From Craterostigma plantagineum (taxonomy: Eukaryota > Streptophyta > Magnoliopsida > Lamiales > Linderniaceae), in assembly GCA_027422505.1 (NCBI GenBank), contig JAPQWV010001624.1:1-64000 (forward strand): a DNA stretch of 64,000 nt, read 5' to 3'. The position numbers and the translations under genes are program-made. Position 1 is the stretch's first letter. Each line of letters begins with the position of its first letter. The notes beneath the pieces are model-generated. The model was not told where the DNA came from, did no database searches, and saw only the letters and a program-made list of their open reading frames with translations. Positions 1 through 64,000 of the stretch are shown here, piece by piece.

Positions 1-1660
1 GACCATCACGAGTTACATCCCACTCAGTGGAAGCTATTTCTGGTCACTCACAGATGATTTTTCGAGGAAAATATGGGTGAAAATAATGAAACTAAGGATG
101 ATGCGTTTGAGGTATTCAGAGAATGGAAGAAATGATGGAGCTTCAAATAGGGAAATATGTTAAAACCTTGAGAACTGACAACGATATTCAATTCTGCTCT
201 AGCGAGTTTAATGTTTCTTGCAGGAAAGTTGGAATAGGACGACACAATAATGTGCCAAACGCTCCGCAGCAGAATGGCCTAGTCGAGAGATTTAATCAAA
301 CTTTGCTTGAGGGGACGAGGTGTATGCTGATTAGGTAGGCCTTCCTAAGGTGTTCTGGGCTGAGGCAGTATCTGCAGCGGCATACCTTATAACTAGGTGT
401 CCATTTGCTGCCCTAGAATTGGACAGGTATGAAGCCTGATCTTGGAAATCTAGCGGTATTCGGATGCGTTCTGTATACACATATCAAGTAGGGGAAGCTT
501 GATCCAAGGGCTGTGAAGTGCGTCTTCATTGTCTATCATTATGAGGTAAAGGATGGTGTCTTGAATCAGGATATACAAGATACATGATCAGCTGCGACTT
601 GACCTTCTCTAAAAACAGAAGGCAAAACCTGACAAAAGAAGGTGATAAAGCTGAAGATGATCAAGGTGAGGACAATCTTGAGGAAGCATCAGAATGTGAA
701 AGAGCCGTCACTCAGGTGGAGACTAATAAATTTGGAGCAGAAAGTAAAGATACGAATAGAGAAATGGTCTCAAAAGTAGAGCATTAACATGTTGAAAACC
801 AACAAACATAAGAAAGAAACTTGGAGGGATATAATCTTACTCAAGACAGATCTAGGAGGCAAATGACGTCCCCCCTCTCGATATGGCCAAGCTGATATCA
901 TGGCGTTTGCATTTTATCTGGCTGAGGAAGATGGGAGTGAACCAAGATCTTATATAGAGGCAATGCTAGACAAGGCAATTGAGCATTGGAAAGGGGACAT
1001 GATCAAGAAGATAAAGCCTTTACTCAAGAATGACACCTGGATCCTTGTTGCAAATGGCTGTTTAAGAGAAAGCATGAGCTACAGGCCAGCAAGCAATGGC
1101 ATACGGTATAACCAGGGCTAGTTGCAAGAGGCATCTATTAGAGGGAAGGGGTGAATTTCAATGAGATCTATTCCTCGTGGTAAAGCATCGATCAATACGA
1201 TTTATTATATCTCTAGTAGCTCAATACAACCTGGAGCTAGAGCAACTTGGTGTAAAAACAGCTTTCTTATATGGCGAGCTTGAAGAAACCATTTACATGA
1301 CTCAACCTTAGGGTTTTGTGAAACTAGGAAAAGAAGTATCAACAACCGAGGCGGCGTATATTGCCTAGCCATAAAGGAAGCTATTTGGTTGAAAGGGATG
1401 ATGGGCAAACTTGGGATAAATTAGCGAAGTATCAAGGTGTTTTGCGACAATCAAGGGGTGATTCATCTGTCTAAGAATAATGTTTTTCATGAGAGAACGA
1501 AGCATGTAGATGTTCGGCTGCATTTTATAAAGACGTGTTGGGAAGGAGAAGTAAGTGTTCAGAAATTTTCAAGTGAACACAACTCGTCCGACTTGATTAC
1601 AAAATCAGTAGTAGGAAGCTCGTGCACTGTCCGCAAACAGTCGCCCGTGTGATGCTCCTT
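1..1660 (+). pseudogene. Decayed Ty1/copia pol fragment (integrase, RT stub, RNase H)
   Basis: Conceptual translation in shifting frames gives copia pol in the normal order. The integrase core is at about 30-560 (D-D-F-S-R-like stretch near 50-75, PQQNGLVERFNQTLLEG near 265-310, where the catalytic Glu is still present). The acidic linker and RT entry are at about 850-1070 (EEDGSEPRSYIEAM, then KNDTWILV). The RNase H end is at about 1330-1650 (STTEAAYIA, then CDNQGVIHLSKN and FHERTKHVDV). Most of the RT, including the YVDD box, is missing between about 1290 and 1330, so there is an internal deletion. Stops and frameshifts occur throughout. The product would have been the polyprotein for reverse transcription and integration; this copy cannot encode it. 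The window starts inside the element, so its 5' part is unseen. The family call is firm; the lineage within copia is not resolved. Confidence 0.85.
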
Positions 1661-1722
1661 AACTCATGGATCATGAAAGTCAATGGATCTTATGGGAGAG
1701 TAATTGGCTCAAGGTGGAGAAT

Positions 1723-2333
1723 TGTGAAGAAATTGAGGCCAAAACTAGTAAAAATGATCTTAGCACTTCGATCGATATGAGCTTTAGCAAACAACTAACA
1801 AGTCAAGTGTTGGTTGAATGCATCATCGTTCGATACAGATAAGGTGATATTGGACCGCTCAGATTGAAGGGGAGGACAACTAATAAAATCATAGTCACGC
1901 TTTTATTAGTTGAAGATTCGTGTACAAGTAGAATTGCGCAAGGTACAACTCAGCGAAGCTCAAGCCTAAACAATAAAAGCTGTTGAAGACTCACGTGTAC
2001 GTATGACGAAGGAAACATATTAGAAAAACTTTCATCTCGTAATATGTTTTCCCGTTTAGCTCTGAGAGAAGAAGTGAGTGTAAGAGAAAGATCAAAGCTT
2101 GTAATCCCATTTCTTGACCATCAATAAAAGGATCCATTGACCTGTGGATGTAAGGTCAATCAAGGAGCCAAACCACGTAAAATTCTGCTGTGTTTTTTCA
2201 ATTTCAGTTCAAAATCAAGTTTGCAGATTAAATTTGTGATAGAATTATCAATAAGATCAATTGAGATCAATCTGTTGATTAAACCAATTGGTAAACGTTC
2301 GAATTGTCATCATCCTGAGCTATTTCCTCTACA
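1723..2333 (+). repeat. Probable 3' LTR of the decayed copia element
   Basis: It follows the RNase H remnant directly after a purine-rich tract (aaggtggaga, 1711-1720), the normal place for a polypurine tract and 3' LTR start. The proposed LTR begins TGTGAAG and ends CTCTACA (TG...CA). A polyadenylation-like AATAAA is at about 2123. The partner LTR lies outside the window, so the ends, especially the right one, are inferred from TG/CA and position only. Confidence 0.45.
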
Positions 2334-2559
2334 ATATGTGTATGTGTGTGTGGATATTAGAGCCGGCAATCGCGCCCGCGGGCCGCCCGCCTATAATGAA
2401 AATAATAACTATACTATTGCATTGTTTGGGTTGGGCTGTGAATGTTAAATATTAATAACTTATGGGCTATGCATATGGCATTTGATTGGGTATTGAAATA
2501 GCTAAAGCCCACAAAGGAAAAAATCTTCAATCGATCGAGGGTTTCAACTTTCATCTACT

Positions 2560-3023
2560 TCACTTTTTTTCCCAACATCTCAACCTCCACACCCCACACC
2601 AGCCACCCCACATTCTCTGCGGATCTTGGCGGCGTAAAGAAGAAGACAGTTGAGAATGTTTCGAAGGTTGATTTGATTCTTTTCTTATTTCGTTGCTCTG
2701 GTTATTGGGTAAAAAAACTGAATCTTGCTCTGTTTCTGTTCTGACTTGTGAGTTCTCGATTCTGTTGATTTTTGGCAGATTTGAACGTGGAAGCTAAGGA
2801 GCGAATTGGGTCAAAAGGGCTTGGAGAGAGAGAATGAGATTGCAGATTCAATAGATTTTTTGGGAAGACGGATGCACAATACAGCTCTTATAACGTGCTG
2901 ATAATCACCACCGTAATAGCTACGGCAATCGCCCTTATAATAACGTCCGACATTATTAATATTTTTGGAGATGAAGGACTAATAAAGCCAAGCTCAGATA
3001 ATCTCATGTGCGAGGCAGCATAA
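2560..3023 (+). other. Possible host gene remnant: leader exon, intron and short membrane-segment ORF
   Basis: A pyrimidine- and C-rich leader-like stretch (2560-2640) is followed by an intron-like segment of 112 bases with GT at 2667 and CAG at 2776-2778, T-rich inside. Downstream, a stop-to-stop frame at 2838-3023 encodes 61 residues. These contain a strongly hydrophobic run with VLIITTVIATAIALIITS, looking like one transmembrane segment, followed by a short polar tail. No ATG opens this frame (a stop lies at 2835-2837), so it would have to be an internal exon or a broken gene. I do not recognise the protein. It is the only part of the window that is not obviously transposon-derived, but the evidence is composition only. 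Confidence 0.22.
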
Positions 3024-3475
3024 TCACTGAAGAATGCATCTTCAACCTACATTAGATTATAGAAACATAACTTCAACCTACATTAGATTATAGAAAGATA
3101 ATATATCTTCTTATTCAAGTATAACACATGATGATGTCACGGCCATACGGTTTTGGTAGCTTAGCATAAAGAATGACATATTTCCTAAAAATAGGATCCT
3201 CCACTAGAACTCTAGCAGTAGGTAACTTTAAGAGGCCATTTGAGTCTCCATTGAGAAGCTCCCTACGTTGATCTTTTTTTTTTTTATGTGCATCAAATAA
3301 ATACTAATTTCATTTTCTTCCATATTTCAATAATAACTCATGTATTACAAGTCTTACAAAAAGTATGAATTGAATTTGAGTGGATCATTAGTCCAAGGGC
3401 CTTGAAATCCCGATCTTTCGCGGTGTGCTCTACCCTCTCAAGTGGTAATAAACAAGTGATTCAAATACTATATAT
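3024..3475. other. Non-coding stretch
   Basis: AT-rich sequence with a short direct repeat (cttcaacctacattagatta at about 3040-3065 and 3069-3090) and a T-run near 3275. No gene, RNA or element end recognised. Confidence 0.5.
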
Positions 3476-4458
3476 TGTTAGGATCGGTTTTACGCGTTTA
3501 GAGGGGGGTGAATAAACGTTTGACTCTTTTCGGTTTGTCTGTGAAGTGACTAGTGTTCAATCAATGACCGGTCAGTATAAGTGCGGAATGTGATACTGAC
3601 TGATTGTAACCGATGTGAAAAAGGAATACGTGTGTGCGTGAGAGACCGGTTTGTTTCTGGAAGTTCGGAGTAAAAATCTCCTACGTCTCCCCTTCTTCCT
3701 CGCAAGGAAGGTTCACTAGATACTTCAGTTATACAACTTAGTACAACCTACCCAGCTGAACTCAGCTCTAATCTAGTGAATCGCCTAGGCAGTCGTTTAC
3801 AACAATCCACCTACTTCAACAGCTTTTTACAGTCCGTTGGAAATAAAGAACATAAACAAGAACAGTTATGTCTTTAGACTTCACTCTTGCTTTTTCGCTC
3901 TTTCACAGTGTTTGAAACTAATTGATGATAGCTTGGAGGATGAGATTTTTCAGAGTTGTAAAATCGTGAAGTATGTTCTTCAACTTGTATCTTTCCTTTT
4001 TATGCTTGGAGTTTGAAATTCAAACCGTTGTGTGATAAACTCTTCACTCTGGACAGTGCATTAGTTGACTTTCCCAAAACGGGTCTGTCCGGTTTATGCA
4101 GCAGTTTATCATGTCACTTTGCTTTATTCCTTATTTGTGCTAGTTGACTTCTGCTTCACTCCAGACTCGCAGCTTTGCATTGAATGCCTGATATTTCCTT
4201 TTTGTCTCAATAAGCTCTTGTATTGAGTGTTCCATTTATGTCGCGTCCGGTTCAGTAAATCATGACGTTCTCTTTGAAGTTTTGCCTGTGACCGGTATTC
4301 TTAATCGGTATGCAGTAGAATTCCTCATTCTTAGTCAATACCGGTCACATAAGTGCATCGTTTTATTCCTTAGAATGATCTCCCCGGTTTCTCAAGTTTA
4401 GTCAGTTACGTCAACACCAAAACTATTAATCCGAATATTGAAATTCGTATTACTAGCA
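3476..4458 (-). repeat. 3' LTR of a SIRE-like copia fragment
   Basis: It starts TGTTAGGATCGG and ends ...TACTAGCA (TG...CA in either direction). Immediately to its right, atttcccccttttggtga (4459-4476) reads on the minus strand as a polypurine tract, so this is the downstream LTR of a minus-strand element whose last ORF lies at 4544-5510. The sequence beginning with an agaggggggtgaat-type stretch near its left end resembles the start of the SIRE LTR elsewhere in this window (gaggggggtgaattagg), though the two families are clearly different. No partner LTR is in the window. Confidence 0.7.
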
Positions 4459-4543
4459 ATTTCCCCCTTTTGGTGATTGACAAAACTTAGCAGCAAAAAA
4501 CCATTTTTCATTTATATCAAAGAGAAGTTGATACAAACTACAA

Positions 4544-5510
4544 CTATTCGTATCCCTTGCTCTTAAATATCCGCTCTACCTCCTTTAGCTTGGCATCATC
4601 TTTGTACGCCTGTTTCTTCATGTCATGCAGTCTCGTAAGATCAGCAAGCTCCTCTGTTGTGAGATTGCAGGCCAGATGCCGTAAACTGCTGCCATCGTAC
4701 TGCACTTCAACTGGACCGGTTTCGCTGACCGGTATAGCCGAAGTCTGTCCCTTCAAGGCTTCGTCCGGTATAAGTGCAGCTTCAATTGCGGCTCGTTTTG
4801 GATCACTGGTTTTGACATAAAGCTTTGATATAAACCGCTGAGGCTCAAATGAGCTAGAGCTAGGAGGCTGCTGGTTTCTGCGGTCAGTATCTTCCCCCTT
4901 TTTGGCAATATCTGGGGTGATCAGTCGAGTCAGAGTCGTCAACTGAGCTTTGATGACCTCCAGATATGCACAGACGTCCGAACATAAGCCGGTGATATCT
5001 TCCTTGAGGGCACAAAACCTCTCATTAGTGTGCTGCCGGTCACTGTTAATAGTCTCCTTGAGAGCATTGAACTTCTCATTAGTGTTCTGCCGGTCACTAT
5101 CAAGGTCTTGCTGAGAACAGTTATTATGCGGTGAGTATGTTTGACCAATGAGACCTCCCTTGTTGAGCTCATGATATCAACAGGGACCGGTGTGGTTAAA
5201 GGAGATTCACTCGGTTGCTGAGAAGAGTGTGGAGCTGATCGTGAAGGAGCTGAAGTATGAGCTTGTACCGGCCGCGGAGTGGTGGAGACAACAGTGGACT
5301 CGGTCGCGATAGCGGATACCGAAATCCTCTGTTCCGTTGCTGTGTTAGCCGCGGTACCGGTTTCCTGTTCAGATTGGACCTCCACCGGTTGTGGGTCTGC
5401 CACAGTGACTGAGATGGCGCGAACATTCTCAGTAGTAAGAGGAGATGAAGGGTCCGGATTTTCCACCGCAGGTTCACCAACAATGCCAAAAGGGACGAAA
5501 AGGACGACAA
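4544..5510 (-). pseudogene. 3'-terminal extra ORF of the SIRE-like element (truncated)
   Basis: Two overlapping minus-strand frames (5466-4939, then 4942-4544) together read as one C-terminal region joined by a frameshift near 5100-5200. The N-terminal part is a Pro/Ser/Thr/Val-rich disordered stretch. The middle has two copies of a heptad-like 19-residue unit with the core DSDRQxTNExFxALKExI at about 5000-5115, predicting a coiled coil. The C-terminal part has FISKLYVKTSDPKRAAIEAAL. Its position, between pol and the 3' LTR on the same strand, matches the third ORF of SIRE/Maximus copia elements. The upstream pol is gone; homology stops near 5510. Function unknown. Confidence 0.5.
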
Positions 5511-6110
5511 ATACCTACTATAGCTAATCTAAGACTTAGGAAGTCCGGCCTTCGCAAATCCTAAACCAAAAGCATGAAAATAATGCTCGCAGCCCATCTT
5601 CTTTTATATGAGAAAACCTCCTTAATAAATATTTCTACCCTAACTATAACTTAAATCCCTAATAAATATATAACTCGAATTCAAATTAAGAATAATAATA
5701 TAATCGATATTGGACTCCGTCACTCGCATTCAACCCAATCACGTGGACAATGTGTTTCAATATGTTCGACCTGCCCAGTTGCATGAATCCAGTCGCTCCG
5801 TTCCACTTTTATGATGCATTTCTTAGATTTTATATTTTAATTGTGCTTATGTATAGTGTGAATTGTGTAGGGTTTTCTATATGAAATAGAAAAAAGGTGT
5901 TTTGAAAGAAAATAATGAAAATTAGTAAGATAAAATTAAAAGATTGAATACGGATATTTGATTTAAACATCCGAATCGGAAATCCGAATTTTGAATATCC
6001 TATTAAAACCGAACTGGTTATGGAGATATCCAAAAATCCGGATATCCAATTTGCACACTAAGTCGTGCAAGAACAAAACATGTTGGAGTGCATTACACTT
6101 ATACAGATGT
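5511..6110. other. AT-rich non-coding stretch
   Basis: No coding, RNA or element signature recognised. Contains low-complexity ATCCGAAT/GATATCC-type repeats at about 5945-6045. Confidence 0.5.
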
Positions 6111-6274
6111 TGTAAAATTCGTTAGGCGCTAGTTGGGCGGGAGGGGCCTAGCGCCTAGACGACGATTAGACGGTTTCTAGGCGGATATAAACGATAATAC
6201 ATATTTTACTATGTTCACGTCATTTTATTATTATAAATTAATCTCTAATCTCTTTATAAGAGAAGTAGTTAAAT

Positions 6275-6350
6275 ATAGGTCAGTGGGACTTGAACCAAGC
6301 TCAAAGTAGTAAAAACTTATCCTTCTACTTTATCAATTTGGCCAAACGAA
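6275..6350 (-). repeat. tRNA-like Pol III head (SINE remnant)
   Basis: On the minus strand there is a B-box match GGTTCAAGTCC (complement of 6287-6297), preceded at the right distance by an A-box-like TTGGCCAAATTGATAAAG (about 6329-6345). It does not fold as a usable tRNA by eye and lacks an intact acceptor stem, so a SINE head or tRNA relic is more likely than a tRNA gene. Confidence 0.45.
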
Positions 6351-6377
6351 TTTTTTTAGCTTATCATGTATGATAAC

Positions 6378-6625
6378 GCTTCTTTTTTTCTGTCCCGAGG
6401 TATCCCCACATAGCCTGGCTATGGACTAGCCGCCACATAATCCAAAGGTGGGAGAATCCTCGGGGCCAGATGGATACGTGTCAAACCCATCCGACAATGA
6501 TAGTCATGATGTAAAACCCCATGGAGACTTCTTAAAGGAATTGTGAGAGGGGGACCGATCCCATGACCTCCTAGCCACAAGACCTTGAGGCCTCCCCTTC
6601 GACCTCTAGGCCAAGGGGTCATAAA
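6378..6625 (-). mobile_element. tRNA-derived SINE
   Basis: Read on the minus strand: A-box TGGCCTAGAGGT (complement of 6602-6613), B-box-like GGGATCGGTCC (complement of 6552-6562), a body of about 150 bases, and a short A-rich tail (T-run at about 6384-6391). The total of about 245 bp fits a plant SINE of the Au/tRNA type. Non-coding; it needs LINE enzymes to move. No clear TSD seen. Confidence 0.6.
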
Positions 6626-7067
6626 ACTGAAAGTCGGCTTCCACTCATTTGTCTCACATTGAAATGTTCACTTGACTAGTGCGGGAAGAAGCTCTATATA
6701 AACACATGGTGATAGGTCAATTTTCATGGTGTGCGTCCAATAGGATGCCTCAATATTTGGATTTTTTTATTTATTTAAAAATGTTAATTGGCCGATTAAT
6801 TTAACAAATTGGGCAAATAATTTTAAATGGCCGCATAGGTTGTTTTGCCACGATGGCCCTCCGAATAGCGCAGTGACGTTAAGGCGGCCGCCTAGACCCA
6901 TACAACACTGGTTTTACGTGAGAATGTACTCAATGGAGAGACTGGGATGAAATAGGTAAATTCAAAAGACTAAGTAATCGACATGTTCACAAAAAACTCA
7001 ACTTTTTCTTGGCGGGCTATATTGAAAATCTCACTTCTACTGAAGTTCGTTAATTGTCGCTTAGCTG

Positions 7068-7187
7068 TTTTGACCAACTTGACCCTAACCAATTTAATTA
7101 TATCCCTAAAACTTTTTATCGTTTGCGCTTTGACCAACTTGACCCTAACCAATTTAATTATATCCCTAAACTTTTTATCGTGTGCAA
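7068..7187. repeat. 60-bp direct tandem duplication
   Basis: Two adjacent near-identical copies (tgaccaacttgaccctaacc begins at 7071 and again at 7131), period 60. The second copy has lost one A in a run and has two base changes near its end. Confidence 0.9.
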
Positions 7188-7920
7188 ACGGGTTTGAGCA
7201 GCTTTAATTTACGCTAGTCGTTAGTCCACCGTGGCAAATACCACCTAATCGGACAATTAATCATCTAATTGTCTAATCGGCCGATTAATCCGACTAATCG
7301 ACCGAATAGTCCAATAATATCCTTAATCGGCCATTTATTCGGCCCACTATTTTTTTTATAAAAAGAATATCCTAAATTTTTTTTATTAAATAGAGCCGAC
7401 AAAAGTAGGCATGTGCCTTGAAAGTCTGCAAGCACTGTACGTTAAAGTCATTGGAGGGTTGGCATATATATAGAGATGGTTTTCAGCTTTCTTTATCCAT
7501 CTATCCCATGTGGGTCAAGTAGTAATAGTTAATACCAAGTTTCAATATATATTTTCACTGCCGTGCAGTAAATATTAAACAGATGTGATTTTTTATTTTA
7601 CTTAATGATAGTCTAAGTTAATATTATATGTGATAGACATTTTCCTTTTGGGACTTAAAATTCAATACTCTAATCCTTTTTTGTGTAAAAACATCTCGGT
7701 GTATTGCTAGGATTGAAATTATTTGTTCAGAAATGCTCGGATAAATTTATTGCATGTAAAGTTTAATAGAATTTATCATATTTGATAAACAGGAAAAACA
7801 AAATTTGTAAAAAATATATATACCGTCTAATTTTCACCAAGAAACCGCCTAGGTTCCGCCTAAAACGCCTAGGCACTAGGCCTCCATCGGCCTCCCCACT
7901 AGCGCCTAGCGAATTTTACA

Positions 7921-8725
7921 AAACTGGTTTCAAAATTGGTTGACTGGTTACCAAAGTGGTTGACTGGATGGCTAGTTTTGACCTCAAAACCGTATGACTT
8001 TTTATTGCTCATTTTACTCTTTTCTGGCAATGGATGGAACACTATCATTATTGAAGGTGCTCCAGAGATTCGAGATTTGGGACGCACCTAAAGTGTTCGA
8101 CATGGGTGTCTTTCTTTAGCTCAGTTAAATTCAGCTTTCGCGAGAAGACAACGTAATAATAATGCAAATCATTGTTCTCAACCACTCTCGATTTTGATGG
8201 AGAGGGAAGATAGCTCCATCTCAAGGCTCCTGCCTTTGGATATCATCGATTTTGCCTATAAAAGTAGCCTCATTTTGGGCTTAATCCCATATCATGATTT
8301 TTATGAATATTTGTAAGAAGTTTGCAATTTGACCTACTTAGACCCAATTATGACATTTGAGACGGAGAAGAATATAGAAATGAGAATTACCTTCATTCCG
8401 TATCTAGGAAACAAAACAAAACAAAACAAAAACATCACCTATTGATATATAATTCACATCACTGTTCAAATATCACTTATTACGACTGATAATCTTAGTT
8501 TTGTCATTGCCAATACGCGCCAAACTACACCCATTGCTCTGTTCCTGGTTTAATAAATATAGTCATCAGTTGATTACTTGTAATTATTAAATACATAAGA
8601 TTATCGTTTACAGGCCGTATATAACAAATGCAAAAAAGTAAAAACCGAATTCTATACTTATTTCTCCGTAAGGTAAATATATTCCACTCATTTCTCCAAT
8701 GGGCCGAAGTATCACGATTCAAGAA
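7921..8725. other. Non-coding flank of the nested stack
   Basis: No coding or element signature recognised apart from a (caaaa)n run at about 8410-8430. The last bases before 8731 are part of the pre-insertion target of Copia-B and Copia-C. Confidence 0.5.
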
Positions 8726-8730
8726 AAATA

Positions 8731-10573
8731 TGTTGGGAATCCCCGAGGGTCCCGGACCCACGTTCCTAGAACGGCGGAATTTTAAAATCTTACGGGGTTT
8801 CCCGCCTATCCAAGATCGCTCGGCAACAAACACGAGAACGTCGTCACGCCGGCACCTTACTAACGTCGCAGCTGTTCTTGCATGTGCGGCTAGGCCAAGA
8901 ACGAACTGCTTGCTGCCCCCGAGAGAGAGAGTGCGAGAGAGAAAGTGGTGAGAGGAGAAAACTCTTAGGTTTTACTCTCTCGAAAATTAGCTTCCACTCA
9001 CTCTCGAAAATCCTTCTTTATACCTCTTAGGATTAGCCAAAAATAGGTTAAGGTGGGTGGAGAAAAATTCTCAAACCTCCCCTTTTACCAAGTCTTCGTT
9101 TTACCAAGTAATGAAATCAAAATTCAAACTTTATATTTAATTAATTAAATATCCAATACCTTAATTAATTAAAATACCATATTTAGTATATTTTAAATAT
9201 ATAATATCAAATATAAATATATTTAATAATTTTCAAAATTTTATCTAATAAAAATTCGAAATATATATATATATCCGATATACATTATCTAATATTATTT
9301 CTCTAAGAAAATAATAAAGATCTAAATCTATTTAAATCACATACTAAATATTCAATATCAAATATTTTATTTCAAAAATATATCGTGAGGTGAAAAGACC
9401 ATTTTACCCCTCACTAGTCAAACTTAGTATTTTCGACTGATCAAGGCTTTGGCCAAGCCCCAAACCCTAATGTCACAATCTAGGAGCTAGCCTTGTCTCT
9501 CTCTGATGACGACGTTGTATCGGTTGCCCTTTTTAAGCCCGACTCTCTTGGTTCGTCTCAACCGGCCCAGGAGGTATTTAGGAGTTCGGTATTCACCTAG
9601 CCAGCCTCGTGGTACCGAACAGATCCCAAGTTGAGTACGAATTTGATCTAATCATAATCCACGAACTGACTGTAGATTTTCGTCATACGTATAAACCCTT
9701 TACGTTTGTCCCGGTCGAGTGAAAGTCACGCATAGTCAAACTTACAGAACTCGACTCTATGTCGTTTATGTCGGTGAAAGTTTTGAAACTACACTCCACG
9801 ACTATCATGAGTTAGTTATATGCCCTGGCCAGAGACTTGGATAAATTCCCGCACATTAAACTTGCCATAGGACGTTAACCTCGAATTTAATCGAGACCGT
9901 AAATCCCGCTCCGCGGTTCAACTGGCAATCACATCAAAAAGTCAAGACCGCATTTCGCCGCTGACCCATGCCACGGGCAAGACGGGCCTGGCAAACTAGT
10001 GACAAGTCAAGACCTCAAGATCAACCCCAAGTTAACCCTTTCGGTCTAAGGTTCACGCATACTACTACAATCAGTCGTTCGATCAAGGACAATCCAAGCG
10101 TGTGATCATTCGATTACGAGTCACTATCCAAATACAGATAATCCCCTGATTCATCTTGTATCATTGTCATGGGCTCACACTTCCCAAGTGAACGGTTGGC
10201 ACAACCATATTGGACTCATCGACAAACAAGTCGTACGTGTCATTCCAGTCACCCTACTGGATAGACTTGTGGACCTATTTTAATATTGCAGTATCTAAGC
10301 TTACTGGTGCCCCTCTCTGTCCCCATAGAATCAGTAACTGAACTGCCAATATTTGAGTTTTATTAATTTGTCTTATCCACCCAGACTGCAAGGTGAAATC
10401 CTTAGACTGATTAATAATTTGCCTTTTAATTTATTCATCCAATAATTAATTAATGATAAATAAAGTCATTCCATTAATAGAAGTAATCAAATTACATCAC
10501 TAAACACTACACATTAGCAAATTGCCCTCGTACTCCCAGTCCTCGTACGGCATCTAGGGCATATACCTCAACA
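8731..10573 (-). repeat. Copia-B 3' LTR
   Basis: TGTTGGGAATCC...ACCTCAACA, 1843 bp. It aligns with 23371-25380 over its length but lacks about 150 bp present there after cacgagaacg (23481-23635) and shows several substitutions per 100 bp in sampled stretches. A TATA-like GGTATAAAG (minus strand, near 9023) is shared by both LTRs. The sequence after 10573 reads as a purine tract on the minus strand, defining it as the 3' LTR. Confidence 0.92.
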
Positions 10574-10588
10574 ATCTCCCACTTGCAC
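10574..10588 (-). promoter_or_regulatory. Copia-B polypurine tract
   Basis: The minus strand reads gtgcaagtgggagat immediately upstream of the 3' LTR, the usual second-strand primer site of copia elements. Confidence 0.75.
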
Positions 10589-10659
10589 TAATGCCACGTG
10601 TTATCATATCTTAACCCCATTCTATCGAGGTGTCGATCGAGCACTGCCTGTGGTAGTGG

Positions 10660-11517
10660 CTACGTGAACGGGTCCGCTGCATTCTCTACGAAGGCAATTT
10701 TCTGCATGGCTATTGAGCCATTTTCAACAAACCCACGCTGCACGTGGTATTTTCTCTCTATGTGTTTGAATTTACTGCAAGCATGTGGTTCCTTAGCTTG
10801 TGCAATAGCCCCGCTGTTGTCGCACCACAATGGCAGTGGGCGATCCACGATGCTAGGTACCACCTGTACTTCCTCCAGAAACTTGCGTATCCAAACACCC
10901 TCCTTGGCAGCTTCTGAAGCTACGATATACTCTGCCTCAGTGGTCGAATCTGCAGTCGTGCTTTGCTTGGAACTTTTCCAAGACACTGCCCCACCATTGA
11001 GCGTAAAGACAAAACCCGAAGTAGACTTTCGGTCATCCCCATCTGATTGAAAGTCCGAATCTGTATATCTATCTACTTCCAATTCTCCTGAGCCATAAAT
11101 CAGTATCAAGTCCTCAGTCCATCTAAGGTGCTTCAGAACTGTCTTTACCGCCGCCCAAGGTTCCTTACCAGTATAAGCCTGAAACCTACTCAATACGCCC
11201 ACAGCGTACGCTATGTCTGGTCGTATGCAAAGCATCGCGTACATCAGGCTACCCACAGCTGAAGCATAGGGGATTCCACTCATCTCTTGTCTTTGTACCT
11301 CATTCTGAGGAGACATAGCCTTTGAGAGATGAATCCCATGCCTCATAGGTAGGAACCCTTTCTTAGACTCGTCCATTTTAAACCTTTTAAAGACTTTATC
11401 TAAGTAAAGGGCCTGGGACAAGCCTATTGACCTTTTCGCCCTATCTCTAAATAGGTGAATTCTAGAATATAGGTCGCTTGTCCGAGGTCTTTCATAGGGA
11501 ATTCGTTTGAAAGCCAA
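10660..11517 (-). pseudogene. Copia-B RNase H domain and RT C-terminal end
   Basis: A 285-residue open frame. The N-terminal third is the RT connection region (YLDKVFKRFKM, then IPYASAVGSLMYAMLCIRPDIAYAVG). The C-terminal part is copia RNase H: YTDSDFQSDGDDRKSTSGFVF, TTEAEYIVASEAAKEGVW and LWCDNSGAIAQAKEPHACSK, ending with the KHIERKYH motif. RNase H removes the RNA strand of the RNA/DNA hybrid during reverse transcription. The Asp and Glu residues expected in TDSD, EAEY and CDNS are visible, so this domain is the best preserved part. It is separated from the RT frame by a frameshift at about 11520. Confidence 0.88.
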
Positions 11518-11519
11518 GC

Positions 11520-12414
11520 TTTAATCTCTGAGAGCATCCCAATGTCATTTCCTATCAAAAGGATATCATCTACGTACAATACTAGAAACGACACCTTACT
11601 CGCACTGGCCTTTCTGTAAACACAGGGCTCATCTTCATTCTTTATGAATCCGTAGTTCTTAACTACTCATCGAACCAAATATTCTAACTCCTTGAAGCCT
11701 GTTTCAACCCAATAAATGGACCGATTCAGTGCACACTTTTCGAGCATCTGCTTCTGACGTAAAACCCTTGGGCTGCTCCATATAGATTTCCTCCTGGAGG
11801 AATCCATTCAGGAAAGCGGTCTTTACGTCCATCTGCCAGATCTCATAGTCGTAGTGTGCTGCTATCGCAAGCATGATTCGAATGGACTTTATCATTGCGA
11901 CAGGTGAGAAGGTTTCCTCATAGTCAATTCCCTCTTTCTGAGTATACCCTTTCGCTACAAGCCTAGCTTTGTACGCCTGCACCTGTCCATCAGATCCAAT
12001 CTTTTTCTTGTAGATCCATTTATTGCCAATTGGTCTAAAACCATTAGGCAGGTCTACAAGAGTCCAAACCTTGTTTGTGTGCATCGAGTCCATTTCAGCC
12101 TGAATAGCCTCAAGCCACTTGAGGGAGTCCGTACCAGCAATTGTCTGGTCGTAGGTGACGGTATCGTCCCCGACGCATCCCTCAGTCGCAGCATCCCCAT
12201 GCTCAACGTGTACCATACCATATCTCTCAGGCATATTAGATATCCTACTTGACCTACGCAATTGCGGCTGAGCCAGGTTTTCTGGAACGTCATCCAACGA
12301 CTCTGGAATAGGAGTCGATTCGTCCTCTAACTCTCTTAGAGTTATTTCTCGTCCTTTACCGCCTTCGCCTACGAATTCTTCCTCCAAGAAAGTAGCGCGT
12401 AAAGCGACGAACAC
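11520..12414 (-). pseudogene. Copia-B reverse transcriptase
   Basis: Frame 12414-11704 covers the linker (RRSSRISNMPERYG) and RT fingers/palm (EMDSMHTNKVWTLVDLP, then KWIYKKKIG, GYTQKEGIDYEETFSPVA and WQMDVKTAFLNGFLQEEIYM). The frame then breaks near 11704; a shortened stretch follows, and the catalytic box LYVDDILLIG is at about 11551-11583. The sequence between KVC and YVDD is shorter than in related copia elements, so there is an internal deletion as well as a frameshift. The enzyme copies element RNA into DNA; this copy cannot make a whole RT. Confidence 0.85.
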
Positions 12415-12441
12415 CCAGTGTTCATCTGGGACGAAGAAGCA

Positions 12442-13218
12442 TTACCCCATTGAGTCCTCGGGATATCCGACAAATCTTGCCATTAATGATCTTGATTCAA
12501 GCTTGTCTGCCATCAATTTTTTCACAAAGGCGGGGCAACCCCAGACCCTGATGTGATTCAGACTCGCCTTACGATTATGCCAAGCCTCGTAAGGAATCTT
12601 GTCGGTAGAGCGGGTAGGTATCCTTTTAAGGATATAGGCCGCTGTTTCTAAGGCATATCCCCACAACGAAATGGGGAGATCTGTGTAACTCATCATCGAC
12701 CGAACCATATCTAAAAGCGTTCGTTTCCGTTTGGCCACGCCATTCAATTGCGGCGTGCCTGGCAGGGAAAACTATATGATGATGCCATTTTCTCTAAGAA
12801 ATGCATCAAACTCAAGGCTCATATATTCACCGCCTGGATCTGACCGAACGGCTTTAGTGAACTTGCCAGTTTGCTTCTCCACTAATGCTTTATACTCTTT
12901 GAACATTTCAAGAGCTTCGGACTTTCGTCTCATCAAAGAGACATTCCCGTAGCGGGAGAAATCGTCCGTGAACGTTATGAAGTAGCGGCAATTACCTCGG
13001 GCCGTTACTTTAAATGGTTCGCATACGTCAGTCTGGATCAAACCCAACACTTCCGTGGCCCTAGTGAAAGTCCCTGTGAAGGGCGACTTGGTCATTTTCC
13101 CTAAGATGCAAGACTGATAGGTAGAAATCGGGCCTGTTCGCACTATGCTAATCAGACCGTCCTTTTCCATCTGTTTAATCTTCGCTTCTGCTGCATGACC
13201 TAGTCGTAAGTGCCACAT
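12442..13218 (-). pseudogene. Copia-B GAG-pre-integrase and integrase
   Basis: The frame 13218-12772 begins with the GAG-pre-integrase motif MWHLRLGHAAEAKIKQM and continues into the integrase core (LIQTDVCEPF, FTDDFSRY, AVRSDPGGEYMSLEF), giving two catalytic Asp residues. A break at about 12750-12772 leads to 12747-12442 (NGVAKRKRTLLDMVRSMM, then WGYALETAAYILKRIP). At the position of the third catalytic residue, normally Glu before the RRNRT-like stretch, the sequence reads Lys (GVAK). That alone would inactivate strand transfer, in addition to the frame break. Confidence 0.87.
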
Positions 13219-13308
13219 GTATCGATCGTTCGACCCAGTCGATGATTTGGTGTTTGCATTTACAGCTTTTCACATTGTCTTTTAAGTTGACGTAATATAA
13301 ACCATTTA

Positions 13309-14037
13309 TTAACGTCGCACTTCCAACTTTTTTTCATTTCTAAAATAAATATGGCAAACATTATCAATGAATCGAAATTCATAACCCAGTCTTCTCAAAA
13401 CAGGAATCGAAATAATGTTTTTAAGCCCCTTGGGTAAAACCAAAACGTCGGAAAGTTCTAAACAATGTAATGACGATAAGACTAAGGTCTTCGATCCCAT
13501 GTATGTAGCTGGTACACTATGTCTACTACCTACGTTGATCAAGACCTCGCCAGCTCGAAGCTTCCTACTTCGTTCTAGACCTTGGTTCAAAACACAAATG
13601 TAGGAACTAGCCCCTGAGTCAAGTATCCACAAAGTAGAATACCCAGAACAATTAGCTTCAGAAACTAATTGTTTTCCTGAGGCATCAGACGCCTCCAGCT
13701 TCGGACATTCACGCTTCCAATGGCCCAGCTGCTGGCAAAGGAGGCACTTATCCGTTGGCTTTGCACCCGACCTTTCGACCTTGGTGGTCGTCGTCTTCTT
13801 GTCGAATCTACCCTTGGTCATGCCTGTCTTGTTCGACTTATTCTTCGATCCCTTGGACGTAGAAGTCGCAACAAGCATGTAGACGTGCACCTTCGCTGAA
13901 TCTTCAACCCACTTATCGTGGAGTACAATCTCCTCATTAGTGGATTCAGTTGTGGGCAATTTTGGCTCCTTAATGTCCAAGACATAATACAGTTTTGCTA
14001 ATTTGAGGACGATCCTCAAATTTCTGAGCCAGTCTAC
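13309..14037 (-). pseudogene. Copia-B gag (main part) with protease
   Basis: An open frame of 236 residues continues across the junction with the inserted gypsy element; the N-terminal 20 or so codons lie at 21689-21750. Seen in order: a basic Lys/Thr-rich stretch (SKGSKNKSNKTGMTKGRFDK), a CCHC zinc knuckle CLLCQQLGHWKREC that binds RNA, and the aspartic protease motif LDSGASSYIC with downstream NVGSRHSVPA-like sequence. The gag region before the knuckle is shorter than usual for copia, suggesting an internal deletion near VHVYMLVATS. The frame is lost before integrase (13218-13309). Confidence 0.82.
14033..14037. repeat. Gypsy left TSD (tctac)
   Basis: The 5 bases directly before the gypsy 5' LTR are repeated at 21689-21693 directly after the 3' LTR. 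The duplicated bases encode the Val-Asp of the Copia-B gag on the minus strand, and removing the insertion plus one copy leaves gag in frame. Confidence 0.92.
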
Positions 14038-15585
14038 TGCTAAACGTATCGTAGTACGTTTATCATAGTATTTAATTGGCTCATAATAGAGTATTCGTAG
14101 TCATTTTATGCACTTATTAACCCTATTTCTGCTTGTTTTGGTATTAGAAGGCTTTAGGACAAGTTTCGGGCGAAAAGGAGCGAAAACGAGGCAAAACGGC
14201 GCGAAAACGATGAAAACTGGTGAAGGTCACGGCCGTGACACATAGTGCACCTGGCCGTGACACTTGGCAGAGAGTAAGACGAAGATGGTCACGGCCGTGA
14301 CACTTCTTGCACCAGGTCGTGACCCATAGCAGCACCAGCATTAGAAAATTCATATCTCTCAATCCAGAGCTTGGATTGAGAATTCCTTTGATCAGAATCA
14401 AGATTGGCGAGTCTTCTATCTATGGTTAACATTTCTGGTCAATCGGACATCGTTTACCCCTCTATCCGAGAGAAATACGAAACTACCGCAAAGCAGTTGA
14501 GGGGGTCACGGCCGTGACACTACTGCACCAGGCCGTGACGAACGGCAGTGAGCTCATTTTTTGCCCCGAGAGTGTCACGACCGTGACCTATCTTGTCCCA
14601 GGCCGTGACCGTGTCGAATTTCCCTATAAAAGCCCGATTTCGATCCAGAAAAGGGGGATTCTCACCAGATATCAACCCTAACTCATAAGAGACGAATTAC
14701 AGACGCCAGAAACGCATCATTCAATTGGAGAAGCGCGAGAGACGGATCAACGACGCAATCACGCCAAATTGAACGCAGAACGAAGATTCATCCGTGCCAC
14801 CATCCCTGATCATCAGTATTCGAGATCATGAATTCTTCTTCTTCGTTTCTTATTTCTTTCGTTGTTTTTCCGTCAATTATGCGTAGCTAAATCCCCTATG
14901 TGTTTGGGATTAGATGAACGCTAGGATATTTCGTAATTAAGACATATGTTTAATCGTGACTCGTGTTTATGACTTTTTATCTGTCTATGAAATTGTTTCG
15001 TCGCTTTAATATGTCTATGTGTTAAAGTGATCGTGTGGAAAATCGTTTAGGGCGACAGCTAAACAACGATTAGGCCATTCGTAGAAGATAGGATTCGAGT
15101 ATAGGGCGAAAGCAAATACTCGATCCTCGCCTTTAGTAATTACTGAACCTTCGATCCCCGCGAGCGTTTAGGGCGACATCAAACTCGTGAGCGGGTTGGA
15201 AATTACTGCGATCTAGTCAGAATCACGTAGGAGCGAGAATTCATTGTCTTAATCGATAGTACCTAGCTGGATTTGAATCCCGAGCACATCTCTATTATCT
15301 GAAAGTTTTCACCAGTTTAGGCGTATCCTTTTAGTCTCTCATTGATTTAGGAGTAATCTGTTAGGATAGTCCGTAACACCACCGGCGTATTATATTTAGG
15401 CTAAATATCGAGTCGATAGGTCACTACTAGTACTTAATTTATTCCTTGTGTTCGATACTCGTCTACTCACTTTACTGCACTACACACGATAGGTCCACTG
15501 CCTATCGCACGTCGGTGATAGTAATTAGGTATTCATTTTAATTATTACTTGTCGCACTTTTCATTCACACACCACGTGTCGATCA
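14038..15585 (+). repeat. Gypsy 5' LTR
   Basis: 1548 bp, from tgctaaacg (first bases of the 3' LTR are tgataaacg) to gtgtcgatca. U3 contains four pairs of imperfect repeats built on the palindrome GTCACGGCCGTGAC (about 14223-14330 and 14505-14615). A TATA box CTATAAAAG is at 14634-14642, so transcription should start near 14665-14670. The LTR differs from the 3' LTR by scattered substitutions and short indels in the stretches sampled. Confidence 0.93.
14220..14615 (+). promoter_or_regulatory. Palindromic GTCACGGCCGTGAC repeat array in gypsy U3
   Basis: Four units, each a palindromic GTCACGGCCGTGAC (third or fourth base sometimes changed) followed about 15-20 bases later by a half site of the type (C/A)GGCCGTGAC. 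They start near 14226, 14286, 14506 and 14571, all upstream of the TATA box at 14634. The same array recurs in the 3' LTR (about 20335-20720) and in the right arm (60495-60875). Position and symmetry suggest binding sites for a dimeric transcription factor or an enhancer; the factor is unknown. CG and CHG sites inside would also be methylation targets. Confidence 0.5.
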
Positions 15586-15591
15586 AGTTTT

Positions 15592-15609
15592 TGGCGCCAT
15601 TGCCGGGGA
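15592..15609 (+). promoter_or_regulatory. Gypsy primer-binding site
   Basis: TGGCGCCATTGCCGGGGA lies six bases after the end of the 5' LTR. It is one base away from the TGGCGCCGTTGCCGGGGA site typical of Athila/Tat-type plant gypsy elements, usually assigned to tRNA-Asp. Confidence 0.85.
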
Positions 15610-15776
15610 ATAAATTGATATTAGGAACACCGTAGTTCGGTAATTTAGCCATTTTTATTTGAAGTTTTCCTTTTCTTTTCTTTATTACTGTTGGCGTTAT
15701 TTGTTCTTCTAGTTATTGTTATTTTCGTTATTTCTTTTACGAGTCGATTTCTTTTAGTCCAGATACAGAAGTAGAC

Positions 15777-17746
15777 ATGGCGGACCATAGAGTACCCGTC
15801 CACGACGAAGAGCCATCACTACAGGATCTCCTCAGGAATGACGCGCTAGGCAGTACTGAGTCGGCGATTGTCATCCCGCCGATCGAGAACAACAATTTCG
15901 AGCTGAAGCACTCTTGGCTTCAGATGATCTTCTAGACAGTCCAGTTTGAGGGCAATCCCGATGACGATCCCTACTCCCATCTGAAGGCTTTTCTGACGGT
16001 GACTGACACCATCAAGATCAACGGGGTCTCGGGCGATGCAATTAACTTGATGTTGTTCCCGTTCTCCCTGAAGTTCAGAGCGAAGGACTGGCTGGAGATG
16101 TTGCCACCTCGCTCAATCACTACATGGGAGGAGCTGCGAGCCGCGTTTATCGGCCACTATTTCCCGCTGACGAAGGTGGTAAGGTTAAAGACAGAGATCT
16201 CCCTATTCCATTAGAAGGACTCAGAAAACCTCTACGAGGTGTGGGAGCAATATAAGGCGCTACTGAAGAGGTGCCCGCAGCACGGGATGTCGAAGGAAGC
16301 CCAGATCAACCGATTTCACGAGGGGCTCAATGACCAGACTGTCCATATGCTAGACGGAGCCGCAGGAGGAGGACTCGTGAAGCTCAATGCTACCGACACT
16401 TGGAATCTGATCGAGGATTACTCGAGGAACAGCTTCATGAGGGGCAATACCAGGATGAAGACACCTGGTGTGTTCGGAGTGAGCGAGGAGACGGCCACTA
16501 ACGCTAAAATCGAGGCACTTTAGCAACAAATCGCGCGACGAACTCCCAGTTGCAGACGGTGATTGGCGCATTACTTCCCAAGTCCGGGCAAACTCAGCCC
16601 GTGAACGCCGTGGCCACCATCGCATCGACGCAGCACACGTCTTACGTGCCATTGTGCGAAATTTGTGGCGCAGCCCACGAGACATCAGAATGCCAACTTG
16701 GGCAGCCGCTGGAGCACGTAGACTATATGGGCAATTACCAAGGTGGCCAGCGAAGCTTCCAGCCTCGGGCACATCCAAACCCGACGTACGGGAATCAGAA
16801 CCATCAGGGCCAAGGACTGTCAGGATTTTAGCCCCGACCGTCCGGATTTCAAAATGGGCCACCACGACAGTACCAGAACGCGCCCGCAGGAGGATCCGAC
16901 GACATGAGGGAGATGAAGGATATGATGAAGGCACTTCTCACGAATTTCAGTAGCACCACCGCAGCCCACGAAAGCCGAATGACGAAGATGGAGGAGTACA
17001 TGGAGGCAAACGACTTGCGTGCTCAGAATACAGATGCCTCGATCAAGAGGTTGGAGCAGCAAGTGGGGCAATTAGCAAAGCAAATGGCGGGGCGAAATCA
17101 AGGACCACTCCCGAGCTACACCGAGACAAACCCCAAGGAGTATTGCAATGCGGTAACCCTGAGGAGCGGGAGAGGATTACAAGAAGCTCCCACCAAGCAG
17201 AATTTAAAGGAGAAAGTTAATTTCGAGGGCCACGACGAGCCAGAAGTGGAGGAAAGCAAGGGCGACAGAGTCGAGAAGGTCAAGGATGACGAGAGAAAGA
17301 CGCGACCATTCGTGAAGCCGTATCAACCAAAGATCCCATACCCAACTCGGTTGAGGGGAGCTACACCTGAAAAAGAGAATGTTCAACCTAAAAAGGAGGA
17401 GGCTGCACCCGAAATAGAAAAAGCGAGGGAGAATGAGCGGCGACCAGTGATGCCGTACCAGACGAAGATTCCCTATCCAGCACAGTTGAAGAAGGACAAA
17501 GACGAGGCGCTAATTGGCAGATTTATCGGTATGTGCAAAGAATTACATATTAACTTACCGTTTATTGAAGCTATTGTGCAGATGCCCAGTTTCGTTAAGT
17601 TCCTGATGGACTTGCTGACGAATCGACGGAATCTCGAACGTCTCCACGGTATACCTACGAGGAGAGTGCTCAGCGATACTCCAGAGCAAGATACCGAAAA
17701 AGCTCAAGGACCCAGGGAGTTTTACTATTCCTTGTTTGATAGGTGA
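15777..17746 (+). pseudogene. Gypsy gag (Athila-like capsid)
   Basis: The start is ATG 15777 (MADHRVPVHDEEPS), the first in-frame ATG after the leader. Capsid-type retrotransposon gag follows (FEGNPDDDPYSHLKAFL, then FPFSLKFRAKDWLEMLP and YEVWEQYKALLKRCPQHG), next an AAGG-containing loop and a linker. A Cys-rich CEICGAAHETSEC segment at about 16655-16695 stands where a knuckle would be, and a coiled-coil-like stretch lies at 16904-17090. Near the C-terminus is a duplicated PYQxKIPYPxxL unit (17320-17360 and 17452-17492), then HINLPFIEAIVQMPSFVKFL. Four stop codons at about 15934, 16213, 16521 and 16831 are all TAG where relatives have Gln. There are frameshifts at about 16530 and 17700. It would package element RNA in particles. 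Confidence 0.85.
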
Positions 17747-18500
17747 TTTAGTTGTTGGCATGCTTTAGCTGATCTAGGTGCTAGTATAAATTTAATGCCG
17801 TACTCCATGTTTAAGCGTTTAGAATTAGGTGAACCACGACCCACTAGAATGAGTATTCAACTGGCCGATAGATCATTAAAATACCCTCTAGGTGTTATCG
17901 AAGATGTTCTAGTTAAGGTCAATAAGTTCGTTGTCCCTGCTGATTTTCTGATCTTAGACATGGACGAGGATGAAAATGTTCCATTAATTCTAGGTAGACC
18001 ATTCTTAGCTACATGCGAGACCATGATAGATGTTAGGAATGGAACATTAACCTTGACAGTAGACGGCGAAAAAGTTATATTCAATATGGCTGATTCGATG
18101 AAAAAGAGCAACGAGCAAGATGATAAATGCTATTTCTTAGATGTCTTTGAGCGCGATTTTCTCTTTTCTGTGCAAGGTCTGTCACAGGTCAGCAAGCATG
18201 ATAGGCACACAATTATGGAAATCGATAAGTGTGGGGAGGAGATCGACGAACCCATCATAACCATCGACGAGAGCAGCAAAGAAGTTAAGGACAAGAGCCC
18301 AGTCGAGGAGCGAACGCCACTAGAGTTGAAATCGCTGCCCGACGAAAGGAGACACCGCCAAGGTATGGATGTAGGCGAGGAAAACTTAAGCAGAAAAGAG
18401 ATGCTGTACCTCGACTTCCAGCCACCTAAGCGAAGAAAGCACGTCCGGCTAAAGACGGTAAAGGAAGCGCTTCTTGGGAGGCAACCCAGGTTTTATCTAT
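17747..18500 (+). pseudogene. Gypsy aspartic protease and C-terminal tail
   Basis: The retropepsin-like domain opens with ADLGASINLMPYSMF (active-site D-L-G-A-S, 17771 onward), followed by SIQLADRSLKYPLGVIEDV, LILDMDEDENVPLILGRPFL and a second-strand region. It would cut the gag precursor as a dimer. The tail to about 18500 is acidic and basic by turns (EEIDEPIITIDESSKE) and ends in a conserved-looking EALLGRQPRF motif; beyond it the open frame runs into AT-rich, hydrophobic codons that look accidental. A one-base frameshift just upstream separates it from gag. The right arm has the same domain at 62629-63390. Confidence 0.8.
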
Positions 18501-20149
18501 CTAGTATTTTTTATTATGCCTATTATTATTACAATTCATGTTTTTCTGTTACGTTTAGTTTTCCTTTTAGTCATGTCAGGCATCACGAGTCACGATATGA
18601 CAACCATCACGCGTCTAGTCACGACCACGTCAATATTTTCCGTCAGGGAAGTTTCGTTCTCTTACACCTACTTTTCCCTTTCGTTTATTCAATTTTTACG
18701 TTGAGGACAACGTACGGCTTAAGTGTGGGGAGGGGAATTTAGGTTGAGAATGTACGTGAAATTTTTTTTATGTCGTGTCCGTGAGAATGTGCGTGAAATT
18801 TTTTTATGACGTGTCCGTGAGCTATCAATTTTGTTAGAAAGGCATGAATTATTAAAATCAGGCATGATTGTTTGCGTTTATCTCGAGTTGGTTTGCATGT
18901 TATGAAATCCTTGTGAGCAATTAGGATATGCATGACTGATTGAATCATGTTTGCCTGAATAGATATAGCACTGTTTTGAGAGATTCGTACACATAACCCT
19001 GTTTCATGTGAGAGTTTGAGCCTGACGAGCTTATGCTCATTTTTCTTGGTTGTGTGACGTTCCTAGTCTACATCTCTCTAGAACTTGCCTGTCTGATGCG
19101 TGTTGAAACTGGTTTTGGTGTGTTAGTGTGAAGATGATGAGGGCATTAGGAATTAAGTCCAGAGCCAAAATTCCCCACCATGACTAACCCCACTAGTTAG
19201 CCACTTTGAGCCTGAGCCTATTCGTTGCTTACCTCGTATGATATGAAATGCCCTTGACCCATATAAGCCTCCAGAGATTATATGAACCCAAATTCATTAG
19301 AATAGAGCAGAAGTCGAACTTGAGAGTTACTATTTCAGTGTATGATTTGATGTTCTTCTCTGCTATTCGTGATATGACTCGCCCCTGACTTGACCGTTTT
19401 CTGAAATGACCTGATCCCTTTCATAAGCATGCCCATAAACCTTTTGGCAAGATATAGGTTTTGGTAATAAGTATCCCTAGGTACACGGCATTAGCTGTGA
19501 CGATGTATTCTTTGCGACAAAAACCGAACCTTGATGTTTTAGGGAATAAGGGCAGTACACTAGAGCGTAATTAAGGGGAAAGGGCAGAAAATGAAAGGGA
19601 ACTGAGTTGACAGGGGTCGGGCAGAAAAGTCTAGGATTTCGTAGCGAGAATGTTGAGTCTTATGTTGGGGCATGTGACTATCAATTTGATCATGCTATAT
19701 TCTTTGAATTTTCGCTTATGTGTCCTAGCTTTAAGATTACGTGTTCAATATCTATGCTTGTCAAGTCATTATTATTTGACCCGAGAAGACCCAAGAAGAT
19801 CCTCAGATTTATGCTTGCCACTTTAAGTAGTAGATATGCGATTAGCTTGCAAGCCTATGGTAGGGGTCGGACTAGTGCACGATTTGAGTGATTCACTATA
19901 TGTTAACCTATACACTGAGTGATTTGAGCGAATCCCTGTGAGGTATAGTCTCGATTGGCAGTGCAAAGGAAGTTTAGGTCAACAAGTGCAAGTCATTAGT
20001 GCGATGTCCATGATTGTTTGCTTGATTCCGTTTTGTGCTTTCTAGCTTTGTTGATAAATTGCGAACAATCGTGCCGTTATCTTGATCTGATGCCTTTTCT
20101 GACTTCTAATTTACTTGAGGACAAGCAAATGCTTAAGTGTGGGGAGCTT
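18500..20149 (+). other. Gypsy non-coding 3' region with duplicated polypurine tract
   Basis: About 1.65 kb with no pol motifs in any frame. The motif TTGAGGACAA...GCTTAAGTGTGGGGAG occurs twice: at about 18699-18733, just after the protease ORF, and at 20115-20147, directly before the 3' LTR. The second is the expected polypurine tract; the first could be a central tract or mark a former LTR border. A 38-bp tandem duplication with the core tgtccgtgagaatgt is at about 18745-18820. Confidence 0.6.
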
Positions 20150-21688
20150 TGATAAACGTATCGTAGTACGTTTATCATAGTATTTAATTGGCTCATAATA
20201 GAGTTTTCGTAGTCATTTTATGCACTTATTAACCCTATTTCTGCTTGTTTTGGTATTATAAGGCTTTAGGACAAGTTTCGGGCGAAAAGGAGCGAAAACG
20301 AGGCAAAACGGCACGAAAACGATGAAAACTGGTGAAGGTCACGGCCGTGACACATAGTGCACCTGGCCCTGACACTTGGCAGAGAGTTAGACTGAAGATG
20401 GTCACGGCCGTGACACTTGCACCAGGCCGTGACCCATAGCAGCAGCATTAGAAAATTCATATCTCTCAATCCAGACCTTGGATTGAGAATTCGTTTGGTC
20501 AGAATCAAGATTGGCGAGTCTTCTATCTATGGTTAAAATTTCATGTCAATCGGACATCGTTTACCCCTCCATCTGAGAGAAATACGAAACTGCTGCAAAG
20601 CTGTTGAGGGGGTCACGGCCGTGACACTACTGCACCAGGCCGTGACGAACGGTAGTGAGCTCATTTTTTGCCCCGAGAGTGTCACGGCCGTGACCTATCT
20701 TGTCCCAGGCCGTGACCGTGTCAAATTTCACTATAAAAGCCCGATTTCGATCCCGAAAAGGGGGATTCTCACCAGATATCAACCCTAACTCATAAGAGAC
20801 GAATTACAGACGCCAGAAACGCATAATTCCATTGGAGAAGCGCGAGAGACGGATCAACGATGCAATCACGCCAAATTGAATGCAGAACGAAGATTCATCC
20901 GTGCCACCATCCCGATCATCAGTATTCGAGATCATGAATTCCTCTTCTTCGTTTCTTATTTCTTTCGTTGTTTCCCGTCAATTATGCGTAGCTAAATCCC
21001 CTATGTGTTTGGGATTAGATGAACGCTAGGATATTTCGTAATTAAGACATGTTTAATCGTGACTCGTGTTTATGACTTTTTATCTGTCTATGAAATTGTT
21101 TCGTCGCTTTAATATGTCTATCTGTTAAAGTGATCGTGTGGAAAATCGTTTACGGCGACAGCTAAACAACGATTAGGCCATTCGTAGAAGATAGGATTCG
21201 AGTATAGGGCGAAAGCAAATACTCGATCCTCGCCTTTAGTAATTACTGAACCTTAGATCCCCACGAGCATTTAGGGCGACAGCAAACTCGTGAGCGGGTT
21301 GGAAATTACTGCGTTCTAGTCAGAATCACGTAGGAGCGAGAATTCATTGTCTTAATCGATAGTACCTAGCCGGATTCGAATCCCGAGCACATCTCTATTA
21401 TCTGAAAGTTTTCACCAGTTTAGGCGTATTCTTTTAGTCTCTCATTGATTTAGGAGTAATCTGTTAGGATAGTCCGTAACACCACCGGCGTATTTTATTT
21501 AGGCTAAATATCGAGTCGATAGGTCACTACTAGTACTTGATTTATTCCTTGTGTTCGATACTCGTCTACTCACTTTACTGCACTACACACGATAGGTCCA
21601 CTGCCTATCGCACGTCGGTGATAGTAATTAGGTATTCGTTTTAATTATTACTTGTCGCACTTTTCATTCACACACCACGTGTCGATCA
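20150..21688 (+). repeat. Gypsy 3' LTR
   Basis: 1539 bp, TGATAAACG to GTGTCGATCA, followed by the TSD tctac (21689-21693). It contains the same palindromic repeat array, a TATA box CTATAAAAG at 20731-20739, and at its left end a perfect 10-bp inverted repeat GATAAACGTA/TACGTTTATC with a 6-base loop. Nearly identical to 59523-61061 in the right arm, and more different from its own 5' LTR. Confidence 0.93.
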
Positions 21689-21750
21689 TCTACATAGTTC
21701 AGTCCCACCAAACAATGTTTCTCCAAGAGTGTAATTAATGGGTTTGTCAT
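21689..21750 (-). pseudogene. Copia-B gag N-terminus (severed from the rest)
   Basis: The first 20 or so codons of gag (MTNPLITLLEKHCLVGLNY) start at 21750 on the minus strand and end in the TSD of the gypsy insertion. The remainder of gag continues at 14037. This is direct proof that the gypsy element landed in this ORF. The same fragment is at 59461-59522 in the right arm. Confidence 0.88.
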
Positions 21751-23357
21751 CTTAACTAATAGAGAAGAAAATAAAGTGCAGAAAATAAGCAGATAGTTAT
21801 GATTTGTAGTGTTTAATCAGACTAAATTAGGACTTTAAATTTTTGTCTGACTCCCACTATTTTTCTCAAAACCCTTTCTCCCGCTAGGCATTTCGGAAAC
21901 CTTGTTGAGTTGTTTCATAGTGGCGTTGAGTTCCCCGGGCTACTACAAACTAGCCTCAACTTAACAGCTTATTGGCTCGTTTGGTTAGCCGAGATCGTGC
22001 CCCAGACGTTTCTGTCACACAGAAGATTCAACATCTTCGTCTCAGCCAGGGTCCCTCAGCCGTAACTCGGATCATATTGGGAATGACTGTCCAAGTGCAA
22101 CCTATCAACGTCCTGCTCACCTTCCACTTTTCCGTGAACTTCATCCCCCGTAGGATAACTCTTTATTAGAGGGTGAAGAGTGGTCGGTGAGTGGCAATTC
22201 ATAATTGCATCCAAACTCGTTCACGCAAAGGCAAGGGTTTTGGCACCGTAACTCGGTCAACCGCAACCGTACCCCTAAGTCGTAACATTTTTTGACTTGA
22301 TAGAAGACAGGAGCCTAGCCCCTTTACTCACTTGATATTAAAGGTCTAACCTCGGGAGAATCCTCACAGTTTTAACACGAGCACATTATGCACATTATCA
22401 CATTCGAAACCAACACGCACATAATGGACTTTAATAGTAAACCTAGTTTCAAACTATTAAAGTAAATGTGAAAGATCGGGTATATTTCTAGTTTTATCCT
22501 AATTGTACAAGACAATAACACTCTACGTCTTCGGGCTTTGCTCGAAAGGACGCTTCGGCTACCAGCTCGTTCGTTCGGGTTCCTCTCGATCGACACTCGT
22601 ACGACCGTCATAACATAACTACAATAGCATGTGACGGGGAATCTATCCCTAAAAAACCGTCCGTCTTATCTAATGAAAACTGTAAAGTACAACCCGGGGG
22701 GACCTTGTCACCCTTAACATATCACCCGGCAAAAACCATAACCTAATCCCCAATCAATCACCACGTTATTCAAATAACATGCATCACGACAAATTCAACA
22801 CATTTATTTCCGAGCCTAAATCGAATTTTGGCTTTTAAATGGTCCGGGCCTAGCAAATGTATCTTGCGTCGTAGGATGGCCTAGACCAGGCCCATCGGGC
22901 CTGTGTCGAGGATGCTCGCGCCATGCGACCTGCCAGCCGCGTGCACCGCGCGCAGCCACCGCGCGCACAGTCATACCTAATTTCCGTGCATCCACGCGCG
23001 GCTTTCCCGTGCACTGCGTGCACCCATGTGTGCAGCCCGTGCCTCTTGTGCCGCATACCCCACGTGCGGTCAGCCCTATGCGAGGCGGTACGCCCGCGGC
23101 CAGCTCGTTTTGAGTCGCGCACCCAGCGTGCCTTGCGCGCTGGCTGCCCGTGTGTCATGCGCACCATGCGCACGGCTAGGAGCAGGCCTCAAGCTGCGTG
23201 CAGCCCGCCCTGAGTCGCGCTTCGCATGCGACTCGACGCAGCCCCACTGGCCCCGCGCGCGGGCTGCCTGGGCGCCGTGTGCGCCATGTGCGCGGCTAAG
23301 GCTTTCGGGTTTTTCGTGGCCTTTTGTCATAGTCCCGTGACTTTAACCGAGCCTATT
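21751..23357 (-). other. Copia-B 5' leader with GC-rich stretch
   Basis: 1.6 kb between the primer site and gag, unusually long for a copia leader. The part at 22850-23340 is very GC-rich, with many GCGCGC, TGCGCA and CGTGC runs, in an otherwise average-GC element. Long open frames there on both strands are a by-product of composition: they have no recognisable domains and are Arg/Ala/Cys-rich. The matching region of the right arm (57813-58380) differs by an indel of about 45 bp near 58210-58260. Confidence 0.55.
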
Positions 23358-23369
23358 GCTCTGATACCA
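23358..23369 (-). promoter_or_regulatory. Copia-B primer-binding site (tRNA-iMet type)
   Basis: The minus strand reads TGGTATCAGAGC one base after the end of the 5' LTR, the usual copia primer site complementary to initiator tRNA-Met. Confidence 0.9.
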
Positions 23370-23370
23370 C

Positions 23371-25380
23371 TGTTGGGAATTCCCGAGGGCCCTGGACCCA
23401 CGTTCCTAGAACGGCGGAATTTTAAAATCTCACGAGGTTTCCCGCCTATCCAAGATCGCTCGGCAACAAACACGAGAACGTATTGACATAAAGAGATAAG
23501 AGATCAGCCATGATTCCTTGTTGAAATCTCTTAACGATGGCTAGCTTCGAATCCTTCGAATCCCCGAGGCGTAGTGTCCCTCTCCTACGCCAAAAGCACA
23601 CGAACGGGACGCCTTCTTTGCGCAAGATCGTCAAGCCGGCACCTTACTAACGTCGCAGCTGTTCTTGCATGTGCGGCTAGGCCAAGAACGGACTGCTTGC
23701 TGCCCCTGAGAGAGGGAGTGCGAGAGAGAAAGTGGTGAGAGGAGAAAACTATTAGGTTTTACTCTCTCTTGCTTGTATTTCGAAAAATTATCTTCCACTT
23801 TAGGATCTCGAAAATCCTTCTTTATACCTCTTAGGATTAGCCAAAAATAGGTTATGATGGATGGAGAAAAATCCTCAAACCTCCCCTTTTACCAAGTCTT
23901 CGTTTTACCAAGTAATGAATTCAAAATTCAAACATTATATTTAATTAATTAAATATCCAATACCTTAATTAATTAAAATACCATATTTAGTATATTTTAA
24001 ATATATAATATCCAATATAAATATATTTAATAATTTTCGAAATTTTATCTAATAAAAATTCGAAACTTATATATATATCCGATATACATTATCTAATATT
24101 ATTTCTCTAAGAAAATAATAAAGATCTAAATCTAATTTAAATCATATACTAAATATTCAATATCAAATATTTTATTTCAAAAATATATCGTGAGGTGAAA
24201 ATACCATTTTACCCCTCACTAGTCAAACTTAGTATTTTCGGCCGATCAAGGCTTTGGCCAAGCCCCAAACCCTAATGTCACAATCTAGGACCTAGCCTTG
24301 TCTCTCTCTGATGACGACGGTGTATCGGTTGCCCTTTTTAAGCCCGACTCTCTTGGTTCGTCTCAACCGGCCCAGGAGGTATCTTGGAGTTCGGTATTCA
24401 CCTAGCCATCCCCGTGGTACCGAACAAATCCCAAGTTAAGTACGAATTTGATCTAATCATAATCCACGAACCGACTGTAGATTTTCGTCATACGTATAAA
24501 CCCTTTACGTTTGTCCCGGTCGAGTGAAAGTCACACATAGTCAAACTTATATAACTCGACTCTATGTCGTTTATGTCGGTGAAAGTTCTGAAACTACACT
24601 CCACGACTATCATGAGTCAGTTATATGCTCTGGCCAGAGACTTGGATAAATTCCCGCACATTAAACTTGCCATAGGACGTTAACCTCGAATTTAATCGAG
24701 ACCGTAAATCGCGCTCCGCGGTTCAACCGACAATCACATCGAAAAGTCAAGACCGCATTTCGCCGCTGACCCATGCCACCTTCAAGACGGGCCTAGCAAA
24801 CTAGTGACAAGTCAAGACCTCAAGATCAACCCCAAGTTAACCCTTTCGGTCTAAGGTTCACGCATACTACTACAATCAATCGTTCGATCAAGGACAATCC
24901 AAGCATGTGATCGTTCGATTACGAGTCAGTGTCCAAATACAGATAATCCCCTGATTCATCTTGTATCATTTTACGGGCTCCCACTTCCCAAGTGAACGGT
25001 TGGCACAACCATATTGGACCCATCGACAAACAAGTCGTACGTGTCATTCCAGTCACCCTACTGGAGACTTAGACTTATGGAATATTTTAATATTACAGTA
25101 TCTCAGCTTACTGGTGCCCCTCTCTGTCCCCACAGAATCAGTAACTGAACTGCCAATATTTGGGTTTTATTAATTTGTCTTATCCACCCAGACTGCAAGG
25201 TGAAATCTTTAGACTAACTAATACTTTGCCTTTTAATTTATTCATTCAATAATTAATTAATGGTAAATAAAGTCATTCCATTAATAGAAGTAATCAAATT
25301 ACATCACTAAACACTACACATTAGCAAATTGCCCTCGTACTCCCAGTCCCCGTACGGGATCTAGGACATATACCTCAACA
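23371..25380 (-). repeat. Copia-B 5' LTR
   Basis: 2010 bp, TGTTGGGAATTCC...TACCTCAACA, followed by the TSD aaata at 25381. It carries the roughly 150-bp internal block missing from the other LTR. Nearly identical to the right-arm LTR 55791-57799. Confidence 0.93.
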
Positions 25381-25386
25381 AAATAC

Positions 25387-26231
25387 TGTTGATGCTGACT
25401 AGCTCAGCATTGACAATGTTGAGGTCACATTCCAACCATCATTGTTGTCTGTGAACTGGTCCACCTTCGATTTTATCTTTCACCGTTTAACCTTTATTAG
25501 TGACCTTATTTACTGATATGCAGGACGTGGTTAAGTGCTGGAACGAGTCAAAACGAGTGGATAGCGTGTGGATTCAGCTGAGTGAAAATAGGACTGCACT
25601 GACTAAAAATGGAAGATATGAGATCAACCAATACGGAGAGAAGATTCGAATCAAATATTTACTATATTTGGGGAGATCTTCATGGAGATATTTTGGGAGA
25701 TTATCAAGGGATCTCTTACCGATTCAAACGAGAGCCAAGATCTATAAATAAGAGTTATTTTCGAGCTGCAATCAACGACTTCGAGAGAGCTTTCATGGAG
25801 TAACTTTTGAGGGACACATTGAGCAAAAATCACGAGTATGAGCGATCACGAGAGTTGTCTTTTTAGCCCAGTGTCTCGTTTGCAAAAGTCTTAGGACTTT
25901 GTAGGTTTGCAGAATCGTTAGATTCGTAGTTTGTCTAGGCCTTGTTTGTACTATCTTCGGGTAGTTGTTTTGTAATCCATCTTCGTCGTGGAATTTGCGC
26001 CTTGAGGCACGCAACAAGTTTTTGACTTGCTGCACAAAGTTTACATCTCGTGTTTATCAGTCTTCGTCACTAAGTATTCAAATATTCCGTTGTACACTTG
26101 AGTTAGATTGAGTGTTACCCCAACATTACATCCAACATCCAGTTGAGTTAGATTGAGTGTTACCCCAACATTACATCCAACATCCAGTTTATACTTAGTA
26201 TTTTACATCCATATCGAACGGGACCACTTCA
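25387..26231 (+). repeat. Copia-C 5' LTR
   Basis: TGTTGATGCTGAC...GACCACTTCA, 845 bp. A TATA box TCTATAAATAAG is at 25741-25752. Near the 3' end is a 45-bp tandem duplication (26098-26187) that the right-arm copy (54976-55784) does not have. It is followed after three bases by the primer site. Confidence 0.88.
26098..26187 (+). repeat. Arm-specific 45-bp tandem duplication
   Basis: ttgagttagattgagtgtta starts at 26098 and again at 26143, two perfect copies in a row. The corresponding stretch of the right arm (about 55015-55065) has one copy. Confidence 0.92.
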
Positions 26232-26234
26232 AAG

Positions 26235-26246
26235 TGGTATCAGAGC
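26235..26246 (+). promoter_or_regulatory. Copia-C primer-binding site (tRNA-iMet type)
   Basis: TGGTATCAGAGC three bases after the 5' LTR end. Mirrored at about 54961-54972 on the minus strand in the right arm. Confidence 0.88.
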
Positions 26247-26283
26247 TTACGCTTGACGTTACTAAGTGCTAAGAATCTCTACA

Positions 26284-27878
26284 ATGGATCTTACAAGCTC
26301 AAACCATCTCAGCAAAGTCCCTGTGTTAGACGGCACCAACTATGCTCATTGGAAGGTCCGCGTACGCCAGTGCATCAAATCTATAGATACACGTGCATGG
26401 GAAGTTGTACTCAATGGATACACTCCACCTCGAACTGCCCCAGACGCTGATGGCGAAGTTGTTGACAAACCAATCGACGAATGGACGGTTCCTGAGCGAA
26501 ACACAGCGAGTTCAACGACAAAGTCCTTAATGCCATCTTTTCTTCGGTTGACATCTTCATGTTCAAAATCATCCAAACTGCACTACTGCGAAGAATGTGT
26601 GGGATCTACTTCAGAGGTATTGCCAAGGTGATGCGAGTGTAAGGGAAACCAGACTACGGCTTCTCCTCAACCAGTTCAAAAACCTCAGAATGAAGGAAGA
26701 TGAGGACATCACCACGTACTTCGGCAAGATTCTGACGATTTCAAGCGAGTGTGCTAGCCTCAGAGATCCGATCTCGAATAAGGTATTAAATTCTAAAGAT
26801 GTTCGTACTCTAACTGAAAAATTTAATGTGAAGGTAGCGGCGGTTGAGGAAGCACACAACTTGGCCAATATGGACTTCAACACGTTGATAAATATTAGGT
26901 TCAAACCGAGGATGACTCTGACGAAGATGAGAATATGGCTATGCTTGTGAAACAGTTCACGAAGTTCTTGAAGAAAAAGAATGTGGAGTCGAATGTTGGC
27001 CCAACATTCAAGAAAGATCAGAATTCAAAAGAACCGTTGTCTGCTCCTCCGTTCATCAAACGTAAACCAGATGGAAAGAAGAAGAACTTCAACTGGGAGT
27101 CAGTGAGATGCCATGCATGTTAGGGTTGGGGCCATTTTGCCAACGAATGTGCGAACACCCTTCGCAACCACGCAGAAGCTATGTTGATCGATCTTTCCGA
27201 CGATGAAGATGAAGAACAGTGCCCTAAGGAGTCAAGGCAATCATCAGTAACCATACAGTCCTTCTTAGACAACGAAGAAGAAGATCACAAATCGGCTTTA
27301 TGGCGGTAACTGATGTTGAGCCAACATTTGACTCAACATTTGAGAAACAAATTATATTTTATTATGATGACTCAAACTGTTTTGATGGGTATCTAAGTTC
27401 TGATGATGCCTAGTTAGAAACTGACGTTTGCGCGGAAGTCCAGATTAATGAAGCCGTCAAGATGTTGTCCGCGCAATATGAGAAGGAAAAGGCAAAAATT
27501 CGGAACTAAGAACCACCGTGAAAACACTATCCGAGGAAAATGAGAAGAGCGTAAAGATGATTGAGAGTCTACTTGAAGGGATGAACAAATTGGAGGCCGT
27601 ACTGACACATAACGACAAAGAAATCGACAAGCTACAGAAGCGAGTCGATGAGGCTGACCGGACCTTTCTAAGATGAACAAGGGTAAATCGACCCTTGATG
27701 AGGTATTATCGTTAGGTATTTTTGATAAGCAAGGTTTAAGATTTAATTCTCAGCCTACTACTGATTCTGTTATTCATGATAGACCTAAGATAGTATTTGT
27801 TAAGGAAAATGCCGAGCATGTCACGAATGATAGAAGTGAGACTGTGATCATTAAGAAAAGTACTAAGCATGCTGCCAC
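26284..27878 (+). pseudogene. Copia-C gag (N-terminal and middle part)
   Basis: Starts at ATG 26284 (MDLTSSNHLSKVPVLDGTNY), first ATG after the primer site. Seen in order: an N-terminal gag motif DGTNYAHWKVRVRQCI; a UBN2/retrotran-gag-2-like helical domain across a frameshift near 26500 (KNVWDLLQRYCQG, then LLLNQFKNLRMKEDEDITTYFGKI); a basic KKK-rich stretch; a first zinc knuckle in which a TAG stop at about 27121 replaces the residue after CHAC (C-H-A-C-stop-G-W-G-H-F-A-N-E-C); then an acidic and coiled-coil tail. The hAT-like element cuts it after KHAA at 27878. The rest, with a second knuckle, is at 39450. Confidence 0.8.
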
Positions 27879-28461
27879 CATGGTTCGCCAGATCGCCGTC
27901 AAGACGTCCGGAACGGCCGAGTTGGAACCGGAACGATGGTCTCCGTGCCAAAGTTCCGGTCTTTTATCGGATCTGATTGCAGCGGCCGAGAAAACGGTCG
28001 GATCGGCATTTTTTCGGTGGAACGACGATTTTAGAACGGGAACGCCGAATAATCGGATGGATCTGGTATGTTTCTTCAGATCAGGTCGATCGAAGAAGAC
28101 GGTGAACAGTAACCCTTATGATGGGTTTATACTTGGGCTTATCTTTTATTGGGTCTGTCATTCAATTATAATGAGAAAAGACCACTAAATAAATAAAATC
28201 TGAAAATTCATTTACAAATAATAATTACTTTGAAATAAAATGTTAATATCCAGTTTTCATTAGTAAAAAAATTAGCCGAATTTTTTGTAATTCCATCTTT
28301 TAAATATATAATTAATGATTAACAAATCAATATATTAATTTTTCAGCCTAAAAAAAATACTAATATTTAATTTAATTAACATAAATGTCTATAAATAATT
28401 TTAAACTCTAAATAAAAATAACTGAGCGGAACGTCTGTTACCGTTCCGATAAAATGCAATG

Positions 28462-30029
28462 TGAAGATATAAATGTGCCTAAGAGGGGGGGTGAATTAGG
28501 CTTATAAAATTTTATGCTTCTTTTACAAAACCTTAGTGTGGTGACTTAGATATGCCAAATAATAATGGGACGAGTATGCCTGTTATATCCTAGTACCGTC
28601 GGATGTGTTTCGGGTCTGTCTCACAGTGATAACGAAATAACTGAAAAGTAAATGCGAGACAGGATTTTTATAGAGGTTATATCCCCAACTGGGATTTACT
28701 CCTCTCATTGGGATTTGCTTCCCAAGAGTTTAACCAATCACTATAATGCACCGTAGCTGGATACAAAACTGATTGGTTAGCCCAATACACAACCGAAAAA
28801 GTCGAACACTAGACACTACTAGGTTACCACACGCCGAGTTTCGTTCCTCAGAATCTCCTTGATCCCTACAGACACAGCTCGCTACCGAAGGGCCCCCGGA
28901 CTTGTCCTTCCCTTCACGTGTGCGTAAACGTCGACCTTGCCTCCTTGGTATTGCTCACGTCCGAAGACAACACGTCCGAAGACGAAGATTTAATGGCAGG
29001 GGATGATGGAATATCGGATAAATCACTCGCTCAGTGATGGATAGGCAAGTTAACGCTCAGTAAGGCAGAAAGCTATCGCAAGTGAATGGCTCAGGAATCT
29101 CTTAGTATCTCTCTGCTCAAAAATCTCTCGTAGGCTTAAATTCGCAAATTCTGTGTTCTACGAAAGTCTAAAGTGCAACTCATATATAATCCTTTTCTAA
29201 TAGCACTTCACATGGAAAGTCATATCAAACAATAATCACCAAATCAAGCATAGTTTCCATGTAGCTTTCGAGTCAATCATACCATATAAATCATGCTTCT
29301 AATAAATCATCACAACGGTTATATAGCACATTAAAGCATGATTATATTCCATATAAAAGCTCAATTTCGTTCTCAAGCATATTCAACCACTTCGAAAGCA
29401 TAATCAATATATTTACCATGTTTAGCACACATCATATCAGAGCTTACTTAAATCGATTTATCACATTATGGCACAACTTTCCTTATTTCAGAGATATCAC
29501 CCGTTATACCACATACCATATAGGAGCACTTTATCCATAAGGTTAATCAAATCAAATCTTTCCAAAATATAATAATCCAATCAGCATAAGGAAAGATATT
29601 AATTCAATATTGCACATTAAATACAGTGGAAAGCATGCAAGAATCGTATAAGTGATTTTCGTCCAGGAATAAACAAGTATCAACGGATATATCACATTCC
29701 ATATATAAACAGCATATTTTCCTTTTATAACTCAGTAGGATATCTCATGCATTATTTCCATATATAGCACAGAACGATATATCCTATCTCATGGACTGTC
29801 TATAACATGCGATCACCTAGTTCCATCAAATCATCACAAAATCACACGCACTTCAAATATTCAACACTTTAACAGTTTTCATCTCATTAGCAATGCATGG
29901 TTGAACATTATCATGAACTTAGACATTTTATTTGTCCCAAATCGAATTGCTTATTTTATAGAGCTAATGTCATTACAATTACATCGTTCATCAAAACTCT
30001 CCAACATATATGGACCAAAAAGGTCAACA
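28462..30029 (-). repeat. SIRE 3' LTR, left copy
   Basis: TGAAGATATAAATG...AAAGGTCAACA, 1568 bp. It lacks about 130 bp (after ccacttcgaa near 29395) that are present in the other LTR of this copy and in the equivalent right-arm LTR, so the loss is left-arm specific. Confidence 0.92.
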
Positions 30030-30610
30030 TTCTCCCCCTTTTTGATGATGACATGTAATTGATGCAGCATGGAAGGAAGTAAGCATATTCGATTACGCAA
30101 GTCCTAGCGCATATGTCTAAGTGTTCCATAATCACAAAGCAGAGCATACGATATATCCTAATCACATGTGATACCCATTTGCTCCCCCTGCCTATGTGCA
30201 GTTATCTCTTTGACATGCATAAGATATATCATGATCAAATTTTGCTCCCCTGCCTAAGTGCGGATATATCCTATCTATTTCTATGTTATATCTTGAGTAC
30301 AAGATGTCGAAATTTACCCGTGAGTGTGCTCCCCTACTGCGCATTTTCCAAGCATGGTTCAAGCAATCATGTAATCATCGCAGCAGGCACTTAGCACAAT
30401 CAATTCGCACATTCAAGTATCAGAGTATAAGATCAGTACATGGTATATCCATAGATCAGAGCAAAGATGTTAGATATAGAAGATATATCATAAAAGCAGC
30501 AAAATATTATATTAGGGTTCAACGAACTTCCCTTCATACCAAAAACACTTAGACTTAGACGCAAAACGCCTAAAACTTACCTTACTACTCCCCCTTCATT
30601 ATCAAAAAGG
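30030..30610 (-). promoter_or_regulatory. SIRE 3' purine-rich region with repeated polypurine-like tracts
   Basis: The tract next to the LTR (minus strand AAAAAGGGGGAGAA, 30030-30048) is the expected polypurine tract. Further tracts with AGGGGGAGCAAA, AGGGGAGCAAA, TAGGGGAGCA and AAGGGGGAG occur at about 30178-30192, 30243-30257, 30328-30342 and 30588-30600, several followed by a GATATATC motif. The arrangement looks like a diverged tandem array of one PPT-bearing unit. It is conserved in the right arm (50460-51026). Confidence 0.6.
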
Positions 30611-30697
30611 TGGGAGGGATACTTAGGAACAAAACGATACTAGCAGAGCGGAATAACCTAGGGGCTACTAGGAGCAGAATGGAACTAGAGGGGTAGC

Positions 30698-32228
30698 CTA
30701 CTGGCTTGAGGATGTTTCAGAATCGGCGGGCTTAGGAAGGGACATCTTGACGAGCTTCGAGAGCTTGGATAGTTTCAGTGACAGCTCGGTATACTGCTCT
30801 TTGAGCTTGCGGAAGCGCTTCTGATTATCAGCCTTGATATCGGAGATATCTCGGCGCAGCACTGAGATTCCTGCCTTCCCTACGCTCAGCTCATCCTCGT
30901 AGTCATCGTCCTCATCGCTTTTGACCTTCGCTTTCCCTTTCGCATCCGATCGTTTCTGGGAGCTATCCACTGATCTGTTCTCCTTGACCTTGAACCAGCC
31001 TTGACCTTTAGTTTGATGAATGCCCATGCGTTTCAGAGTCACAAGATCCACAATGTGGATGGCCGTATCTTCCCATGCCGGCGGCATCTGGATTTTCTCA
31101 CACTCAAGGAAGTGCGTGAGCAACATCCCGTAAGGCAATGCCTTGTCTGTGCTTTCAACAGCCTGGATCATGTGCTTCAGGATCACATACCCGAGATTGA
31201 ACTTGCGATTCTGGGATATCATGTACACGGCAAAAGTGCTCATGAAATTCATAGTGGTAGAGTGGCCGCCACTTCCGATTTTGGCACTCCACAAGGTCAT
31301 GTTCAGCAGCTTATGAAGGAAGAAGAAATATATGGGAAGTTGATTGAGAGCTTCTCCGTCTGAAAAGCGGGGCTTAGTACGGGTATTCCAGAGTTTCAGA
31401 AGGACATCACTGGATTCGAAACCATCATCATGGCACCAGTTGTTCATGTCGTAGTGGCAGAGGGGTTCATCAGGAACTCCAAGCATCTCGTTGATCTTCT
31501 TCGTGGTCCAGTGGATTCTGCCTCCCAGCACATAGGAGCGGACATTGATGTGTCCTTCATACTCGTCGTAGTCAAAGTTTGCGTAGAAGAGCTTGACAGC
31601 TTCTGGGTAGTAGGGCTTGTTGATACTCAGGAATTTCTCCCATCCGTAGTCTTACAGCCAAGTGATAACAGTTCCAGCAGGTAGTTTGTCGCATGCGACG
31701 CCTCGACCACGAGCGATGTCACGCTTGCTGAAGCTTTTGTAGACGGTTCGGTTACTTTCTTCTAGGAACAGGGCTTCAACTGGGATCTCAGTTGGGTTGG
31801 ACAGATCAATGGAAGGGATATCAGAAGTTTTAGGGCTTGGTTTTGGAGACTGCGAGGCCCCATCAAGTGGGGAAGGAGATTTCTGGGTTTTCTCTGGCGT
31901 TGGGCTTTTAGAGAAGGGACTTCTGGGTTTCGTCATGAATTTCTTCAGCATCCTCTTGACTCGAAACAGATTTTTCAGGCTCGGGTGATCTCACAGGGGT
32001 TGTTTTCTTGCCTTTCTTCTTCTTCTTCATGGGAATCTTAGAGGGAGATGGTCCTTTCTCAACCGATTTGTCTTTTGAATGGGTTTTTCGAACAGGGGTG
32101 GTTGATGGTGAAACTGGCGTGGATGAGTCTGGAGCAGCATCGGATAGGTCTTCGTCTGATGGAGGTTCCTTTCGTTTACGGCTGGATGATTTGGGAAGAG
32201 CAGTTTTGGATCCGGAAGTTCTAGCCAT
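30698..32228 (-). pseudogene. SIRE extra ORF (putative plant transposon protein domain)
   Basis: Read from ATG 32228 leftwards for about 510 residues. The N-terminus is Ser/Pro/Lys-rich and disordered (MARTSGSKTALPKSSSRKRK, then KKKKKGKK, a nuclear-localisation-like run). After a frameshift near 31930 come SIDLSNPTEIPVEALFLEE and a stop (TAA at about 31651) where the frame otherwise continues into YGWEKFLSINKPYYPEAVK. The globular part, NVRSYVLGGRIHWTTKKINE, then LPIYFFFLHKLLNMTLWSAK and ALPYGMLLTHFLECEKIQM, matches the putative plant transposon protein family (Pfam PF20167 type) found downstream of pol. The C-terminal heptads (about 30720-30870) form a coiled coil. Its role is unknown. No signal peptide or membrane segment is seen, so an envelope function is not supported here. 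Confidence 0.72.
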
Positions 32229-32479
32229 TGATTAGGGTTTGAAGGTTGAGAGAAGTTTGAAGAAGATGATTGAATGATGAAGGTTGAGGAACGGTTTGAA
32301 TCTTTTAATGGAACAAGGTCGGTTTATTTTTGGAAGAGATAAGATGGATTTCGAATTTTGAAATTTGAAATTTCAAATTAGAGAGAGGAGAAAACTGTCA
32401 GAAATATCTGACTGATTTGACGGGATCTCATGATTAAGGAAGGGATGTGACTAGACTGAATAGGAATATATATTAAATA

Positions 32480-32765
32480 AATGAGTTCCCTAAAATAACT
32501 GAACGGCTTGAGAGATATCTACGAGTTCCTTCCTAAAATAACCTGATCACATTTAAGGGCAGATCCAGAAGATCGGATATTCCTAAAATAAACTAAATGG
32601 CTGAAGGAATGTGCAGGAAGAGATAACTACGAATTTCTTCCTAAAATACGAGAATCATACTTAAGGAAAAGATCTATAAGATCCACGAAATATTCTAAGG
32701 GCTGAATGAATACCTTAAGATAGGATAGCTAAGAATTTCTATCTAAAATAGAGTAACCTAGAGAA
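32480..32765 (-). repeat. Imperfect ~100-bp tandem repeats between RNase H and the extra ORF
   Basis: Three diverged units marked by cttcctaaaata or ctatctaaaata at about 32529, 32638 and 32738, each preceded by a GGCTGAA/GGCTTGAG block and followed by TTAAGG. Spacing is about 100-108 bp. The same array is at 48300-48570 in the right arm. Non-coding; it may hold the promoter or splice sites for the extra ORF. Confidence 0.6.
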
Positions 32766-32775
32766 AATGATGGAA

Positions 32776-33443
32776 TTAGGCAGATTTACTAACCTTATTT
32801 AGCTCGATAATTCCCAATCGATCACGGATGTCGCAGAATCTTGCCTCAATTAGGGGTTTCGTGAAGATATCAGCAAGCTGATCATTTGTTCCTACGAATT
32901 CCACACTGATATTCCCCTTCTGAACATGGTCTCGTATGAAATGATGTTTAACCTCAATATGCTTAGTACGAGAGTGATGCACGGGATTCTTAGTGACACT
33001 AATAGCGCTAGTGCTATCACACATAATAGGAACCTTGTCATAACCTAACCCAAAATCACTAAGGGTTTGTTTCATCCAAAGAACTTGTTGACAACAGTTC
33101 CTAAGGACATATATTCAGCTTCGGTTGTGGAGAGGGCGACATCATTTTGCTTTCTACTAGACCAAGTTACTAGGGAATTTCCAAGTAATTGGCAAGTTCC
33201 ACTAGTACTTTTCCTATCTTCCCTACAGCCGGCATAGTCGGCGTCGGAATATCCCATTAATGGGAATTCATCCGTATGAGAGTACCATAGACCAGAATTT
33301 ACAGTACCCTTGATATATCTAAGTATACGCTTAAGTGCTGTTAGGTGAGATTCCCTAGGGTCAGACTGATATCTTGAGCACATACCAACAGCAAACATAA
33401 TATCAGGGCGACTAGCAGTTAAGTAAAGAAGGCTTCCGATCAT
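32776..33443 (-). pseudogene. SIRE RNase H, left copy
   Basis: Two frames (33443-33072 and 33075-32776) meet at a frameshift near 33075. Motifs: MIGSLLYLTASRPDIMFAVG, GYSDADYAGCREDRKSTSG, STTEAEYMSLG, then VPIMCDSTSAI and HSRTKHIEVKHHFIRDH. The catalytic acidic residues are visible. In the right arm the same domain reads without the break (47801-48283), so the frameshift is specific to the left arm or is a sequence error. Confidence 0.88.
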
Positions 33444-34403
33444 ACCTCGATATTCTGTTTGATCAACGGTGTACCTGATTCGTCACTGTCTATTTTGGTG
33501 GTCTGATGCATGGGAGTGGAAATCGCTTTGGAATCATTCATCCCGAATTTTATCAGTAGTTCCTTGCTGTACTTCGTCTGGGATATGAATCCATCGTCAA
33601 GTTGCTTTATTTGCAACCCAAGGAAGTAGTTCAGCTCACCCATTAAACTCATCTCAAATTCCTTCTGCATAGACTTAGAGAATTCCTCGCAAAGAAGGAT
33701 ATTAGTACTACCAAATATGATATCATCAACGTATATTTGGACTAGTATCATGTGATTCATACTTAATAAACAGCGTGTTATCAATAGTTCCAGTCGTAAA
33801 TCCTATGTCAATCAAGAACTTACTTAGCCTTTCATACCATGCCCTAGGTGCTTGCTTTAAACCATATAATGCTTTATTCAACTTAAAAACATGGTTTGGA
33901 AAATCTTCCCTAGCGAAGCCCGGTGGTTGTTCTACATAAACCTCTTCATTTATAAAGCCATTTAAAAATGCACTTTTTACATCCATTTGAAAAAGTTTAA
34001 AACGTTTAAAGCATGCATATGCAAGTAAGATATGTATAGACTCTAATCTAGCTACCGGAGCAAAAGTTTCATCGAAATCAATACCTTCCTCCTGGGATTA
34101 ACCTTTTGCAACTAACCTCGCTTTGTTCCTTGTGACATTACCATGTTCGTCGAGTTTGTTGCGGAAGACCCATTTGGTTCCTATGATGGATTTTTCATCC
34201 GGTCTCTCTACGAGTGTCCACACTTGGCTCTTTTCGAACTGAGCCAACTCATCTTCCATGGCAGAGACCCAGGATATATCATCCAAGGCTTCATGGACTG
34301 TTTTTGGTTCCATCATTGAAAGTAGTACATCATGAGATTCCTCTGTATCCTGATTTCGTACAGTTGCTCGAGTTTTGATTCCAGATCTGATATTTCCTAT
34401 CAC
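33440..34403 (-). pseudogene. SIRE reverse transcriptase, left copy
   Basis: Three frames in series. 34403-34098 carries EDELAQFEKSQVWTLVERPD, then GTKWVFRNKLDEHG and ARLVAKG. The frame ends in a TAA inside the conserved [10 protein letters not shown] stretch, present in both arms. 33986-33726 carries [20 protein letters not shown] and [15 protein letters not shown]. 33784-33440 holds the catalytic [12 protein letters not shown] at about 33717-33745 and GELNYFLGLQIKQ. Fingers and palm are all recognisable but interrupted. Confidence 0.88.
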
Positions 34404-35470
34404 TTGATCTGTTGGATGACAAGCATGTTTCCATTTCTAGGTTGTAGCTCATCAGCTTTTGGTTCCAGTGTCTCTACATTTTCATCTTCTGGAATATCGT
34501 CCTTAATGTCTTCAGTATCCTGTAATTCTGCACAGGGTAAATCTATACCTTCCTCATCAGTAGCATCTGCGTTAGGTATCTCATCAAAAGTAACATGTAT
34601 GGACTCCTGAACAGTCAGCTTCCTTTTATTATAAACACGATATGCCTTAGAGTGAAGACTGTAACCAAGGAATATCCCTTCATCAACTTTAGAGTCAAAT
34701 TTTCCTCTCTTATCTCTATCGTTCAAGATAAAACATTTGCATCCAAACACACGAAAGTAACTAATATTTGGCGTTCTACCATGCCAGATTTCATAAGAGG
34801 TCTTCTTTAATATCGGCCTAAGGAAAACACGGTTAGACACATAACAAGCTGTACTAACAGCTTCCGCCCGGAACTGTTTAGGAATATCATACTCATGTAA
34901 CATAGATCTACCATTTCCTGTAAAACCCTATTTTTACGTTCAACTGCGCCATTCTGTTGAGGAGTTATAGGGGCAGAGAAGTTATGACTATATTCGTACT
35001 GATCACAGAATGATGCAAATGACTTACTATCAAATTCCAGTCCGTTATCACTGCGTATCCTACATAAGTTTGTTTCTTTTCATTTTCAAGTCTCTTAACT
35101 AGCGATGCAAAGTTATCTAGTGCCTCATTCTTATGTGCAAGAAATATCACCCAAGTATACCTGGAATAATCATCAACGATAACAAATGCATATCTTTTAC
35201 CTCGCAGAGACATTGTCTGGACAGGACCAAAAAGGTCGAGATGCAGTAATTCCAGAGGTCTGGATGTGAATATCACATTCTTTGCCTTAAACGATGTCTT
35301 GGTCTGCTTGCCCATTTGGCATTCCTTGCATGTTTTGTCCTTGACAAATTTTATGTCAGGAACACCTCGCACCAGTGCATTGCTTGTGATGTGAGACAGT
35401 AATTCCATGTTGGCATGTCCTAGGCGTCTATGCCATAACCAGGTGTTATCCTGTGTAACTGCTAAGCACT
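34400..35470 (-). pseudogene. SIRE GAG-pre-integrase and integrase, left copy
   Basis: GAG-pre-integrase (WHRRLGHANMELLSHI, then CKECQMGKQTKTSF with the zinc-binding HHCC-type residues), then the core LLHLDLFGPVQTMSLRGKRY and VDDYSRYTWVIF. A frameshift in the left copy falls just before the second catalytic Asp; in the right arm that segment reads SDNGLEFDSKSF. PQQNGAVERKNRVLQEMV with the catalytic Glu is encoded near 34925-34975. The C-terminal part 34903-34400 has FRVFGCKCFILNDRDKRGKF and LGYSLHSKAYRVYNKR. Confidence 0.87.
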
Positions 35471-35599
35471 TGACGTTCTGGTTAGTGATATCATCAAGAG
35501 TTACGCAATAAATATTCCTATCCCTACATGCACTAAACAGTACCTTATCATTGTTTCTAACAATACACTTATCATTTTCAAAGGTGACGGTATGACCCT

Positions 35600-35825
35600 T
35601 ATCACATAGTTGACTAATGCTGATGAGATTATGTTCTAGATTCTTAACTAACCATACGTCATCTATAGTAGTATGTAAAGTGTTACCAACAGTTCCAACC
35701 CCAATGATCTTAGCTTTAGTATTGTCGGCGTAGGAGACATATCCTCCATCATAGGCTTTACCGACACAAACTAGCTGATATCACCTGTCATATGGTGGGA
35801 ACACCCACTGTCGAGGTACCACTAG
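35600..35825 (-). pseudogene. SIRE aspartic protease, left copy
   Basis: The motif DSGCSHHMTG, preceded by W-Y-L, is encoded at about 35781-35813 on the minus strand, followed after a frame change by GGYVSYADNTKAKIIGVG and LEHNLISISQL. This is the typical copia protease between gag and integrase. Frameshifts on both sides prevent translation as one unit. Confidence 0.78.
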
Positions 35826-37632
35826 TTCTTTTTGCTGGATTTTCTTCTTTGTACCTGCATGAATCATTTCTTTCTGAGGTGCCCAACTTCGATTGGGTCC
35901 TAAAAGGTCAGTGGTAAAATAACTCCTGTTAACACATGATATATCATCTGTCACAGACTGTGATCTCATAAACACAGGCGCGCCAGTGTTAGAACTTTGA
36001 TTCTTAGGAATCTGCTTTGGCCTCCAGATATATCTAGTTTTATCAGCTTTCTTCAAGAAACAGTGGTTAGCATAATGACCGTGACGGCCGCATGAAAAAA
36101 CATTTAGGCTTTCTAATATTTTGTGAAGGTGCAGCATGCTTAGGTGTTGTGGAATATCCTATCCCTGTATTTCCAACATGGCTAGGAAGATCGAGTATCA
36201 TGTTGAGATTATGTTGTCCTACAAAAAGTCTAACATTTTTGTTTTCTTCTAAGAAATCTTTAAGGACGGGCGTGTCTCTAGATATATTTTCTTGCTTCCT
36301 AAGCTTTTCGCAATTACACAAGACTTTCTCTTCCTTAAGAGTTTCTAGCTCGGCTTTCAGACGCTCATTTTCTAGATCTGTTTGATGCTTTTCTCTAGCT
36401 ACGTCATCTCGTTGCCTAATCAGACTCTTTACTTGTGAGTTGAGCGACTTAATTCTTCTTTCTTCATTTTGAATAATTTCAAACATCTCTTCCCTTTCAT
36501 CTACTTCAGGGACTGAGGAAGCGTTATCATGAGATTCATCTTGCCTAGCATATAATTCATTTAGAAAAAGAATTTTCTTAATAGTGGATGAAGAAGATAC
36601 CTGATCATCATCATTGGCCATGTAGGCGAGATCTTCCTCTTCTTCGCTTTCGCCCTCTTCCCAGTTAGTGACCATTGCTTTCTGCTTCTTTACCTTTTTG
36701 TCACCATTTTCCATCGGGCAGTTTGAGGCGAAGTGACCTGGCTTGTTGCACTTGAAGCATTTTTGCACGTTGTTCCCGGATGACGATATTCCCTTGTTCC
36801 TAGGTTGGAACTTTGAGTTTCCCTTGAACTTCCTTCTCATCCGAAACTTTTCAAACCTTCTGGTCAGCATGGCAATCTGCTCCATTAGTTCCTCCTCAGT
36901 TTCTTCTTCACCTTCTGAAACGTCTACTTGTTCGGTGTTAAAGGCAATGTTTGGTTGATTTCGGACGGTTGGTTTCTCTTTGATGGAGATCTGAGTCATC
37001 TCGTAATTGGTAAGAGATCCGATTAGTTCTGACAGGGAAAGTTCATCCAAGTCCTTTGCTTCGTAGATGGCAGTTACTTTGGGATTCCATTCTCTTGGGA
37101 GAGATCTCAGTATTTTCCGCACTTTCTCACCGTCTGGTATATTCTTCCCCAACGAGAACATTTGATTGATGATGTTCATGAATCTCGCGTACATATGACT
37201 TATGGTCTCGTTGTCCTCCATTTTGAACAGCTCGTATTGGTGAGTTAAGTGTGCTATTCTTTCTTGTACAACTCGAGTGGTTCCCTCATGTGTGACTTGA
37301 AGCATCTCCCACATATCCTTGGCAGATTTTCATGAACTCGCACGATTGTATTCTTCTCTTGTAAGCGCGCAGGCGATCATATTCTTAGCTTTGGCATTCA
37401 AGGATATTCCTCGCTTGTCTGTTGCATCGTACTCGGAACCTTTCTTTGGAGTTCCATCCGCCTTCTTGGGATTGTAAGGTCCAGTCGTGATGATATCCCA
37501 CAGGTCATAGTCAGTAGCAAGCAGGAATTCCTTCATACGATTTTTCCATATAGCATAGTTTGTTCCATCGAAGAGTGGTGGCCTAGAATGAGATTGTCCT
37601 TCTGTAAAAACATCAAAACTCGAAGAAGCCAT
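35826..37632 (-). pseudogene. SIRE gag, left copy
   Basis: Start ATG 37632 (MASSSFDVFTEGQSHSRPPL), 42 bases inside the primer site. Order: FDGTNYAIWKNRMKEFLLAT; a stop TGA at about 37330, present in both arms; the UBN2-type capsid domain MWEMLQVTHEGTTRVVQERI, then ISHMYARFMNIINQMF; LPREWNPKVTAIYEAKDL; a first CCHC knuckle CFKCNKPGHFASNC; an acidic stretch; a long coiled coil (RRIKSLNSQVKSLIRQRDDV, about 36340-36460); and, in a shifted frame, a second knuckle CGRHGHYANHC near 36085. It is long for copia gag, as usual in SIRE. Confidence 0.87.
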
Positions 37633-37674
37633 TAGATCTTTAACTCAGGCTTGTTAGGCCCATCGTTTGAGTAA

Positions 37675-37689
37675 CCCTCTCTGATACCA
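37675..37689 (-). promoter_or_regulatory. SIRE primer-binding site (tRNA-iMet type)
   Basis: The minus strand reads TGGTATCAGAGAGGG two bases after the 5' LTR end, an initiator-Met-type primer site. Mirrored at about 43381-43395 on the plus strand. Confidence 0.85.
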
Positions 37690-37691
37690 AA

Positions 37692-39391
37692 TGAAGAAAT
37701 AAATGTGCCTAAAAGGGGGGTGAATTAGGCTTATAAAATTTTATGCTTCTTTTCAGAAAATCTTAGTGTGGTGACTTAGATATGCCTAATAATAATGGGA
37801 CGAGTATGCCTGTTATATCGTAGTACCGTCGGATGTGTTTCGGGTCTGTCTCACAGTGATAACGAAATAACTGAAAAGTAAATGCGAGACATGATTTTTA
37901 TAGAGGTTATATCCCCAACTGGGGTTTACTCCTCTCCTTGGGATTTGCTTCCCAAGAGTTTAACCAATCACTATAATGCACCGTAGCTGGATACAAAACT
38001 GATTGGTTAGCCCAATACACAACCGAAACAAGTCGAACACTAGACACTACTAGGTTACCACACGCCGAGTTTCTTCCTCGGAATCTCCTTGATCCCAACA
38101 GACACAGCTCGCTACCGAAGGGCCCCGGACTTGTCCTTCCCTTCACGTGTGCGTAAACGTCGACCTTACCTCCTTGGTATTGCTCACGTCCGAAGACAAC
38201 ACGTCCGAAGACAGAATATATGGCAGGGGATGATGGAATATCGGATAAATCACTCGCTCAGTGATGGATAGGCAAGTTAACGCTCAGTAAGGCAGAAAGC
38301 TATCGGAAGTGAATGGCTCAGGAATCTCTTAGTATCTCTCTGCTCAAAAATCTCTCGTAGGCTTAAATTCGCAAATTCTGTGTTCTACGAAAGTCTAAAG
38401 TGCAGCTCATATATAATCCTTTTCTAATAGCACTTCACATGGAAAGTCATATCAAACAATAATCACCAAATCAAGCATAGTTTCCATGTAGCTTTCGAGT
38501 CAATCATACCATATAAATCATGCTTCTAATAAATTATCACAACGGTCATATTGCATATTAAAGCATGATTATATTCCATATAAAAGCTCAATTTCGTTCT
38601 CAAGCATATTCAACCACTTCGCATATATTTTCCATATCGTAACTTTCCATAAGTGATTCCCTGCTATCAGTTCCTAGTAACGAGTCAATCCAGATTTACT
38701 TTCCAAGTATGGCATACAAGATACAAGGCATCATCACGTTTTCATGTACAGCTCATAGCATTTAATCAATATATTTACCATGTTTAGCACACAAGTCAGA
38801 TCAGAGCTTACTTAAATCGATTATCACATTATGGCACAACTTTCCTTATTTCAGAGATATCACCCGTTATACCACATACCATATAGGAGCACTTTATCCA
38901 TAAGGTTAATCAAATCAGATCTTTCCTAAATATAATAATCCAATCAGCATAAGGAAAGATATTAATTCAATATTGCACATTAAATACAGTGGAAAGCATG
39001 CAAGAATTGTATAAGTGATTTTCGTCCAGGAATAAACAAGTATCAACGGATATATCACTTTCCATATATAAACAGCATATTTTCCTTTTATAACTCAGTA
39101 GGATATCTCATGCATTATTTCCATATATAGCACAGAACGATATATCCTATCTCATGGACTGTCTATAACATGCGATCACCTAGTTCCATCAAATCATCAC
39201 AAAATCACACGCACTTCAAATATTCAACACTTAACAGTTTTCATCTCATTAGCAGTGCATGGTTGAACATTATCATGAACTTAGACATTTTATTTGTCCC
39301 AAATCGAGTTGCTTATTTTATAGACCTAATGTCATTACATTTACATCGTTCATCAAAACTCTCTAACATATATGAACCAAAAAGGTCAACA
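37692..39391 (-). repeat. SIRE 5' LTR, left copy
   Basis: TGAAGAAATAAATG...AAAGGTCAACA, 1700 bp, full length. TSD caatg follows at 39392. It differs from its partner 28462-30029 by substitutions and an extra block of about 130 bp near 38620-38755. Confidence 0.92.
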
Positions 39392-39449
39392 CAATGGAAC
39401 TGGAACGCTCTTGCCCGTTCGACGTCCGTTCCCGTTTCGGCGAACCATG

Positions 39450-39764
39450 GCTGCACTAAGTCTAAGGATATAGCATATAAATGTCATCATTGCATGCAGT
39501 CTGGTCATATTAAGAGTTCTGCTGGAAATTGAAGGGGAGATTTCTGCGAAGAATCTATGTTGGCTGAATGTCATCCGACATTCACTCAACATTGAGAAAT
39601 CAGTGTTGAAAAGTGTGTTTGGAGAAATTTCAGTTGGCACTCCTTCAAGTTCCCGTGATTCAATTGCTGTTTTGTCATCTAAGAAAGTATGCATAGAAAA
39701 GTCTGTGCACAAATGCATTGTTGTAATACTATATTGCGAGCTAACGTGACAGGTCTTCGTTGGT
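39450..39764 (+). pseudogene. Copia-C gag C-terminal end, left copy
   Basis: Continues the gag frame broken at 27878: TKSKDIAYKCHHCMQSGHIK with a CCHC-type knuckle, then decayed sequence. No protease or pol motif follows. R/U5-like LTR sequence begins at about 39765, so a deletion has joined late gag to the middle of the 3' LTR. Confidence 0.72.
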
Positions 39765-39946
39765 ACTTCGATTAGCGGGTGTTCCCGACATATGAGTGAT
39801 CACAAGAGTTGTCTTTTTAGCCTAGTATCTCAGAGGGAAATGACAATTCAGCGCCGGTGAATGTGTGCCTAGGTGTAGAAGACCTAAAGATTTTCTCCCT
39901 AGCCAGTCGCATAAGATGCTTTCTAGAATGAATCTGGACTGATATT

Positions 39947-40091
39947 TCATCCGACGGTACTAGGATATTACAGGCATACTCGTCCCATTATTATTAGGCA
40001 TATCTAAGTCACCACGCTAAGATTTTGTGAAAAGAAGCATAAATTTTTATAAGCCTAATTCACCCCCCTCTTAGGCACATTTATATCTTCA
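39947..40091 (-). repeat. Fragment of a second SIRE LTR at the palindrome centre
   Basis: From catccgacggtactaggata to ...ttatatcttca it matches the last ~140 bp of the SIRE LTR (compare 52586-52726 and, reversed, 28462-28605). It stops exactly at the LTR terminus. Its inner side joins unknown sequence at about 39946. It is independent of the two full SIRE copies. Confidence 0.85.
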
Positions 40092-40431
40092 TGTTGTATG
40101 GTGTACTTTCGGGGATCGGGTACCTATGTGCAAAAATTTATTCTGTTAGGTACCTACATATAAAAATCCTGACAGGATACTAAATTACAGTTTTTATCCA
40201 AATAGGTACTTATGTGTGAACCCCTTATTAAATCAATGAATGCCGTCCGATAAACGCATATTGTTTTATGAAATTGAATTTTCTGTATGTTCTACTTTGT
40301 TTTTTCTTTTTCCTTTTCGTTTGGCATTGATTCTTCTTACAACGTTCATACATACGTTGTTATGCTTGAGAGAACAGATCGGCGTGGAAGTGAGCTTTAG
40401 CGTGCAATTTGGAACACATCATTTTCGTATT
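40092..40431. other. Probable pre-insertion flank of Copia-C
   Basis: Ends in gtatt (40427-40431), the complement of the Copia-C TSD aatac, so it should be the sequence into which Copia-C inserted. It contains three diverged copies of a (T/G)AGGTAC(C/T)TA(T/C)(G/A)T motif at about 40120-40215 and a pyrimidine tract at 40290-40320. No gene seen. Confidence 0.6.
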
Positions 40432-40668
40432 TGAAGTGGTCCCGTTCAATATGGATGTAAAACGCTAAGTATAAACTGGATGTTGGATGTAATGTTGGGG
40501 TAACACTCAATCTAACCCAAGCACACATTGGAATATTTGAATACTTAGTGACGAAGACTGATAAACACGAGATAAAAACTTTGTGCAGCAAGTCAGAAAC
40601 TTGCTGCGTGCCTCAAGGCGCAAATCCACTACGAAGATGGATTACAAAACAACTACTCGAAGATAGTA

Positions 40669-41292
40669 CAGTAGAAACTCTGTAAATTAATACTCGATAA
40701 TTTAATAAACTCTTTATATAATATTTTCGGCCGGTTCCGACTCGGGGATAACGTACTAAATTAATAATTCTCTAAAATTTAGACTTTTGATAATTTCTAT
40801 AGGTCCCGTATAAATTATAAATTAATAACTCATAAAAACATTCTCATATTACATTGAAAATGACTTTGTTGAAGTCAATTGCATATAATCTCTAATTGTC
40901 CTTGTCATTGTAAGAACTTCGGGCCGTTTTTCTCGTAGTCAACAAGAAAATTATTCAATGTGATGGCCGCTTTTATAGCGTCGTTCGCAAAGGGAGCTCC
41001 ATGGTAGAAATTTCAGCATCATCTTCATCTTCTTTATCAGCTTCATTAATATTACTTAAATGTAATTAACACCATACGTATTGTGATAGACTTGGGAATT
41101 GAATGTTTGATCCTTAATTTGACGTTCATTAAGGACATAGGAGATGAAAGTTATTTGATGTTTGGGAAGTTTGATAAGTAATATACACTTTAATAAAATA
41201 TTAATTTATCGATAAATTAGTAATTATTAATTTATCGATTAATTAATAAATTTGGCCGGTCCCAGCTGTATTAATTTATAGAGTTTCTACTG
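40669..41292. mobile_element. pogo/Emigrant-like MITE with transposase remnant
   Basis: 624 bp bounded by TA on both sides (40667-40668, 41293-41294). Terminal inverted repeats CAGTAGAAACTCTGTAAATT and CAGTAGAAACTCTATAAATT agree at 19 of 20 bases and resemble the plant Emigrant/Lemi group of pogo-like elements (Tc1/mariner superfamily). On the minus strand at about 40905-41040 a decayed stretch reads DEDDAEISTMELP, then after a frameshift NDAIKAAITLNNFLVDYEKN, like the C-terminal tail of a pogo-type transposase. So it is probably a deletion derivative of a full element. The rest is AT-rich. Confidence 0.82.
40905..41045 (-). pseudogene. pogo-type transposase C-terminal remnant
   Basis: An acidic run (DEDDAE) followed, one frame away, by a helical segment ending KNGPKF and then a stop. 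The order acidic tail, then helix, is that of plant pogo/Lemi transposase C-termini. The catalytic DDD region is absent. Recognised by pattern only; not verified by alignment. Confidence 0.45.
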
Positions 41293-41429
41293 TACAAACC
41301 AGCCTAGACAAAACTACGAATCTAAGATTCTGCAAACCTACAACGTCCTAAGGCTTTGCAAAAGAGATACTAGGCTAAAAAGACAACTCTTGTGATCACT
41401 CATATGTCGGGAACACCCGCTATCGAAGT

Positions 41430-41745
41430 ACCAAGAAGAAGACCCTGTCACTTTCTCGCAAATAGGTATATACAACAATGCATTTGTGCACAGACTTTTC
41501 TATACTACGCATACTTTCTTAGATGACAAAACAGCAATGAATCACGGGAACTTGAAGGAGTGCCAACTGAAATTTCTCCAAACACACCTTTCAACACTGA
41601 TTTCTCAATGTTGAGTGGAATGTCGGATGACATTCAGCCAACATAGATTTCTTCGCAGAAATCTCCCCTTCAATTTCCAGCAGAACGGCTTAATATGACC
41701 AGACTGCATGCAATGATGACATTTATATGCTATATCCTTAGACTT
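41430..41745 (-). pseudogene. Copia-C gag C-terminal end, right copy
   Basis: Mirror of 39450-39764 with the knuckle CHHCMQSGHIKPFCWKLKG, here reading further than in the left arm (the final Cys of the knuckle is kept). Decayed afterwards. Confidence 0.7.
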
Positions 41746-41810
41746 AGTGGCGCCATGGTTCGCCGAAACGGGAACGGACGTCGAACGGCACGAGCGTTCC
41801 AGTTCCATTG

Positions 41811-43378
41811 TGTTGACCTTTTTGGTTCATATATGTTAGAGAGTTTGATGAACGATGTAAATGTAATGACATTAGGTCTATAAAATAAGCAACTCGATTT
41901 GGGACAAATAAAATGTCTAAGTTCATGATAATGTTCAACCATGCACTGCTAATGAGATGAAAACTGTTAAAGTGTTGAATATTTGAAGTGCGTGTGATTT
42001 TGTGATGATTTGATGGAACTAGGTGATCGCATGTTATAGACAGTCCATGAGATAGGATATATCGTTCTGTGCTATATATGGAAATAATGCATGAGATATC
42101 CTACTGAGTTATAAAGGAAATATGCTGTTTATATATGGAAAGTGATATATCCGTTGATACTTGTTTATTCCTGGACGAAATCACTTACAATTCTTGCATG
42201 CTTTCCACTGTATTTAATGTGCAATATTGAATTAATATCTTTCCTTATGCTGATTGGATTATTATTTTAGGAAAGATCTGATTTGATTAACTTTATGGAT
42301 AAAGTGCTCCTATATGGTATGTGGTATAACGGGTGATATCTCTGAAATAAGGAAAGTTGTGCCATAATGTGATAAATCGATTTAAGTAAGCTCTGATCTG
42401 ACTTGTGTGCTAAACATGGTAAATATATTGATTAAATGCTATGAGCTGTACATGGAAAACGTGATGATGCCTTGATATCTTGTATGCCATACTTGGAAAG
42501 TAAATCTGGATTGACTCGTTACTAGGAACTGATAGCAGGGAATCACTTATGGAAAGTTTCGATATGGAAAATATATGCGAAGTGGTTGAATATGCTTGAG
42601 AACGAAATTGAGCTTTTATATGGAATATAATCATGCTTTAATATGCAATATGACCGTTGTGATAATTTATTAGAAGCATGATTTATATGGTATGATTGAC
42701 TCGAAAGCTACATGGAAACTATGCTTGATTTGGTGATTATTGTTTGATATGACTTTCCATGTGAAGTGCTATTAGAAAAGGATTATATATGAGCTGCACT
42801 TTAGACTTTCGTAGAACACAGAATTTGCGAATTTAAGCCTACGAGAGATTTTTGAGCAGAGAGATACTAAGAGATTCCTGAGCCATTCACTTCCGATAGC
42901 TTTCTGCCTTACTGAGCGTTAACTTGCCTATCCATCACTGAGCGAGTGATTTATCCGATATTCCATCATCCCCTGCCATATATTCTGTCTTCGGACGTGT
43001 TGTCTTCGGACGTGAGCAATACCAAGGAGGCAAGGTCGACGTTTACGCACACGTGAAGGGAAGGACAAGTCCGGGGGCCCTTCGGTAGCGAGCTGTGTCT
43101 GTTGGGATCAAGGAGATTCCGAGGAACGAAACTCGGCGTGTGGTAACCTAGTAGTGTCTAGTGTTCGACTTGTTTTCGGTGGGTATTGGGCTATACAATC
43201 AGTTTTGTTATCACTGTGATACAGACCCGAAACACATCCGACGGTACTACGATATAACAGGCATACTCGTCCCATTATTATTAGGCATATCTAAGTCACC
43301 ACACTAAGATTTTCTGAAAAGAAGCATAAAATTTTATAAGCCTAATTCACCCCCCTTTTAGGCACATTTATTTCTTCA
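41811..43378 (+). repeat. SIRE 5' LTR, right copy
   Basis: TGTTGACCTTTTTGG...TTATTTCTTCA. It lacks about 125 bp near 43190 that the left-arm counterpart 37692-39391 retains; the primer site follows at 43381. Confidence 0.92.
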
Positions 43379-43436
43379 TTTGGTATCAGAGAGGGTTACT
43401 CAAACGATGGGCCTAACAGCCTGAGTTAAAGATCTA

Positions 43437-45230
43437 ATGGCTTCTTCGAGTTTTGATGTTTTTACAGAAGGACAATCTCATTCTAGGCCACCACTCTTCG
43501 ATGGAACAAACTATGCTATATGGAAAAATCGTATGAAGGAATTCCTGCTTGCTACTGACTATGACCTGTGGGATATCATCACGACTGGACCTTACAATCC
43601 CAAGAAGGCGGATGGAACTCCAAAGAAAGGTTCCGAGTACGATGCAACAGACAAGCGAGGAATATCCTTGAATGCCAAAGCTAAGAATATGATCGCCTGC
43701 GCGCTTACAAGAGAAGAATACAATCGTGCGAGTTCATGAAAATCTGCCAAGGATATGTGGGAGATGCTTCAAGTCACACATGAGGGAACCACTCGAGTTG
43801 TACAAGAAAGAATAGCACACTTAACTCACCAATACGAGCTGTTCAAAATGGAGGACAACGAGACCATAAGTCATATGTACGCGAGATTCATGAACATCAT
43901 CAATCAAATGTTCTCGTTGGGGAAGATATACCAGACGGTGAGAAAGTGCGGAAAATACTGAGATCTCTCCAAGAGAATGGAATCCCAAAGTAACTGCCAT
44001 CTACGAAGCAAAGGACTTGGATGAACTTTCCCTGTCAGAACTAATCGGATCTCTTACCAATTACGAGATGACTCAGATCTCCATCAAAGAGAAACCAACC
44101 GTCCGAAATCAACCAAACATTGCCTTTAACACCGAACAAGTAGACGTTTCAGAAGGTGAAGAAGAAACTGAGGAGGAACTAATGGAGCAGATTGCCATGC
44201 TGACCAGAAGGTTTGAAAAGTTTCGGATGAGAAGGAAGTTCAAGGGAAACTCAAAGTTCCAACCTAGGAACAAGGGAATATCGTCATCCGGAACAACGTG
44301 CAAAAATGCTTCAAGTGCAACAAGCCAGGTCACTTCGCCTCAAACTGCCCGATGGAAAATGGTGACAAAAGGTAAAGAAGCAGAAAGCAATGGTCACTAA
44401 CTGGAAGAGGGCGAAAGCGAAGAAGAGGAAGATCTCGCCTACATGGCCAATGATGATGATCAGGTATCTTCTTCATCCACTATTAAGAAATTCTTTTTCT
44501 AAATGAATTATATGCTAGGCAAGATGAATCTCATGATAACGCTTCCTCAGTCCCTGAAGTAGATGAAAGGGAAGAGATGTTTGAAATTATTCAAAATGAA
44601 GAAAGAAGAATTAAGTCGCTCAACTCACAAGTAAAGAGTCTGATTAGGCAACGAGATGACGTAGCTAGAGAAAAGCATCAAACAGATCTAGAAAATGAGC
44701 GTCTGAAAGCCGAGCTAGAAACTCTTAAGGAAGAGAAAGTCTTGTGTAATTGCGAAAAGCTTAGGAAGCAAGAAAATATATCTAGAGACACGCCCGTCCT
44801 TAAAGATTTCTTAGAAGAAAACAAAATGTTAGACTTTTTGTAGGACAACATAATCTCAACATGATACTCGATCTTCCTAGCCATGTTGGAAATACAGGAT
44901 AGGATATTCCACAACACCTAAGCATGCTGCACCTTCACAAAATATTAGAAAGCCTAAATGTTTTTCATGCGGCCGTCACGGTCATTATGCTAACCACTGT
45001 TTCTTGAAGAAAGCTGATAAACTAGATATATCTGGAGGCCAAAGCAGATTCCTAAGAATCAAAGTTCTAACACTGGCGCGCCTGTGTTTATGAGATCACA
45101 GTCTGTGACAGATGATATATCATGTGTTAACAGGAGTTATTTTACCACTGACCTTTTAGGACCCAATCGAAGTTGGGCACCTCAGAAAAGAAATGATTCA
45201 TGCAGGTACAAAGAAGAAATCCAGCAAAAG
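43437..45230 (+). pseudogene. SIRE gag, right copy
   Basis: ATG 43437, same N-terminus as the left copy, TGA at 43737-43739, then the capsid domain. Extra frameshifts at about 43925-43970, 44290, 44370 and 44400 break the knuckle region that is open in the left arm; the first knuckle CNKPGH-type sequence is seen only in a shifted frame near 44310. The coiled coil is at 44577-44843 and the second knuckle CGRHGHYANHC near 44970. Confidence 0.85.
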
Positions 45231-46661
45231 AACTAGTGGTACCTCGACAGTGGGTGTTCCCACCATATGACAGGTGATATCAGCTAGTTTGTGTCGGTAA
45301 AAGCCTATGATGGAGGATATGTCTCCTACGCCGACAATACTAAAGCTAAGATCATTGGGTTGGAACTGTTGGTAACACTTTACATACTACTATAGATGAC
45401 GTATGGTTAGTTAAGAATCTAGAACATAATCTCATCAGCATTAGTCAACTATGTGATAAGGGTCATACCGTCACCTTTGAAAATGATAAGTGTATTGTTA
45501 GAAACAATGATAAGGTACTGTTTAGTGCATGTAGGGATAGGAATATTTATTGCGTAACTCTTGATGATATCACTAACCAGAACGTCAAGTGCTTAGCAGT
45601 TACACAGGATAACACCTGGTTATGGCATAGACGCCTAGGACATGCCAACATGGAATTACTGTCTCACATCACAAGCAATGCACTGGTGCGAGGTGTTCCT
45701 GACATAAAATTTGTCAAGGACAAAACATGCAAGGAATGCCAAATGGGCAAGCAGACCAAGACATCGTTTAAGGCAAAGAATGTGATATTCACATCCAGAC
45801 CTCTGGAATTACTGCATCTCGACCTTTTTGGTCCTGTCCAGACAATGTCTCTGCGAGGTAAAAATATGCATTTGTTATCGTTGATGATTATTCCAGGTAT
45901 ACTTGGGTGATATTTCTTGCACATAAGAATGAGGCACTAGATAACTTTGCATCGCTAGTTAAGAGACTTGAAAATGAAAAAGAAACAAACTTATGTAGGA
46001 TACGCAGTGATAACGGACTGGAATTTGATAGTAAGTCATTTGCATCATTCTGTGATCAGTACGAATATAGTCATAACTTCTCTGCCCCTATAACTCCTCA
46101 ACAGAATGGCGCAGTTGAACGTAAAAATAGGGTTTTACAGGAAATGGTAGATCTATGTTACATGAGTATGATATTCCTAAACAGTTCCGGGCGGAAGCTG
46201 TTAGTACAGCTTGTTATGTGTCTAACCGTGTTTTCCTTAGGCCGATATTAAAGAAGACCTCTTATGAAATCTGGCATGGTAGAACGCCAAATATTAGTTA
46301 CTTTCGTGTGTTTGGATGCAAATGTTTTATCTTGAACGATAGAGATAAGAGAGGAAAATTTGACTCTAAAGTTGATGAAGGGATATTCCTTGGTTACAGT
46401 CTTCACTCTAAGGCATATCGTGTTTATAATAAAAGGAAGCTGACTGTTCAGGAGTCCATACATGTTACTTTTGATGAGATACCTAACGCAGATGCTACTG
46501 ATGAGGAAGGTATAGATTTACCCTGTGCAGAATTACAGGATACTGAAGACATTAAGGACGATATTCCAGAAGATGAAAATGTAGAGACACTGGAACCAAA
46601 AGCTGATGAGCTACAACCTAGAAATGGAAACATGCTTCCAGTCATCCAACAGATCAAGTGA
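45231..46661 (+). pseudogene. SIRE protease and integrase, right copy
   Basis: The protease motif DSGCSHHMTG is encoded at about 45244-45276. GAG-pre-integrase WHRRLGHANMELLSHI is near 45625-45670, and the integrase core has DLFGPVQTMSLRGK. After a frame change come RSDNGLEFDSKSF and PQQNGAVERKNRVLQEMV in one frame (45907-46150), so the second Asp and the Glu are in register here. The C-terminal part is open from 46155 to 46661. Confidence 0.86.
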
Positions 46662-47700
46662 TAGGAAATATCAGATCTGGAATCAAAACTCGAGCAACTG
46701 TACGAAATCAGGATACAGAGGAATCTCATGATGTACTACTTTCAATGATGGAACCAAAAACAGTCCATGAAGCCTTGGATGATATATCCTGGGTCTCTGC
46801 CATGGAAGATGAGTTGGCTCAGTTCGAAAAGAGCCAAGTGTGGACACTCGTAGAGAGACCGGATGAAAAATCCATCATAGGAACCAAATGGGTCTTCCGC
46901 AACAAACTCGACGAACATGGTAATGTCACAAGGAACAAAGCGAGGTTAGTTGCAAAAGGTTAATCCCAGGAGGAAGGTATTGATTTCGATGAAACTTTTG
47001 CTCCGGTAGCTAGATTAGAGTCTATACATATCTTACTTGCATATGCATGCTTTAAACGTTTTAAACTTTTTCAAATGGATGTAAAAAGTGCATTTTTAAA
47101 TGGCTTTATAAATGAAGAGGTTTATGTAGAACAACCACCGGGCTTCGCTAGGGAAGATTTTCCAAACCATGTTTTTAAGTTGAATAAAGCATTATATGGT
47201 TTAAAGCAAGCACCTAGGGCATGGTATGAAAGGCTAAGTAAGTTCTTGATTGACATAGGATTTACGACTGGAACTATTGATAACACGCTGTTTATTAAGT
47301 ATGAATCACATGATACTAGTCCAAATATACGTTGATGATATCATATTTGGTAGTACTAATATCCTTCTTTGCGAGGAATTCTCTAAGTCTATGCAGAAGG
47401 AATTTGAGATGAGTTTAATGGGTGAGCTGAACTACTTCCTTGGTTGCAAATAAAGCAACTTGACGATGGATTCATATCCCAGACGAAGTACAGCAAGGAA
47501 CTACTGATAAAATTCGGGATGAATGATCCAAAGCGATTTCCACTCCCATGCATCAGACCACCAAAATAGACAGTGACGAATCAGGTACACCGTTGATCAA
47601 ACAGAATATCGAGGTATGATCGGAAGCCTTCTTTACTTAACTGCTAGTCGCCCTGATATTATGTTTGCTGTTGGTATGTGCTCAAGATATCAGTCTGACC
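46658..47700 (+). pseudogene. SIRE reverse transcriptase, right copy
   Basis: Same motif order as the left arm: KSQVWTLVERPDEKS, TAA after [27 protein letters not shown], then [10 protein letters not shown] at about 47327-47356. One-base losses near 47445 and 47530 break the palm/thumb region that is open in the left arm. Confidence 0.86.
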
Positions 47701-47800
47701 CTAGGGAATCTCACCTAACAGCACTTAAGCGTATACTTAGATATATCAGGGTACTGTAAATTCTGGTCTATGGTACTCTCATACGGATGAATTCCCATTA

Positions 47801-48283
47801 ATGGGATATTCCGACGCCGACTATGCCGGCTGTAGGGAAGATAGGAAAAGTACTAGTGGAACTTGCCAATTACTTGGAAATTCCCTAGTAACTTGGTCTA
47901 GTAGAAAGCAAAATGATGTCGCCCTCTCCACAACCGAAGCTGAATATATGTCCTTAGGAAACTGTTGTCAACAAGTTCTTTGGATGAAACAAACCCTTAG
48001 TGATTTTGGGTTAGGTTATGACAAGGTTCCTATTATGTGTGATAGCACTAGCGCTATTAGTGTCACTAAGAATCCCGTGCATCACTCTCGTACTAAGCAT
48101 ATTGAGGTTAAACATCATTTCATACGAGACCATGTTCAGAAGGGGAATATCAGTGTGGAATTCGTAGGAACAAATGATCAGCTTGCTGATATCTTCACGA
48201 AACCCCTAATTGAGGCAAGATTCTGCGACATCCGTGATCGATTGGGAATTATCGAGCTAAATAAGGTTAGTAAATCTGCCTAA
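47801..48283 (+). pseudogene. SIRE RNase H, right copy (frame intact)
   Basis: 160 residues in one frame from GYSDADYAGCREDRKSTSG through STTEAEYMSLGNCCQQVLWM and CDSTSAISV to TKHIEVKHHFIRDHVQ, ending FTKPLIEARF... as normal for the C-terminus of copia pol. This is the best-preserved catalytic domain of the SIRE pair, but it is cut off from the RT by upstream frame breaks. Confidence 0.88.
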
Positions 48284-48829
48284 TTCCATCATTTTCTCTA
48301 GGTTACTCTATTTTAGATAGAAATTCTTAGCTATCCTATCTTAAGGTATTCATTCAGCCCTTAGAATATTTCGTGGATCTTATAGATCTTTTCCTTAAGT
48401 ATGATTCTCGTATTTTAGGAAGAAATTCGTAGTTATCTCTTCCTGCACATTCCTTCAGCCATTTAGTTTATTTTAGGAATATCCGATCTTCTGGATCTGC
48501 CCTTAAATGTGATCAGGTTATTTTAGGAAGGAACTCGTAGATATCTCTCAAGCCGTTCAGTTATTTTAGGGAACTCATTTATTTAATATATATTCCTATT
48601 CAGTCTAGTCACATCCCTTCCTTAATCATGAGATCCCGTCAAATCAGTCAGATATTTCTGACAGTTTTCTCCTCTCTCTAATTTGAAATTTCAAATTTCA
48701 AAATTCGAAATCCATCTTATCTCTTCCAAAAATAAACCGACCTTGTTCCTTAAAAGATTCAAACCGTTCCTCAACCTTCATCATTCAATCATCTTCTTCA
48801 AACTTCTCTCAACCTTCAAACCCTAATCA

Positions 48830-50358
48830 ATGGCTAGAACTTCCGGATCCAAAACTGCTCTTCCCAAATCATCCAGCCGTAAACGAAAGGAACCTCCATC
48901 AGACGAAGACCTATCCGATGCTGCTCCAGACTCATCCACGCCAGTTTCACCATCAACCACCCCTGTTCGAAAAACCCATTCAAAAGACAAATCGGTTGAG
49001 AAAGGACCATCTCCCTCTAAGATTCCCATGAAGAAGAAGAAGAAAGGCAAGAAAACAACCCCTGTGAGATCACCCGAGCCTGAAAAATCTGTTTCGAGTC
49101 AAGAGGATGATGAAGAAATTCATGACGAAACCCAGAAGTCCCTTCTCTAAAAGCCCAACGCCAGAGAAAACCCAGAAATCTCCTTCCCCACTTGATAGGG
49201 CCTCGCAGTCTCCAAACCAAGCCCTAAAACTTCTGATATCCCTTCCATTGATCTGTCCAACCCAACTGAGATCCCAGTTGAAGCCCTGTTCCTAGAAGAA
49301 AGTAACCGAACCGTCTACAAAAGCTTCAGCAAGCGTGACATCGCTCGTGGTCGAGGCGTCGCATTCGACAAACTACCTGCTGGAACTGTTATCACTTGGC
49401 TGTAAGACTACGGATGGGAGAAATTCCTGAGTATCAACAAGCCCTACTACCCAGAAGCTGTCAAGCTCTTCTACGCAAACTTTGACTACGACGAGTATGA
49501 AGGACACATCAATGTCCGCTCCTATGTGCTGGGAGGCAGAATCCACTGGACCACGAAGAAGATCAACGAGATGCTTGGAGTTCCTGATGAACCCCTCTGC
49601 CACTACGACATGAACAACTGGTGCCATGATGATGGTTTCGAATCCAGTGATGTCCTTCTGAAACTCTGGAATACCCGTACTAAGCCCCGCTTTTCAGACG
49701 GAGAAGCTCTCAATCAACTTCCCATATATTTCTTCTTCCTTCATAAGCTGCTGAACATGACCTTGTGGAGTGCCAAAATCGGAAGTGGCGGCCACTCTAC
49801 CACTATGAATTTCATGAGCACTTTTGCCGTGTACATGATATCCCAGAATCGCAAGTTCAATCTCGGGTATGTGATCCTGAAGCACATGATCCAGGCTGTT
49901 GAAAGCACAGACAAGGCATTGCCTTACGGGATGTTGCTCACGCACTTCCTTGAGTGTGAGAAAATCCAGATGCCGCCGGCATGGGAAGATACGGCCATCC
50001 ACATTGTGGATCTTGTGACTCTGAAATGCATGGGCATTCATCAAACTAAAGGTCAAGGCTGGTTCAAGGTCAAGGAGAACAGATCAGTGGATAGCTCCCA
50101 GAAACGATCGGATGCGAAGGGAAAGCGAAGGTCAAAAGCGATGAGGACGATGACTACGAGGATGAGCTGAGCGTAGGGAAGGCAGGAATCTCAGTGCTGC
50201 GCCGAGATATCTCCGATATCAAGGCTGATAATCAGAAGCGCTTCCGCAAGCTCAAAGAGCAGTATACCGAGCTGTCACTGAAACTATCCAAGCTCTCGAA
50301 GCTCGTCAAGAAGTCCCTTCCTAAGCCCGCCGATTCTGAAACATCCTCAAGCCAGTAG
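48830..50358 (+). pseudogene. SIRE extra ORF, right copy
   Basis: Mirror of 30698-32228. First frame 48830-49150, then further frame breaks at 49130-49290, the same TAA at about 49405, the globular domain at 49526-50110, and a new frameshift near 50125 that removes the C-terminal coiled coil still open in the left arm. Shares the upstream leader, AT-rich and purine/pyrimidine-biased, with the left copy. Confidence 0.72.
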
Positions 50359-51026
50359 GCTACCCCTCTAGTTCCATTCTGCTCCTAGTAGCCCCTAGGT
50401 TATTCCGCTCTGCTAGTATCGTTTTGTTCCTAAGTATCCCTCCCACCTTTTTGATAATGAAGGGGGAGTAGTAAGGTAAGTTTTAGGCGTTTTGCGTCTA
50501 AGTCTAAGTGTTTTTGGTATGAAGGGAAGTTCGTTGAACCCTAATATAATATTTTGCTGCTTTTATGATATATCTTCTATATCTAACATCTTTGCTCTGA
50601 TCTATGGATATACCATGTACTGATCTTATACTCTGATACTTGAACGTGCGAATTGATTGTGCTAAGTGCCTGCTGCGATGATTACATGATTGCTTGAACC
50701 ATGCTTGGAAAATGCGCAGTAGGGGAGCACACTCACGGGTAAATTCCGACATCTTGTACTCAAGATATAACATAGAAATAGATAGGATATATCCGCACTT
50801 AGGCAGGGGAGCAAAATTTGATCATGATATATCTTATGCATGTCAAAGAGATAACTGCACATAGGCAGGGGGAGCAAATGGGTATCACATGTGATTAGGA
50901 TATATCGTATGCTCTGCTTTGTGATTATGGAACACTTAGACATATGCGCTAGGACTTGCGTAATCGAATATGCTTACTTCCTTCCATGCTGCATCAATTA
51001 CATGTCATCATCAAAAAGGGGGAGAA

Positions 51027-52726
51027 TGTTGACCTTTTTGGTCCATATATGTTGGAGAGTTTTGATGAACGATGTAATTGTAATGACATTAGCTCTATAA
51101 AATAAGCAATTCGATTTGGGACAAATAAAATGTCTAAGTTCATGATAATGTTCAACCATGCATTGCTAATGAGATGAAAACTGTTAAAGTGTTGAATATT
51201 TGAAGTGCGTGTGATTTTGTGATGATTTGATGGAACTAGGTGATCGCATGTTATAGACAGTCCATGAGATAGGATATATCGTTCTGTGCTATATATGGAA
51301 ATAATGCATTAGATATCCTACTGAGTTATAAAAGGAAAATATGCTGTTTATATATGGAATGTGATATATCCGTTGATACTTGTTTATTCCTGGACGAAAA
51401 TCACTTATACGATTCTTGCATGCTTTCGACTGTATTTAATGTGCAATATTGAATTAATATCTTTCCTTATGCTGATTGGATTATTATATTTTGGAAAGAT
51501 TTGATTTGATTAACCTTATGGATAAAGTGCTCCTATATGGTATGTGGTATAACGGGTGATATCTCTGAAATAAGGAAAGTTGTGCCATAATGTGATAAAT
51601 CGATTTAAGTAAGCTCTGATATGACTTGTGTGCTAAACATGGTAAATATATTGATTAAATGCTATGAGCTGTACTGGAAAACGTGCTGATGCCTTGCTAT
51701 CTTGTATGCCATACTTGAAAGTAAATCTGGATTGACTCGTACTAGAACTGATAGCAGGGAATCACTTATGGAAAGTTCGATATGGAAAATATATGCGAAG
51801 TGGTTGACTATGCTTGAGAACGAATTGAGCTTTTATATGGAATATAATCATGCTTTAATGTGCAATATGACCGTTGTGATGATTTATTAGAAGCATGATT
51901 TATATGGTATGATTGACTCGAAAGCTACATGGAAACTATGCTTGATTTGGTGATTATTGTTTGATATGACTTTCCATGTGAAGTGCTATTAGAAAAGGAT
52001 TATATATGAGTTGCACTTTAGACTTTCGTAGAACACAGAATTTGCGAATTTAAGCCTACGAGAGATTTTTGAGCAGAGAGATACTAAGAGATTCCTGAGC
52101 CATTCACTTGCGATAGCTTTCTGCCTTACTGAGCGTTAACTTGCCTATCCATCACTGAGCGAGTGATTTATCCGATATTCCATCATCCCCTGCCATTAAA
52201 TCTTCGTCTTCGGACGTGTTGTCTTCGGACGTGAGCAATACCAAGGAGGCAAGGTCGACGTTTACGCACACGTGAAGGGAAGGACAAGTCCGGGGGCCCT
52301 TCGGTAGCGAGCTGTGTCTGTAGGGATCAAGGAGATTCTGAGGAACGAAACTCGGCGTGTGGTAACCTAGTAGTGTCTAGTGTTCGACTTTTTCGGTTGT
52401 GTATTGGGCTAACCAATCAGTTTTGTATCCAGCTACGGTGCATTATAGTGATTGGTTAAACTCTTGGGAAGCAAATCCCAATGAGAGGAGTAAATCCCAG
52501 TTGGGATATAACCTCTATAAAAATCCTGTCTCGCATTTACTTTTCAGTTATTTCGTTATCACTGTGAGACAGACCCGAAACACATCCGACGGTACTAGGA
52601 TATAACAGGCATACTCGTCCCATTATTATTTGGCATATCTAAGTCACCACACTAAGGTTTTGTAAAAGAAGCATAAAATTTTATAAGCCTAATTCACCCC
52701 CCCTCTTAGGCACATTTATATCTTCA
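51027..52726 (+). repeat. SIRE 3' LTR, right copy
   Basis: 1700 bp, full length, preceded by AAAAAGGGGGAGAA. It contains the ~130-bp block that the left-arm 3' LTR (28462-30029) has lost, near 51645-51795, though with several one-base losses inside it. Confidence 0.92.
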
Positions 52727-53348
52727 CATTGCATTTTATCGGAACGGTAACAGACGTTCCGCTCAGTTATTTTTATTTAGAGTTTAAAATTATTTATAGA
52801 CATTTATGTTAATTAAATTGAATATTATAGCAAGGTATAAATATTAGTATTTTTCTTTAGGCTGAAAAATTAATATATTGATTTGTTAATCATTAATTAT
52901 ATATTTAAAAGATGGAATTACAAAAAATTCGGCTAATTTTTTTACTAATGAAAACTGGATATTAACATTTTATTTCAAAGTAATTATTATTTGTAAATGA
53001 ATTTTCAGATTTTATTTATTTAGTGGTCTTTTCTCATTATAATTGAATGACAGACCCAATAAAAGATAAGCCCAAGTATAAACCCATCATAAGGGTTACT
53101 GTTCACCGTCTTCTTCGATCGACCTGATCTGAAGAAACATACCAGATCCATCCGATTATTCGGCGTTCCCGTTCTAAAATCGTCGTTCCACCCGAAAAAA
53201 TGCCGATCCGACCGTTTTCTCGGCCGCTGCAATCAGATCCGATAAAAGACCGGAACTTTGGCACGGAGACCATCGTTCCGGTTCCAACTCGGCCGTTCCG
53301 GACGTCTTGACGGCGATCTGGCGAACCATGGTGGCAGCATGCTTAGTA

Positions 53349-54926
53349 CTTTTCTTAATGATCACAGTCTCACTTCTATCATTCGTGACATGCTCGGCAT
53401 TTTCCTTAACAAATACTATCTTAGGTCTATCATGAATAACAGAATCAGTAGTAGGCTGAGAATTAAATCTTAAACCTTGCTTATCAAAATACCTAACGAT
53501 AATACCTCATCAAGGGTCGATTTACCCTTGTTCATCTTAGAAAGGTCCGGTCAGCCTCATCGACTCGCTTCTGTAGCTTGTCGATTTCTTTGTCCTTATG
53601 TGTCAGTACGGCCTCCAATTTGTTCATCCCTTCAAGTAGACTCTCAATCATCTTTACGCTCTTCTCATTTTCCTCGGATAGTGTTTTCACGGTGGTTCTT
53701 AGTTCCGAATTTTTGCCTTTTCCTTCTCATATTGCGCGGACAACATCTTGACGGCTTCATTAATCTGGACTTCCGCGCAAACGTCAGTTTCTAACTAGGC
53801 ATCATCAGAACTTAGATACCCATCAAAACAGTTTGAGCATCATAATAAAAAATAATTTGTTTCTCAAATGTTGAGTCAAATGTTGGCTCAACATCAGTTA
53901 CCGCCATAAAGCCGATTTGTGATCTTCTTCTTCGTTGTCTAAGAAGGACTGTATGGTTACTGATGATTGCCTTGACTCCTTAGGGCACTGTTCTTCATCT
54001 TCATCGTCGGAAAGATCGATCAACATAGCTTCTGCGTGGTTGCGAAGGGTGTTCGCACATTCGTTGGCAAAATGGCCACAACCCTAACATGCATGGCATC
54101 TCACTGACTCCCAGTTGAAGTTCTTCTTCTTTCCATCTGGTTTACGTTTGATGAACGGAGGAGCAGACAACGGTTCTTTTGAATTCTGATCTTTCTTGAA
54201 TGTTGGGCCAACATTCGACTCCACATTCTTTTTCTTCAAGAACTTCGTGAACTGTTTCACAAGCATAGCCATATTCTCATCTTCGTCAGAGTCATCCTCG
54301 GTTTGAACCTAATATTTATCAACGTGTTGAAGTCCATATTGGCCAAGTTGTGTGCTTCCTCAACCGCCGCTACCTTCACATTAAATTTTTCAGTTAGAGT
54401 ACGAACATCTTTAGAATTTAATACCTTATTCGAGATCGGATCTCTGAGGCTAGCACACTCGCTTGAAATCGTCAGAATCTTGCCGAAGTACGTGGTGATG
54501 TCCTCATCTTCCTTCATTCTGAGGTTTTTGAACTGGTTGAGGAGAAGCCGTAGTCTGGTTTCCCTTACACTCGCATCACCTTGGCAATACCTCTGAAGTA
54601 GATCCCACACATTCTTCGCAGTAGTGCAGTTTGGATGATTTTGAACATGAAGATGTCAACCGAAGAAAAGATGGCATTAAGGACTTTGTCGTTGAACTCG
54701 CTGTGTTTCGCTCAGGAACCGTCCATTCGTCGATTGGTTTGTCAACAACTTCGCCATCAGCGTCTGGGGCAGTTCGAGGTGGAGTGTATCCATTGAGTAC
54801 AACTTCCCATGCACGTGTATCTATAGATTTGATGCACTGGCGTACGCGGACCTTCCAATGAGCATAGTTGGTGCCGTCTAACACAGGGACTTTGCTGAGA
54901 TGGTTTGAGCTTGTAAGATCCATTGT
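53349..54926 (-). pseudogene. Copia-C gag, right copy
   Basis: Mirror of 26284-27878 with the same start (ATG at 54926 on the minus strand), the same frameshift in the UBN2-like domain and the same TAG after CHAC at about 54081, so these lesions predate the duplication. Confidence 0.8.
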
Positions 54927-54975
54927 AGAGATTCTTAGCACTTAGTAACGTCAAGCGTAAGCTCTGATACCACTT

Positions 54976-55784
54976 TGAAGTGGTCCCGTTCGATATGGAT
55001 GTAAAATACTAAGTATAAACTGGATGTTGGATGTAATGTTGGGGTAACACTCAATCTAACTCAAGTGTACAGCGGAATATTTGAATACTTAGTGACGAAG
55101 ACTGATAAACACGAGATGTAAACTTTGTGCAGCAAGTCAAAAACTTGTTGCGTGCCTCAAGGCGCAAATTCCACGACGAAGATGGATTACAAAACAACTA
55201 CCCGAAGATAGTACAAACAAGGCCTAGACAAACTACGAATCTAACGGTTCTGCAAACCTACAAAGTCCTAAGACTTTTGCAAACGAGACACTGGGCTAAA
55301 AAGACAACTCTCGTGATCGCTCACACTCGTGATTTTTGCTCAATGTGTCCCTCAAAGTTACTCCATGAAAGCTCTCTCGAAGTCGTTGATTGCAGCTCGA
55401 AAATAACTCTTATTTATAGATCTTGGCTCTCGTTTGAATCGGTAAGAGATCCCTTGATAATCTCCCAAAATATCTCCTTGAAGATCTCCCCAAATATAGT
55501 AAATATTTGATTCGAATCTTCTCTCCGTATTGGTTGATCTCATATCTTCCATTTTTAGTCAGTGCAGTCCTATTTTCACTCAGCTGAATCCACACGCTAT
55601 CCACTCGTTTTGACTCGTTCCAGCACTTAACCACGTCCTGCATATCAGTAAATAAGGTCACTAATAAAGGTTAAACGGTTTTTGGGCATGAAAGATAAAA
55701 TCGAAGGTGGACCAGTTCACAGACAACAATGATGGTTGGAATGTGACGTCAACATTGTCAATGCTGAGCTAGTCAGCATTAACA
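54976..55784 (-). repeat. Copia-C 5' LTR, right copy
   Basis: Mirror of 25387-26231 without the 45-bp tandem duplication. It is followed by the TSD gtatt (55785-55789), one base, and then the Copia-B LTR. Confidence 0.88.
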
Positions 55785-55790
55785 GTATTT

Positions 55791-57799
55791 TGTTGAGGTA
55801 TATGTCCTAGATCCCGTACGGGGACTGGGAGTACGAGGGCAATTTGCTAATGTGTAGTGTTTAGTGATGTAATTTGATTACTTCTATTAATGGAATGACT
55901 TTATTTACCATTAATTATTATTGAATGAATAAATTAAAAGGCAAAGTATTAGTTAGTCTAAAGATTTCACCTTGCAGTCTGGGTGGATAAGACAAATTAA
56001 TAAAACCCAAATATTGGCAGTTCAGTTACTGATTCTGTGGGGACAGAGAGGGGCACCAGTAAGCTGAGATACTGTAATATTAAAATATTCCATAAGTCTA
56101 AGTCTCCAGTAGGGTGACTGGAATGACACGTACGACTTGTTTGTCGATGGGTCCAATATGGTTGTGCCAACCGTTCACTTGGGAAGTGGGAGCCCGTAAA
56201 ATGATACAAGATGAATCAGGGGATTATCTGTATTTGGACACTGACTCGTAATCGAACGATCACATGCTTGGATTGTCCTTGATCGAACGATTGATTGTAG
56301 TAGTATGCGTGAACCTTAGACCGAAAGGGTTAACTTGGGTTGATCTTGAGGTCTTGACTTGTCACTAGTTTGCTAGGCCCGTCTTGAAGGTGGCATGGGT
56401 CAGCGGCGAAATGCGGTCTTGACTTTTCGATGTGATTGTCGGTTGAACCGCGGAGCGCGATTTACGGTCTCGATTAAATTCGAGGTTAACGTCCTATGGC
56501 AAGTTTAATGTGCGGGAATTTATCCAAGTCTCTGGCCAGAGCATATAACTGACTCATGATAGTCGTGGAGTGTAGTTTCAGAACTTTCACCGACATAAAC
56601 GACATAGAGTCGAGTTATATAAGTTTGACTATGTGTGACTTTCACTCGACCGGGACAAACGTAAAGGGTTTATACGTATGACGAAAATCTACAGTCGGTT
56701 CGTGGATTATGATTAGATCAAATTCGTACTTAACTTGGGATTTGTTCGGTACCACGGGGATGGCTAGGTGAATACCGAACTCCAAGATACCTCCTGGGCC
56801 GGTTGAGACGAACCAAGAGAGTCGGGCTTAAAAGGGCAACCGATACAACGTCGTCATCAGAGAGAGACAAGGCTAGGTCCTAGATTGTGACATTAGGGTT
56901 TGGGGCTTGGCCAAAGCCTTGATCGGCCGAAAATACTAAGTTTGACTAGTGAGGGGTAAAATGGTATTTTCACCTCACGATATATTTTTGAAATAAAATA
57001 TTTGATATTGAATATTTAGTATATGATTTAAATTAGATTTAGATCTTTATTATTTTCTTAGAGAAATAATATTAGATAATGTATATCGGATATATATATA
57101 TAAGTTTCGAATTTTTATTAGATAAAATTTCGAAAATTATTAAATATATTTATATTGGATATTATATATTTAAAATATACTAAATATGGTATTTTAATTA
57201 ATTAAGGTATTGGATATTTAATTAATTAAATATAATGTTTGAATTTTGAATTCATTACTTGGTAAAACGAAGACTTGGTAAAAGGGGAGGTTTGAGGATT
57301 TTTCTCCATCCATCATAACCTATTTTTGGCTAATCCTAAGAGGTATAAAGAAGGATTTTCGAGATCCTAAAGTGGAAGATAATTTTTCGAAATACAAGCA
57401 AGAGAGAGTAAAACCTAAGAGTTTTCTCCTCTCACCACTTTCTCTCTCGCACTCTCTCTCTCAGGGGCAGCAAGCAGTCCGTTCTTGGCCTAGCCGCACA
57501 TGCAAGAACAGCTGCGACGTTAGTAAGGTGCCGGCTTGACGATCTTGCGCAAAGAAGGCGTCCCGTTCGTGTGCTTTTGGCGTAGGAGAGGGACACTACG
57601 CCTCGGGGATTCGAAGGATTCGAAGCTAGCCATCGTTAAGAGATTTCAACAAGGAATCATGGCTGATCTCTTATCTCTTTATGTCAATACGTTCTCGTGT
57701 TTGTTGCCGAGCGATCTTGGATAGGCGGGAAACCTCGTGAGATTTTAAAATTCCGCCGTTCTAGGAACGTGGGTCCAGGGCCCTCGGGAATTCCCAACA
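55791..57799 (+). repeat. Copia-B 5' LTR, right copy
   Basis: 2009 bp, TGTTGAGGTATATG...GGAATTCCCAACA, nearly identical to 23371-25380 and clearly more different from 8731-10573. This shows the arm duplication is younger than the insertion of Copia-B. Confidence 0.93.
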
Positions 57800-57812
57800 G
57801 TGGTATCAGAGC

Positions 57813-59460
57813 AATAGGCTCGGTTAAAGTCACGGGACTATGACAAAAGGCCACGAAAAACCCGAAAGCCTTAGCCGCGCACATGGCGCACACGGCGCCC
57901 AGGCAGCCCGCGCGCGGGGCCAGTGGGGCTGCGTCGAGTCGCATGCGAAGCGCGACTCAGGGCGGGCTGCACGCAGCTTGAGGCCTGCTCCTAGCCGTGC
58001 GCATGGTGCGCATGACACACGGGCAGCCAGCGCGCAAGGCACGCTGGGTGCGCGACTCAAAACGAGCTGGCCGCGGGCGTACCGCCTCGCATAGGGCTGA
58101 CCGCACGTGGGGTATGCGGCACAAGAGGCACGGGCTGCACACATGGGTGCACGCAGTGCACGGGAAAGCCGCGTGTGGATGCACGGAAATTAGGTATGAC
58201 TGTGCGCGTGTGTGCGAGCTGTGCTAGGCTAAGAGCGCACGCGGATCGCGGCTGGCCGCATGGTGCGCGCGGCACGAGGCTGGCAGGTCGCATGGCGCGA
58301 GCATCCTCGACACAGGCCCGATGGGCCTGGTCTAGGCCATCCTACGACGCAAGATACATTTGCTAGGCCCGGACCATTTAAAAGCCAAAATTCGATTTAG
58401 GCTCGGAAATGTGTTGAATTTGTCGTGATGCATGTTATTTGAATAACGTGGTGATTGATTGGGGATTAGGTTATGGTTTTTGCCGGGTGATATGTTAAGG
58501 GTGACAAGGTCCCCCCGGGTTGTACTTTACAGTTTTCATTAGATAAGACGGACGGTTTTTTAGGGATAGATTCCCCGTCACATGCTATTGTAGTTATGTT
58601 ATGACGGTCGTACGAGTGTCGATCGAGAGGAACCCGAACGAACGAGCTGGTAGCCGAAGCGTCCTTTCGAGCAAAGCCCGAAGACGTAGAGTGTTATTGT
58701 CTTGTACAATTAGGATAAAACTAGAAATATACCCGATCTTTCACATTTACTTTAATAGTTTGAAACTAGGTTTACTATTAAAGTCCATTATGTGCGTGTT
58801 GGTTTCGAATGTGATAATGTGCATAATGTGCTCGTGTTAAAACTGTGAGGATTCTCCCGAGGTTAGACCTTTAATATCAAGTGAGTAAAGGGGCTAGGCT
58901 CCTGTCTTCTATCAAGTCAAAAATGTTACGACTTAGGGGTACGGTTGCGGTTGACCGAGTTACGGTGCCAAAACCCTTGCCTTTGCGTGAACGAGTTTGG
59001 ATGCAATTATGAATTGCCACTCACCGACCACTCTTCACCCTCTAATAAAGAGTTATCCTACGGGGGATGAAGTTCACGGAAAAGTGGAAGGTGAGCAGGA
59101 CGTTGATAGGTTGCACTTGGACAGTCATTCCCAATATGATCCGAGTTACGGCTGAGGGACCCTGGCTGAGACGAAGATGTTGAATCTTCTGTGTGACAGA
59201 AACGTCTGGGGCACGATCTCGGCTAACCAAACGAGCCAATAAGCTGTTAAGTTGAGGCTAGTTTGTAGTAGCCCGGGGAACTCAACGCCACTATGAAACA
59301 ACTCAACAAGGTTTCCGAAATGCCTAGCGGGAGAAAGGGTTTTGAGAAAAATAGTGGGAGTCAGACAAAAATTTAAAGTCCTAATTTAGTCTGATTAAAC
59401 ACTACAAATCATAACTATCTGCTTATTTTCTGCACTTTATTTTCTTCTCTATTAGTTAAG
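57813..59460 (+). other. Copia-B leader, right copy
   Basis: Mirror of 21751-23357, including the GC-rich block (57840-58340) with an extra ~45 bp near 58210-58260. Frames in the GC-rich block are compositional and not counted as genes. Confidence 0.55.
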
Positions 59461-59522
59461 ATGACAAACCCATTAATTACACTCTTGGAGAAACATTGTT
59501 TGGTGGGACTGAACTATGTAGA
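59461..59522 (+). pseudogene. Copia-B gag N-terminus, right copy
   Basis: ATG 59461 followed by the same 20 or so codons as 21750-21689, ending in the gypsy TSD gtaga (59518-59522). Confidence 0.88.
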
Positions 59523-61061
59523 TGATCGACACGTGGTGTGTGAATGAAAAGTGCGACAAGTAATAATTAAAACGAATACCTAATTACTATCACCGACGTG
59601 CGATAGGCAGTGGACCTATCGTGTGTAGTGCAGTAAAGTGAGTAGACGAGTATCGAACACAAGGAATAAATCAAGTACTAGTAGTGACCTATCGACTCGA
59701 TATTTAGCCTAAATAAAATACGCCGGTGGTGTTACGGACTATCCTAACAGATTACTCCTAAATCAATGAGAGACTAAAAGAATACGCCTAAACTGGTGAA
59801 AACTTTCAGATAATAGAGATGTGCTCGGGATTCGAATCCGGCTAGGTACTATCGATTAAGACAATGAATTCTCGCTCCTACGTGATTCTGACTAGAACGC
59901 AGTAATTTCCAACCCGCTCACGAGTTTGCTGTCGCCCTAAATGCTCGTGGGGATCTAAGGTTCAGTAATTACTAAAGGCGAGGATCGAGTATTTGCTTTC
60001 GCCCTATACTCGAATCCTATCTTCTACGAATGGCCTAATCGTTGTTTAGCTGTCGCCGTAAACGATTTTCCACACGATCACTTTAACAGATAGACATATT
60101 AAAGCGACGAAACAATTTCATAGACAGATAAAAAGTCATAAACACGAGTCACGATTAACACATGTCTTAATTACGAAATATCCTAGCGTTCATCTAATCC
60201 CAAACACATAGGGGATTTAGCTACGCATAATTGACGGGAAACAACGAAAGAAATAAGAAACGAAGAAGAGGAATTCATGATCTCGAATACTGATGATCGG
60301 GATGGTGGCACGGATGAATCTTCGTTCTGCATTCAATTTGGCGTGATTGCATCGTTGATCCGTCTCTCGCGCTTCTCCAATGGAATTATGCGTTTCTGGC
60401 GTCTGTAATTCGTCTCTTATGAGTTAGGGTTGATATCTGGTGAGAATCCCCCTTTTCGGGATCGAAATCGGGCTTTTATAGTGAAATTTGACACGGTCAC
60501 GGCCTGGGACAAGATAGGTCACGGCCGTGACACTCTCGGGGCAAAAATGAGCTCACTACCGTTCGTCACGGCCTGGTGCAGTAGTGTCACGGCCGTGACC
60601 CCCTCAACAGCTTTGCAGCAGTTTCGTATTTCTCTCAGATGGAGGGGTAAACGATGTCCGATTGACATGAAATTTTAACCATAGATAGAAAATTCGCCAA
60701 TCTTGATTCTGACCAAAAGAATTCTCAATCCAAGGTCTGGATTGAGAGATATGAATTTTCTAATGCTGCTGCTATGGGTCACGGCCTGGTGCAAGTGTCA
60801 CGGCCGTGACCATCTTCAGTCTAACTCTCTGCCAAGTGTCAGGGCCAGGTGCACTATGTGTCACGGCCGTGACCTTCACCAGTTTTCATCGTTTTCGTGC
60901 CGTTTTGCCTCGTTTTCGCTCCTTTTCGCCCGAAACTTGTCCTAAAGCCTTATAATACCAAAACAAGCAGAAATAGGGTTAATAAGTGCATAAAATGACT
61001 ACGAAAACTCTATTATGAGCCAATTAAATACTATGATAAACGTACTACGATACGTTTATCA
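59523..61061 (-). repeat. Gypsy 3' LTR, right copy
   Basis: TGATCGACACG...ACGTTTATCA, 1539 bp, same length as 20150-21688. It contains the palindromic GTCACGGCCGTGAC array (60495-60875) and the terminal 10-bp inverted repeat (61035-61060). Confidence 0.93.
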
Positions 61062-62650
61062 AAGCTCCCCACACTTAAGCATTTGCTTGTCCTCAAGTAA
61101 ATTAGAAGTCAGAAAAGGCATCAGATCAAGATAACGGCACGATTGTTCGCAATTTATCAACAAAGCTAGAAAGCACAAAACGGAATCAAGCAAACAATCA
61201 TGGACATCGCACTAATGACTTGCACTTGTTGACCTAAACTTCCTTTGCACTGCCAATCGAGACTATACCTCACAGGGATTCGCTCAAATCACTCAGTGTA
61301 TAGGTTAACATATAGTGAATCACTCAAATCGTGCACTAGTCCGACCCCTACCATAGGCTTGCAAGCTAATCGCATATCTACTACTTAAAGTGGCAAGCAT
61401 AAATCTGAGGATCTTCTTGGGTCTTCTCGGGTCAAATAATAATGACTTGACAAGCATAGATATTGAACACGTAATCTTAAAGCTAGGACACATAAGCGAA
61501 AATTCAAAGAATATAGCATGATCAAATTGATAGTCACATGCCCCAACATAAGACTCAACATTCTCGCTCCGAAATCCTAGACTTTTCTGCCCGACCCCTG
61601 TCAACTCAGTTCCCTTTCATTTTCTGCCCTTTCCCCTTAATTACGCTCTAGTGTACTGCCCTTATTCCCTAAAACATCAAGGTTCGGTTTTTGTCGCAAA
61701 GAATACATCGTCACAGCTAATGCCGTGTACCTAGGGATACTTATTACCAAAACCAAAATGCTTATGAAAGGGATCAGGTCATTTCAGAAAACGGTCAAGT
61801 CAGGGGCGAGTCATATCACGAATAGCAGAGAAGAACATCAAATCATACACTGAAATAGTAACTCTCAAGTTCGACTTCTGCTCTATTCTAATGAATTTGG
61901 GTTCATATAATCTCTGGAGGCTTATATGGGTCAAGGGCATTTCATATCATACGAGGTAAGCAACGAATAGGCTCAGGCTCAAAGTGGCTAACTAGTGGGG
62001 TTAGTCATGGTGGGGAATTTTGGCTCTGGACTTAATTCCTAATGCCCTCATCATCTTCACACTAACACACCAAAACCAGTTTCAACACGCATCAGACAGG
62101 CAAGTTCTAGAGAGATGTAGACTAGGAACGTCACACAACCAAGAAAAATGAGCATAAGCTCGTCAGGCTCAAACTCTCACATGAAACAGGGTTATGTGTA
62201 CGAATCTCTCAAAACAGTGCTATATCTATTCAGGCAAACATGATTCAATCAGTCATGCATATCCTAATTGCTCACAAGGATTTCATAACATGCAAACCAA
62301 CTCGAGATAAACGCAAACAATCATGCCTGATTTTAATAATTCATGCCTTTCTAACAAAATTGATAGCTCACGGACACGTCATAAAAAAATTTCACGCACA
62401 TTCTCACGGACACGACATAAAAAAATTTCACGTACATTCTCAACCTAAATTCCCCTCCCCACACTTAAGCCGTACGTTGTCCTCAACGTAAAAATTGAAT
62501 AAACGAAAGGGAAAAGTAGGTGTAAGAGAACGAAACTTCCCTGACGGAAAATATTGACGTGGTCGTGACTAGACGCGTGATGGTTGTCATATCGTGACTC
62601 GTGATGCCTGACATGACTAAAAGGAAAACTAAACGTAACAGAAAAACATG
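61062..62650 (-). other. Gypsy non-coding 3' region, right copy
   Basis: Mirror of 18500-20149 with both purine-tract motifs (about 61064-61096 and 62455-62490 on the plus strand as complements). No pol motif seen. Confidence 0.6.
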
Positions 62651-62689
62651 AATTGTAATAATAATAGGCATAATAAAAATACTAGATAG

Positions 62690-63440
62690 ATAAACCTGGG
62701 TTGCCTCCCAAGAAGCGCTTCCTTTACCGTCTTTAGCCGGACGTGCTTTCTTCGCTTAGGTGGCTGGAAGTCGAGGTACAGCATATCTTTTCTGCTTAAG
62801 TTTTCCTCGCCTACATCCATACCTTGGCGGTGTCTCCTTTCGTCGGGCAGCGATTTCAACTCTAGTGGCGTTCGCTCCTCGACTGGGCTCTTGTCCTTAA
62901 CTTCTTTGCTGCTCTCGTCGATGGTTATGATGGGTTCGTCGATCTCCTCCCCACACTTATCGATTTCCATAATCGTGTGCCTATCATGCTTGCTGACCTG
63001 TGACAGACCTTGCACAGAAAAGAGAAAATCGCGCTCAAAGACATCTAAGAAATAGCATTTATCATCTTGCTCGTTGCTCTTTTTCATCGAATCAGCCATA
63101 TTGAATATAACTTTTTCGCCGTCTACTGTCAAGGTTAATGTTCCATTCCTAACATCTATCATGGTCTCGCATGTAGCTAAGAATGGTCTACCTAGAATTA
63201 ATGGAACATTTTCATCCTCGTCCATGTCTAAGATCACAAAATCAGCAGGGACAACGAACTTATTGACCTTAACTAGAACATCTTCGATAACACCTAGAGG
63301 GTATTTTAATGATCTATCGGCCAGTTGAATACTCATTCTAGTGGGTCGTGGTTCACCTAATTCTAAACGCTTAAACATGGAGTACGGCATTAAATTTATA
63401 CTAGCACCTAGATCAGCTAAAGCATGCCAACAACTAAATC
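62690..63440 (-). pseudogene. Gypsy protease and tail, right copy
   Basis: Same domain as 17747-18500: LADRSLKYPLGVIEDVLVKV, then VPLILGRPFLATCETMIDV and the EALLGRQPRF end. The DLGAS codons are at about 63402-63416. One substitution near VPADF (Leu in the left arm, Val here). Confidence 0.8.
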
Positions 63441-64000
63441 ACCTATCAAACAAGGAATAGTAAAACTCCCTGGGTCCTTGAGCTTTTTCGGTATCTTGCT
63501 CTGGAGTATCGCTGAGCACTCTCCTCGTAGGTATACCGTGGAGACGTTCGAGATTCCGTCGATTCGTCAGCAAGTCCATCAGGAACTTAACGAAACTGGG
63601 CATCTGCACAATAGCTTCAATAAACGGTAAGTTAATATGTAATTCTTTGCACATACCGATAAATCTGCCAATTAGCGCCTCGTCTTTGTCCTTCTTCAAC
63701 CGTGCTGGATAGGGAATCTTCGTCTGGTACGGCATCACTGGTCGCCGCTCATTCTCCCTCGCTTTTTCTATTTTGGGTGCAGCCTCCTCTTTTTAGGTTG
63801 AACATTCTCTTTTTCAGGTGTAGCTCCCCTCAACGATGGCTTGAAGCTTCGCTGGCCACCTTGGTAATTGCCCATATAGTCTACGTGCTCCAGCGGCTGC
63901 CCAAGTTGGCATTCTGATGTCTCGTGGGCTGCGCCACAAATTTCGCACAATGGCACGTAAGACGTGTGCTGCGTCGATGCGATGGTGGCCAGGGCGTTCA
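63441..64000 (-). pseudogene. Gypsy gag C-terminal part, right copy, with internal deletion
   Basis: HINLPFIEAIVQMPSFVKFL and one MPYQTKIPYPARLKKDK unit are present. Then, at about 63828-63835, the sequence jumps to the Cys-rich CEICGAAHETSECQ region: about 590 bp (left-arm 16761-17349), including the coiled coil and the first PYQ unit, are missing. The short direct repeat at the joint is minimal. The window ends upstream of this. Confidence 0.8.

Follow-up and report, generated by a model that had tools for sequence, protein, structure and literature searches.

In one survey (Breakinator, PMC12870357; this and the further comparisons with it refer to excerpts of the paper), fold-back chimeras accounted for about 0.55-0.6% of the ONT genomic reads. 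One of the fold-back reads that it shows has about 2 kb between its halves, and its default rule assigns a read to the fold-back class when the second half starts within 200 bp of the end of the first. Whole-genome amplification also yields palindromic chimeras, which spoil long-read assemblies; in the cases treated in the excerpts of the Pacasus paper (PMC6218980) the polymerase turns back on its product and copies it. The same excerpts mention the primate Y palindromes, in which gene conversion takes place.

The window analysed here, the whole stretch of 64,000 nucleotides, comprises bases 1-64000 of contig C1624 (79,000 bp) of assembly G000 (1.71 Gb, 6,262 contigs), and contains a giant inverted repeat. 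As in the excerpted fold-backs (PMC12870357), the two halves lie on one locus on opposite strands, at 180348-221755 of a second contig, C311; they are near-perfect mirror images, and the path through the locus is straight elsewhere. Unlike what the 200-bp rule of that survey prescribes, the halves miss each other by 1,550 bp (181898 against 180348), and unlike the fold-backs described in its excerpts, this one lies in a contig rather than a read and its arms carry real-looking differences. C1624 is therefore outside the strict 200-bp class, yet works like a fold-back; in the wider sense it fits a misjoin, in that its junction is absent from the other assembled copy, C311. With the amplification palindromes, as far as the Pacasus excerpts describe them (PMC6218980), it shares the form of an inverted chimera, but there is no sign that this plant library was amplified. 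With the Y palindromes mentioned there it shares long arms of high identity, a spacer and a tract that is extra alike. Unlike them, C1624 has a straight counterpart within its assembly, and near its centre the differences are deletion-type noise. We consider the palindrome to be an assembly fold-back misjoin rather than a real feature of the chromosome, with a probability of roughly 0.88. This reading is favoured by the straight copy in C311, by error-like deletions at the fold and by contig pieces that abut to the base.

Extent and contents of the inverted repeat

By self-BLAST, 16602-39831 is mirrored as the reverse complement at 64000-41364, in collinear main segments of 97.4-99.5% identity, and in an anchored alignment the mirror stops at 39831/41364. 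The match is far beyond chance. The first-pass annotation had described a giant inverted repeat around a spacer of about 1.5 kb, and both methods bear this out, the spacer measuring 1,532 bp. The limits of 16601 and 64000 that it gave for the arms had to be moved, as the arm extends to either end of the 79,000-bp contig (1590-15813 mirrors 79000-64760 at 99.6%) and continues into the abutting contigs C4912 and C3566. The paired coordinates, said to add up to nearly constant values, do so in the main segments (about 81,184-81,195) but not left of 16764, where the sum is 80,602 because the right arm lacks 582 bp. The right arm has several indels of its own, of 5-582 bp. The fold lies at about 40.6 of 79 kb; since C1624 looks like a cut piece, this is not equivalent to a position within a read. 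The features are as follows.

16602..39831, plus strand: left arm, in the contig from base 1 of C1624; C1624 1-39831 equals C311:221755-181898, minus.
41364..64000, minus strand: right arm, in the contig to its end at 79000; C1624 41364-79000 equals C311:181898-220168, plus.
39832..41363, no strand: spacer of 1,532 bp, as a whole unrepeated in the arms; in C311 (180348-181897) it runs directly into the right arm.
39829..39832, no strand: junction found in C1624 only, joining C311 181898 to 180348, with CTC common at 39829-39831.
8731..25380, minus strand: LTR element A, with a piece of RVT_2 reverse transcriptase and target-site duplication AAATA; it straddles the window part of the left arm.
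14038..21688, plus strand: LTR element B, nested in A, with an aspartyl-protease-like piece slightly under the Pfam cut-off and target-site duplication TCTAC.
28462..39391, minus strand: LTR element C, Copia-type, with gag, zinc-knuckle and integrase pieces and target-site duplication CAATG, mirrored at 41811-52726.
40663..41297, plus strand: spacer repeat with inverted ends 40666-40693 and 41268-41295 and TA at either edge.
39948..40099, minus strand: inverted copy of the edge of element C in the spacer, 152 bp, 94% identity.

The 5-bp target-site duplications claimed for the nested LTR elements were read from the flanks of three elements, and that of element C is identical in both arms. The arms are indeed more alike than the LTR pairs that they contain (94.6-97.6%), as had been noted from the sequence. 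The gag frame at 36070-37329 has 420 open codons in the left arm and is broken into pieces of at most 152 in the right arm. A homologue search (112 proteins) places the window in a flowering plant.

When the spacer was compared with itself, the only inverted match was within the repeat element 40663..41297. For roughly this stretch, a putative pogo-like (Emigrant-type) element, there are 37 further matches elsewhere in the assembly at 83-90% identity, among the best 40 of 12,156 candidates. Diverged inverted matches of 89-97% pair 25947-26233 with 40430-40670 and 25837-25951 with 41292-41404. The part of the spacer outside the element thus matches, inverted, the stretch that follows LTR element A, so that an older dispersed repeat is present in both spacer and arm.

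The straight copy and the abutting contigs

In the 100 kb of it that were compared, contig C311 (717,000 bp) carries the locus once and unmirrored, in the order upstream DNA, spacer and arm, and no palindrome was found there. C1624 1-39831 aligns to C311 221755-181898 on the minus strand as a single BLAST match (99.67%, 47 mismatches, 52 gap openings), and 39829-79000 aligns to 180348-220168 on the plus strand in consecutive segments of 98.5-99.7%. The path of C1624 thus follows C311 down to 181898, jumps to 180348 and runs up again, and 39831/39832 is its sole join missing from C311. A search of the assembly gave no other place spanning this junction among the best 40 of 12,156 candidates. 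A second region of C311 likewise runs straight through the equivalent of 180348, at 403990 (389437-404892 against 165775-181249, 99.5% over 15.5 kb).

This second copy has features of its own. C311:156370-181249 and 225449-231274 match 380001-404892 and 404885-410609, respectively, at 98-99.5%, and the second copy is without the nest of LTR elements, which amounts to 44.2 kb (181249-225449). At the break the two matches overlap by 8 bp, 54 bp inside the repeat element of the spacer. The second copy may represent a deletion, the other haplotype joined into the same contig, or a misassembly. Elsewhere in C311, 140001-141237 has an indel-rich inverted match to 232502-231275 (98.2%, 5 mismatches, 16 gap openings), possibly another badly polished or folded piece. 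A further contig, C3622 (39,346 bp), matches C311:221001-224000 at 99%; several copies of this neighbourhood are thus present in the assembly, which fits unmerged haplotypes or a duplication.

Two contigs abut C1624 to the base. The last 100 bases of C4912, which is exactly 25,000 bp long, are C311 221855-221756 reversed, and C1624 starts at 221755. C3566, exactly 40,000 bp long and stored in the opposite orientation, has as its first 100 bases, when reversed, C311 220169-220268, and C1624 ends at 220168. Unique, non-mirrored flanks were found neither within C1624 nor in the 2.2 kb of C4912 and 3.0 kb of C3566 that were compared with C311; both contigs start inside the arm. Hi-C misjoin correction cuts on a kilobase grid. 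Exact multiples of 1,000 made up 6 of 20 contigs of 78-80 kb in one listing and 5 of 20 in another, and so many exact-kilobase lengths are a sign of grid cutting. Judging from these sequence ends, C4912, C1624 and reversed C3566 would once have formed one longer folded contig that was cut on such a grid.

Differences between the arms and around the fold

Over 16601-39831 the arms differ by 49 substitutions, by 73 indels of 1-3 bp, of which 53 are in homopolymers, and by 17 longer indels. The largest stretches present only in the left arm are 582 bp (16764) and 131 bp (37862), and those present only in the right arm 132 bp (at 29401) and 46 bp (at 22954). A 45-bp tandem unit (26098) is a further large difference, and several edges of the largest differences are untidy. 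These differences are not distributed like mutations. Substitutions and small indels number 36 and 24 in 16601-31999, 0 and 24 in 32000-37800, where 21 of the 24 indels are in homopolymers, and 13 and 25 in 37801-39831. For the LTR pairs the corresponding ratios are 67:5, 41:6 and 30:11 when the left arm is used (138 to 22 in total) and 62:9, 44:7 and 34:18 when the right arm is used. Homopolymer letters in 16601-32600 are absent 15 times from the right arm and twice from the left. When indels in four LTR sets were polarised by the third LTR copy, 7 fell in the left arm, 11 in the right and 8 in neither, showing that both arms carry indels. Transition/transversion counts were indecisive (19/30 between the arms against 43/24, 21/20 and 15/15 in the LTR pairs).

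To divide the differences between the arms we used C311 181898-220168 as reference. The left arm has 22 private substitutions and 34 private small indels, and the right arm 54 and 61, with 15 larger indels; the two arms have 22 substitutions and 11 small indels in common. A difference was counted as shared when position and letters agreed after separate pairwise alignments, so that gaps placed differently in repeats can count as private. Private small indels are concentrated at the fold. In the left arm 17 of the 34 lie within 2 kb of it (expected 1.8, p = 1.6e-13), and in the right arm 14 of the 61 do (p = 2.5e-6), with 28 of the 61 within 5 kb (p = 4e-10). Taking both arms together, the 5 kb next to the fold hold 49 private small indels, of which 43 are deletions and 6 insertions. 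Private substitutions are mildly raised within 2 kb (left 5 of 22, p = 0.005; right 8 of 54, p = 0.007) and not enriched within 5 kb (p = 0.15 left, 0.41 right).

The spacer of C1624 differs from that of C311 by 14 deletions of 1-2 letters each, 1 insertion and 2 substitutions. In the 903 columns in which all three could be aligned, C1624 alone departs from the two straight copies in 10 gap columns (9 events), all of them deletions and the last lying where the compared stretch stops, and in 2 substitutions; the first copy in C311 departs alone in none of the 903. Consensus quality thus drops at the junction, and the pile-up of deletions would be the mark of a noisy long-read consensus built from few reads at the fold.

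Proposed origin of the fold, and the search for folds in other contigs

The fold-back misjoin that we favour would have arisen as follows. In the plant the locus would be straight, with upstream DNA followed by the 1.5-kb spacer and then by a long array in which LTR elements are nested. When the library was made, or in assembly, sequence running down the array and through the spacer would have been rejoined to the array about 1.55 kb before the end (180348 to 181898), giving a contig that reads the array up on one side and down on the other. One or a few fold-back chimeric reads would be the cause. Since substitutions and larger indels separate the two arms, the reads brought together in the join most likely came from two copies that resemble each other (haplotypes or paralogues), two haplotypes being the presumed source. 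The folded contig would then have been cut on the kilobase grid, presumably from Hi-C data, and C1624, 79,000 bp long and folded near its centre, would be the middle one of the pieces. One arm continues directly into the spacer and the other skips it. A strand end that folded back and primed on three bases would give this geometry, and so would a template followed by a shorter complement. Two other origins were rejected. A hairpin adapter that was missed in one PacBio molecule does not account for the 1.5-kb genomic spacer and the differences between the arms, and the arms cannot be copies of one molecule only, given arm-private substitutions both against the third LTR copy and against C311.

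Several points count against an artefact. A single folded molecule cannot explain the private substitutions of the two arms and the 15 larger right-arm indels, the identical centre of a real palindrome would also be hard to polish, scaffolding software might cut a real palindrome too, and among the 11 other contigs of exact-kilobase length that were sampled only C1622 is palindromic, with a centre that is not self-inverse. We also weighed a real and recent inverted duplication on one haplotype, with C311 as the other haplotype. It would have begun with a 3' end broken at C311 180348, which would have snapped back, found three matching bases near 181898 to prime on, and been extended along the arm. 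Within the LTR nest this would give arms of at least 37 or 38 kb, and possibly at least 65 kb, around a 1.5-kb loop. Snap-back agrees with a loop contiguous with one arm and with the CTC common at the join. What is more, 22 substitutions against C311 are common to both arms, as a real palindromic haplotype would show, and the offset of 1.55 kb is larger than in typical artefact reads. Kilobase offsets are ordinary for in vivo fold-back inversions. We nevertheless consider such a duplication unlikely, and what weight it has comes mainly from the shared substitutions and the large offset. Reads across a true junction would have mended in polishing the deletion-type differences that peak at the fold and spacer. 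No unique flank was seen on either side in the parts compared, C4912 and C3566 starting in the same arm, and a straight copy is present in C311.

An older palindrome kept alike by gene conversion between the arms would explain the 5.8-kb tract without substitutions (32000-37800) beside arms with 36 substitutions in 15.4 kb, as about 13.6 would be expected in it at the outer-arm rate (p = 1.3e-6). However, conversion would have erased the small indels of this tract, most of which are private to one arm with C311 as reference, and C311 shows no palindrome in the 100 kb compared, so that this is the least probable of the explanations considered. Hardly more credible is a mis-traversal of the assembly graph at the genuine small inverted repeat at 39948-40099, with no chimeric read involved. 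The LTR edge of element C does have its inverted copy there, but the odd junction is 117 bp from it, neither in it nor at its edge, and 152 bp at 94% is far below the overlaps that long-read assemblers use. The first-pass annotation had leaned towards a palindrome, rare and unstable, that arose as the last large event and had named an assembly fold-back as one option; the straight copy in C311, the deletions at the fold and the abutting contigs favour that option over its leaning. Were the palindrome true, so large and so young a fold-back would be a rarity in a plant.

The ends of 15 other contigs of 78-80 kb were compared, 11 of exact-kilobase length (C1602, C1604, C1606, C1620, C1621, C1622, C1623, C1625, C1626, C1654 and C1656) and four of other lengths (C1618, C1619, C1627 and C1628), with 2.0-2.5 kb taken from each end, so that a fold further than about 1 kb from the middle would be missed. 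Inverted ends were found in one of the 15 (one of the 11), C1622, which like C1624 is 79,000 bp long: 474-2500 matches 79000-76975 inverted at 99.75%. Its bases 38900-40900 gave no self-inverse match, and a spacer would therefore exceed about 1.5 kb. The unplaced contigs of the assembly hold at least one, and probably two, folded pieces. If such contigs are left in, they simulate giant palindromes, cause LTR elements to be counted twice and introduce false frameshifts and indels into repeats. The ends of C1625 share just a 49-bp direct match. Within C1622, bases 20000-20150 are the exact reverse of 59477-59327, which indicates long arms.
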